DNA of 64,000 nt, taken from NCBI GenBank assembly GCA_935421135.1, contig OW285193.1:16478099-16542098 (forward strand). The letters run 5' to 3'. The notes below the pieces were generated by a model. The model was not told the origin of the DNA. It saw nothing but the letters and a program-made list of their open reading frames with translations, and made no database searches. The stretch comes from Bugulina stolonifera. Taxonomy: Eukaryota; Bryozoa; Gymnolaemata; Cheilostomatida; Bugulidae. A program made the position numbers and the translations under genes. Below, piece after piece: positions 1-64,000 of this stretch; positions within the stretch are counted from its first letter, which is position 1, and each line of letters begins with the position of its first letter.

Positions 1-3000
1 CTGTCGTAAGGAGGTAAAGATGCTGAAGGTGCTGTGGGACTACGTCTTCCTGGTGAGAACTTCTATTGATGACTGGAAGACAACTCAGTGGGAGTCCATC
101 GACGTGGAGCAGATGGACATGGACTGCAAGAAGTTTGCTAAGGTAATGCAACTCTTAATTTTTTGTATATGTATAATGCAGCTAGAGAACTAACAGACTG
201 TTTGGTTTATTCGTAAAGCTTGCTTTCAGTGTTGATCTTCATGTGTATATAATTATATTATGGTATGATTTTAGCCTACCCACATGTACCATGAATATGT
301 AAACTGCTTTAACCTAGAATAAAGGAGTTGTATCACAAGAATAATTACTGTGTAAGGATGTGCCGATTTGTTAATATATGCACTTCTACCGGTACTAGGA
401 TATAAGATCCTTAGACAAGGAGATGAGAGCTTGGGATACTTACACTGGGGTGGAGAATGTAGTGAAGAACATGATCACCTCCTTAAGAGCTGTTGCTGAG
501 CTCCAGAACCCAGCTATCAGAGACAGACATTGGCAGCAGCTTATGCAGGCCACTGGGGTCAAATTCACAATGGACGAGACGACCACTCTCAGTGACCTAC
601 TGTCCCTCAACCTCCACGAGTTTGAAGAAGAGGTATGTGTCTAAAACAAAAACATTGATAATTAGATGCTAACACCACAGGTACATGTGTGTACATGTAA
701 GTACATGATGTCACTTATTGCTGGGTACACATGTAGTTCAATGTATGCATGTGTGCGATATTATACTGTAAACATACAAGTGAAATGCAAATGTACATTG
801 TATGTCAATTCAAGTATACATTGTAACGATGTACTTGCATTATTATGTGCATTGTGTGTCTGTATCCTGAACGGGTTTGCAATAGCTGCTTTACATTTCA
901 CTAAAGTAAATACCTGAATATCTAAACTCAAAACTTTCTATACCTGCATGTAGAAGCAGGTTGCAGTGATCCTTTTGGATATTATCAGTTAACTCTATGT
1001 TTATCTAGGTACTTGGAATAGTAGACAAGGCTGTGAAGGAGATGGGTATGGAGAAAGTACTAAGGGAGTTGGATGTCACATGGGCTAGTATGGAGTTCGA
1101 TCACAACCCCCACCCTCGTACGAAGATCACTCTACTTGGGGTATCAGAAGAGCTCATTGAGACTCTGGAGGACAACCAGGTGCAGCTCCAGAACATGCTG
1201 ACCTCTAAGTACATCGCATTCTTCCAGGAGCAAGTGTCCAGCTGGCAGAAGAAGCTGAGCAATGCTGACCAGGTAAGCTAGTAGCACACTAAGACTATAG
1301 CTGGTAACACAAACTAGTAGTTAAACCAGTTACTCTGCCTAGATGCCTATGAACCAACAGGTAAAAGACTTCATACTATTACTTGTACAATATATGGGTG
1401 TACATTGTACATGTGTCTGTATGATTTGTCTTTTGATTCTCACAAACATAGAATAACTACAGCACTAGAATAGTAAATATCTAGACACTAAAAATATATT
1501 GTGCCACTAAATAGCTGAGTGCGTCTTAATGCTACTTTAGGAACTGAATCATTTGGTGAGCGCAATTTATCTCAGTCTTCTTATTAGTTTTTTTTAAATA
1601 ATAAGACATTTAATGAGTTCTCACCTTCTCGCATATTCTTTAAATATTCTCCAATTGCAGGTTATCACCATCTGGTTTGAGGTTCAAAGAACTTGGTCTC
1701 ATCTGGAAAGCATATTTATTGGTTCTGAAGACATAAGGAGACAACTGCCTACTGACTCGGAAAGATTTGACCGGATTGATACTGACTTCAAGGTATGATT
1801 GTATACTATTTTAGTACAGAGTGTGAATAATGCACCTACATATCAGCTCTTGAAAATATCCAGCCTTAGCCTAAGGTATTTTGACAACTTTATGTGGTAT
1901 CTCTTTTCACATAGACACTGGTCTCTGAGGTTGAAGTCACTAAAAATGTTGTGGAGGCAACAAACAGACCAAAATTGTACAACCGTCTTGAAGAATTGCA
2001 AGGACAGCTGAGTCTATGTGAGAAAGCTCTGGCTGAATATCTGGAGACAAAACGTCTTGCCTTCCCAAGGTTCTACTTTGTATCGTCTGCTGATTTGCTG
2101 GACATCCTGTCCAATGGGAACAACCCTGTGGTGGTATGTTAGTTTAGACTGAAGTGAACTTGTCAGTTAATTCAATTAACCATCAGCTGTATTGAAAAAA
2201 TTTTGTGGATGCTCTATTGCACTTGAGGCTGCATCCAAGCCCCTGTGTAAAATTCTCCATTTACTATTTTTGTAAAATTATACATTAGAAACAAAATAAA
2301 CGTACCTTCATTTCCCACTGTCGATGGTTACACAATTCCCAATGTGCATTGACATTCAAATTTTAAACATTGACTGCTCAATAGAAAAATTCCTTGCATA
2401 AATAATATTATATTACAAACTATGTTTTGCAATGTTACATGTGGAACCACAATATCATTCTCAGTACAAGTGCATGCATTTTGATGCAATTATAGTGCAC
2501 ATGCACATAACATACTATACATGTACTATATTGTAATTCATACATATTTACCGCAGGTGGCGAAGCATCTAACAAAGTTGTTTGACTGTATGGCCTCTCT
2601 AGAATTTGAAAAGGATGATAAGGGAGAGGTTTGCAGTAAGAACGCCCTTAACATGTTCAGTAAGGATGGAGAGAAGGTAGCTCTGGCTTACCCTTGTGAC
2701 TGCGATGGTCAGGTAGAGATCTGGCTGAACCGACTTCTAGACAACATGGTCGAGTCTGTAAGGAAAGAGTTTACAGAAGCTGTGCTTGCCTATGAAGAGA
2801 AGCCTAGAGATCAATGGCTGTTTGACTTCCCAGCTCAGGTACACAGATGCACATTCATACACCGTACATACTGCAATGCCATACATACATGTAAGCCTAC
2901 ATACATTGTATGTAATGTATGTACTGATTCTTAAATTATTTATTCAGTGGTATTTTAGAACGGAGCTCTTGTAAGAAGAAATCAGAGCAAGAAGCCAAAT

Positions 3001-3350
3001 TTATCTTACATGAATATAATTGTTAACAGCCTTTAAGGTGGGAAACCATTAAAGTTACTTTTAGTTCAATATTTTTTAAAGATGCTCACCAAATGTTGTT
3101 TGGTTTTCAGGTAGCATTATGCGGGACTCAAATCTGGTGGACTACAGAGGTAAACATGGCGTTCGCTCGTCTGGAGGAAGGATATGACAATGCTCTGAAG
3201 GAATATAACAAGAAGCAGATCCAGCAGCTCAACCAACTCATTAGTATGCTGATCAACAAATTAACATCTGGAGAGAGACAGAAGATTATGACTATCTGTA
3301 CTATCGATGTACATGCCAGAGATGTGGTTGCCAAGATGATCACACATAAG
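1..3350 (+). other. DNAH9: Dynein exons 1-7: linker (DHC_N2) region
   Basis: Exons 1-142 (partial; codons start at base 2), 399-632, 1009-1272, 1661-1792, 1915-2133, 2557-2838 and 3111-3350. Apart from the first, each is a whole number of codons, so the introns are phase 0. The segment encodes the linker that swings over the AAA ring; the stretch [20 protein letters not shown] is the highly conserved part of that domain. The intron before exon 6 carries a fragment of a hairpin-type MITE (see the entry at 2367). Confidence 0.95.
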
Positions 3351-6300
3351 GTAAAACTTGATGGTGTGAGCATAGAGTGATGTTAAATAGCTATGTGGGG
3401 GGGGGACTGATATTTATACTTGCTCGTTGTTAGCTTACTTAGTTTAGTTTAGGTTTCTGTATCATAAATACAAATATTTTGCTTATCAACACCACTCATT
3501 GATGGAGGTACATGTAGGTCATTTCTGCTCTAGCAAGGCAAGTGTATTCCAGTAAATCTTTATTTTAGGTTGACTCTTCATTGCATTTCATGTGGCTGTC
3601 ACAGCTGAGACACAGATGGGATGAATCCCAAAGACACTGCTTTGCCAATATTTGTGATGCCCAGTTCAAGTACTCTTACGAGTACCTTGGTAACACGGCC
3701 CGACTTGTGATCACCCCACTCACAGATCGCTGCTACATCACACTCACCCAGTCACTCCATCTCACTATGAGTGGTGCTCCTGCTGGACCCGCTGGTACAG
3801 GAAAGACAGAGACTACAAAGGATCTAGGCAGAGCTCTTGGTATCATGGTCTATGTGTTCAACTGCTCCGAGCAGATGGACTACAAGGTAATACAAAAGTC
3901 ATAAAGTACACAAAATTAGTGATTGGTCTTCATAATGATTTTCCTTTTTTTATCTTTCTCTAAAATATGGTATTGTGACATCCATACTATAAATGTTGTA
4001 CAATCGTAATGTATGAAAAATTATAGACACGCTATATACAAAGACATGTAAATACTTGGAGTTATGTTACACATAATTCCGACATGTACATGTGTATTCT
4101 ACAAAATCATCTACATGTACATATTAACAAACTTATACATCTGCAGTACATGTACTCGTACATGCGCACATTTTATACAAGTCATATGGAAAACATACCT
4201 GCCTTTTGCAAATAAAACAATGTGCTTCCACCAAATAGCAAAACAAATAATTATTTTAATGTGCAACTATACTACTGCAAGGCTTAGCTCATATTTACGC
4301 CACAATTTATACTTACAGTCCATTGGTAACATCTATAAGGGACTGGCTCAGTCAGGTGCATGGGGTTGCTTTGACGAGTTCAACAGAATCTCTGTAGAGG
4401 TGCTGTCTGTGGTGGCAGTCCAGGTCAAGTGTATCCAAGATGCCATCAGAGATAAGAAGAAGATATTCAACTTCCTTGGTGAAGACATCAAGTTGCTTGA
4501 TACCGTTGGACTATTTATTACAATGAACCCAGGTAAGGGAAGACGAATCCGTTAATTATAAGCATGTACAAGATTTAGTATAGGATGATCTTTTGATCTA
4601 TTTTATGAGCGACATCTAATCTTTCTAAAGTTAAGTAAATTCAAAGTGCACACACCTATGCATATATAGGTTACATGTGAATAGAATAATATCAGTATAA
4701 TGTACAGAATCTTTTTGTTTATAGCACGTAACATATACATGTATTGTGATTCAACCGTGATTCTAATTTTTGCACCATCCAGGTTATGCCGGGCGAGCCG
4801 AGCTGCCAGAGAATCTAAAGGCTCTGTTCAGACCATGTGCTATGGTTGTACCTGACTTTGAATTGATCTGTGAGATCATGTTGGTCGCTGAAGGTTTCCT
4901 TGATGCTCGTCTACTCGCCAGGAAGTTCATCACACTCTACACCCTGTGTAGGGAGCTCCTCTCTAAGCAAGACCACTATGATTGGGGTCTGAGGGCCATC
5001 AAGTCTGTGCTGGTGGTTGCAGGTGCTCTGAAGAGAAGTGATCCAGATAGACCAGAAGATCAGGTACGTCTGTTTAATGACTGCCTTCAGTTCTGAAATT
5101 TTATACCTCTAATTTGAGTAGACTGCACTTATTGGGCCAGGTACTGGCCCAATAATTGGTATGGCTCAGTGACACTGAGCATAAATTGCTATTCCACCAA
5201 CCAACTGTATGTAAACTTTATGTTTTGAATCATAAAAACTACATGTAGGTCTTTGCTATTTTTCTCGAATTTGGTATAATATATGCTCTGATAAATGCAG
5301 GTGTACTAATTGTTTATGCATACAATTGAACTGCTTTAGAGACCAGCAGACAAAATATCTTTAGCTACAAACAATGTGAAACAGTAGGGCATGTTTGTAT
5401 TGTCTCAGGTACTAATGAGAGCCTTACGTGACTTCAACACACCAAAGATTGTAACAGATGACGTACCTATATTCATGGGTCTAATCGGAGATCTGTTCCC
5501 TGCCCTGGATGTACCACGTAAAAGGAACCTGGACTTTGAGAAGCAGCTAAGGAACGGAGCCTTGGCTCTCAAGCTGCAACCAGAAGAAGGGTTTATTCTA
5601 AAAGTTGTACAGCTGCAGGAGTTGTTTGAGGTACCCATCTGTTACTGGTTACTAAACGAAAAAACTATTATGTTGTCTTGTACTTACATGAACTTCCATC
5701 AAACTCAAACAATTATCACTTTATGAATGAAAGATTTCTGTAAAATATAAGGCAATACATTGTGTAAATTTATTTTTTTAATAGTAACTACACCTGTAAT
5801 AATATATTAAATTGTTTTGTGATAAACATTGGTTAATTCTCTCATGGGGTATCTCCAATGCAGGTGCGACACTCAGTGTTTATCATTGGTAATGCCGGTA
5901 CTGGTAAATCTATGGTCTGGAAGACTCTCAACAAGACCTACCAGATGGAGAAGATCAAACCCATAGCCCAAGATCTTAACCCAAAGGCTGTCACCAATGA
6001 CGAGCTGTATGGTACGCTCCCTAAATATTGAGTCAATATGTCTTTAAGGGCTAGTAACTATGTACTACAAAATAATATGAAATATTCACCCATACTTCTT
6101 TATTTTATTATTCCACAGTAATAATACAACAGTTAGTAGAAAAAAATTCGAAGTGAGGTATTAGGACATCCTCAAACTCTGAATAATCTATGATTTTACA
6201 ACTCGCTAACTATTCTTCAATGGTGTGAATACTAATTAACTGTAACCAAGATGTGAATACAACATCTTTAGCTGTTTGTAGGTATCATAAATCCATCAAC

Positions 6301-9300
6301 TCGTGAGTGGAAAGACGGTCTCTTCTCAGTTATCATGAGAGACTTGGCTAATATCAGTCATAGTGGGCCCAAGTGGATAGTGTTGGACGGGGATATTGAC
6401 CCTATGTGGATTGAATCCCTCAATACTGTCATGGACGACAACAAGGTACAGTGGTTATTCTGTACTCACTTTCTGATCCAGTTAGGAGTCTGTGTTGCTT
6501 CATCGGTAACAGTGTAGAAGTTCCATGGTAGAGTTCAAATGCGCACAACTAGAGAATGTGCGAATAATTTGTTAAAACAGTCAGAGAGTTGGTAAGACAT
6601 CGAGCAGCACATTTAAACACCCAATTGAGATAAATGGTGTGTTTGACATTATACAGGTGCTGACCCTGGCATCCAATGAAAGGATCCCTCTAACACCATC
6701 AATGAGAATGTTGTTTGAGATATCACACCTTAAGACAGCGACACCAGCTACGGTCTCTCGTGCTGGAATTCTCTATATCAACCCTCAGGATCTTGGTTGG
6801 AACCCGTAAGTTCTACCACGTCATGCCAGTAACTCTTACTTTTATCACTTAGTATGTCATTCTATCTGTCATCTGCTTTTGTTGGCTACAATTCCTGTAA
6901 AATTTAGGTATGTCAACTCATGGATAGACACGCGTGAGGTACAGTCGGAGAAGGCTAATCTCACCATTCTGTTTGAGAAGTATGTACCACCCTGTCTAGA
7001 CATCATGAAGGTCAGGTTTAAGAAGATAACTCCCATCGCAGAGATCTCACATATTCAGACCCTCTGCTACCTGCTGGAGGTATAGATGTTTTACTGCTGT
7101 AAATATTCATGTCTTTATTGGTAGCTCATACACAATATGCTATATAGTTAGCAGTGCCTACAAGCATTGGATAGACAAAGGTGTAATCATCATTATCTGT
7201 ATGTAGACTTAGTTATTGCAATTTTGCTTTGGTGTGCATGGGATTAGAAGTATTGTCATTGGCTATATCACAAGCAATATTCTGTGGTGTCTGGCAATAC
7301 ACTGCAGAAGACTATATTACCAGTTTCATTCCCTACTTCGCTTTCAGGTAATGCTGACCCCAGAGAACACTCCACCAGACTGCCCCAAGGAGCTCTATGA
7401 GCTCTACTTTGTCTTCTGCTGTGTTTGGGCGTTTGGAGCCTGCCTCTTCCAAGATCAGCTGACTGACCACAGAGTGGACTTCACCAAGTGGTGGACTAAT
7501 GAGTTCAAAGCCATCAAATTCCCTTCAGCTGGCACCATCTTTGACTACTACATAGACACGCATACTCATAAGTTTGAACCCTGGACTAAGTTAGTCAGCA
7601 GTTTTGAGCTAGACCCTGATGTTCCACTACAGGTAGTAAAATACACTCTTTATATCTATTGCTACAGTAGTGTTATTTGTGAAATAACAATCAAATCACT
7701 CAATCAAATCAGTATAATCTAAGCTAAATTTGTTGAGACATGGCACATATCAGCCATGCACATGTAAGCAAGGAATACCACCACTATCGCTGGTGCTATT
7801 TTATCAAGCAAGGAACTCATAAGGGCCAGATGACTGAGTTACTATTTAGAGGTGCCCACCTTGTACTGACCAGCACAAGCTTTTTAAACTTGATTATTCT
7901 TGCTTACAGTCCGCTCTGGTGCACACAGCTGAGACGACCAGAACGAAGTTCTTTATGGACCTGTTGGTAGAGAAGAGACGACCTATCATGCTCGTTGGTA
8001 GCGCTGGAACAGGAAAGTCTGTGCTGATGGGAGAGAAACTGAACACGCTACCTGAGGACTTCAACATTGCCAATGTCCCATTCAACTTCTATACTACATC
8101 TGCCATGTTACAAAGTGTACTGGAGAAGCCTCTGGAAAAGAAGGCTGGCAGGAACTATGGACCTCCTGGGAATAAGAGGCTCATCTACTTCATTGACGAT
8201 ATGAACATGCCAGAGGTAAGGTGTCTTGAGTCATCAAATTTGTTCATCGAGTTGATAATTATTAAGTGTTTATGCAAATAATACCTCAGTCAAAGATAAT
8301 ACAAGAGAATGTGTTCTAATACACATGTATTACAAGTTTGTTGGCATTTTTCTTATAAATTATAGAAAAGTCTAAACTTGGAAAAGTCAACTTGGAAATG
8401 GTAGCCAGTCTACAGTTCCTCAACTCAAGCGAAAGCTCTTTGAAGATCACCTCTTAGCATACGTGCAGTTGTAGTCTTAATTGTGCATATTGCATAATTC
8501 TATAACATATTTGTTTCCATACGATGGTTATAAAATACATCTTTCTTTATGCATATACCTACAATATTTCAGGTTGACAAGTACTTCACCGTTCAGCCAC
8601 ATACTTTAATCAGGCAGCACTTGGACTATAGCCATTGGTATGACAGGCAGAAGCTTTCTCTCAAAGAGGTTCACAACACGCAGTATGTGGCTTGTATGAA
8701 CCCGACCGCTGGTTCCTTCACCATCAACCCACGTCTACAGAGACACTTTAGTGTCTTTGCTCTCTCTTTTCCTGGAAGGGATGCTCTGGCTACCATCTAT
8801 ACAAGCATTCTTTCTCAGGTTTGTGTTTTTATTCTATTCTACTCCACGTCAAGAAATCTTTGAAAGCAGCCTTTTAAAGGCTGTCATAATCTACCATACA
8901 GCATTGATCTTTAATCCTTGCTACATCATAGCTTATTGCAGGTACTGGTGTGAGAAAAAGATATCACCTCTTAGTGCTGACATACTATGTACGTGATGTA
9001 GCTAAATGCTGACAACCTAGATATAGTATCTTAACGGAACAGTTTAAGATAAGAAATATTAGAATGGAGCGGTTCATTTGATAAAATATTTCTATTACAG
9101 CATCTACAGGTAGCTGGCATCAACTCTCAGGTCATAAAGTTTGCTCCTAACCTGGTGAATGGAGCCCTGGATTTACATGCTAAAGTATCATCAACCTTCT
9201 TACCTACGGCTATAAAGTTCCACTACATCTTTAACTTGAGAGATCTTTCCAACATCTTCCAGGTTGGCCAAGATATATATGTAGTACAGTAAATTACTGT

Positions 9301-12300
9301 TTTAAAAAATAATGTCTACATAGTAACTCATAGCACTAACCAGGTTGATAGTTGGAATTTTGCTTTAAGTTTATCTCTGGTGATTTCGACACCCTCATTT
9401 ATAGAGTATGTAGTAATTAGTATTTAGATGTTGTTAAGAAAGGAATGTTTAATTTGCTTTGCAGCAATTTAATTTATAGACAAGAGGATAGAAAACAGTC
9501 CTGTATTAATACAGGTATGTGTTTACATTTAGTTTGTATTATAAATACTCTTGATTCCAGGGCATCTTGTTCTGCACCTCTGAGTGTGTAAAGACAGCAC
9601 CCGACCTGCTATCTCTGTGGGTACATGAGGCTACAAGAGTCTATGGTGACAAAATGGTTGATATGAATGACATGGAAGTGTTTAAGACTCTCCAAAAAGA
9701 GCTCTTCAAAAAATCTTTTGAGGATATCGAACCAGATGAGGTGTTCAACAAGAAGCCCTTAATTTACTGTCACTTTGCCACAGGTAGAACCACAGCTAGG
9801 TCCTAAATTTACTGTCATCACTTTGCCTCCGGTAGAACTTCATCTGGTTTTCTTAACTTTCAGAACATAAAGACTGCCAAATGGTGACTTCACCGCGATA
9901 GTTTGACATTGAGGAAACAGCATATTTCATGATTAATGTTAAAACAATAAGTTTGTATCAAAATGTTTGCCCAAAGATATTAATACAATTTATATCATAG
10001 TTATTGATCCCTTAGGTATTGGTGAACCCAAGTACATGCCTGTTCCTGATTGGCCGTCGCTGAACAAGCTACTGCTTGAAGCGTTAGACGGCTATAATGA
10101 GATGAATGCTGTGATGAACCTGGTGTTGTTTGAGGACGCCATGGAGCACATCTGCAGAATCAGTAGAATTCTGGAGTCACCCAGAGGAAACGCCCTTCTT
10201 GTTGGAGTTGGAGGTCAGTTTATGTCGCTAGTTTTCAAAGGTACAATAGCTATACTTTTCACAACTACTGAAATTAATAAAAACATTGTATTGAGTTCTA
10301 TTGTTTTAGGTCTCCAACTGAAATAATCGTTTTTTCGCACAGCAAACTTTCTGTTCCTCTAAGCTGAATGCATTGCCCAAGCTCTCATTTTGAAACTAAA
10401 ATCACAAAGAAATGCATAACTTGTTTTATTACAGGATCCGGAAAGCAATCACTGGCTAGACTGGCGGGATTTATAACTGGCCTGGAACCTTTCCAGATAA
10501 CCATCAGAAAGGGTTATTCTATCCCTGACTTGAAGCTAGATTTGGCTGCTCTCTACATCAAAGCTGGTGTTAAGAATGTTGGCTGTATGTTTCTGATGAC
10601 TGATGCTCAGGTTGGTACAAAATACTTTCAGTTTAAATTTAAACTATGTAAACTCTATAGGCTATATACTGTGATCCACAACTATGACAGATTTTTTGTG
10701 TATCAATTCACATGGTAGGTACCTCTGTATGTGTAATGCCATTGCCATTTAAAGTTCATATTAGTAAATATGATAAAATTGTAGCTTTTAAATATTCTAT
10801 TTGACCTAAATTTATTTGACTATTAGTACAAGTCATTTGGTCTCTGTAGAAAACAACATACATGTAATTAATAAATTTGGAATTTATTCAGACAATTTGT
10901 AATTTACTGTGTTCGTTCAAGGTTACGGATGAAAAGTTCCTTGTCCTTGTAAATGACCTCCTGTCAACCGGAGAGATTGCAGATCTTCTTCCAGATGACG
11001 ACGTCGAGAACTGTATTAATGGAGTGAGAAGTGAAGTTAAGGGGATGGGTATAGAAGATACCAGAGAAAACTGCTGGAGATTCTTCATCGATCGTGTTCG
11101 TAAAATGCTGAAGGTTGTACTCTGTTTCTCTCCAGTTGGCAGCACCCTCAGAGTTAGAGGTAGAAAGTTCCCAGGAGTAGTCAACTGTACCAGCATTGAT
11201 TGGTTTCACGAATGGCCACAAGAGGCCTTGATCTCTGTCAGCAGACGGTTTATTAATGACAGTGAGTATTTGCCTGAAAATCTCAAGGACTCAGTGGCTG
11301 AGTTTATGTCGTTTGTACACACGTCTGTGAATGAAGCCTCACAGCAGTACTTGCAGTATGAGAAGAGATACAACTACACAACACCAAAGAGTTTCCTGGA
11401 ACAGATTGCTCTCTATCTCAACACATTGTCAACCAAGAACTTGGAGCTCCAGGGAAAGATGCAGCGCCTGGAGAATGGTCTAGAGAAACTGAGATCTACA
11501 GGTCCGTTTTTACTTGGAATATCTTTGCCAAGACTTACTGTGATTACTGTGATAATTTGTTCAAAATTATGACAATGAATGTGTATAAAAAGGTTGAAAC
11601 CATGTATTTGGAGTTTTCTTCTCTCTACAAAAAGTTTTCATGCTGTCATCACAATATGGTAACAACATGATTGAAGTCCATGTTGCTTGATTTTGTTACA
11701 GCTGCTCAGGTGGATGACCTGAAGGCAAAGCTAGCAGCTCAGGAAATTGAGTTGACTCAGAAAAATGAAGATGCCAACAAACTGATCCAGATTGTTGGAG
11801 CCGAGACTGAGAAAGTATCTAAAGAGAAGGCAATTGCTGATGAGGAAGAGCAAAAGGTAGTACGACGCAAAGTAAAATTTGAGTCTACTATAAAATTAGC
11901 TGATGCACCAAAATAATATAATATAGTGTCAATAGTTTTGCACATCAGGTGCAAGTCACTAATACTGGTTTTGACCTTGAAACATAAACATACTGTATGT
12001 AGGTTGCTGTGATCAAAGAAGAGGTTACCAAGAAGCAAATTTCCTGTGAAACAGATCTTGCCAAAGCTGAACCTGCTCTAATAGCAGCCCAAGAAGCTCT
12101 GAATACACTAAACAAAGTAAGCTGATGACGTTGTGCATTAGGGGTGTTGCTACTGAAGCCTGTATGTACGCATTCATTTGGCCAAACAGTGAGCTTTCAT
12201 TTGTGTAGATACAGCAATGGTTATTGAATCCTATTCTAAATTCCTAATGATTTGCCCACCAAAGTATGACATACTGAGTCTGATGCTAGTGATGGGCAAG

Positions 12301-15300
12301 AATATTTGATTTCGAATCGCTCTTATTCTGCAGCAGTGATATCTAGTAATATGTTATTACAATATGACTCATTACAGAATAACCTAACTGAGCTGAAGTC
12401 ATTTGGCTCACCTCCCCCTGCTGTCGTCAGCGTGGCAGCAGCTGTAATGTGCCTCATGGCTCCTGGTGGCAAAGTTCCAAAGGACAGAAGTTGGAAATCT
12501 GCTAAAAGCATGATGAACAAAGTCAGTTATAACATTCAATAGTATTATAATTACAAAAAATGTTCCATAAAGAAAGATATTTGCATACAATATACTTACA
12601 GAGGTTTATCACAACTATTCATGCCTGATTTAATGATTAGTATAGCTGATGTCAATAAGTCTTATAGGTTAGCTCACTAAAGTATAAACAAACATTTAAA
12701 AGAAGTCTACATTCAGCACGAGGTCTCTACTACTCACATTCAAGTACAATGTTATATCTTGTACTCAGGTGGATGCATTCCTTGATGCTCTGATCAATTA
12801 CGACAAGGAGAACATTCCAGATGCATGTCTGAAGGCAGTAGAACCTTATCTCAATGACCCAGAGTTTGACCCAGACTTTATCAGAGGAAAATCTTTTGCT
12901 GCTGCCGGTCTCTGTGCCTGGGCTATAAACATAGTGACGTAAGCATAAGTATAGTCAAGTACCTATTACTTACATATACAATATATATAAAATGAAGAAA
13001 ATATAACTGGCATATTTATTATAAAGTAGGTATAACTTACATACAATAGTAGTAAAGTACATATAACTGACATATTTATGCATGCGTCACAAGGAGCTCT
13101 CTGTTAATCTAAGAATTAACATTTTGAATTTATATTTCCAGAAATGCTTTTGGTCAGAGGCAGAACCAAGCCGAGATAGAACATACATAAATTGTATAAA
13201 TAAAGATCATCAGCTTTGTGTTCATATAATCATTTATAAGATGCACCTTTAGTTGCTTTGGTAAAAGTGTGGCTTGTTCTAAAGATATACACGGGAGCAA
13301 ACGACTTAGTATAAATTATACTAATTTGGAATTAATTATAAAATTTTATATACAAATCCAGCACAATTATTAGATACATTACAAGTACAGTGTATTAATG
13401 TGACTAGCTTTAGAAGAAAAGGATAAAAAACCATAATAACATGGTTATTACAATTTCAGATTCTATCGAGTTTATTGTGATGTGGAGCCGAAGCGTCTGG
13501 CTCTGAACGCTGCCAATGCAGAGTTGGCAGCTGCAGTTGAAAAACTTAAAGGAATTCAGAACAAGATCAAAGCTCTGGAGGAAGTGCTTGATAAGCTGAC
13601 GGCTGACTTTGAGAGAGCCACAGCTGAGAAGATCAGATGCCAGGAGCAGGCCGACTCGACTAACAGAACTATCAAGTATGCCATGATTAATGTCTAGTTA
13701 AGGCATAATGTAGCCTCTGTAGTAATAGAATAAAGTGATCTTTATCACAGTACTCTGGTATTCCTGGTTTATTATAATAGGCAAAACTAACTAAGCAGTG
13801 TTCATACTACAATAATGGTAATTTACTGCTGATACATTAGCGTGCTATGATACATGTATAATGTATACACTTCATCCTTTGGAATGAAAGTCCTGTACAA
13901 TAATGAGCCTGTAATATTTATTACTGTATTAGTTGGGTGCCATTTGCAAATTAACGTAGGATAGTTTAAAATCATTAATCGTGTTTGGTAACATGGTTCA
14001 TCTTTAGTTTGGCAAATCGGCTGGTTGGAGGATTGGCCTCAGAGAATGTGAGATGGGCGGAGTCAATAGAACTCTTCCGCCAACAGGCTACTACCCTTCC
14101 CGGGGACGTGCTGCTGACGACTGCTTTTGTGTCTTATGTTGGCTGTTTCATCAAGAGTTACCGGGTTGATTTAATGGAGAAGCAATGGCTGCCTTTCCTC
14201 CGTAAACTCAAAGTATAATAGAAAAGGAACAAAACTCCTTTGCTGATAGACGCTACAGACACCGAGTGTAGAATATTTTGTTCAGATATTCACTGACCAA
14301 CACACACATCTCATATATAAGTTTCAGTCAAGAATCTATCAACCACGTCCACTACAGCTCTGTACCTGTGATTTCCAATGCTAATCTAACCCTGTACATG
14401 TGTTGTGTATGTATTAACTACAATGTACAAAATATGCCACAAAGGAAAGATTCAACCCTTCAAACTTACCATATTTTCTTTTCTTGGTAGACGCCTATTC
14501 CAGCCACTCCAGAACTTGATCCCTTGTCCATGCTGACTGATGATGCCCAGATTGCTTCATGGAACAATGAAGGTCTCCCCTCTGACAGGATGTCTACCGA
14601 GAATGCCACCATCTTGTGTAACTGTGAGAGATGGCCTCTTATGATCGACCCACAGCTACAGGTAAACGTAAAGGGCAACAGTTACATGTCAGATACTAGA
14701 ATGGGGTGATAATATTTATATACAGATAGCATCGACATGAGGTTGTGCTGTACAGCATGTACTTGAAGCTTATTATATAATCTATATGTACAATGTACAT
14801 GCCATAAATCTAACCTTTTACAAGTATACCAATTAACGGATATTTGAAACTTATGCTATGCAGTATAATATACATGAACCATTATTCAATATCATTATCA
14901 ATATCATGATTTCACACAAGCACATGTAGGCTCTACCACCATAAAAAAATATGATAATACAATATATAATCACAGAAATAATAATGTTGAAGTTGATAAC
15001 ATAGTAGTTAGAAAGGTCAAGGCGCAACATATCACATTGTTAAGCCTGGTGTGTCTAATTCACAGGGTATAAAATGGGTAAAGAACAGATACTCTGAATC
15101 CCTGATTGTGGTGAGACTTGGCCAAAAAGGATACCTGGACAGAATTGAGCACGCCGTCATGTCTGGAGACGTTGTGCTGATTGAGAACATAGAGGAGAGC
15201 ATAGATCCTGTACTTGACCCTCTGCTAGGTCGCAATCTCATCAAGAAAGGTCGATACATCAAGATGGGAGACAAAGAGGTCGAATACAACAAATCATTCA

Positions 15301-18300
15301 AACTCATTTTACAAACTAAGGTTAGTAAATCTAAATATATCGAGACTACTTTGTTAGCAACACGTTGACTTTACATTCCGAATGCCTCTTAAACAAATTG
15401 CTTTCTCTACTGATGTTAATACAAGAAACTAATCTAGTTTAGATATTATATGAAGTCATCTATAATGCTGAATCTATAACATTATTTTTATAATATTATT
15501 GTGTTGTTTTCTCAATTCTAAACGTTATTTTCAAACTCTGTAACAATGCATTTGTTACCAATACTTCAGCTTGCCAACCCACACTACAAGCCAGAGATGC
15601 AAGCTCAGACAACTCTTATAAACTTCACTGTAACAAGGGACGGTCTGGAGGATCAACTTTTGGCACAGGTGGTGGCCGTGGAGAGACCAGATCTGGAGCA
15701 GCTCAAGTCAGATCTCACAAGACAACAGAATGAGTTCAAAATCTTATTAAAAAAACTAGAAGATGATCTCTTAGCCAGGCTGTCTGCTGCCGGTAGGGAA
15801 TCAAAATTTTTAATTCACTGGCAACATTTTTGCAATGTGCACATGTTGCTGATTAAACCAAATTTGGCAACCTGTGACATTTTATGTAGTAGAGCTATTT
15901 TCATTCAATCGAAATGAACTAGTATAGAGATGGATAATTCATGCATTCGAACTTTCTACCAACAGAGGGAGATTTCCTGGGTGATACGGCACTAGTAGAG
16001 AATCTGGAGACTACCAAGTCGACTGCGACAGAAATTGCTGAGAAGGTGGAGCAAGCAAAGATTACTGAGGCCCAGATAAATGAGGCGAGGGAGCACTATC
16101 GTCCTGCTGCAGCCAGAGCCTCACTTCTATACTTTATCCTCAATGAGCTCTTCAAAATTAACCCCATGTATCAGTTCTCACTAAAGGTATAACACTTGAC
16201 ACATACTGTACTTGTATAAAGTAATTCTACATGCATGTACATTGTATGTATGAGTTGAAGAGAAAGTTATATTTTACTACGAGATTGTATTGTACATGTA
16301 TCATGCTCGCTTTCAGTACTTCATCTCTACTGAATGCTGACTGCCTGCAAAATATACCTGACTGGACTGACCCTATCACTGTAAACATGCTAAGATTATG
16401 AATGTGAAAATTCCATGAATACACATCATGTAAAAGATTACTAGTGTAAGTTGGATATATTATTTGCAGGCTTTCAGCATTGTGTTTGGCAAGGCTATAT
16501 TGAGGGCGGAGCCTGCCGACGAAGTCAAGGCTAGAGTGCTGAATCTAATCGACTTCATCACCTTCTCAGTCTTCAACTACACCAGCAGAGGATTGTTTGA
16601 GAAAGACAAGTTAATATTTGTCTCGCAGATGTGTTTTGCTGTAAGTGCTGTGTCTACTCACACTTCTGATTTTTATGCAATAGAACCGATTAACTTTACG
16701 TGTCGCATTACGGTTATGTCGGTATTAGCATAGACCATGTTGACTGACTAGAAGTAGAAATAAAATGTAAACTGCTATGTCAACACCATAGAATTAGGAA
16801 AAAGATGTAATAGAGTTTCAATCTCACAGAACTACAGCAGTTACACATAAGACTACATAAGACTATATAGGACTACATAGGACTATATAGGACTACATAG
16901 GACTACATAGGACTACATAGGACTACATAGGACTATATAGGACTACATAGGACTACATAAGACTACATAAGACTACATAGGACTACATAGGACTACATAG
17001 GACTACATAGGACTACATAGGACTACATAGGACTATATAGGACTACATAGGACTACATAAGACTACATAAGACTACATAGGACTACATAGGACTACATAG
17101 GACTACATAACATAGGACTACATAGGACTACATAGGACTACATAGGACTACATAACATAGGACTACATAACATAGGACTACATAGGACTACATAGGACTA
17201 CATAGGACTACATAGGACTACATAAGGCTACATACATCTCGTGTATGAGTAGACTATTAGGAATTGAATTAAATTTTCTGTTTACTACACTTCTATGTTT
17301 TATGACCTGACAATACCAAATAAATTGTACCCTGTATATTATCATCTACTGAGCATTTAAATCTCATAGACAGTTACTACATGTTGTCTAGAATGTGTAT
17401 TTGACTGACAACTTTATGCATCAACGTGTTCTTTTACTCTAGATACTGACTGTCTCAAAGGCCATCAACACAGTGGAGTTAGATTTTCTGCTGAGATTCC
17501 CCGCACAGCAGAACGTCAATTCACCAGTAGATTTTTTAAATCACAACAGTTGGGGTGGCATCAAGGCCCTCTCCAACATGGAAGAATTTAGGAATCTCGA
17601 CCGTGACATTGAAGGTTCTGCTAAGAGGTGGAAGAAGTTTGTGGAGTCTGAATGTCCAGAGAAAGAAAAGTTCCCACAAGAGTGGAAGAATAAGAATTCT
17701 CTGCAGAAGTTGTGCATGATGAGAGCTCTAAGACCTGATCGTATGTCATATGCAATGGTTGACTTTGTGTCAGAGATGCTTGGCAGCAAGTATGTTGAAG
17801 GTAAGTTCCTGTAGAGACATTCTGCAGATAACACCAGTATGCTACCCAATCACTCTGCTCACTTTATGAATAGAAGTGCCATGAAATTAAATTATTCTGC
17901 ATATCATATTTTACAAGTATATATTACGTGATACAGCTAGCATAACCATCTGAAAGTACCTGCATATTGATATGCTTATTTGTATGTTTCAGGTCGGGCT
18001 ATCGAGTTTGCCAAGTCATATGAGGAGACAGGACCTGGTACTCCTGTGTTCTTCATTCTCTCTCCTGGAGTTGACCCTCTCAAGGATGTTGAGGCTTTAG
18101 GAAAGAAACTGGGCTTCACATTTGACGACAAAAATTTTCACAACATCTCACTAGGTCAAGGCCAAGAGGTGGTTGCTGAGAACGCTATGGACTTGGCTGC
18201 CAAAGAGGGACACTGGGTTGTACTCCAGGTGATTAGTTGCAAGCTCCTCTATATTAATAAATTTTCTAATTGTCGGAAAATTTTTTATATATGCTTGAAT

Positions 18301-21300
18301 AAGCTTAGATTCAGTTCCGATGTCTCCCCAATAGTAGTGTGCAATCTCTTTACTTGGTAAATACACTTTGTAAACTGTAGCAACTGTTATATCTCGACAT
18401 AATAAGCTGCTATTGGATACTGTTTCAACAGACATACTAAGTCCTGTGGCGTGTGCTTAACGCCATGTCGTTGTAGAATGTGCATCTGGTGGCTAAATGG
18501 TTGAGTACACTCGAGAGGAAGTTAGAAGAGCATAGTCTCACCGCTCATGAGGCTTACAGAGTATACATCTCTGCCGAGCCTGCTCCTGGAGCCGAGTTTC
18601 ACATTATACCGCAGGTAAGATTTCTACTATACTGCAGGTAAGATCGCTACTATACCACAAGTAAGATTTCTACTATACTGCAGGTAAGATCGCTACTATA
18701 CCGCAAGTAAGATTTCTACTATACTGCAGGTAAGATCGCTACTATACCGCAAGTAAGATCTCTACTATACTGCAGGTGCAATTAGAACTTTTCCTGCTAT
18801 GCTCTATTACATGTGTACTCATAAGCATCCTTATTCACGCAAACTTTTATTAATCTTGCATATACATGTACATTGTATTGCAATGTACATTCTTCTTGAT
18901 TGACTGTTTCGTAACCCCAAAACTCAAACACGAAATTTGTTGAAAAACATTCCTTTCCCTGCCAATTAAACGTAACAGAGAAGTCTAATGTTTGCTGGGT
19001 TATTCTGATCTGTGATAATGTCTTAGCGTGTGGGAATAGGGTGCAGTGAGCTCTGGTAACTTACCTATAGAGCCAAAACTCTCTCTCTGGTCTTCTCCAG
19101 GGTATTCTGGAATCTGCCATCAAAATCACAAATGAACCTCCAACCGGAATGACAGCCAACCTCCATAAAGCTCTGGGTAACTTCAACCAGGACACTCTAG
19201 AGATGTGTGCCAGAGAGAATGAGTTCAGGAGTATTCTCTTTGCTCTCTGCTACTTCCATGCTGTAGTCTGTGAGAGAAGAAAGTTTGGACCTCAAGGTAA
19301 AGGGAAGCTGGAATTTGTACCGCGCTAATAATACACTGACTAATAATACTAACACACTTATATACATATTTGGGTCTGCAAGTCAAATATCATACACAGT
19401 TCCCATACACTTTCTACATACCAATTCGAATTGTCGTGTCACTACAGAGCTGTGATACTGTTTGTGGCCTAATTTAAGCTCTTGGACTTGGACTCTAAAC
19501 ATGATTTTTTAATACCATTCAGGTTGGAACAGGGTGTACCCATACAACACTGGAGATTTGACTATTAGTGCTATGGTGCTGTATAACTACCTGGAAGCCA
19601 ATGCCAAGGTACCCTGGGAAGACCTGAGGTACTTATTTGGAGAGATCATGTACGGCGGACATATCACTGATGACTGGGACCGAAAACTGTGTCGAACGTA
19701 TTTAGAAGAGTACATGCACCCTGATATGGTGAGGGAACATTGATAGTATCTACTGTAATTAGTTGTGTGTATTCAGATACACTAATTCTACTAGTAGCTA
19801 CAATTAGGATTGGTAAATATTATTATGATCTACATGTACATGTAACTAAAAGAAGTTGTTTTTTACCAAGAACTAGAGGGTTGAATACCAGAATCAAACC
19901 CAGGAAACAAATTAGAACACGACAAATGACTTTTTTCTAAAAATATATGCTGCATTCCTAAATTATGAATCTGTTATTTAGTTGGAAGGAGAGCTGTACT
20001 TAGCCCCTGGATTCCCTCTACCTCCAAACTCAGACTACAAAGGCTACCATGCTTACATAGATGAGTGTCTACCACCAGAGAGTCCCTATCTGTATGGACT
20101 CCATCCCAATGCTGAGATAGAGTTCCTCACAACCAACTCTGATGCTCTGTTTAGAACAGTTCTGGAGATGCAACCAAGAGATGCTAGTTCTGGTGGTGGT
20201 GATGGAGCTACCAAAGAAGACAGAATCAAGGTTGATGTCATGTTAAAACTATAATAAACATTTGCCCTGAAAAGTCAAATTGATTGCCAGATTTTCAGTG
20301 AAGACGAATTATGACATGCATTTGAGTCATTATCAATATTTGTATTTTATGCTTTAGTGGACTACAAACAGATACTGCTCTGCTGTTACCAGCTATGTCA
20401 AAAACTAAACAGATGCAAATAACTTGGTTTTCTCTTGATACAATCTACATGTACACTGTAAAGTAATACAATTGAACTCTTCCTGGACATACATGGATAG
20501 ATGACTCCAAAAATACAGGCATGGGACAGGATATTAGTGCCAATACAGGTTTATTTACACTTTTTCTCATTATAGGCAATCCTAGACGAGATAGTCGAGA
20601 AACTTCCAGACGAGTTCAATATGTTTGAGATTATGAACAAGGTGCCACCGGAGGAGAGAACTCCTTATGTCATCGTAGCATTCCAGGAGTGTGAGAGAAT
20701 GAACACATTGACCAATGAGATTAGGAGATCGCTGAAGGAATTAGATCTAGGTCTGAAGGTAAGAAACATGACTATATATTATATACAGTTTAGCAAGTGA
20801 TTAGATCAGACAGTGTAAGTGAAAGAGTGTAACTCTAGTCCGCAGCTCTATAGGATAGAACTACATGTACATGTAATACTCCTCTTCCACAGTTTGCAGT
20901 AGGTAACAATATAAAGACAAACTACTTATTATACATGTATAGTATTCTATATGTATATGAAAGTGGATAGTGTAGAGTTACTGCGTATTATTACTCAAGT
21001 TCCGGACCAGTTACTAATGCGAAAGAGAATGCAAACTGTTTTTTCCTAGATAAATAATATATAGAGCTTGTATAGATTACAGTTTTAAGTTGAATCCTAA
21101 GTGTCGACTGAAAATCAGACCTATAAACATATACCTATAACAAGAAATCAGCATTTAATTTTTTCGTCCTGATGCATGCTCATACTCCTACTATATATAA
21201 AATGCCTATATATGTACAAATCTATTGAGAATCGATTGAGAAAATTTATGATGAATAGACCAATCATTTTGTTGCTAAAATATGAAAGTATTAAACTCGC

Positions 21301-22222
21301 CACATTTTGTCGCATACCGTTCACTGATCCTGTTTTAGGGTGAGCTGACAATAACGAGTGATATGGAGAGCTTGGGGAATGCACTCTTCCTTGATGTAAT
21401 GCCAGAGTCTTGGGCCAAGAGAGCGTATCCATCACTGTTTGGTCTAGCTCAGTGGTACGCTGACCTACTTCTCAGAGTCAAAGAGTTGGAGACTTGGGTC
21501 AGCGATTTCCAGCTGCCAGCCGCTGTGTGGTTGGCCGGTTTCTTTAATCCACAGTCATTCCTTACAGCCATTATGCAGCAGGTGAGTTAATAGAAACATA
21601 TCGCTGATCTCTCCAGTAAATCACCTCTTTTAAACTAAGCATGGTATCATGTAAATATTTTACAAAAAAATTAAAGCTGAAATTATGTTGATATAGTATA
21701 TATCATATAGTTGTAGTATAGTATAGTATTTGTAATGCTGTAATGTGCATTGTACTTAGTCAATCTGATGTAAAGCCATAAAGTATTTTTAATCTGTGTA
21801 CAAGTTACTTCTCTGTTTTGATAAATCAAGATGTTTCCCCATTTCAGATGGCTCGTAAGAATGAATGGCCTTTAGACAAAATGGCCCTCCAGTGTGATGT
21901 AACCAAGAAGTCTAGAGAAGACATGAGTGGACCACCAAGAGAAGGTGCCTATGTTCATGGCCTGTTTATGGAGGGGGCCAGATGGGATACCCAGTCAGGC
22001 ATGATTGGTGAGGCTCGCCTGAAGGAACTGGCACCTGCAATGCCTGTCATGTTCATTAAGGCTATACCAGTGGACAGGATGGAAACCAAGAACATCTACG
22101 AGTGTCCAGTATACAAGACCAAGCAGAGAGGTCCCACATTTGTGTGGACATTCAACCTGAAGACTAAAGAAAAGGCTGCCAAGTGGATCCTGGGTGGTGT
22201 AGCTTTGCTACTCCAAGTTTAA
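1..22222 (+). CDS. DNAH9: Axonemal outer-arm dynein heavy chain, DNAH9/11/17 (beta) type; 5'-truncated by window
   Basis: ATP-driven motor of the ciliary outer dynein arm. I trace 43 exons, all GT-AG, totalling 9,586 nt: one leading base of a split codon, then 3,194 codons and TAA at 22,220-22,222. Joining them gives one open frame in dynein order: linker, six AAA modules with P-loops in AAA1-AAA4, stalk and microtubule-binding domain between AAA4 and AAA5, then the C-terminal domain ending GVALLLQV. Diagnostic stretches such as [14 protein letters not shown] (AAA1), [20 protein letters not shown] (AAA2) and [16 protein letters not shown] identify an axonemal heavy chain closest to the DNAH9/11/17 group. 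I cannot separate those three, so the symbol marks the group. Family members are about 4,500 residues, so the tail and start codon lie upstream of base 1. Exons are listed in the domain entries below. No frameshift or stop was seen in any exon. Confidence 0.97.
2367..2401 (+). repeat. Fragment of a hairpin MITE in a dynein intron
   Basis: The bases TGACTGCTCAATAGA and the following ATTCCTTGCATA match one arm of the complete hairpin element at 52,022-52,135. Only one arm is present, so this is a decayed partial copy. Confidence 0.6.
3569..5630 (+). other. DNAH9: Dynein exons 8-11: AAA1, the main ATPase site
   Basis: Exons 3569-3886, 4319-4532, 4783-5063 and 5409-5630. The Walker A loop GPAGTGKT is at about 3785-3808 and the Walker B segment CFDEFNRI is near 4370. 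Both are intact, so this site should hydrolyse ATP, as in all force-producing dyneins. Exon 9 ends in phase 1 inside the conserved MNPGYAGR segment, so that Gly codon is split across the 4533-4782 intron. Confidence 0.96.
5864..7632 (+). other. DNAH9: Dynein exons 12-16: AAA2
   Basis: Exons 5864-6011, 6282-6445, 6657-6805, 6908-7079 and 7348-7632. The P-loop GNAGTGKS is at about 5888-5911. The conserved stretch [18 protein letters not shown] spans the 6012-6281 intron, and [15 protein letters not shown] lies in exon 14. Exon 15 starts with the last base of a Pro codon split by the 6806-6907 intron. Confidence 0.95.
7910..9783 (+). other. DNAH9: Dynein exons 17-20: AAA3
   Basis: Exons 7910-8215, 8573-8818, 9101-9262 and 9561-9783. 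The P-loop GSAGTGKS is at 7997-8020, and [10 protein letters not shown] (Walker B) is at the end of exon 17. The segment [13 protein letters not shown] follows in exon 18. In the family AAA3 is a regulatory nucleotide site, and both motifs look functional here. Confidence 0.95.
10016..11501 (+). other. DNAH9: Dynein exons 21-23: AAA4 and start of the stalk
   Basis: Exons 10016-10213, 10435-10610 and 10922-11501. The AAA4 P-loop VGVGGSGKQS is interrupted by the 10214-10434 intron. Exon 23 (580 nt, the longest seen here) continues through AAA4 and enters the first stalk helix; its last base begins an Ala codon completed in exon 24. Confidence 0.94.
11702..14212 (+). other. DNAH9: Dynein exons 24-29: antiparallel coiled-coil stalk and microtubule-binding domain
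   Basis: Exons 11702-11856, 12003-12116, 12378-12521, 12769-12938, 13460-13675 and 14008-14212. Exons 24-25 encode the charged heptad-like CC1 helix. Exons 26-27 encode the microtubule-binding domain, with the conserved [19 protein letters not shown] segment. Exon 28 ([19 protein letters not shown]) begins CC2. Exon 29 enters AAA5 with [17 protein letters not shown], whose Asn codon is split by the 13676-14007 intron. Confidence 0.94.
14491..18228 (+). other. DNAH9: Dynein exons 30-36: AAA5 and AAA6
   Basis: Exons 14491-14661, 15066-15320, 15570-15792, 15966-16186, 16470-16640, 17443-17800 and 17993-18228. Recognisable stretches include [16 protein letters not shown] (AAA5) and [16 protein letters not shown]. 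No P-loop is present, as expected for these two modules. The 16641-17442 intron is enlarged by a 10-bp satellite. Confidence 0.94.
16845..17233 (+). repeat. 10-bp satellite (GACTACATAG)n
   Basis: About 38 units of GACTACATAG or GACTATATAG/GACTACATAA variants, with short phase slips, fill much of the dynein intron between exons 34 and 35. The array lies far from both splice sites and holds no coding potential. Confidence 0.95.
18477..22222 (+). other. DNAH9: Dynein exons 37-43: AAA6 end and C-terminal domain
   Basis: Exons 18477-18614, 19101-19296, 19523-19728, 19982-20230, 20576-20758, 21339-21581 and 21848-22222. Conserved C-terminal stretches are [27 protein letters not shown] and [17 protein letters not shown]. 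The frame ends in TAA at 22,220. Exon 37 is followed directly by a tandem array of copies of its own 5' splice site. A copy of the start of exon 40 recurs in the peptide array downstream. Confidence 0.95.
18602..18778 (+). repeat. Tandem array of a 5' splice site
   Basis: The end of dynein exon 37 (ATACCGCAG, then GTAAGAT) is repeated as a 23-bp unit of the form GTAAGATTTCTACTATACTG + CAG, with variants reading CGCTAC and CGCAA. At least three repeat units keep CAG-GTAAG and the others have CAAGTAAG. The first donor (18,615) joins the frame to exon 38; the rest are potential decoy donors. Confidence 0.85.
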
Positions 22223-22237
22223 ACTTCATACTAAACA

Positions 22238-22243
22238 AATAAA
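22238..22243 (+). promoter_or_regulatory. Poly(A) signal of the dynein gene
   Basis: AATAAA begins 16 bases after the dynein stop codon, giving a very short 3' UTR. It is the first canonical hexamer downstream. Confidence 0.65.
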
Positions 22244-23700
22244 TATAATGTCTACCATTTTTACAGTTCTATGATTTTATGTTACATACAACTTCACATG
22301 AAATTATTATCTTTATGAGCATTTTTTATCATTCCGTCCATTTTGAGTATTTAAGCAGAATTTTACTTTATTACACTCCATTGTATCTCAGCTTGTACAA
22401 TGTATTTGAATCAAAAGTTTTATTCCTTGTTTATCCCTGATACACTAATACAGTACTCATGCAACCACAGGCATCGATATTATTTAAGCTCACACATATA
22501 TTAACAGATTTACTGTACATGCGCAAGTTTGAATGAGATTGTTAACCGTACCAGTACCATACTTGCCAGGGTGAGATATTCTTTCTCAGATAGTAAAATA
22601 CATTTCTAGTGGCTCTGTTATCCTGTGGCTTCCACTTTGATCTCAAAATAAAGCTCTTTGTGGAACAAGAAAGTTTGTTTAAAAAGTAAACAGACATCTT
22701 CTAACACAACTGAAATCTACATGTTGAAAATGTGGACAAATCGGAATATCGTCAAAAATATGTGGAGAAAATCTACTTTATTGGATAGACTGCCTCCAGA
22801 GTATTACTAAAATAACTTTATGATCATAAAATACATTTGCTCCCAGGCATGTAATTATAATGCTGGTAGCAAAATGGCCTGAGTTCCAATATCTTCAAAT
22901 TAGTAAACTAGGTGAGTAAAAACCCTCCTCCTAAATTCTACAGTGACTATACTGGATGGAGCTGTACTAGAAGTAACTATGCAATGTCATATATGTGTTT
23001 ATGTTATGAGAGAAGAATCAGGTAAATAACAACAAAGACTAAGGACCCATCAGATACACTTAGTATGTGCTCATCAATGGGGCTCTCACCAACTTTGGAC
23101 AATACTTATCCATTTAGTCAGTTCACAGTCTACAGGATCTCTAAACATAGCCTGTTAGTACCCTTAGTATACGAATATATTTTTGTTATATATACCTAAT
23201 TATAACAATTGACACTTCCAAAATACATAGTTATACAGAAACTATACCAAATATATCATATAAAAGAAAACGAAAAGCTACTTTACTATATTATACTAAT
23301 ATAGGCAGCAAACACAAGATCATAATATTCACTCTATAACATGTAAGTATACACATGTATAATACGTATATACACAAGTAATCACACATGTATATTGTAG
23401 ATGTAAACTCTCTCATGCCAAACTAATTTCTTTCCAAGCTGCATACATATTGTACACTGACATATTATATAATGTACATATTTTGGTGATTTTGCCAAAA
23501 CATTATAGTTCCAACATGTTCCAGAAACTTCTACTTTTAAAACTTACATATATAATACTCTGTTGTTGTAAGCAGCATTGCCGACAGCAATATGATTACT
23601 TTTTTCGGTGTTTAGAAATGCTTAAAATTTTTTATCAGCAGTCCCTCGCATATTAACTGTGTATTTCCTTAATATGGTGCCATAACATACATGATTTATG
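22244..23700. other. Intergenic region, no gene seen
   Basis: AT-rich sequence between the dynein poly(A) signal and the first peptide gene. Only short chance frames occur, and no convincing splice chain or RNA gene was seen. A possible acceptor (TTTATGTTGTAG) ends at 23,706, suggesting the first peptide gene also has an upstream non-coding exon that I could not place. Confidence 0.6.
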
Positions 23701-23734
23701 TTGTAGTGGATAAATTTTACACAGACAGTTGAAG

Positions 23735-25653
23735 ATGAGGCTTTTGACACTGGTGTTAGCACTGCTCAACATTGTAATGATCACGCATGGATTTGGATTC
23801 CCAGGAGGGATTAACATTGACAAGAATTTCATCTGTAGGCTGTAAGTGTTATCTTATATTAATACTGATCAACAGTGTTTACATCAGTTATGGTCATGTG
23901 TGACGTCTGCACCTGTGTATTGTTGTAGATATCCTAGGCCTGCACCGGTGTTGCCTCTCCACTGATATTCGGTTTTTGGGGTGGTGGTAATCAAACACCG
24001 GTTGACACCGGTTCTCTTGTGCCTAGTCTCATTCGGTGTCAACCGATGCCAAATTTGGATCGATATACCGAACCGCACCGGACCCTTGATCCTGGTCTCA
24101 AGCGGTGTTAGACGGCGTCAACTTTGGTTCGATATACCGGATCGAACCGGTCCAGGAGCTAGTTCGTCTAATAGAGTTGTCCCATCATGACCGTTCAATA
24201 CAAGGGAACAAAAATCCTCAAAACTTTCTTCCAACATGAGTTCATGCCAATCATTGTTTATTTTATTTTCAGATATGGCAGGCAGACAGGGCTTCATTAA
24301 AACATAGTATTATGTATATTATTTTTATTTAAGTGGCTATTGGGTTAATGAAAGTAATCAGTGCTTACTCCTACTCCCAAGATTTTGTATTTGCCCATGT
24401 AGTCTAGTGAGTCTTAAGTTGCATTGGGTCTTACTTCACCTATTTTATGTAATTTTAATAAATATATTAAATATAAAAAACATGAGGCTGGACACACACC
24501 CAACCGACTACATATAATTTATTACTGATTGTGACCAAATTACAGAAGAAAAACAGCAAACATTGTTTCCACCACACTCGTACCATTGACACAAAAAGAT
24601 AACAAATTTAAAATGACATGGGCTAACTTCATATCACAAGAGAAAGAAGAAACGCTAGCATAGTTGCATATGATGTAATGATAATGTAGGGAATCTTTCT
24701 TGCAAGCTTTCTTGATAGATTGCTGATTTGGTATAATTCAGTGTGTCCACCGATTGAATCTAGCAGATTTGTCTTTAGATGGGATATTACGATGGCTCAG
24801 TCCGATGAATTCTACCTACAAAATATTGATTGAACATTAGTATTAGCTTAGCTTATTTTAAATAAATAAAGAGCTGGTGCTTACCAAAAGCATAACTACA
24901 CAACGATTTTAAATTAAAAAGCCATAATTAATAATGATTAACTATTATAAGCATTGTAGCTATTCTTAGTTACAAGCGAATATAACCAAACTTAAACATT
25001 AGTAGTAGATTAATTATAATAGAATTAATCCAATGGTATGTTTAAATTTAATTATTTTATACTATAATAATCCATTATATTCGATCGTATCCTACTGTTC
25101 TATTTCAGCACACTATTCATGAACAAAGCAATCATATGCAAATGATAGAATATAGTATACTAGAATCTGCTAAGTTACGTAATTATGAATCAATTTATTA
25201 TAATTTAATAATAATTATTACCTCCACAACATTGATAATCAATCACAGCCACGATGGCAGTTAATGTGGAAACGGATTAGCGAAGGTATGCAACCTAGTT
25301 TGAAGTGAGGTAAACAAGAACACGTGATATTAGACCGCATGAATATTGAATGACTACTGGCATAGCGGCCCGGTTCGATAACATCGAACCATCGATATAT
25401 CGTTTGGGCACGGTGCCGGCGCGATTCGGTGCATGAAAAATTTGCCGATGTGTAACACCGAGGGTTCACACACTGTTTACATCGTTTGAAACCGAAACAC
25501 CGTGCAGGCCTAAGATATCCTATCAATTTTGAAAACATTCTCAATTGTCTTGTTGTTCACTGAGATATATCTGTATGATTTTGTAGGACCTGCGCTGGGA
25601 CCTGTGTTAATGGAAAATGTATTAAGTTCTTTCCAACTCCTAACTGGCCTTGA
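23735..25653 (+). CDS. Putative secreted four-cysteine peptide, distant member of the array
   Basis: Two coding exons, 23735-23841 and 25587-25653, joined by a phase-2 GT-AG intron (CT|GTAAGT ... TTTGTAG|G) give 57 codons plus TGA. Residues 1-19 form a hydrophobic signal-peptide-like start (MRLLTLVLALLNIVMITHG). The mature part begins with a Phe/Gly-rich stretch, FGFPGG, and holds four Cys spaced C-x3-C-x3-C-x4-C, ending FFPTPNWP. It shares with the downstream genes the exon plan, the phase-2 intron position and the NGKC motif, but has two more cysteines. The intron carries a complete hAT-like element. AATAAA follows at 25,718. No known family recognised; the role is unknown. A chance match is unlikely because both exons and the architecture agree with the other copies. 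Confidence 0.75.
23935..25512. mobile_element. Non-autonomous hAT-like DNA transposon, complete
   Basis: The terminal inverted repeat TAGGCCTGCAC at 23935 pairs with GTGCAGGCCTA ending at 25512. The 1,578-bp element is flanked by an exact 8-bp target duplication, AGATATCC, at 23927-23934 and 25513-25520. TIRs starting TAG and 8-bp duplications are hAT traits. Both subterminal zones are rich in CCGGT/ACCGG and GATATACCG motifs. I see no transposase frame, so mobility would need an enzyme supplied in trans. It sits wholly inside the intron of the 23,735 peptide gene. Confidence 0.88.
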
Positions 25654-25717
25654 AGACTTGACCAGATTAAATTCGTATATAATGTTTGTGTAAATTTATA
25701 AACTTTGGTTACTGGCT

Positions 25718-25723
25718 AATAAA
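25718..25723 (+). promoter_or_regulatory. Poly(A) signal of the 23,735 peptide gene
   Basis: AATAAA lies 65 bases past the TGA stop, consistent with the short 3' UTRs of the other array genes. Confidence 0.55.
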
Positions 25724-26467
25724 CATACACAAGTATGTAAGTTATAAGACAGTATTATTGTGAACAAATGGTTTCTTAACATCTTAGGGTCAAAACTGTG
25801 GTCTTACCTGTTTCTGATAGTATGATAACTTTAGCATCAGATCCAATATTTCTACAGTTGGTCTTCTAGTAGCGATAGCCTTAGTTCTAGGTCATGTCTA
25901 TGCAGACTATCACTCTGCCAATCAAAAGGAAGAATTTATTTATACCACATATACAATTGAAATTGAAGAATGGAGACATCAAGTCTTGACATCTTTCATG
26001 TTTTCAAAAATATCAAATAGCAAATTAATAACTTAATATGGTACTTTGCACACCAGAAATGCCATTGCATAATATAAAGTATGACTATGTTTTGCTTATT
26101 TTGTTTATATCACTACCAATATACTGGTAGTAGTGACTCTGGCTAAGGAAGAGGTAGTAATCCCTTCTCAGTAGTCCCCACATGTCTATTCTAGCTGACT
26201 ATTAAAAAATAGTAAATTAATTAATATTATTAGTTTTCACAGTTCATAAATATATTCTGCTGGTATCCCAAAAAGTTGTATAAAAAGCGTCTGGCTACGG
26301 TTGTAGTATCAGTAACATCAGCTCATACCTGACCAGAGGAGAGGACTATCACCAGGTGAGATTCATACCTACTAAGATACATTAATATAATATATAAGTC
26401 TCATGTAATTGAAAGATCTGTGTATTATTCTGCATTTTCATCTTTTGATGAAATTGGAACAATCACT

Positions 26468-26850
26468 AACCCATGGGTTTACTATTACTATGTGATGGGT
26501 TCACTGATATTATGTAATGGGTTTACTGATATTATGTAATGGGTTTACTGATATTATGTAATGGGTTTACTGATATTATGTAATGGGTTTACTGATATTA
26601 TGTAATGGGTTTACTGATATTATGTAATGGGTTTACTGATATTATGTAATGGGTTTACTGATATTATGTAATGGGTTTACTGATATTATGTGATGGGTTC
26701 ACTGATATTATGTAATGGGTTTACTGATATTATGTAATGGGTTTACTGATATTATGTAATGGGTTTACTGATATTATGTAATGGGTTTGCTGATATTATG
26801 TAATGGGTTTACTGATATTATGTAATGGGTTTACTGATATTATGTAGGCA
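26468..26850 (+). repeat. 22-bp minisatellite
   Basis: About 17 near-identical units of TGGGTTTACTGATATTATG followed by TAA, in intron 1 of pseudogene B. The units are contiguous, with no spacers. Confidence 0.95.
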
Positions 26851-26937
26851 TATTTGCTAAGGATATCCTCTATTTGCAAGACAGAAGTTGTAAATTGACC
26901 TGGAATAGATACAGATTGGATGTATTGCTGACTGTAA

Positions 26938-27945
26938 AGTCAACATTCACACTGCCGTTTATACCAACTACTAGCGGCGAGCGGCCAACGCTAAACACAA
27001 CTACATTATATAGTGACATGCTCCAGTGAGCGGTAGGGGTCAACGAGTTCAACAAGCTGAACTTTAAAGGTGGGCTGTACTGAAAGTTTCAGAGTTATTT
27101 TCACCAAAATAATAATGTTAGTATTACTTGATACCTCTACAAACACATCTAAACTGTTTTAGTAGTAGCTAATAGACGCTAAACTACAAAAAAGTAGCCC
27201 CAAAATTTCTAAAATAACCATAGTGATGTCAGCATTAGGAGTTGTCTCCACCTAGCTTTATGTTAATTTTCAAAACTTCTACTTTGATTATCTCAACTCT
27301 GACACGCTATATAGAAGCAATATTGAGCTCTCACAACTTTTTTATAAGAGATACAGTGTTCATTCAATAAAACAGATACTAGCAATTATAGTACTACGTC
27401 CTACAGGTTCAACACACCAGTCGAATAAGAATGCATGTTATTCATGAGATAAACAAGTGGCCTATATTGACCAATCAAATTCCAAACTCAAGTCATTTAA
27501 TAATTTTTCGCAACGAATTGTGTTTTTTATTGTCTAGGAATATTAACTAGCATTTAATCTACAAACCCATTTTTTCGTTTTGTGATATTCCTAGTACAAC
27601 AAGGATAAACACTCAATTAAAATTTCTTGTTTATAATAACATAATGAGTGGTCTGGCATTCACTCCCCCCAATGATGCAATTCACTAGTTTTAACAGAGC
27701 TGGGTACCATGATGACATCATGTATCCCAGCTGGTATTGTGCTAACTGGTTCAGCTGCTACTAGGCTTTCTAATGGTGTATTCAACTCATAACGTCAAAA
27801 TTTCAGTACAGTCCACCTTTAAACCCTGCCGCTAACTAACACATGCCAGCTATAGTAAAGTAATAGCTAACCACATTGTGGTTAGCGTTGGCCACTCACC
27901 GCTAGTAGTTGGTATAAATGGCAGTGTGAATGTGTGAATGTTGCA
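26938..27945. mobile_element. Harbinger-like non-autonomous element with long inverted repeats
   Basis: The left end, starting AGTCAACATTCACACTGCC, pairs with a right end ...GGCAGTGTGAATGT...TTGCA. The inverted repeats run about 50 bp (through TTATACCAACTACTAGCGG), with a further inverted pair inside (GGTGGGCTGTACTGAAA / TTTCAGTACAGTCCACC). A 3-bp TAA flanks it at 26935-26937 and 27946-27948. The paralogous sites at 39,490 and 47,125 read ACTGTAACATTGTGAT without the insert, confirming the boundaries. TWA duplications are typical of PIF/Harbinger. No coding capacity seen. Confidence 0.85.
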
Positions 27946-30309
27946 TAACACTGCGATGGGATGTGATGGATTTGTATTGGAATTATTATTACAGATTCTA
28001 CAACTAAGAGGAGAGAGAAATGTTATGAAGGTATATTGTTGTTTATAACACTAATGATGATGATGATGCCAACAGCAGCATGAGTTTGCCCTCCTCTCTT
28101 TATAACTGGTAAGAGTAAGTACAGACTTGCACAAACGGCTCACTGGAATGTGCACACACCAGCCTGGGGGCAAAGTCCCAGGCAGTATCTACTGCTAATA
28201 TCGTGAATTCAAAAAAAATTCCTTTGATATTACTGTACTATATTCTTACAAGTTGTTTACACACAAGGCTATAGCTACTAAATGCTGTACAATTGTATAA
28301 TATTATGTGCATTGCTACATGGCTGCTTACTTTACTATTCCTGTGGGTAATTTTAGGGAATTCCTGGAGAGAAATGATGTGTATATTGACAACAAGACCT
28401 GCTACATTTCAAGATGAATAAGGACAGTTTACAATCTACTACATTGTATAATACAACTGTAATATCCTACTATCAAACAATAAAACTGTACTAAGATCAA
28501 AATACATAGTCTGCTGTATAATGTATAGCCCATGGCAAAGGGTTATTTATTGGCTGTGGCATACTATTTTTATGTCTTTGGCATATTAGTCCAGAAAAAC
28601 TTATTGACTAATATGCTAATACATTTGCATTAGGCCTACATGTTCATAAATACAAAACTAAATATCTGTAGCAATATAACATAATATTAGTGCCTTACCT
28701 GGGCGATATAACACTGAGCTAGTAGCCTTGTGTGATTCTTACTGTCTTCAAAAGTTTGAGAACTTTGACTAAGTAGGCGGCCTGGGTTCGTCCTGTGCGA
28801 AGACACAATCTATTCTATACATTATTGACAGCAATACAGTATCATCATAGATTTAATGTAAATAATGTCATTCCATGAGTATATTTTAAAGTTGAGAAAG
28901 GATAACTCCTCATCCATTTGTTCCATATTATTAACGAGAAAATGGAGTATAAATTTCTAAACAACTAGTTAATATATATGAGGCCATATAGCTGAAATAC
29001 TAGAAGCTTTAATAACAACAATAATGATACTTAGAGCAGAGTAACTGACCTGTTGAAAGAAAAAATCACAAATTTTGAAGTCAATTTACATGAAAAGGTC
29101 ACAATTATCAAAATTCACAATTTTACCCAAAAGTCATGTCTTCTTATGAGTCATGGGCCCATCTGTATTGATAGTCTAAGATTCTTAATTAACAAACCCA
29201 GCATCTTTCTGTTTGCTTAGCTATAATTTAGACAGAGATCAGCATTGGCCTAGCGGTGTTAAGATGGGCACCCAACCTTGTAATGCTACTGTGCTACTAC
29301 AGGTACTTTGCCATTGCTGAAGTACCTTTCCCATCTCAAGTAGAAACAATACAGATCTCTTCAAATCATTGCTTTCTTACCTGCATGGAATTAATAGCTG
29401 GAAATAAAGCCATAACAGCCTAGCTATCATTCATGTCCCTTCCATCTAATAAACACCTTACACAGTAAGCACGAGAACCAAACTAGGGTGGCTGCAGCAG
29501 CATATTTAGTGAAAATACTTAGAAATAGAGAATAAATTTTATTATAGTAATAATAATTAATTTTACTATGTGACTGGTTCCTGTGAGTTGTATTGCAATC
29601 AGCCAGAATACAATACAGTATACAGATTATTCATGATAGACTATGACCATTTTGTCACCAATCCATGCAGTAGTGTATAACTGTGTTTAAAACTATTTAA
29701 ACTACATGTATGTCACTTTAGTCTTGTAACAATTATAGCATTCTATCACTTAGTCTTGTTCAGAAAAAATAATTATGATTATGTTCTCTATAACATACCA
29801 TTCAATAACACTATATAGAGTTGGAACACAGGCTACATGAGCTACATGACTGTATAGTTGGGTGTGGAACTGGCCTGAATAAATATCAAAGAAAAGTTCC
29901 TGGTAATCAATATTTACTGTTTTTATGTAACTATAGAATTAATGTCACTTTTGTTTCTGGCGTCTGATGAATAAATGTGCATTCTGCTGGTATTCTACAA
30001 GGTGTCACACTCTGTAACTGTGATATATCAGATATCAGACTCGGGAGTCAATACTGAAAATAGTACAAATGTAATATGCCCAGTCTCAGCATTCTATTTA
30101 CTTTATAACATAGTCAAGTCCCTGAACAATTTGACAGACCTGGTCACCAAGTAGGCAACTACTAAACTGCTGTAAAAAGCTGACAATGTTCAATAACAGG
30201 CTGTATGGACTTGCTAAATAATTGAATCCTGTTCTGGGCTAGCAGCAAATGTGAACAAGTCAGATTCCGGTTAAATTTATATTTAGTCGTTCTGTTTAAT
30301 AATAGAAAT

Positions 30310-30370
30310 GTCATCTTCATTTGACATTTTATAAATATATTCAGTTGGTACTCTAAAAGTGGTATAAAGG
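30310..30370 (+). promoter_or_regulatory. Core promoter of peptide gene copy 1
   Basis: Conserved module: TTGACATTTTATAAATATAT, then TCAGTTGGTACTCTAAAAGT, then GGTATAAAGG (TATA at 30,363). The leader exon ends at 30,420 before GTGAGTGTC. The same module precedes the other array genes. Confidence 0.8.
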
Positions 30371-30604
30371 CCATTGCACCGTTTGGGTGAAAAAACAAGC
30401 GCAAGATCAGGATCAGGTGGGTGAGTGTCTTATTGTACTATAATCATTAACAAAATTTATTTGCAACACTTCACCTTTTCACTACAAGATAAGTCGGTAT
30501 AAAATAGTAGAAAAAACGTTTCCAGGTGTAGTTTATTTGTTTTAGTTCTGTTCAGCTTATTCCTGGAGGATATTATTAATTTGTTCATTTTAATATACTA
30601 CATG

Positions 30605-31680
30605 TACATTCATTTCTATATTTCACTACTTATATCCTATATTATACTATATATTCCTATATTATACTATAATAATATCCCTATATTATACTATATATTC
30701 CTATATTATGCTGTTTATATCCTATAATATACTATATATTCCTATATTATGCTGTTTGTATCCTAGAATATACTATCTATTCCTATATTATACTATAATA
30801 ATATCCCTATATTATACTATTGTAATGGTTTCTGTGATTTGGTGCGGTCGTCCTTGGACGACTATCGACCCAGAAATGAAGTGCCTACGAGTGGTAATAG
30901 GACTTCGCATTACATGAAAGATCGAGCGGTCTCAGTAGCTTAAGAACTACCAAAGATGACCCATCTGGTCCCAAGTCTGACCTGCAGACTATACAATGAA
31001 AGAGAGTGATCCGACCTAGTAGGCGGTTCGCTAAGCGAATGACCTGACAAAAGGAAGTGAAAGTCTCTGTATCAAGTATAGATGTGTCTTTATTGAAAGC
31101 CAAGTGTAGACTGAGACAATGAACAGTAAAACAGTGCCCTTTATATAGTATAAGGACTTCCGGCCGACGTGACGTCGGGAAAAGACGACGTGTGGTCGTT
31201 CGGAAGTTGCGCAACAAGATGGCCGCCGGAAGCCCGACGGCTGACCCAAAATAGGTCGGGTTCTACAAAAGTTGCTTATAATGGTCCAATTCATGTACAA
31301 AATGAATATCAATGGATTCTGAGAGGTCGGGCCTCTGTACATGGGTATAAAAGGCATTAAAAGACTTAGATATAATCATATAATCATATACAACAATATA
31401 AGAGTAAAGTACAAGCAGATATATACATGTATGCACACAATAATGAGTGTCAGATGTAAGATACGACTTGGCGTACCATCACACTATATATTCCTATATT
31501 ATACTATTTATATCCTATAATGTGCTATTTATTCCTATATTATACTATTTATATCCTATAATGTACTATATATTCCTATATTAAACTATTTATTCCTATA
31601 TTGCACTATTTATATCCTATAAAGTACTATATATTCCTATATTATACTATTTATATCATATAATGTAGGCTACTATTTAT
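30605..31680 (+). repeat. TATATTCC-type simple repeat split by an LTR-like insert
   Basis: About 20-bp units of TATTCCTATATTATACTATA and TATATCCTATAATGTACTAT occupy intron 1 of copy 1 at about 30,605-30,820 and 31,484-31,680. The same repeat occurs in the equivalent intron of copy 3 (about 45,720-45,855) and weakly in copy 4 near 48,690. Confidence 0.85.
30821..31483. mobile_element. Solo-LTR-like insertion
   Basis: A 663-bp GC-richer block starts TGTAATGGT and ends ACCATCACA (TG...CA, short imperfect inverted ends), flanked by CTAT on both sides and interrupting the simple repeat. A diverged relative lies inverted at about 50,364-50,676. It shares CGATCTTTCATGTAATG-type text and the GTATAGATGTGTCTTTATTG stretch. 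No internal protein region is present, so a solo LTR fits best. The class is inferred. Confidence 0.65.
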
Positions 31681-31754
31681 TCCTGCAGTGTATATTATCT
31701 GTATGAACCTTCTGGATTCATTATTACAGATTCAGCAACTAAGGGAGAAACAAC

Positions 31755-32111
31755 ATGAAGGTATTGCTGTTTGTAACACTGTTGATGATGATGATGATAA
31801 CAATGATGCCAGTGTCAGCATGGATTATTGACTGGAAGCCTCCAGGCCTCCGGTGAGAGTTTACCTCCCTACATGTGTCACCCAATTCTCCAACCATATA
31901 ATATACATGTACATATTGTACTATATACATACGCAGTACGTCAGTTTTGCTCATACACATACAATGATTACATTGTAGTAGGCCTACATACTTCATGTGC
32001 ATACATTATATTCCATTTCCATGAATATGATTCTGTTCTGCTTATTTTAGATTTTGTGACAATGGAAGAGGTCTTGAGATCAATGGAAAATGCATTCCAT
32101 TGCCAGTCTAA
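31755..32111 (+). CDS. Putative secreted single-disulfide peptide, copy 1
   Basis: Coding exons 31755-31852 and 32051-32111, phase-2 intron, 52 codons plus TAA. The leader exon is at about 30,390-30,420, and the exon holding the ATG starts at 31,730. Residues 1-22 form a signal peptide with a Met-run core (LLMMMMITMMPVSA). The predicted mature peptide, about 30 residues, begins with Trp (WIIDWKPPG) and has two Cys 11 residues apart in the motif C-D-N-G-R-G-L-E-I-N-G-K-C, ending IPLPV. Poly(A) signal at 32,205-32,210. Its closest sister is copy 3, with the same C-terminus. No known family recognised. Confidence 0.85.
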
Positions 32112-32204
32112 CCTTGACCCTTCTTGAATTACACCAGACCGTAGCTATAAACATGCTACAAGAAGTACTATCAATATTGTATATGAAAATTTCTGCTATC
32201 AAAT

Positions 32205-32210
32205 AATAAA
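32205..32210 (+). promoter_or_regulatory. Poly(A) signal of copy 1
   Basis: AATAAA in the context AATAATAAAACTGTA, repeated almost verbatim after copies 2, 3 and 4. Confidence 0.7.
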
Positions 32211-32211
32211 A

Positions 32212-33222
32212 CTGTATATTATAACATAAATCTATTGATCTCAAAGTGTATAGTTGGTATTTCTTTAGTAACTATGAGAGCCATTATATAATATGAATAC
32301 ACATTCCCTGAGTGTTATTGGAGGTGCTCACAGCATGGCCTGTGGGAAAGACAACTTCTAGCTTTCAATAAATAATTATAATTATATTTCCTTGCTATAT
32401 CTACATTAGATTTATACTACACTGAAGGTTGTAATGTCTAAGTCCTTATAGGCCTATTAAAGTGAAAATTAGATGTGAGTACTTGAACAAAGGGCTAAAT
32501 CAGGCACTACTGAACAGTTGTGCTATAGTATGTCCCCCCCTCTCCCTGTAATGTAGCACAATTACATGTATACTACTACTGGGACTACGCATGTTACACA
32601 GGGCTTTGTAGCCAAATATGGGAAACAATTCTACTTTAGCTGAGTTATAAACACACATTTAGCTTGTTTAAAAGTGTATAAATGCACCCTGTGTAAACCT
32701 TGAATTTGTATGTAATTCATTGTAACAAGTACTTGGCTGTGTGTGGGGTATATAGCATCAAGTGATGTCAACCTACTTAGAAACAAGAGAAGATACAGCA
32801 TAGGCTCAGAGTATGAGTATGAAGTTGATAGTGTGCCTTATAACATTAGCATTACCTATCCAGTTATATCTTGTCCAGTCCTCCTGCTTCAGGTCCGTGG
32901 TCTCTTCAGGCCGTTATTTTATTGTGACCATCCAATTAAGTTTGAGCCTTCCTCTTTTCTTCTTGCCAGCTATCTTTACATCTTCTACTATCTGCAAATG
33001 ATCATGCCATTGAAGTGTCTCATTCTCATGTGTGTGTCGAAACTGGTTTTACTTTTGTTTCACTTTTTATTTCCTCGTTCCTAACATGATCCTCCTAACT
33101 GATTCCATATAGCGTTGACGTCTATATTGCTTGAAAAGAAAGTAATTCTTCTATCCACAAACAACTTTTCTTCCAGCTCTCTTTTAATGGGATTAGTACA
33201 ATGGTAGTAAGCTAGCTATTGC
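32212..33222. repeat. Spacer with duplicated block X1, no gene
   Basis: Copy 1 and its downstream flank to about 32,980 align with copy 3 and its flank to about 46,890 (for example GTGCTCACAGCATGGCCTGT and TATGAAGTTGATAGTGT). Fragments also recur near 50,150-50,360. Only chance frames are present. Confidence 0.75.
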
Positions 33223-33674
33223 TGCTGTTATACTGTGGTGAATCAGCCTCCGTGGTAATAGTCAGTCTCCCTTGGCTAACCACACTCTGACTATATTTAC
33301 TCTTATACATGCATTGACATTACCTTCCTTATATCCAATCTTACACATGCATGGACATTACTCTGTTATTATAATCAACGAGCTATGCATAGTGTGCTTT
33401 GTATTGTTATCATTAACCAATCAGGTTAAGCAACTCTTTCTACACTCCTGCTGTTATACTGTGGTGAATCAGCCTCCGTGGTAATAGTCAGTCTCCCTTG
33501 GCTAACCACACTCTGACTATATTTACTCTTATACATGCATTGACATTACCTTCCTTATATCCAATCTTACACATGCATGGACATTACTCTGTTATTATAA
33601 TCAACGAGCTATGCATAGTGTGCTTTGTATTGTTATCATTAACCAATCAGGTTAAGCAACTCTTTCTACACTCC
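33223..33674 (+). repeat. Tandem duplication, 2 x 226 bp
   Basis: The segment starting TGCTGTTATACTGTGGTGAA at 33,223 is repeated at 33,449. Both copies end AACTCTTTCTACACTCC and I saw no difference between them. This implies a very recent event, or an assembly duplication. Identical short frames in both copies are a by-product. Confidence 0.92.
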
Positions 33675-34060
33675 TTGTGAGTTCTACACCATCGGACTTT
33701 AGCCGATCCCGGATTCCTTATGAATCTAACGCCAGGTCTAAGTCCTCAGATTACTACTACTTCTTTCTACACTCCTTTGGAGTATAAACCTGCAGACCTA
33801 CGTCGACCCTGGACTCTTTCATGAGTCTCAGCCTCGGCCCACGTCATTATCGACAATAATAGAGCATTAACTAACTGTTCACTCTTTATGTAATGTGTGG
33901 AAGTTACCTTGGTCGTCCTCTACCAACCTCCAAGCACTTCCCATACACCTGTGCCATATCGGCACTCGTATGTAACACAGCTCAAAACATTACAGTATTT
34001 TGCACACCAGAGATGCCATTGCATAATATAAAGTATGACTATGTTTTGCTTACTTTTTTT

Positions 34061-34090
34061 ATACCGCTACCAATATACTGGTAGCGGTAT
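34061..34090. repeat. Perfect 12-bp-arm palindrome
   Basis: ATACCGCTACCA, then ATATAC, then TGGTAGCGGTAT. The Z1 counterpart (about 26,110) keeps only the inner CTACCAATATACTGGTAG, so the outer pairs changed after duplication. Confidence 0.7.
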
Positions 34091-34504
34091 AAACAAAATT
34101 GTATTTTGCGTTTATAAATAATATTTATTGCAATGTTAGAAAATAATACAATTTCATGCTGGTGGTTTAAGCTAAGGTGGAGGTAGTTAACCCCTGTGGT
34201 TTAGATAAATATCCAATTACGACAAATTCCACTGGTGCCCTGGGATAAGTTTTGAGGAAGGGCGTCGACTCATTTTGTCAGCCTTGACTTCCTCACCTTG
34301 CATGGTAAAGAGTGAGGGACGGGAGACAGCCTTCCAGCAGTCAACATGACATCAAGGCGTGACTCAGGCTAAGGAAGAGGTAGCAATCCCCTCTCAGTAG
34401 TCCCCACATGTCTATTCTAGCTGACTATTAAAAAATAGTAAATTAATTAATATTATTAGTTTTCACAGTTCATAAATATATTCTGCTGGTATCTCAAGAA
34501 GTTG

Positions 34505-35419
34505 TATAAAAAGCGTCTGACTACGGCTGTAGTATCAGTAACATCAGCTCATACCAGACCAGAGGAGAGGACTATCACCAGGTGAGATTCATACCTACTA
34601 AGATACATTAATATATACAAGTCTCATGTAACTGAGAGATCTGTGTATTATTCTGTATTTTCATCTTTTGATGACATTAAAACAATAGCTAACTCATGGA
34701 TTTGTATTGGAATAGTTATTACAGATTCTACAGTACAACTAAGACAAGAGAAATAATATGAATGTATTGCTGTTTATAACACTGGTGATGGTGATGATGC
34801 CAACAGCAGCATGGGTTTACGCTCCCCCTATATAACTGGAATAAGTAGAAAGTAAGTACAGACTTTTACAATACAATTAACAAACTTCAAACGACTCACT
34901 GGGTCGTGAACACACCAGCCTAGGCCAAAAGAAATCCTTATTTTCGTGCGAGACACTGCCGGTGGGCCGATCAGCTAGGAATCGTTTTTCTCAACAATGC
35001 AAAATCCCTGGTCAATAGCCCTTTTGGGCCTAGGTCGGACGACCATCTTCGGAATTTTATTTTTTACCCAGGTCTGCTTAGTATTTTGAACTAAAAAAAT
35101 ATTGGATGTTACTGTATATTGTATATTCTTACAAGTTGTTTACATACAAGCCTATAGCTTTTTAACAATTCAATTATACAGATTGTATAATATTATGCAC
35201 ATTGCTACATGACTGCACACCTTTAATTTCTGGTGGGTAATTTTAGGACATGCTTGGAGAGATATGCTGGTATGTACATTGACAAAAAGTGCTACAGGCC
35301 CTACGTACACTAGTAGTCTTCACTCGTGACACTTGAATGATGAATAAGGACAGTTTACAGTCAACTACATTGTAATACAACTGTAGATTTGATGTAGTGT
35401 TCTACTATTCTACAATAAA
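34505..35419 (+). pseudogene. Peptide gene of the second set, copy C, frame closed before the donor
   Basis: TATAAAAAG at 34,505; leader exon to 34,581 (CACCAG|GTGAG); acceptor at 34,724; ATG at 34,758. The frame runs 25 codons (signal-like MNVLLFITLVMVMMPTAAW) to TAA at 34,833, ahead of the GTAAGTAC donor at 34,852. The last exon from 35,247 would encode CLERYAGMYIDKKCYRPYVH, with Cys 12 residues apart; AATAAA is at 35,414. Either a pseudogene, by loss of two bases relative to sister copies, or a gene now making only a very short product. Confidence 0.6.
34918..35075. mobile_element. Diverged internal part of a TA-target MITE
   Basis: Text such as GAACACACCAGCCTAGGCCA and GGCCTAGGTCGGACGACCAT matches the interior of the MITEs at 36,630 and 42,969. 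No clear ends remain. Confidence 0.6.
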
Positions 35420-36629
35420 CTGTACTAAGATCAAAATACGCCTATAGTCTGCTGCATAGTGCATGGCGCAGGGTTATTTATTGGCTGTGGTATACTATTA
35501 TTATGTTAGTGAATTACAATGTAGTAGTGTTTCGCCCAGAGCGACCTATTGACTAATTTGTTAATAAATTTGCATTACATATTCATAAAAATGTAAAATT
35601 AAAGATTTGTAGCAATATAACAAATTTATTGTCTTCACTAATTTTGTCTATTACTTGAAAATTTTATAACAAACGTGCCTAATATTACCAGTTTTATTTG
35701 CATTTTCTCATAGTTCAGAGTTATCTCCTCTACCTTCATGTTTCTTTTTAGCCTCCAAATATTTATACGTATAGCAAATCTTAGCCAGAAATACCAGGCT
35801 ATTATTTCTTATTTATTGCTAGCCACTCAAATTTCATCCTAGCTTGCAAATAGAGGCTAGTATTTTATTATTAAATAAAACAGTTCATCATCATTTTTTT
35901 TATTAAAATGATAAGAACTAAGCTACAGGCTTTTTATTTATTTCCTGTACTAAACATTGCTAGCAGATCAATTAGCAGCTTAGTGACAATCGAATGCAGC
36001 TGTAGCCCTATGAAACCAATGAATACATGCATTTCGATGGCTTTGTTGGAAACCAAGGATTAGGTGGAATCGATGGTGAATAGACCAACGAAAATCGCCA
36101 TCGAATATCGAATGCTATTGGCGATTCCCAACCCTGTATACATATAACACTGGGCTGGTAGCCTGGTAGCCTGTCTTTGGTGGCTTGAGAACTCTGACTA
36201 AGTAGGAGTGTATTACACTACCATAATTTTCTCTTTCCTGTAAATAATGAATAAATACTGAAACAGGAAAACCCACAATACAAAGTATATGCAATATACA
36301 TGTACATTACATTCTGTAAAATATTGACAGGTTATCATTGGCCAGATTCTTCCATATTATTATATAATTTCATTTGTCTAGAACCAAAATTTGTTACAGT
36401 GGCCTTTTTCTATGGGCCTGGGGGAGGGATGGGCTTAATATCAGATACAACCAATTCAAAGGTAGAAGTAAGCTGTTGTTGTTGAGTCCACCAATGGGCT
36501 GGCAGCACCACTAAAGGCTCCAGTGTAGCAGCCAACCCATTTAGTCTTGATGGACTTGCACCACATTGAAGACAAGATAACTCCTACTACATCATGCTGA
36601 GATCCATTGTTAGTATTGAGAGACAAGTA

Positions 36630-36894
36630 GTGTCTTCGCGACCAAATTTCAGGCACAGGCCAACTTGCTAAAAATGTTTTCAGCATCTTTCCGTCGCAGA
36701 GTCACGAACACACCAGGCTGGGCCAAAACAGAATCCTCATTTTTGTGCGACAAAGTCAGATGTGCCGATGAGCTAGGGATGGTTTCGACCGGCCAAGCAA
36801 AATTCCAGGCCAATAGCCCTTCTGGCCTAGGCCGGATGGCCATCTTGTGATTTGTATTTGCGACCTGGGTCCGTCCATCAGATTACGAAGACAC
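36630..36894. mobile_element. 265-bp MITE with TA target duplication
   Basis: Inverted ends GTGTCTTCGCGACC / GATTACGAAGACAC (the right end is partly mutated), flanked by TA at 36628-36629 and 36895-36896. A better preserved sister copy is at 42,969, and further fragments lie near 28,780, 34,918 and 45,175. The TA duplication suggests a Tc1/mariner-type source. Confidence 0.8.
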
Positions 36895-38812
36895 TATCTA
36901 TTCTATACATTATTGAGAGTAATACAGTACCATCACAGATATAGGCTAATGTAAATAATGTTGTTCCATGAGTATATTATCAAGTTGAGAAAGGAGAACT
37001 CCTCATCCATTTGTTCCAAAATAATGGCATTTAATAGTGCAGTACAAACTACAAATTTCTAAACAACTAGTTGATATCTGAGGCCAAACAGCTGAAACAT
37101 TAGAAGTTTTAACAAATAGTAATAATACCTAGAGCAGAGTAACTGATCTGTAATCAGTGTTAAAAGGAAAAATCACAAATTTTGAAGTCAATTTACATGA
37201 AAAGGTCACAGTTATCAAGACCCACAATTTTACCCAAAAGTCATGTCTTCTTATGAGTCATGGGCCCATCTGTATTGATAGTCAAGGATTCTCAATTTAC
37301 AAACCCAGCATCTTTCTGTTTGCTTAGCTATAATTTAGACAGAGATCAGCATTGGCCTAGCGGAGCTGGATGGGTACACAGCATTGTAAGCTACTGTGCT
37401 ACTACAGTTACTTTGCCGTTGTTGAAGTACCCTTTCCCATTTCAAAAATAAAAAAATGCAGATCTCTTTAGATCATTGCTTTCTTACCTGCATGGAATTA
37501 ATAGCTGGAAATAAAGCCATAACAGCTTCGCTATCATTCATACTGCTATTGATGTCCCTTGCGTCTAATAAACACTTTACTTTACATGTTAAGCACAAGA
37601 ATAAAACTAGGGTGGCTGCAGCAACATATTTAGTGAAAATGCTTAGAAATAGAGAATAAATTTTATTATAGTAATAATAATTAATTTAACTATATCACTG
37701 GTTCCTGTGAGTTGTATTGCAATCAGCCAGAATACAATACAGTATACAGATTATTCATGATAGACTATGACCATTTTGTCACAAATCCATGCAGTAGTGT
37801 ATAACTGTGTTTAAAACTATTTAAACTACATGTATGTCACTTTAGTCTTGTAACAATTATAGCAATTATAGCGTTCAATCACTTAGTCTTGTTCAGAAAA
37901 AATAATTATGATGATGTTCTCTATAACATACCATTCAATAATACTATATAGAGTTGGAACACCGGCTACATGAGCTACATGACTGTATAGTTGGGTGTGG
38001 AATTGGCCTGAAAAGATATCAAAGAAAATTTCCTGGTAGTCTATATTATTTTACTGTTTGTATGCAATTATAGAATTAATCTCACTTTGGTTTTTGGCAT
38101 CTGATAAATAAATATAAATTCTACAAGGTGTCACACTCTGTAACTGTGATGTATCAGATATCAGATTTGGGAATCAATACTGGAAATAGTAAAAATGTAC
38201 TCTGTCATAGTTTCAGCATGCTATCTACTTAGTAACATAGTCATGTTGTTAGTGATTTGTTATATAGTAGAGATAATCTCACACCTCACTACTATTATGA
38301 TCTATGTTTTATTATGAAGTAAAGTTCCTGAATTGGTTAATGCAGTCTACCCTCAGTCTGTTGTAATCACTATGTACAAGTTTTACACAATGTTTAACTG
38401 AAAAGGTAATTTAAACAAGGTTCTTTATAAAAGTCAAGAAGTCAAACAATGTAAGATGAAAGAGCTTATATCTGTAGACAAGCTGTAAACTCTCAATTTA
38501 ACACCAAATTCAAATTTCAAACTGAGAAATTTTGTCTGTGAAGAAATATAAAGGCTAAAACACCATACTTTAAAAACATCTAAGACAAGGGATATGCACT
38601 ATATCTATGATTGTACATGTAGGTTGTAGATTTAACTACCTGACTTCTTGTAGTCTAGCACATGATTGTAGAGCGTTTGAGATGGAGATGCTCACACAAG
38701 GTTTGATAAATTATGATGATCACATAAAACTAAATACCAGTTCGATAGCTGCAGATAAATGTTGCTGAAGTTGAGATCAGTTAGCTAGCTGTTAGTAGTA
38801 CAGGTTGTACTA

Positions 38813-38961
38813 CAGTCATGGGCACTAATAAGCTGTTGATCATAATTGGAAGTTGTCCTCTCCCAATTTATCTTCCTCTTTTTTAGGAGAAAAAAAGAGG
38901 AAGATAAATTGGGAGAGGACAACTTTTAATTATGATCAACAGCTTGTTGGCCCATGACTAG
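38813..38961. mobile_element. Foldback element with 70-bp near-perfect arms
   Basis: CAGTCATGGGC... pairs with ...GCCCATGACTAG, flanked by TA on both sides (38811-38812, 38962-38963). The arms (including GTTGATCATAATT and GTTGTCCTCTCCCAATTTAT) match with only a few differences and leave a loop of about 5 nt. The CAGT-type end and TA site suggest a Tc1/mariner MITE. A transcript crossing it would form a long hairpin. Confidence 0.85.
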
Positions 38962-39394
38962 TACGTAAATTGAAAGCTAATTTAATATAATTATATAAAT
39001 TAACTTGATTCATTTTTTATTGTATTGAGAGACACATATATAAAAATTCACATTAATTTAATTGGCTAGCAACATATAAATGTGTATTCTGCTGGTACTC
39101 TACACGGTGTTACACTCTGCTTGATAAAATATAATTTCTCTATCCACAAACAATTTTTCTTCCAGCTCTCTTTTAATGGGATTAGTACAATGGTAGTAAG
39201 CTAGTTATTGTTGCTGTTATACTTCCAACAGCTGGTGATTAGGTATAAATTTGTAACTTTTATTGGCTGTGTTACATAATGAAAATATTATTGTTATAAT
39301 CTATATGCAACAAAAATAACACAATGCTGTTACACACCAAAGGTTTGAGGACTGCAACATAAATGTATGCCTAATTCAACTTATTCTAAATTGG

Positions 39395-39457
39395 TGCAGC
39401 TTTAAATTCTTGCTCTGTGATTTAGTTGGAAGGGGAGCTGTACCTGACCCCTGCTTG
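39395..39457 (+). repeat. Copy of dynein exon 40 start inside the peptide array
   Basis: TTTAGTTGGAAGGGGAGCTG followed by TACCTGACCCCTG matches the acceptor and first bases of dynein exon 40 (19,978-20,013), about 33 of 37 identical. Weaker identity extends into the upstream intron (TAAATT...TCTGT.ATTTAG). A second copy is at 47,025-47,085. Confidence 0.7.
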
Positions 39458-39539
39458 TAAACTGTAATAGGTACAGATTGAATATATTGCTGACTGTAAC
39501 ATTGTGATGGGGCCAGTCAGCTGGGTTGCTAGATCCATG

Positions 39540-39660
39540 GATTTCTATTGGAATAATTATAACACTGATGATGGTGATGATGCCAACAGCAGCATGAGTT
39601 TACGCCCCCCTCTATATAACTGGATTAAGTAAAGACTAGAGAGTAAGTGCAGATTTACCT
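39540..39660 (+). pseudogene. Truncated peptide gene of the second set (block Y1)
   Basis: Retains TAACACTGATGATGGTGATG and CCAACAGCAGCA but lacks the start codon and first codons; the Trp codon reads TGA. A donor-like AGAGAGTAAGTG follows. No last exon found. Paralogous to the region at 47,160-47,330. Confidence 0.75.
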
Positions 39661-40249
39661 GAATATTATAATATATAATATAAACTGTGATTTCAAACTG
39701 AACTGAACTCCAATATGTTGAATATGAGATACTCACACAATGGCTAGTCAGAAATGGTTTCATGCTGATTATTCTTGTTTCTGGGTTTTCATAATCTAGC
39801 TGCTATACTGCAGAACTAGAACTACCCAAATTTTCACATTCGATCCTGAACATTGTAATATGTAACATTATTATACCTTCACAATTACTCAATAAAATAC
39901 CTCAACTAACTCCTATTGGTCTACCTATACCGTTAGGTTGTAATACTCCTTCTATGGAACAATAATCTGGCTTTGCTCAACATCATAACATGATAGTCTT
40001 CTACTACTAGCAGGCAGCTACTAGGTTAGTACTTCACTTACTTACTACACAAAGATAATATTACAGCACACACTACTTGTCTAAAGAAATGCTAAACAAT
40101 TTGAGAGACCAGAAGCGACAGGTCTGGTACAGACATTCACTGCAGGCTCTATGTGCCATTTTAGTTGAAGATGGAGTTGGTCGCTGTTATTCAGTAAAAG
40201 ATTCCTTGTAAAATTTACTTTTTTTATACAAATATAGAAATGTCAATTT

Positions 40250-40400
40250 GGTTTTGACATCTCATAAATATATTATTGTGTATTATGCTGGCATTCTAAA
40301 AGTGTCATATAAAGGGTGCAAGACCAAGAAGCCTAGGTATACAAGAGTATATCCAGAGAGAGATATACAAGGTCATTTGACAGACCTGCACAGATACTAA
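40250..40400 (+). promoter_or_regulatory. Orphan promoter-like module upstream of copy 2
   Basis: TTGACATCTCATAAATATAT, then GCTGGCATTCTAAAAGTGTC and TATAAAGG at 40,308: the array promoter pattern, but about 300 bp upstream of the module that fits copy 2. A sister sequence at 48,055-48,125 has lost the TATA box. It may drive an alternative leader or be a relic. Confidence 0.5.
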
Positions 40401-40554
40401 AACACTATGACTATGGTAGCAGGCTGATATTGCTCAAGAACACAGGCTATATGGATTCACTAAGTAATAGATCCTGTTCTGGAGTAGCTGCAAACTGTGA
40501 TCAAGGGCAGTTCTGCTTTAGTTTAGATTTGGTCCTTTTTTAATAATAGAAATG

Positions 40555-40615
40555 TCATCTTTGCTCTGACCATTTATAAATATATTCAGCTGGTACTCTA
40601 AAAGTGGTATAAAAG
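40555..40615 (+). promoter_or_regulatory. Core promoter of peptide gene copy 2
   Basis: ATAAATATATTCAGCTGGTA and CTCTAAAAGTGG, then TATAAAAG at 40,608; leader exon ends at 40,674 (GGATTACAG|GTGAGTGTC). Confidence 0.8.
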
Positions 40616-40941
40616 CCACCTCACCCTTTGAGTGAAGTGAGACATACAAACCAAACACAAGATCAGGATTACAGGTGAGTGTCTTCTTAGAGAATTATAG
40701 AAATTATTAATTTACATGTATAATCCTTTATATGATTCTGAGATCAAGTGTAGACTGAGAATTTATTGTTCATTGCTTCACTTTTTACCCAAAAGAGAAA
40801 GAATTAAGAATGTTATTTTTGGTCTGTTCAGGTCTGAATGGTGTTGTTAATCAGACTATATTATACTAAACGTTGCTATATTATTTGTATCAACCTATTG
40901 AATTCATTGTTACAGATTTAACTTACTAAGAGAGAAACAAT

Positions 40942-41719
40942 ATGAAGGTATTGCTGTTAGTAACACTGCTGATGATGGTGATGATGATGATGCCAGTGTC
41001 AGCTTGGTTTGCTAGTGGATGGAAACCTCCCAGGTAAGAGTACGCCTAGTCTTGTGTCAACCAACCATATAATATAAACATGCATTACATGCATGTACGT
41101 TGTACATGTATACACATTAGCTCATACACATAAAAAAGAACTCACCGGCTTATACTCCTCGGCGTGACCAGCCCCTAGCAGCTTGCACTGACAGGTGCCC
41201 GTGCTGGCCAACTCCCTGTGAGAAAAGGCCCAGATGACATGGCCTTCTTTTTGGCAGGGGTAGAGGAGTTACCTTGAAGCCATGCTTTGCATGACCCCAA
41301 GGACTATTGAGGCACAGGAGCAATTATGGCTGGATGCTCTTCCTAACACCACTGTGACCGGGATTCGAACCTGGAACCTTCAGCGTGAAAGCTCAGCATT
41401 CTAACCCCTAAGCCATACACATAATGATACATGAATATAATGTCTATAATTCATACTGCATTTGTGCTGGCATGCATCTATCTATCAGGGATGACAATGC
41501 TTGGCTTCTTCTTGAGGCGCCGCCCAATACAGTTTCCAGGTTTTCATTAATGCCAGTAAGTGAACTGGCATGGAGTTTAGATATCAATGTGTATATATTA
41601 ATATATTAATATATTCTATTCCCTTAGATCTGATCCTGTTTTTCTTTTTCAGGCCATGTAACAATGGCAGAGGTATCATGATCAATGGAAAATGCTACAA
41701 AATTCCGGTTCCAGGTTAA
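40942..41719 (+). CDS. Putative secreted single-disulfide peptide, copy 2
   Basis: Coding exons 40942-41033 and 41653-41719 (phase-2 intron) give 52 codons plus TAA; the exon with the ATG begins at 40,916. The signal peptide core is a Met run (LLMMVMMMMPVSA, cleavage predicted before Trp). The mature part, about 31 residues, starts WFASGWKPP, has C-x11-C with the motif C-N-N-G-R-G-I-M-I-N-G-K-C, and ends YKIPVPG. It has five Lys/Arg and no acidic residue, the most basic of the set. Poly(A) signal at 41,811. Intron 2 contains a SINE absent from sister copy 4. Role unknown. Confidence 0.85.
41134..41413 (-). mobile_element. tRNA-derived SINE
   Basis: On the minus strand the head reads TGGCTTAGGGG (A box) and GGTTCGAATCC (B box, plus 41,361-41,371), as in a tRNA. 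An 11-bp duplication CATACACATAA flanks the element at 41123-41133 and 41414-41424. Copy 4 has the single uninterrupted sequence CTCATACATATAATGG at the equivalent place. A standalone tRNA gene is unlikely because the body continues about 200 bp past the tRNA-like part. Confidence 0.88.
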
Positions 41720-41810
41720 CCTTGAGCAGTTCTCCAGCTCATTGGGTGGTGGTTACAGACCTGCTACCATTAATTATTGAAGATTTAAATGTTCTATTCA
41801 ACTGCCAAAC

Positions 41811-41816
41811 AATAAA
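41811..41816 (+). promoter_or_regulatory. Poly(A) signal of copy 2
   Basis: AATAAA in the shared context CCAAACAATAAAACTG, 92 bases after the stop. Confidence 0.7.
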
Positions 41817-42004
41817 ACTGTGTACTGTTGCAATACAGGCTTATTATCATCAAAAGGACACATTATTTTGCTATTTTAATTGTAATAGTCACAAATATAT
41901 GAATACCATACTTGCCAAGGAGCAGGAGCAAAAATTCTGGACTTTTTGGCTCAAAATCCCTGGATAAGCACGAGAATCCCTGGACATAGTTTGGGTGTAT
42001 ATTA

Positions 42005-42170
42005 TTTGAAGGAAACTTATTACTGAAACAAGTGCTACAGTCCCTACGTACACAAGTAGTCTTCACTCTGACACTTGAACGATGAATAAGGACAGTTTAC
42101 AATCAACTGCATTGTATAATACAACTGTAGATTTGATGTAGTGTTCTACTATTATACAATAAAACTGTAC
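42005..42170 (+). pseudogene. Last-exon remnant of a second-set peptide gene (block Z3)
   Basis: AAGTGCTACAGTCCCTACGT and the following 3' UTR match the last exon of copy C, but the acceptor and first Cys are gone and no first exon lies upstream. Confidence 0.65.
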
Positions 42171-42968
42171 TAAGATCAAAATACATAGCCTGCTGTATAG
42201 TGGTGGCGCAGGGTTATTTATTGGCTGTGGTATACTATTATTATGTTAGTTACATACAATGTAGTAGTGTCTGGCCCAGAGTGACTTATTGACTAAGTTG
42301 TTAATAGATTTGCATTAGTGTTTATAAATACAAAACTAAATATCTGTAGCAATATAACATCTGTTTACAGTGCTTACCTGGGAGATATACATATAACACT
42401 GTGTTTGGAAGTTTGACAACTCTGACTAAGTAGGAGTGTATTACACAATCATAGTTTTCTCTTTCCTGTAAATAATGAATAAATAATGAAACAGGAAAAT
42501 ACACAGTACAAAGTATATGATATATTATATGCAATATACATGTATATTGCATAATGTAAAATATTGACAGGTTATCATTGGCCGAATCTGTTTATAAATC
42601 AAGAGACAGCCTCCCCCCCCCCTCCCTATTAGGTTATGATCAGTGTATTACCAACTTGGAGAGTTTCAATAGAACCAGATTCTTCTATATTATTATATAC
42701 ATGTAATTTCATTTGTCTAGAACCAAAATTTGTTTCTGTGGCCTTTTTCTATGGGCCTGGGGGAGGGGTGGGCTTAATATCAGATACAACCAATCCAAAG
42801 GTAGAAGTAAGCTGTTGTTGTTGAGTCCACCAATGGGCTGACAGCACCCCTAAGGGCTCCAGTGTAGCAGCCAACCCATTTAGTCTTGATGGACTTGCAC
42901 CACATTGAAGACAAGATAACTCCTACTACATCATGCTGAGATCCATTGTTAGTATTGAGAGACAAGTA

Positions 42969-43233
42969 GTGTCTTCGCGACCAAATTTCAGGCACAGGCC
43001 AACTTGCTAAAAACGTTTTCGGCATCTTTCCATCGCAGGGTCGCGAACACACCAGGCTGGGCCAAAACAAAATCCTCATTTTTGTGCGAAGAAGTCAGAT
43101 GTGCCGATGAGCTAGGAATGGTTTCGACCAGCCAAGCAGATTTCCAGGCCAATAGCCCTTCTGGCCTAGGCCGGACGGCCATCTTGTGATTTTTATTTGC
43201 GACCTGGGTCCGTCCATCAGGTCGCGAAGACAC
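42969..43233. mobile_element. 265-bp MITE, intact inverted ends
   Basis: GTGTCTTCGCGACC at the left and GGTCGCGAAGACAC at the right are perfectly complementary 14-bp ends, with TA on both sides (42967-42968, 43234-43235). Sister of the element at 36,630 and present at the same relative place, so the insertion predates the Z2/Z3 duplication. Confidence 0.85.
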
Positions 43234-44053
43234 TATCTATTCTATACATCTTTGACAGCAATACAGTATCATCATAGATGTAATGTAAATAATGTCATTC
43301 TATGAGTATATTTTAAAGTTGAGAAAGGATAACTCCTCAACCATTTGTTCCAAAATAATGGTATTTAATAATGTAGTAGACACTACAAATTTCTAAATAA
43401 CTAGTTGATATCTGATCGAGGCCAAGTAGCTGAAACATTTGAAATTTTAACAATAGAACAGCAGAGCAACTGATCTGTAATCAGTGTTAAAAGGAAAAAT
43501 CACAAATTTTGAAGTCAATTTACATGAAAAAGTCACAATTACCAAAACCCACCATTTTACCCAAAAGTCCTGTCTTCTTATGAGTCATGGGCCCATCTGT
43601 ATTGATAGTTTAAGAGTCTTAATTTACAAACCCAGCATCTTTCTGTTTGCTTAGCTATTATTTAGACAGAGATCAACCTTGGCCTAGCGGTGTTAGGAAG
43701 GGCATCCAACCTTGTAATGCTACTGTGCTACTACAATTACTTTGCCCTTGTTGAAGTACCTTTCCCACCTCAAAAGTAGAAACAATACAGATCTCTTTAG
43801 ACCATTGCTTTCTTACCTGCATGGAATTAATAGCTGGAAATAAAGCCATAACAGCCTAGCTATCATTCATGTCCCTTCCATCTAATAAACACCTTACACA
43901 GTAAGCACGAGAACCAAACTAGGGTGGCTGCAGCAGCATATTTAGTGAAAATACTTAGAAATAGAGAATAAATTTTATTATAGTAATAATAATCAATTTA
44001 ACTATATCACTGGTTCCTGTGAGTTATATTGCAATCAGCCAGAATACAATACA

Positions 44054-44465
44054 CTTGTTGTGGATGTGTCCCAGACGGCCCAAGGTCTGTACACAACCAC
44101 CGCCAAGCAACCTCTTAAACCAGCGTATGTAACATGTAGTGTGCAAGTATTCAGTTTATCAGTACACCAACATAACTCATAGAATATAAGTGTACGTATG
44201 ATGTGTTGAGTGAACTTGACAGCATGAATGCATACAAGAGACTGTGATGAATACAATAATCATGCCCCTTTTATAGGTGAAGGGGACAAAGAAACTAGCT
44301 ACTACTTCCGGAGTTAATAAGAAGCCTGTTAAGCAAAGAGGACGACCCAGAAGAGAGCCGGCCTTGCACATAGACAATATAATGAATGCTATCACTTATA
44401 ATAAAGGCGACTATACTGTCAGACTAGTATATAATATAATATAGGGCTCGTCCATTACACACTGT
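44054..44465. mobile_element. Unclassified insertion in block Z3
   Basis: Z1 (29,610) and Z2 (37,740) read AATACAATACAGTATACAG without a break; Z3 has about 410 extra bases here. The insert contains a frame with KKPVKQRGRPRREPALHIDN at about 44,320-44,380, a basic GRPRR-type stretch, and otherwise no recognisable domain. Ends are uncertain; possibly a retroelement fragment. Confidence 0.5.
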
Positions 44466-44702
44466 ACAGCTACCGTAATTTATGAAAGACATCTTTTGCT
44501 GACTATGATAATTTTTTCACAAATCCATAAGTAAATGTACATGTGCATTTACTTGTGTATGCAACAATAGCAACAATACTACACTACATGCATGTCACTT
44601 AGTCTTGTTCACAAAAATAATTATGATTATATTCTCTATAATATACCATTCAATAATACTACATGCATATAGAGTTGGAACACAGGCTACATGAGTTATG
44701 GT

Positions 44703-44958
44703 GGAGGTAAAGAGATATTTTGAAAAAGACAGTTTGAAACAGGACGTTTCACAACTGGACAGTTCGAAACTGTGTAGATTACATTTAGAACTACACAACT
44801 TGTTGTTACTTAATTTTAATCAATTCATTTAATTAATTAAATAAAAAAATAGTATTAAAAATAAAAATTAGTTGAAATCTCGTAGTTGAGGTTTGGGGTT
44901 AGGCGTTTCGAACTGTCCGGTGTTGAACTGTCTTTCTCGAACAGTCGCTCATTCAGTT
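44703..44958. mobile_element. TTCGAA-rich inverted-repeat MITE
   Basis: The left part (TTTTGAAAAAGACAGTTTG) is inverted at the right (CGAACTGTCTTTCTCGAA, CAGTCGCTC). Repeated GTTCGAA/TTCGAAC motifs run through it, with an AT-rich centre. A sister copy lies at 49,001-49,296. Confidence 0.7.
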
Positions 44959-45414
44959 GGGTGTGAATATATCCAAGAAAGTTCCTGGAAATCTATATTT
45001 ACTGTTTTAATACAATAATAGAATTAACAACACATTTGTTTCTGGCATCTGATAAATAAATGTATATTCTGCTGGTATTCTACAAGGTGTCACACTCTGT
45101 AGCTGTGATATACCAGATATCGGACTTGATAGGAGTCTTAATAAGACAGTCAGTCAGTGTACAAATGTAACCTCCCCATCTTGTGATTTTTGGTTGCGTC
45201 CAAGAGGTAGCAAAGACACCTATTATACTAATAGCCACGTCCCTGAACCATTTGACAGACATGGACACCAAGTGCTCCAAAACTGTTGTAAATAGCTGAC
45301 AATGTTCAAAAAAAGGCTAAATAATTGAATCCTGCTTTGGGCTAGCAAAAACTGTCAACAAGTCAAATCCGGTTGAACTTATACTTAGTTGGTCTGTTTA
45401 ATAATAGTCTTTGT

Positions 45415-45474
45415 TTGTCTTTGTTTGACATTTAATAAATATATTTAGTTGGTACTCTAAAAGTGGTATAAAAA
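45415..45474 (+). promoter_or_regulatory. Core promoter of peptide gene copy 3
   Basis: TTTGACATTTAATAAATATA, TTTAGTTGGTACTCTAAAAG, then TATAAAAA at 45,467; leader exon ends at 45,539 (GGACAACAG|GTGAGTGTC). Confidence 0.8.
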
Positions 45475-45917
45475 CCATCACAATCTCTACATGTAGCTGA
45501 AGTGAGGCACACAAACCAGACCCAAGATCAGGACAACAGGTGAGTGTCTTCTTAGAGAATCATATTAACTATGGTATTATATGAATTTTGAAATCAATTT
45601 ACAACACTTCACCTTTTCACCACAAGATAAGTCGGTATAAAATAGTTTCCAGGTATAGTTTATTTGTTTTAGTTCTGTTCAGCTTATTCCTGGAGGATAT
45701 TATTAATTTGTTTATTTTAATATACTATATTCATTTCTATATTTCACTTCTTATATCCTATATTATACTATATATTCCTATATTATACTATAATAATATT
45801 CCTATATTATACTATATATTCCTATAATTATATACTACATTGTATATATTCCTATATTATCTGTATGAACCTTTCGGATTCATTATTACAGATTTAACTT
45901 ACTAAGAAAGAAACAAC

Positions 45918-46272
45918 ATGAAAGTATTGCTGTTTGTAACACTGTTTATGATGTTGATGATGATGATGCCAGTGTCAGCATGGTTAGATAGTGGATTTGG
46001 CTGGGAATGGGAACCTCCCAGGTAAGATAGCACCTCCTTACATGTGTCACCCAATTCCCCAACCATATAATATATACAAGCACATATTGTACTATGTACA
46101 TATGCAGTACGTCCTTGCTCATACACAATATCAAGGAAATACATCAATAATACATACTCTATGTGTATGTATCCTATTCCCTTGAATCTGATTTTGTCCT
46201 GCTTATTTCAGGGTGTGTAACAATGGAAGAGGTATCAAGATCAACGGAAAATGCATCCCATTGCCAGTCTAA
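45918..46272 (+). CDS. Putative secreted single-disulfide peptide, copy 3
   Basis: Coding exons 45918-46021 and 46212-46272 (phase-2 intron), 54 codons plus TAA; exon with ATG from 45,892. Signal peptide LFMMLMMMMPVSA. The mature part, about 33 residues, starts WLDSGFGWEWEPP (three Trp, three acidic residues), then C-N-N-G-R-G-I-K-I-N-G-K-C and IPLPV. Poly(A) signal at 46,366. Same block type as copy 1, but its N-terminal mature segment is longer and more acidic while the Cys loop is nearly identical. Confidence 0.85.
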
Positions 46273-46365
46273 CCTTGACCCTTCTTGAATTACACCGGAC
46301 TGTGGCTATAAACATGCTACAAGAAGTACTATAATTATTGTAGATGAAAAATTCTGCTATCAAAC

Positions 46366-46371
46366 AATAAA
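46366..46371 (+). promoter_or_regulatory. Poly(A) signal of copy 3
   Basis: AATAAA in the shared context CAAACAATAAAACTG. Confidence 0.7.
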
Positions 46372-47217
46372 ACTGTATATTATAACATAAATCTATTGAT
46401 CTCAAAGTGTATACTTGGTATTTCTTTAGTACTTATGAGAGCCATTATATAATATGAATACAAGATTCCTTGAGATTCCTTGGAGGTGCTCACAGTATGG
46501 CCTGTGGGAAAGACAACTTCTAGCTTTCAATAAATAATTGAAATTGTAATGTTTCCTTGGTATACATGGATCTACCATTACGTTTAGACTACATTGGAGG
46601 TTGTAATGTCTAAGTGCTATTTAGGCCTAATAGCCTAAAGTTAAACTTAGATGTGAGTACTTGAAGAAAGGACTACATCAGCCACGCCACTACTGGACGG
46701 TTGTGCTACATTACGGTTGTGCTGCATGTCGCAATATGAGTATGAAGTTGATAGTGTCGTGTATGATAGTGCCATATAACATTAGCATCTATTCTTACCT
46801 ATCCAGTTGTATCCTGCTCAATCCTCCTGCTTCTTTTTGTGACCATCCGTCTAAGTTTGGGCCTTCCTCTTTTCCTCTTGCCAGCTCCCTTAAGTCTGTT
46901 ACATAATGAAAATATTATTGCAATAATCTACATGCAACAAAAATAACACAATGTTGTTACACACCAAAGGTCTGAGAACTGCAATATACATGTATGCCAC
47001 AATTCCTAACCTAAATTATTCAAAATTGATGCAGCTTTAAATTCTTGTTCTGTGATTTAGTTGGAGGAGGAGCTGTACCTGGCCTGGAATAGGTACAAAT
47101 TGGATGTATTGCTGACTGTAACATTGTGATAGGACCAGTCAGCTGGGTTGCTGGGTCAATAGATTTCTATTGGAATTATTATTACAGATTCTACAACTAA
47201 GATAAGAGAGAAACAAT

Positions 47218-47313
47218 ATGAAGGTATTGTTGTTTATAACACTGATGATGGTGATGCCAAAAGCAGCATGGGTTGACGCTCCCCTCTATGTAACTGGATT
47301 AAGCAGAGCATAA
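47218..47313 (+). pseudogene. Second-set peptide gene with open first exon but no second exon
   Basis: ATG at 47,218 opens 31 codons (signal-like MKVLLFITLMMVMPKAAW, then VDAPLYVTG) to TAA. The position of the donor in sister copies reads GCATAAGTAC here, with GT lost, and no matching last exon was found downstream. It could still make a very short unspliced product. Confidence 0.55.
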
Positions 47314-48357
47314 GTACAAATTTACCTGAATATTATAAATATACAATACAAGCAATTGTGAACAAACTTAGATTTCAAACTGAACTGAACTCCAACATGC
47401 TGAATATGAGAAAGGCATAAGATTTTCTGCTATGTGTTTTCCCATTCTAGTGCACAATATTGTACTCATTCATGGATACCCAAACAACGGCTAATAAGAA
47501 ATAGTTTTATGTTGTTTTTGGGTTGTTATGATTCAGCTGCTATACTGCAGAACTTTATCAGAGCTCAGCAAACACACAGAGAAAGGCCTATCATTTGATC
47601 CTAGATAGCTAGAGGTTTTAGTCTCATAATTTTTCTGCTGTAATTTCTCTGCCAAATTTTCACATTTAAGCATTCACAATTACTCAATAAACTACTTAAA
47701 CCAACTTCCATTGGTCGCCTTAGTCTACCTATATTGTTAGGTTATATACTCCTTCTATGGAACAACAACCTGGCTTTGTTCAACATCATAACATGATAGT
47801 CTTCCTACTACTAGCAGGCAGCTACTAGGTTACGTACTTTACTTACTTACTACACAAAGATAATATTACAGCTCACACTACTTGTCTAAAGAAATACTAA
47901 ACAATTTGAGAGACTAGAAGTGACAGGTCTGGTACAGACATCCACTGCAGGCTCTATAAGCCATTTTAGTTGAAGATGGAGTTGGTCCGCTGTTATTCAG
48001 TAAAAGATTCCTTGTAAAATTTACTTTTTTTATACAAATATAGAAATGTCAATTTGGTTTTGACATCTCATAAATATATTGTTGTGTATTGTCTTTATGC
48101 TGGCATTCTAAAAGTGTCATAAAGGATACAAGACCAAGAAGCCTAGGTATACAAGAGTATATCCGGAGAGAGATATACAAGGTCATTTGACAGACCTGCA
48201 CAGATACTAAAACACTATGACTATGGTAGCAGGCTGATATTGCTCAAGAACACAGGCTATATGGATTTACTAAGTAACAGATCCTGTTCTGGACTAGCTG
48301 CCCACTGTGATCAAGGGCAGTTCTGCTTTAGTTCAGATTTAGTCTTTTAATAATAGA

Positions 48358-48416
48358 AATGTCATCTTTGTTTTGACATTTTATATTCAGCTGGTACTCG
48401 AAAAGTAGTATAAAAG
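48358..48416 (+). promoter_or_regulatory. Core promoter of peptide gene copy 4
   Basis: GTTTTGACATTTTATATTCA, GCTGGTACTCGAAAAGTAG, then TATAAAAG at 48,409; leader exon ends at 48,477 (GGATTACAG|GTGAGTGTC). Confidence 0.8.
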
Positions 48417-48798
48417 CCGTCTCACCCTTTGAGTGAAGTGATACATACAAACCAATTGCACAAGATCAGGATTACAGGTGAGTGTCTTCTTAGAAAATTA
48501 TAGAAGTTATTATAATTATTATAACCCTTTATCTGATTCTGAGATCAAGTGTATCTTCAGACTGAGAATTTGCTATAATTTATTTACAATGCTTCACTGT
48601 TTTACCAAAATGGAATTCCTTATAAAATAATAGGAAAGAATTAAGAATTATTTTTGGCCTGTTCAGGTTATTTCAGAAAGGTATTATTATTCCTATATTA
48701 TACTAGACATTCCTATGTTGTACTAAACATTGCTATATTATTTGTATCAACCTATTGAATTCATGTTTACAGATTTGACTTACTAAGAGAGAAACAAT

Positions 48799-49550
48799 AT
48801 GAAGGTATTGCTGGTTATAACACTGTTGATGATGATGATGATAATAATGCCAGTGTCAGCTGCGTGGTTTCCTGGTGGATGGACACCTCCCAAGTAAGAA
48901 TACACTCCCTTACATGTGTCAACCAACCATGTAATATGAACATGTATTACATGCATGAACATACACGCTTGCTCATACATATAATGGTACATGAATATAA
49001 CGGTAAAGGGACATTTCGAAAAAGACGGTTCGAACCAGGACGTTTCACAACCGGACAGTTCTAAACCGGAGAGTTTGAAACTGTGTAGATTGCATTTAGA
49101 AGAACAACACGCACAAATAATTAATTTTAGTTAATTAATTTAATTGATTAAATAAAAAAAATAATATTAAAAATAAAAATTAGATTAAATCTGGTGGTTG
49201 GGGTTTGAGGTTAGGCGCTTTGAACTGTCCAGTGTTGAACTGTCCACTTTCGAAACATTCTGTTTCGAACTGTTTTTTTCAAACAGTCGCACATTCAAAT
49301 ATGACGTCTATAATACATACTGCATTTGTGTTGGCATGCATCTATCAGGGATGATAATGTTTGGTTTCTTCAGTTAACCATCATTTGTGATGCTTGAGGC
49401 GCCTCCCATACATTTTCCATAGGTTTCCATTAAAGTCAGCAAGTGGACTGGCACAGAGTTTAGATCTTGCTCTTCTTTTTCAGGCCGTGTAACAATGGCA
49501 AAGGTATCAAGATCAATGGAAAATGCTACCCAATTTCGTTTCCAGGTTAA
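48799..49550 (+). CDS. Putative secreted single-disulfide peptide, copy 4
   Basis: Coding exons 48799-48893 and 49484-49550 (phase-2 intron, AA|GTAAGA), 53 codons plus TAA; exon with ATG from 48,773. Signal peptide LLMMMMIIMPVSA. The mature part, about 32 residues, starts AWFPGGWTPP, then C-N-N-G-K-G-I-K-I-N-G-K-C and YPISFPG. Four Lys and no acidic residue. Poly(A) signal at 49,637. Sister of copy 2. Intron 2 holds a TTCGAA-rich MITE. Confidence 0.85.
49001..49296. mobile_element. TTCGAA-rich inverted-repeat MITE, second copy
   Basis: Left GACATTTCGAAAAAGACGG and right CTGTTTTTTTCAAACAGTC are imperfect inverted repeats. The equivalent place in copy 2 reads GAATATAATGTCTATAAT without the insert, which sets the limits to within a few bases. 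Confidence 0.78.
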
Positions 49551-49636
49551 CCTTAAGCGTTTCTTCAGCTCATTGGGTGGTGGCTACAGACATGTTATGA
49601 TATTGAAGATTTAAATGTTCTATTCAACTGTCAAAC

Positions 49637-49642
49637 AATAAA
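49637..49642 (+). promoter_or_regulatory. Poly(A) signal of copy 4
   Basis: AATAAA in the context TCAAACAATAAAATTG. Confidence 0.7.
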
Positions 49643-49649
49643 ATTGTGT

Positions 49650-50363
49650 ACTGTTGCATATACATGTAGGCTTATTATCACCAAAGGGACACATTTGCTA
49701 TTTTAATTATAATAGTCTCAAATATTATGAATACAAGATTCTTGTTTTCCATTGGAGATACTTTTTTCCAGTCTGTTGGAAAGCCAACTCCAAGAAATTA
49801 TTGCTATAATAATGCTTCCCCACAACATTATAATAACTTGTACACTTTGGTCTATAATGCCAATAGCCTAAAGCAAAACTTTGGATAGCTTCCAAACTTG
49901 TCCTCATGCCACAGTACATGTAGTTATTCACTCATTCGATAAAGTGGTGCCAATGTGTCCCTTGGGACTATCTCTGAGGTGCACTGATCAAATACATTCT
50001 TTGAACTTCCGTTGAACACAGTAGAATATTCCAGCATTACAGTTACAAAGAATAAAGTACATGCAAGTAGCTACACCAGGTATACCATTATTGGTACATA
50101 AACATACATAAACCTTGACCAATATGGTTGCTTAGCTAGAGTTCAGCATTCGAACTGCTGGCATAAGTGCTTGAACAAAGGGCTTGACTAGCTTGTAGGC
50201 ACACATAGCAGGCTTGTATTGCCACCATGACCCTTATTAAACATAATAAGCAAAGTTTTCACAAATATAAATGTAGAGCATGGCCATGCCATGATGCCAA
50301 CCCAACCTACCTGGAAACCACAGGAAGTACAGTCTGGTCTCAGAAGATTAAGATGAAGTTGAT
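49650..50363. other. Spacer, no gene seen
   Basis: AT-rich sequence. From about 50,150 it shows scattered similarity to the flank of copy 1 (GCTTGAACAAAGGGCT; ATGAAGTTGATAATGTG), so the duplicated block extended here before decaying. Confidence 0.5.
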
Positions 50364-50676
50364 AATGTGGTATGACCTTGACATCTGCTTGATCTCAATA
50401 AAGACACATCTACTGTATAGTACTACTTACACAGAGTCTTCACTTCATAGTTGTCAAGGTCTTCGACCTTGCTTCCCGAGCTTCCTGCTAGGTCGGAACA
50501 TACTCTTTCTCAGTATAGTAAACAAGCATTGACTCTGGACCACATGGGTCTTGAGTAGTCATTGGAGCACTAGTACCTGTCGATCTTTCATGTAATGAGA
50601 AGACCTAGCACCACTCATACATTGTGTAGGTTCTTCATTTTAGACAAGGACATCACAACCCCCAAAAGCCATCACA
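50364..50676 (-). mobile_element. Diverged LTR-like repeat, inverted relative of 30,821-31,483
   Basis: Read on the minus strand it starts TGTGATGGC, and includes CATTACATGAAAGATCG and GTAGATGTGTCTTTATTGA, all paralleled in the element at 30,821. The low-coordinate end is uncertain. Confidence 0.55.
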
Positions 50677-51108
50677 ATATAATGCTAGTTGGCTAGTTGT
50701 TGCTGTCGTTAGTAAGTTACGCACCTAGATGCATCAAAAATACACCCTCTACCAAACAAACATTCATTAATACTTTAAATTGTCACTAAACAAAACTTGG
50801 CTGGGTGAAAAAAATGGTTAGGAATGGACAATAAAGTTTTCATCCCTGTAATAATAAATTTATTTATTTAACTAGAGGTGAGAGGGTCCCTTGCCTTATA
50901 ATTTCTATCTACAGTGTGTGTTATACAACCAGCCATATATAAATCCACAATGATTTAATTAGCTAACAATTTATAAAATGTAAAAATGTATATATTTAGT
51001 TTACTAAGTTTTTCTGTGTAACAATTATAGTTTAGTTTTGTTTGTTTTGTTTAGTTTCTGAAACAGAAACATATTGTATTATAAGGTATAATCTACCATA
51101 CAATAACT

Positions 51109-51597
51109 ATGTTAGTTTCAACTAACCTAGGCAAAAGGTTCTTAAATATTATGAACACCGGTTTCCCAGCCAACCATACTCTGAGAATAATATTCAACAG
51201 AAATACTATGAAGGTGAGCTATGCCTGCAGGCCAAACATGGCAACATTGATAGCAAAAATTGACAAGACCTCAACAGAAGCCAGAACAAACACAGGGAAT
51301 TGTAGAGTCAAGGAACAATGTACACTAAATGTAAGCTACTGACAAATGAGGAGTTTAATCTATCAAGCAATCGTAATCACCAGCATCAATAAAATAGAGA
51401 CATATGTAGGCCTAGCAGAAAACACTTTCAAAACTAGATACTATAATAACCACAATCATGTCATCCATTGGAATGGGCTTGAATTGATCAGAGACAAGTT
51501 CCTGGTAGCCCAAACTACATTTACTGTGTCGTTCAGAAATAATAATCATGATAATAGTATCTATATATTGTCCAATAGTAAAGTTCAGCACATGTAG
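51109..51597 (+). pseudogene. Retroelement remnant with GIY-YIG-like segment
   Basis: Two abutting frames, 51109-51342 and 51346-51597, separated by a stop. The first holds VSYACRPNMATLI and a Cys-containing NTGNCRVKEQC stretch; the second has TYVGLAENTFKTRYYNNH. This order (Cys-rich segment, then YVGL...FKTRY) resembles the C-terminal endonuclease part of animal Penelope-like or related retroelements. Assignment rests on motif memory. No reverse transcriptase core is visible upstream, so the copy is 5'-truncated. Confidence 0.6.
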
Positions 51598-51724
51598 AGT
51601 CAGAACACAAGTCTACTAGTTACATGAACTGTGATTGGGTACTGACTTGGCCAGTGGTTACATGAGTTCCACGTAGTTTATATTTAATTTTACTATACAA
51701 ATACAGAAATGTCACTTTAGCCTT

Positions 51725-51778
51725 CACATGTAGCTACATTTTATATTCTACTGGCATGCTCAAAGTGCCTTATAAAAG
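51725..51778 (+). promoter_or_regulatory. Core promoter of peptide gene copy 5
   Basis: ACATTTTATATTCTACTGGC, ATGCTCAAAGTGCC, then TATAAAAG at 51,771; leader exon ends at 51,847 (GTATCAG|GTGAGG). The most diverged of the modules but in the same order. Confidence 0.75.
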
Positions 51779-52021
51779 GTATTACACACTGAAACTGATG
51801 CGATATACATGTTAATACAATACCAGATACAAGATCAGGAGTATCAGGTGAGGTTCTATTTTACACATACTTGAGACCTTAGAGTTTAGAATAATATAAT
51901 TTTCTAGTTATACATGCATATTCATGCTACAAACTAAAATATAAATACATAATATGGGCTGTTAGGGGGTTTGACCAGTTTTATATATTATATACAATCA
52001 TGTAGTATAATAATATGCTGT

Positions 52022-52135
52022 TTTTATGCAACAAATTTGTCTATTGAGCAGTCAGAGACTTGCTTCACATCCTGGTATTTTCATGGATGTGAAACAAGTC
52101 GCTGACTGCTCAATAGACAAATTCCTTGCATAAAA
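52022..52135. mobile_element. Hairpin MITE in intron 1 of copy 5
   Basis: TTTTATGCAACAAATTTGTC and TATTGAGCAGTCAGAGACTT pair with AAGTCGCTGACTGCTCAATA and GACAAATTCCTTGCATAAAA, leaving a short centre. One arm recurs in a dynein intron at 2367. Target duplication not clear. Confidence 0.8.
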
Positions 52136-52242
52136 GATATCATAGATATGTAATAGTTTTTTTCAGCTTATATCTAGTTTAATACTTTATTTATTATAAT
52201 ATTATAATCTTACATAATTATATTATAGATTTAACAACTAAC

Positions 52243-52834
52243 ATGAAAGTATTGCTGTTTGTGACACTGCTGTTAAGTGTACTGGTGATGATGATGATGC
52301 CAGTGTCATCTACAAGGATTGGTGGTCCTAACGGATCTGGGTCTGGTTGGAAACCTCCCCCATTCGGGTAAGTGTACCCTCCCCCATTCGGGTAAGTGTA
52401 CCTTCCCCCATTCGGGTAAGTGTACCCTTCCCCATTCGGGTAAGTATACCCTTCCCCATTCGGGTAAGTGTACCCTCCCCCAAACAACCTTCCAGTGTAA
52501 ATACATGTATGTATAGAGGAGTTGGAATGTATGAACCCACTAGACTAAGCTACAACTACATGGTGTAATGTATATGCTACTACAACTACATGGTGTAATG
52601 TATATGCTGTTACAACTACATGGTGTAATGTATATGCTACTACAACTACATGGTGTAATGTATATGCTGTTACAACTACATGGTGTAATAATGTATATGC
52701 TGTTACATACTTCATAGTTCCTGCTGCAGTTAAATAATATCATTTTATTATGCTGATTCTGCTCTGTTTACTTTAGGCTGTGCAACGATGGGAAAGGTAT
52801 CAACATTGGAGGAGTGTGCTACCCTCTTGGTTAA
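52243..52834 (+). CDS. Putative secreted single-disulfide peptide, copy 5 (diverged)
   Basis: Coding exons 52243-52367 and 52777-52834 (phase-2 intron, GG|GTAAGT), 60 codons plus TAA; exon with ATG from 52,229. Signal peptide LLLSVLVMMMMPVSS. The mature part, about 37 residues, has a Gly/Ser-rich start (GGPNGSGSG), then WKPPPFG, C-N-D-G-K-G-I-N-I-G-G-V-C and YPLG. Poly(A) signal at 52,924. The first donor is followed by four further copies of itself. No large duplicated flank is shared with the others, so this is an older member. Confidence 0.82.
52356..52492 (+). repeat. 24-bp array repeating the copy-5 splice donor
   Basis: CATTCGGGTAAGTGTACC plus CTCCCC occurs at 52361, 52385, 52409, 52433 and 52457. 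Every unit carries an intact or near-intact GTAAGT (one GTAAGTAT). The 24-bp period keeps the phase, but reading past the first donor meets TAA at once (GGG TAA), so any later donor would end the peptide before the Cys loop. Confidence 0.9.
52551..52702 (+). repeat. 30-bp minisatellite in intron 2 of copy 5
   Basis: Five units of TACAACTACATGGTGTAATG + TATATGCTAC/GT, the last with a 3-base insertion (TAATAATG). Confidence 0.92.
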
Positions 52835-52923
52835 CTTTACACTTTCCTGATAACATTAGGTGTAGCCTACAGACATCTGTACAATATTACTGAAGATTGA
52901 AATGTTGTATTCTACTGTAAAAC

Positions 52924-52929
52924 AATAAA
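52924..52929 (+). promoter_or_regulatory. Poly(A) signal of copy 5
   Basis: AATAAA in the context AAAACAATAAAATTTC, 90 bases after the stop. Confidence 0.7.
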
Positions 52930-52934
52930 ATTTC

Positions 52935-55738
52935 ATGAAAAACTAACATTTTCGAAGTGAGTATGAGAGACAAATTAAATACCTGTTACTACAAGATTGC
53001 TTGGTTGTCACGGGAGTGGCACATAGCCCATATTTGATTACTGTGTCTACATGGTATCCATTGCAGTTTGTGATTTTTTTTAATGCCTATAAACCAAACT
53101 TTGAGCATTTGCATGTAGATTAAAATAATATCAGCTCTACCATATGTTGTTCTGGTCTGCTGATATTCTAAACTGTGGTATTAGTATTACGATGAGATAG
53201 ATATGAGAGAACTCCACCTCTTGTATAGTACTTACATGCACATGGTAGATAGACATACACATTATTCAATAAACTGTGACACCATTATGCATAGCACTGA
53301 CAGCATGAGGGATCTACATGTCTGCTAGATCCATAGTAAATGGGGGTAAATAAAATTGCTGCATGCCCTATAATTATAATGTGCTACTATGTACTACTGA
53401 ACAATACTGCTACTGAGCCGACCTTCACCCAGATGCTGTCACATTCTTTATTCAACAAGCCTCTAGTAGTCACCGGCCTGTACAGACATGTAGGCCTTCC
53501 GCAAAATGTGTCATGAACATCACCACTAACTAACCATCACCACTAACTGACCAAACTTGCAATAATTTTTAAAGCACTGCCTGAACATAGAGGATAGGTT
53601 TCAAACTTCAAACCCCAGTAAGAGATTGGTTATCTCTAATACATGTATGTGGAACCAAGTCCATGGGTGCTTCAATAAATATCATATTATAAGCATAATA
53701 TATGCACAGTGTTATGCATTACTTTAATAAATTTAATGTCTACAGCATGTGTTATAGAACCACACCAGTTTCTATTAATAATATCTTATTAAATTAATTA
53801 GAATAAATGTACAGCATCAGGTGAAAATAGTATGCATACACAAATACACATGCTATGTTGTAATACATTATGTAGCAGAGATGGTAGTCTAGATTTTGTT
53901 AGTGACTAGTCTCTTCTTGTATTATTCAACTAGCAGGCTAGTCTTTCTCATGTAACAATGAATTTAATGAAAATAATAGGAGAGAAGTTGATACCCTTTC
54001 AGTATTCTCAGTGGAAAATTGCAAATCAGTACTACTCGAAAACAATTTGAAGTTGTCTCCTCAATAAAAAATCACTAATGATGTTGAAAAGAGAAGCAAA
54101 CTCCAAAATATATGAATAAACAAGTATAAGATTGAAGATGCATACTCATGGATTAAAACAGTAAATTGTAGTGTTGCAGTTTTGTATAATTAATTTTATT
54201 CTAATGCTTGATTATTTAAATTATAAGAATAGAGAATAGAGTCCTAATATGTAGTAATAATTGAATATAATATTGAAACTTGGAGGATGTTGATGTATTA
54301 ACAAGAGAATTGGCATTAATTATATATCTAATAATAGATTACTAATGGTCAAGTTGAAATCGCCTCAGAAAACACAAACTAGGATACCATGTTCCCATTG
54401 TGGACGGTTAAATCAGTGTTATTTCAGATCACGATATCCAAAAAATAGTCAAACAGTAGTCACAGAGGCTAACTGGTATGTCTATATTATTATAATAGAG
54501 ATTTAATACCCAGGAAAAACAAAGTGTAATAAAAATATGTATAGCAGGTTGCAGTTATTTCTAAACTATGAAAGTTAGACAAAATTGTAATTTCAAAAGA
54601 TAATATAATATAATACCATGATAAATAACATCACTGATACCTTTAACCATTTTATTAATAATGTGTATTCTATGTTATGTAATATCAGGGGGTTAACTAG
54701 TTTAGGCTAAGGGCCTGTAAAGTCTACAAAGACCTCTAAACTAATTCAATGTAATAAATACAATGAGCTCTATTCATCACATGACTAGAGAAGGCCACCC
54801 ATACAGCTGATACATGCAGCAGACAGTGTGACACGATGCAAGCTAGTAGTAGTACAAGTACAAGATGGTGGATACTGGTGACTGATACTAGGTAGTGTAC
54901 TGTACAGCAGTCGGGAATTTGACTGATCATTATTTAGTAGGGTTTGACAATAAATATAACAATAATACAAGAAATAGGGGAGTAGAGAATTAATGACAGT
55001 GCGTGGATATTATACTATAATAGAATAAACTAAATTTAGAAAGGCAACAACGGCAACATAAGCACATATATATAGTACCACATAACACTGGCTATTCAGT
55101 CATTGAGGTATAGTTGGTTCCATCAGATGTGTAGCAGACGTACAAATTGGTTGTTATACCTGTTGCTATTGGAGGACAGAAAGTCTATCAGCCAATTACA
55201 GGCCATGTTATATACATCTAGTGGATGGTAGAGTGACCAATCAGCCAATGACAGGTATTGTTACATACATGTATGTTGACCTTGACCTCACATAAATACT
55301 CTGTAAGACATACACAAAGACATTAAAACAGGAAATTAATCAGTTGCAGTCGATGCTCCACAATGATATTGACAAATGCAACCAACGACCATATAAGGAA
55401 AGACTATGCACTCACAAAACTCTATTGCAAATCAGCACCAAAGGTGAAAAGTTGGCCATGGATTCGGTGTTGCATAATTTACAAACAAAATTTTGCATAA
55501 AAATTAAGCTACATCTACCACCTTATAAGGTCGTTGTGAGTTGTGACACCAATACCCAGTTTAGAGATAGAAAGTGTTACCCAGCATGCAATTCCACAAT
55601 TAAACAAATCTGAAGAAGCAGTGAACAATGTATTAATTAGATGAATAATCTACTTGTGTAGTTGGATATTAACAATCGCAACGTAAATTAGGTTTACACT
55701 GTACATAGCCAGCGAAGGGGACTGGGGGATTGTAAGGG
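52935..55738. other. Intergenic or CELF 3' UTR, no gene seen
   Basis: AT-rich. The longest frame (55344-55613, 89 codons, plus strand) has no recognisable domain, no signal peptide and no splice partner. Because the CELF gene ends on the minus strand near 55,739 or 56,604, part of this stretch is probably its 3' UTR. Confidence 0.5.
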
Positions 55739-58700
55739 TTAAACGTGGCGATATAGTCGTTTGCTCCTATAAGAAAATAATATTTTTAAAATACTGACAA
55801 TGTCTAAAACAGGAAACTAAATCTATGTTTTGCGAACTATGGCCACACAAATATGGCGAACAAATAAGCTATACTTTATATACGATCAAGCTTTCGACTG
55901 ACAGTGAACAATGAACACAAAATTAAGGGACTTAAGCTAATGGCAGCCACATGTATATTATTACCAGTGCATCTAACCTAACTATAGCTTGCTTTCTATT
56001 GGTAGTTGATAGTGGATGTTGGTATCATGACATGAATTGGTTTAGAGCGTCTGGTTGGTTAACTTAATGGGAGTGATTTAATACTGATTTTGCTCTTCGG
56101 CTGGGTTGTATGGATTTGGGTAAAATGTAGTGTGAGCAACAGGGCTGGAAGTAAAGTGTTATCTTACATTGCAAATGTGTTCATGTGATTTGATTGGATG
56201 CTGGGAGTAGATATCACAATTTAGAACAAAATTATTATATTATATAAAATACAATGGATGTTAATCAGCCTGTGCTTTACTGACATCTGGTGAGTAAATA
56301 GCTGACATCGTTGCAGTGTAACTAAAGCAACTTTAGTATAGGGGCAGGTTTCGAGATGGAATATAAGTAAAAGTGTGGAATTTGTAAAGTAAAAGAGTGA
56401 CCTACATGAATAAAGTTTTTAAGCTAATGAATAAATTAAAATAAATAATTGTGTATAAAAATATAAAAAATTAATAACCATACATTATAAATAATATCCT
56501 AAACTTATCTATCAACTTCTCAAATGATTTGAGGTCAACAATTTAATTTTAGTCAAATAGGCTGGCTGGCTGTAATAGGATTCTGTAAAGATATGAGACA
56601 AGGTCAAGCAGCTACTTCTTCTACCAATACGTACCAATATGGTTTATTCTCATTTTTTGGTCGTTTTAGTTGCACCTTTAATCTTTTCATTCCTACTTGG
56701 AAGCCGTTCATGGTGGCAATAGCCACTTGCGCCGAGGAAGGGTTGTCATAGCTGACAAATCCTACGAATAAAAATCATCATCATTAGAACTCTGTATTTA
56801 TCTGTACGTATGGAAATAATTATGCATTATGCCACTTTGTGATTGAATTTACGTAAATTATAATGATATTGTAATCAACTTTAACTGAACAGTAAATAAC
56901 TTCTATAGATAAGCCTATAAGGCAATATTGGCCTCGCAGGATCATACAAAATACCTTGTGGCAATGTGGGAATTATCAACTCCTATTTCAGTTTTGCAGA
57001 GAGTTCGGTAAATAAAGATTCCAATAAAAATAATCATCAAAATGCGGGTGTTTATTCACCAATCAAAGGCAAAGGATAACAGCTTGGCCCAAAGTCATTG
57101 GTAAGTGGATGTCTTCCCTTTTGTTCCTATTTTTTGTCGGAAACATACTACATGCATATCATAGCAACTATTATTATTGTGGATGTAAGTTACAGTTCTC
57201 ACCAAAGCACTTGCTCAAGTTGGTCTGTTTATCGATGAAGACTTTAGAGCTGACTACATTGCCATACGGAGCAAAAGCTCTTAGCAAGTCGATGTCTGTG
57301 AACTCTTGGGGCAAGTGATAGATGAAGAGGTTAGCCCCATCAGGACCTTCTGTCTGCTTACCGGCAGGTGTGTCTACAGCTAATGCTGCCGGGGCATAGG
57401 CTTGAGGGAAAGAGGCTACAAAGATTATGATCTCAGCATGACAACTTGAATCATTACAGTTGATTGTTTCAAAGCAACACAGAACATGAAAGCAGCTACT
57501 GTAAAAGAACAGACCATTTACCAGACAAAAACTTGCCATCACTTCTAGTTCACATATATTATCACCATAGACAACATACATGAGCATAGCACATAGGCAT
57601 ACACATGCTTGAATGAGTACACTCTACCCATAACCCAACTACACTACCAAACTAGGAAATAGACAAATCACATGTGGAAGAAAAATGAAACATTTACAGT
57701 ACAAATATTATGATACATAGTTGGCAATATTAATGTTTAACATTTGAAGTGAATAATATGACTTATGAGGAAACATGAAAAGATATTCAATGCAGGGGTG
57801 TGACGGTAGCTGATCATGTGGAGACAACTCCTAGTGACCAGCGGGTAACCAGTGAGTGAGTGGGTGACCAGCGAGTGACCAGTGAGTGAGTGAGTTGGTA
57901 GAAGTGATGAGTATGGGTAGAGAGCTGCTACTTACTACAGTAGGTCCATATTTAATTAATTTTCTGGGATCATTATTCTACAGTTTACTATTGCTACAAT
58001 CAGTCTTCTAATGTTTGTTTCTCTCACAACCAATCTGTACAGCAATGCTTATGAGGTACAAGTCTGGAATGCTGGGAGCAATGCTAGTTAGACGGAGGGC
58101 GCTAGTGTGAAGGTGAAGGGTAGAATAGAGTAGAGTGACCGGTGGCAGCGCTGCCAGAGGATGCAGTAGGTAGATGGGATCAATCTATCTATACCTGTGT
58201 ATTGAGCTATGCCACTATAAGCCTGAGACAGTGCCGCATCTATTGCTGCATTCGTTGTGTGAGAATGCGGTGCAGTCTGTAACGCTGCCACAGGGCCTGC
58301 TGCCGCTGTTACACCACCACCAAGGGCATGACCAGGGTAAGCAGCAGCCAGAGATGGCTGAGGGTTCAACGTTGCATTGCACTGCTGCTGCTGTATGTGG
58401 GCTGCCGCTGCAAGAGGGTTGCCTGCAGCAGCATTAGCAGACATACCAGCCGCAGGAGGCAGTGCCTGCTGGCCTGCTGCCACAGCCTGTAGGCCTAAAA
58501 TTAACACACGTACAGAATAGAACACTTACTATAAGAAATAGTACACATTGTGTTATGTGAGCGGTAGCAGTTAAGGTACACAGGCTATAAACAAACATTA
58601 TAACACTCAATACATGTACATGTATATGATAATGAACACAAGTGACATATTCATGGATGAAATGTCTATGCCTCTGGAAGACATGGAGCTTTCCAAGTTT

Positions 58701-61700
58701 GCCAGATAAACACTTCTTCCAATTTACCAAATATGGTATTACTATTTCTTTTGTTTTACAGGTGTGCATGCAGTCCAACGATAGACAAATTAACTTTTAA
58801 ACCAAAATACCAATATATTGAGTTCACAGGCTTTTTAGGAGTTAGTAAAATTTAAATACCACATTTTGTAAAACTAGAAAGAAACAGAAGGAAGACAAAA
58901 TGTTACAAACAATAAGGGTTGCCAAAGCTGCAATTCAACAGATATACACTAATAACAAGACATGTGACAAGACATGACAGTCAATTGTTCAGAAAGTGAC
59001 AGCAAAACATATACATGTACATGTGCATGACATTTGCTCTAGCAGTAGCTTATGCTTGTGGACAAGTAATCATATATTGTATAGCATAATACAAGCAACT
59101 GCATGTAAATATTACAATAGAATTACAGATCAAAGGTCAATATACTCCCAGAAAGCCAGTAACATTTTCAAGTGGAACTCTGTGAGAAACGAACGTCAAC
59201 CACACTGTGCGAGAACAAGAAGCGGAGTGCAGCATACAATGCAGAGTGAATTGGGACCGAATGACGAGGACACAAGAGGGCGTGCTTATTAGTAACCTAG
59301 CAACCAAAGGAGTAAACAAAGCTAATGAGGGATCATTTCGCAATGAATTAATTAGCCAATCAAACTTAAGTAACCTGCTGAAGTTGCTAGAGTCGACACA
59401 GTGCTGGTTGGAAGTTGATCTACCCTTTGATTTCCTGAAATAGTTTAGCAGCAAGTTTTTACACTCAAGAAAAGTGTAGATACACATACTCGAAGACACT
59501 CCACATATCTCGATAACAGCATGGCCGATATTATATTCTCTCCTCCGCATCTGATCACATACATGTAGTTAGACGAGACATAAGTACAGACAGATCTAAA
59601 GCCAACTTACCACCCATAGAAGTCACTGCTAGCTGGTGGTCACCGGGAGGACTGGCCACTGCCCTTGTCATGGTCAGTGGAGCGCCACTAATGGCTGGGA
59701 TTCCAATAAGATTCTGACCTCCGAGCATACCTACATGTACATGTATGCAAACATGCAAGCAATATTGAACAATAACCTTGTTTCTACATTAATGGCAGCC
59801 TCAGTTCAGATTTAACACTAATCCAATGCCACAGTGTAACTATAATTATGTGCATTTAATCATTAACAGTTACATACTAGGAGTTATCCACTCTTTACAG
59901 AGAAAGAGAATAACTACTGACAATAGCATGTTACATGAACTATATACATAGTTATGCTTGTATTAGTGTCACACTGCCACTCCTTGTGCACTTACCCATT
60001 CCAGGAATATTCTGTATATTGTGGTAATTTTGAAACGGGGCCATATCTAAAAGAAGAATCATTATAATTACAATACAACAACCATAATAGGTAGGTATAT
60101 CATAATACATGTGCATGTGATATAGTCATGTGCTGTACAACAAGCACACTAGTGGTATCTATAGAAGAACATACACAAACCGGTATATTTATATAATTCC
60201 ACTAGACTACATCTGCTACAATTATACCACCTGGCATCCAGTTGAAGATTATCAAGTAAGGGTGAATAACCTACATGTAGTACTTGGGACATAGTCTAGG
60301 TTAGGTAAGCACAGCGGAACCATTCAAGCCTCTTTTACAATGTGCATTCAATGCTTAGCTTACCTATATTAGTTAAAGGACTAGTAGGTATCGTCATTGG
60401 GGTCCCCAGGCTATGTTGTAACAGCTGTAACAAACATTGGTAGAGTTGAATAATCTTCCAGCAGACAGACATTATTTGCGTTTCAGTGAATGATGCAGAG
60501 AGTACATAGATAATAGCATCACATCAAAATAATGTTAGCTCACTATTACAGAATACAAGTGCCAACGTTTATGCCCACTTTATCTGCCTTAAAAATACAA
60601 TGTTAATGCTATAAACAAGAGCGGACAACCCATACTAATTAACTGGAAGGTAGCCATGACTGTGTGATGGGTGTTTTGTTAGGACTGTAGTCATATGAGT
60701 GGCTGCAGAGAAAATGCCTGCTACTAACAAGGCAACAATACTATCAAACAAACTACATGTATAACAAGGTCAAATAGGAAATACAAGATGTACATTGAAA
60801 GAAACATCTTGTACCCATTACAAGGAATTAAAATTGAAACAGATATGGTCCAGCTCAACCTAATGTACAATCAATTTCAACTCCTCAACTTTAGCTCTGA
60901 AAGTCAAGATGACACCAACCAGCCAGCCAGGCACTAAGAAGACTGAATGATAACGTACCACCAATAAATCATGTTCACCTCTCTACCTTGTGGGATTAGC
61001 AAACCTTGGGCAATCATATTGACTTGACATGCTGGGAATATAATCTTAACCACATTACAAACTAGAAAATGGCAAACCAATTGAACGAAGCCCTCCTCTG
61101 CAGTCTGCACTGACTTCCACGTGTGTCAAATAGAGTTTGTTTTGATGAATCAGTGTGAGAGGCTTCTACAAACCTGTTCATAACGGAATTAGACCTCATC
61201 AAATCCTATGATTTCACAATAAACTGGTAAAGATTCAGTTAAACCTTAGCCACAATCTAGTAACACCTGTATAACCATGACCAAGCATCAACTATACACA
61301 GGACATCAATGTCCGTCTGGTATAGGTTGACCAAAGACTGGGACGCTCCAACAACAGGAGGCAGGGTGGGGTGGGGGAAAGGTTCAGCCCTAAGCATAGC
61401 CTATGATAATATGTAACTTACAGCTAGATACTGGTGGGTCATATTGGGTGGTATACCCATGCCGTTAGCATAGTGAGCTCCGAGTATATTGTTATTGGTA
61501 GGCATAGCCTTAGTTCTTACATCCTTGTCCTTCTGAGTATCGGCAAACTTAACCACAATTGGTGATGAACAGCCCTGCAATATATTAGTAGTAGTTAACA
61601 CAAGGTGTTCTTACCAAGTAGCAATCTCAGCGAGGCAAAATTTTTTCGTATCCAAAACACTAACATTTGTTTTATAGATTTCGAAATATAATCAATCTAA

Positions 61701-61914
61701 TGTCTCCAAGTAAAGCAAGTATACAAAACTTATGGAATTCAATGTTATTCGAGAACAAAACTATTACACAAAAATGGAATACAAAGTAAATAAAATGGTT
61801 GACAGAAGTGTGAGATTATTGGCTGATTACTTACCTCCATGGTTTCACTGTGATGCTTACTACGTATAGCTGTTAGAGCACTCTCCCTTGATGTATATGT
61901 CACAAACGCACAAC
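55739..61914 (-). CDS. CELF: CELF/Bruno-like RNA-binding protein, 3' part (end of RRM2, linker, RRM3)
   Basis: Minus-strand exons, 5' to 3': 61914-61835, 61574-61422, 60424-60364, 60046-59996, 59730-59611, 58494-58195, 57415-57203, 56761-56635 and a possible last coding exon 55766-55739. All junctions are GT-AG and keep frame. The first two encode the end of RRM2 ([17 protein letters not shown], then [18 protein letters not shown]). The middle exons form a long divergent linker, with an Ala/Gln-rich exon at 58,195-58,494. The last two main exons encode RRM3 ([51 protein letters not shown]). CELF proteins bind GU-rich RNA through three RRMs and control splicing, translation and decay; RRM3 most resembles the CELF1/2 type. 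RRM1 and the start codon are not seen before 64,000. The end is uncertain: splicing at GTACGT adds only a few residues after KPYW, while reading through stops at 56,604. Confidence 0.93.
57835..57897. repeat. Short GTGACCAG/GTGAGTGA repeat in a CELF intron
   Basis: Irregular repeats of GTGACCAGCGAGTGACCAGT and GAGTGAGTGAG, between the exons at 57,203 and 58,195. No coding meaning. Confidence 0.7.
59292..59304. promoter_or_regulatory. RFX X-box-like site in a CELF intron
   Basis: GTAACCTAGCAAC fits the RFX X-box pattern GTNRCC-N(0-3)-RGYAAC exactly. It lies in a locally CpG-containing stretch (about 59,180-59,360) within the intron between exons 59,611 and 58,494. It may be an internal promoter or enhancer, or chance. 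Confidence 0.35.
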
Positions 61915-64000
61915 CTGTAAACAAATTTTAAGAGAACTTGAGCTACTGTAGTAGCCACAGGAAATTACAAACCAGCAGAGAAACTCGTGAAATTCACCAA
62001 TACAGAACGGTGAACCAGTTTTGAATTTACCAAACTATTGAAATCTTCTCGATGGCACGATAAATATATCCAGCTGAAAGAGAGAGATTAAGAAGAACAC
62101 TGAGTCGATGTGAAGACTAAATCTCAAATGAGATGAGAAGATAAATGTTTAAAGTCATTTGCTCAGTGAAGTGCGGCAGTTAAGTGGAGGCCCTTAGCAA
62201 TGGTTGCCTGCTAAACAATGATCTCTAAATTTCCTTGGATATAATTACAGTCACATAGCTTTGATGTCTATAGAGTTTAAGATGATAGATGGTAACCAAG
62301 TTGAACAGCACGTCACTTATATAGCTCACAGCTGAGTGAGTATGACAACTGCATGGCTTATTATATTACACATCAGGTCAGGGAGACAAACTTCTCAGAT
62401 TTAATCAAACAAAAATATAATTAACTTCAAGCAGAATGATTTTAATGTTGGTAGACGATTTTAATCTCACAATAAAATATAATTTATTAACATCCTTAGC
62501 AAGAAATGGTGGGTGTCGCATTGCAGGAGGAGAGGTAACAAAGTAAGCAATTGTATTTTTGTAGCATATAATGAGACTAAAAAGCAATCGTTCTGGTAAA
62601 GGATATGACCGCTAGAAGCAGATAATTGAAGATCATGCTCGGCAGAACTGGTAAACATGTTTCTTAAGAAGACATGACAGTAGATAAAAATGTCAACCTT
62701 GGGGAAACTTTAATCAATAATAATTTAATACGTACACCAATAGATTAAGAAATAATCCCTAATCCATCTGCATGCTAAGGACCACTCAGCAGGGATATAA
62801 ACCTGATGGGTGGGAGCAATACAGCACCCAACCCAAAAGCATGAGGCAGAAAACAAAGGCTATGTTAACAGAGAGTTAACATTAATTGTAATACCAAGTG
62901 ACATATGAATAGAATATTATGTTATGTACATGTATGTGCGTTCTAAGTTGGAAGGGATAGAATACAGTACAACATGTCAATCTCTAGGATGTCAGAATAT
63001 ATAACAGTGATGCCATGTAATAGCATGAATCATCCAAACATCTTTACATTTATTTCTTTTATATTTATAATTCATGTGATATTGAATAATAAAATATTAT
63101 TGCCCAATGTAATACATGTATATTCATACTACGTTATTGCATTATAATAATCAATTGCAGAAATCATCATCACTATTCTATGAGCCAAGATATTAAGTCG
63201 GTAACTTTGTAATGAAAAGTTTAAAAATTTTGAATCCAAAACTTCAACAGTTAAATCATCCTATCATCTAGCATTGCTCCTCATTAATGTAGTCATAATA
63301 ACGCTACAACTTCTTTTAATTTATATAATTTTCGTGGAATAACATAAAGATGTAACTCTATGATATTGCAAATCAAAGGGTCATGTCAGACTATTACCAT
63401 ATGTATATTAAACAGACTAGCCGGGTACTAAGAGACGAGGATGAAGAGTAACAAATGTCTCTCAGTTTCTCTGAACTCGAGTGATCAGGAGGTAAATAAA
63501 AATGGCGAACAAAGAAAGAAGTTACTTATGCCCATAGTTGATGAGAACGGCAAGAGATGAGTACCATTATACTATTATGTAGCAAGTATACACATTCACA
63601 TGTCTAATGTAGTATAGGCTTACAGATATAGGTACATATATTAGGCCATGTATGACATGCGTGGATACATGTACATACGCGTGTTGTATTGTGTTGTACT
63701 ACATGGTGCATGTTCTTGTATTTTATTTAGTCACAGCGCATTGTAATCTTTTTCTACAGGATTTATTCAACCCATCCAAGTATATTAATAATCAATTCTT
63801 CTCAAAAATAGGTTTAATAAAACGGTTTGAATTCTGCAGAACATATTATGTGCTGTAGAGAAATTCCATAGCTAATACATTGTAGATAGAAGACGACTCT
63901 TTAACGCTAGCATCAGCATACATTTTAGTACAATAGTTATTTATTATAGCAATCAAGCTCCGATACAACAGGTGGACTGGTACTACATTGTACTACATTA
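61915..64000 (-). other. CELF intron, no exon seen
   Basis: No minus-strand stretch with the expected N-terminal RRM2 or RRM1 text is visible, so this appears to be one intron of more than 2 kb, AT-rich with TACATGTA motifs. Short frames on either strand look random. Confidence 0.5.

Follow-up and report, generated by a model that had tools for sequence, protein, structure and literature searches.

A bryozoan gene array for small secreted Cys-loop peptides, with intact and decayed copies

A 64,000-nucleotide stretch of Bugulina stolonifera DNA (contig OW285193.1; hereafter the window) was found to carry five intact genes for short secreted Cys-loop peptides, c1 to c5, all on the + strand at 30.4-52.9 kb of the window and all within 23 kb, together with decayed relatives. 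The preferred reading, given a probability of about 0.5, is that the genes encode secreted hairpin effectors with a single disulfide and form a lineage-restricted family, with birth-and-death turnover and probably a role in defence. An earlier note, made from the DNA letters alone, had described a tandem array of genes for small secreted Cys-loop peptides of an apparently undescribed family, and this holds for five genes, for which no relative was found in a large protein set, Pfam, NCBIfam or the PDB.

The anatomy was the same in all five genes (Table 1). A TATA box and a non-coding 5' exon come first, then a signal exon and, across a phase-2 coding intron bounded by GT..AG, a loop exon, followed by a 3' end common to all copies and a poly(A) signal. 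The genes had been reported as six open two-exon genes on one strand. Five are indeed open and share a strand, but each has three exons, the TATA box and non-coding 5' exon being conserved in 5/5. The supposed sixth member, a frame at 23735, is not shown to belong to the family and was rejected, as its 36 aa match only themselves genome-wide (at least one match). None of 22 splice continuations of this frame, enumerated with loose rules, stands out, and the lone continuation with exactly the four Cys ascribed to it is 80 aa long, outside the 52-60 aa given for the family. Genome searches with c2 and c5 gave at least eight and at least four matches, respectively, all of them array exons, and a search with c3 exon-1 DNA gave at least six, which correspond to exon 1 of each of the five genes and to a single relic. 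No known RNA family was found in the window. The promoters contain 5, 2, 6, 3 and 4 E-boxes against 2.16 expected per promoter, that is, above expectation in four of the five, and three of the five contain one ETS-like site each, against 0.30 expected.

Table 1. Positions in the window of the intact genes and of the B-type relics.
Feature	Position	Strand	Remark
c1 TATA box and non-coding 5' exon	30362..30434	+	exact splice site uncertain
c1 coding exon 1 (signal peptide and N-terminal mature segment)	31755..31852	+	
c1 coding exon 2 (Cys loop, with stop codon)	32051..32111	+	
c2 TATA box and non-coding 5' exon	40607..40674	+	donor GTGAGT at 40675
c2 coding exon 1	40942..41033	+	
c2 coding exon 2 (Cys loop)	41653..41719	+	poly(A) signal AATAAA near 41811
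c3 TATA box and non-coding 5' exon	45466..45539	+	
c3 coding exon 1	45918..46021	+	
c3 coding exon 2 (Cys loop)	46212..46272	+	
c4 TATA box and non-coding 5' exon	48408..48477	+	
c4 coding exon 1	48799..48893	+	
c4 coding exon 2 (Cys loop)	49484..49550	+	
c5 TATA box and non-coding 5' exon	51770..51847	+	
c5 coding exon 1	52243..52367	+	
c5 coding exon 2 (Cys loop)	52777..52834	+	poly(A) signal near 52924
Relic p28, signal exon with frameshift	28025..28084	+	end approximate
Relic p28, loop exon lacking the first Cys	28357..28417	+	
Relic p34, signal exon with in-frame stop	34758..34835	+	
Relic p34, loop exon (TCLERYAGMYIDKKCYRPYVH)	35247..35313	+	
Relic p39, signal exon fragment	39557..39596	+	
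Relic p42, loop exon fragment and 3' end	42027..42184	+	may belong to p39
Relic p47, signal exon without the usual donor	47218..47313	+	no loop exon found in window

The precursors of c1 to c5 are 52, 52, 54, 53 and 60 aa long, in agreement with the reported lengths, and all five have a signal-like start (cleavage judged by eye). Each contains two Cys with the spacing C-x11-C, and the reported loop motif C-x2-G-[RK]-G-[IL]-x-I-x-G-x-C was found in all of them, while the W...W-x-P-P motif ascribed to the same five is present in four, c5 having one W only. The signal peptide would be cut near PVSA/W, leaving a mature product of 30-38 residues with no further propeptide required. In this product a Pro/Trp arm (W-x-P-P) would be followed by a 13-residue ring that a single Cys-Cys bond closes, and the ring would form a beta-hairpin with its turn at N-G. 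A weak AlphaFold model suggests such a beta-hairpin for the c1 to c5 peptides, with hairpin strands and a turn at N20-G21 (mean pLDDT 74, pTM 0.32; the input was five close sequences, whose rows begin with 6-9 residues wholly or partly intron-derived).

Over the whole frame, pooled dN/dS for the five genes was 0.49, and not the value near 1 in all copies that the earlier note had named as speaking against its claim. Pairwise values were 0.31 for c1/c3, 0.26 for c1/c5, 0.93 for c3/c4 and 1.21 for c2/c4, the last two counting against the preferred reading. Fisher tests, made on five of the ten pairs, which are not independent, gave p=0.017 for c1/c3 and p=0.0004 for c1/c5, and were far from significant for c2/c4 (1.0), c2/c5 (0.38) and c3/c4 (1.0). 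By segment, pooled dN/dS was 0.57 in the N-terminal mature part versus 0.39 in the loop. The proposed diversification is only partly borne out. Length and charge do differ among the copies in the N-terminal mature part, where two of ten pairs also exceed 1 (c2/c5 1.37, c3/c4 1.68; very few sites), but the pooled value there is 0.57.

It could be that the frames are non-functional duplicated DNA, open through recent duplication or gene conversion and free of selection. Some comparisons are in line with this very improbable reading, as coding and non-coding change are alike in c1/c3 (29/156 versus 105/609, p=0.72) and in exon 1 of c2/c4 (11/92 versus 53/424, p=1.0), dN/dS for c2/c4, the closest pair, is 1.21, and several neighbouring copies are broken. 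The first two of these points also count against the preferred reading. Exon 2 of c2/c4 changed less than a mixed flank (7/67 versus 61/256, p=0.018) and resembles the 3' stretch alone (19/172). In neutral simulations, however, for which branch lengths were set by the analyst and gene conversion lay outside the model, all five copies stayed open in 0/3000 runs under each of four settings. Moreover, the pieces of c5 that BLAST aligned with the other copies are confined to the exons, including the 5' exon, and to the 3' end, and the TATA box and splice sites are conserved in 5/5. These results also speak for the preferred reading.

The decayed relatives inside the array, at 28.0/28.4, 34.8/35.2, 39.6, 42.0 and 47.2 kb, are absent from the earlier note, as is one decayed c-type copy found about 0.6 Mb away. 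Those in the array constitute a sister subfamily, termed B. The sequence shows that the copies arose by local segmental duplication and that others in the same array decayed, a course of birth and death.

Searches outside the array returned little. In a set of 5.8 billion proteins, which was searched via shared 5-residue words and may lack tiny spliced proteins from related species, c2 alone gave no candidate and a profile of the five gave 446 candidates, none at E<=10. No Pfam (at E<=10) or NCBIfam family was found for any of the five members, and the PDB gave chance-level rows only (2 in one search and 10 in another), with no significant match to a solved hairpin peptide in either sequence or fold. 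In the literature, which is not searchable by sequence, no paper was recognised, among the texts covered, as describing such a family. An initial, loose DNA pattern gave 8684 and 8845 matches versus 6770 and 6600 for its control and was not informative. One tentative and rather doubtful proposal is that the peptides are animal effectors of a novel structural class, defined by a minimal 13-residue disulfide ring, an N-G hairpin turn and a variable W-x-P-P arm, of single-lineage origin and with no relative elsewhere, and held in one array with a surviving and a dying subfamily.

Another origin for the loop would be capture of a hairpin from a Cys-rich extracellular domain of the TIL inhibitor or ADAM Cys-rich type, placed behind a new signal exon. 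The best PDB profile row is IMPI alpha, a TIL domain (PF01826), in which C-x2-G-x6-G-x-C spacing is common to the c1 to c5 loop over 17 positions, and weak Foldseek rows fall on ADAM-type Cys-rich hairpins (14-18 columns). The genome itself has TIL domains (at least 11 matches), one of which, at locus L019, has a ring of equal length. However, the IMPI alpha row is not significant (E 0.12), the Foldseek rows have E 4.3 or worse and no Pfam family was found in 5/5. The TIL hairpin pattern occurs in seven of the 11 loci, corresponding to six distinct domains (L019 and L029 overlap). Each of these runs uninterrupted up to the hairpin within a single open frame, and five of the six have a ring shorter by one residue. 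TIL capture was considered and not supported, and capture of a hairpin is highly unlikely.

As effectors, the peptides would be abundantly made and extracellular, acting in host defence first and epithelial signalling second, with the variable arm tuning the target and the ring serving as a fixed scaffold. Charge is not constant across copies, with 5 basic and 0 acidic residues in c2 (pI 10.1), 4 basic and 0 acidic in c4 (pI 9.6), and 4 basic and 3 acidic in each of c1 and c3. A narrower case, possible but not probable, is that of strict antimicrobial beta-hairpin peptides, which are cationic, amphipathic and membrane-permeabilising. The charge of c2 and c4, the Trp in the arm and the one-disulfide hairpin model are consistent with it; however, the mixed charge of c1 and c3 counts against a simple cationic antimicrobial, GRAVY is negative in 5/5 peptides, and solved hairpin peptides gave no significant match.

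The peptides might instead be ligands for signalling or recognition, that is, secreted hormones, attractants or cues bound by a receptor through the disulfide ring, which is judged rather unlikely. A constant ring with a variable arm would suit such a ligand. Three of the five peptides end in Gly, a C-terminal Gly is an amidation donor, and C-terminal amidation may therefore occur, under the preferred reading as well. Promoter sites also fit signalling in being not above chance, as NF-kappaB-, IRF- and AP-1-like sites were found in none of the five promoters and the one STAT-like site, in the c3 promoter, is at chance level; this result also counts against the preferred reading. On the other side, no repeated peptide units or dibasic sites were seen by eye, unlike in many neuropeptide precursors, and several copies are dead, which is probably commoner among effectors.

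Lineage-restricted secreted peptides are a main source of new animal defence and signalling molecules, but their tiny size, intron-split genes and lack of matches make them hard to find. Since the array shows promoters, splice sites and live and dead copies, the birth, change and loss of an orphan effector can be read at one locus, and the c1 to c5 peptides are short enough for synthesis.

Among known systems, a TIL domain contains ten Cys, paired as five disulfides, whereas each c1 to c5 precursor has two Cys and none of the five reaches the Pfam cut-off. A likeness to the LDL-receptor class A repeat of LRP1 (2fyj), in CNNGR and IN of the ring, is at chance level (E 0.65); that repeat has six Cys and a calcium site, which c1 to c5 lack. 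Thanatin-type one-disulfide beta-hairpin antimicrobial peptides resemble the family in being short and secreted, in the predicted single-disulfide hairpin and in the basic character of c2 and c4, and differ in ring size, the W-x-P-P arm and mixed charge. No Bomanin record was among the matches in the protein-set and Pfam searches, and the Drosophila Bomanins are set apart here by description. They are strongly induced through Toll. The c1 to c5 promoters have no kappaB-like site in 5/5. The Bomanins of the 55C cluster are described as clustered genes for short secreted disulfide peptides, restricted to the genus, ten of which are removed by a 9-kb deletion (PMC4411088). The five genes within 23 kb are likewise a cluster for short secreted peptides; the Bomanin core is a 16-residue motif containing CXXC (PMC4411088), whereas in all five peptides of the present array the Cys lie 11 residues apart.

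The peptide-gene array lies on contig C7 of the 235-Mb genome (27 contigs), between an axonemal dynein heavy chain gene of the DNAH9/17 (outer-arm beta) type, which is on the + strand and extends to ~22.2 kb, and an RNA-recognition motif stretch on the - strand near 57 kb. The dynein matches mark the source organism as an animal. Six two-exon genes had been proposed at 23735-52834, and five of these, termed c1 to c5, were borne out by their exon joins and phases. The intron between the coding exons was in phase 2 with GT..AG borders in 5/5 genes, and the precursors were 52, 52, 54, 53, and 60 residues long, respectively. Common to all five upstream regions were a TATA-box core promoter and a non-coding 5' exon with a donor at its end, so the genes are predicted to have three exons rather than two; a poly(A) region downstream was also shared. 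The loop motif C-x2-G-[RK]-G-[IL]-x-I-x-G-x-C was present in every precursor, while the W...W-x-P-P signature of the earlier note held for four of the five, c5 having one W only.

Predicted coding exons of the five genes, from exon joins and phases, and relics of the sister subfamily B
Copy	Part	Position	Strand	Remark
c1	coding exons	31755-31852/32051-32111	+	
c2	coding exons	40942-41033/41653-41719	+	
c3	coding exons	45918-46021/46212-46272	+	
c4	coding exons	48799-48893/49484-49550	+	
c5	coding exons	52243-52367/52777-52834	+	
p28	signal exon	28025		frameshift
p28	loop exon	from 28357		first Cys replaced
p34	signal exon	34758		in-frame stop
p34	loop exon	35247-35313		reads TCLERYAGMYIDKKCYRPYVH
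p39	signal exon			fragment
p42	loop and 3' end			fragment
p47	signal exon only			

The proposed sixth gene, the frame at 23735, was left out. Its start is signal-like, its sole match in a genome search was itself, and none of 22 splice continuations enumerated under loose rules was outstanding; just one had exactly four Cys, and it was 80 residues long.

Several repeats were observed. A 24-bp unit (5.4 repeats, 52354-52482) takes in the c5 exon 1 end with its splice donor, and GTAAGT therefore occurs several times there; by eye, only the first yields an open frame. The hydrophobic signal core of c1 to c5 is largely a run of ATG (Met) codons, a short repeat differing in length between copies. 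Segmental duplicates make up much of 26-50 kb, and two 300-base non-coding blocks of array units (36362-36661 and 42701-43000) are 97% alike. A 22-bp unit is present in 17 tandem copies with 96% matches (26473-26846), and a perfect tandem duplication of 226 bp (33222-33675) reflects either a very recent event or an assembly effect. The c2 intron contains a tRNA B box-like stretch, GGGATTCGAACCTGG (41360-41374, by eye), which we take to be possibly from a tRNA-derived SINE; ARAGORN found no tRNA gene in the window.

The earlier note had missed the relics of subfamily B, of which p39 and p42 are perhaps parts of one gene. The p34 loop exon matched only itself in the genome. Genome searches gave at least eight matches with c2 and at least four with c5, all of them array exons, and c3 exon 1, searched as DNA, gave at least six, namely the five exon 1s and p47. 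A further c-type copy, L017, was located ~0.6 Mb from the array, on the opposite strand of contig C7 near 15904.2 kb, through its 5' exon (94% identity over 80 bases; five matches, c5 absent from them). Since its TATA box and usual splice sites are lost and its signal core is altered, it was read as a putative relic. By eye, the equivalent of the Met run is read there in another frame and is Asp-rich, and the intron carries an inverted repeat, GTAGTGGTAAAAGACGTGA...CACGTCTTTTACCACTAC (L017 reverse strand, ~3264-3493), that resembles a small MITE insertion.

Pooled pairwise dN/dS among the five genes was 0.49 for the whole frame, 0.61 for the signal, 0.57 for the N-terminal mature segment, and 0.39 for the loop. 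Whole-frame extremes were 0.26 (c1 with c5) and 0.31 (c1-c3) against 0.93 (c3-c4) and 1.21 (c2-c4). The N-terminal segment exceeded 1 in two of ten pairs (c2-c5, 1.37; c3-c4, 1.68), each on at most six synonymous sites; no result demonstrated positive selection on this segment. Fisher tests on five of the ten pairs gave p=0.017 (c1-c3), 0.0004 (c1 with c5), 0.38 (c2-c5), 1.0 (c2-c4), and 1.0 (c3-c4). Counting against constraint, coding and non-coding change were alike in c1-c3 (29/156 vs 105/609), as were exon 1 and non-coding change in c2-c4 (11/92 vs 53/424). Exon 2 of c2-c4 changed less than the mixed flank (7/67 vs 61/256, p=0.018) and about equally with the 3' stretch alone (19/172). For c5, alignment was confined to its exons, its 5' exon, and its 3' end. 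Neutral simulation used a five-leaf tree without gene conversion, with branch lengths set by us partly from flank divergence (3000 runs per setting); all five frames stayed open in 0/3000 runs under each of four settings, and four did so in 1/3000 at half branch lengths. On balance, the frames are probably maintained, with constraint relaxed or changing between the closest pairs.

Signal cleavage presumably falls near PVSA, on visual application of the usual -3,-1 rule, giving predicted mature products of 30-38 residues (3.4-3.7 kDa). The c2 and c4 products are basic and have no acidic residue, and those of c1 and c3 are of mixed charge; a C-terminal Gly in 3/5 may allow amidation. NF-kappaB, IRF, AP-1, and STAT sites were not above chance in the five promoters, and E-box and ETS-like sites were above expectation in some. 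The products are most likely secreted effectors. Defence is our first guess at their role because of small size, duplication, and decay; a signalling role ranks close behind.

The claim of an undescribed family of small secreted peptides with a Cys loop stood for the five genes, the sixth excepted. No relative was found in Pfam, in NCBIfam, or, with c2 or a five-sequence profile as query, in a protein set including NCBI, UniRef, nr, EukProt, and ENA material, and PDB gave chance-level rows only; this absence is not proof, since the protein-set search requires 5-residue words in common and tiny spliced proteins often go unannotated. The five genes are a real orphan family, with well-resolved anatomy and with turnover.

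An AlphaFold model of the loop, made from the loop exons plus 6-9 leading residues wholly or partly intron-derived, had a mean pLDDT of 74 and a pTM of 0.32; it places strands at residues 9-11, 16-19, and 22-25 and a turn at N20-G21. Foldseek returned 24 rows at E<=10, of which none reached E<=0.001; the best (E 4.3 and worse) were mostly short hairpins within ADAM-type Cys-rich domains. The best PDB row of the profile (E 0.12) was IMPI alpha, a trypsin-inhibitor-like (TIL) domain inhibitor whose Cys and Gly spacing matches that of the loop. Among 11 TIL matches in the genome, seven loci had the hairpin by pattern, representing six distinct domains, and every row of these read through in one open frame; their ring is one residue shorter than that of the peptides in five of six and equally long in the remaining one (the overlapping loci L019 and L029). 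The likeness is read as that of a common hairpin rather than as established homology. Bomanins, the short secreted disulfide peptides of Drosophila, contain CXXC (PMC4411088), whereas c1 to c5 lack it and on that account are not Bomanins; they belong among lineage-restricted secreted disulfide peptides, Bomanin-like in style.
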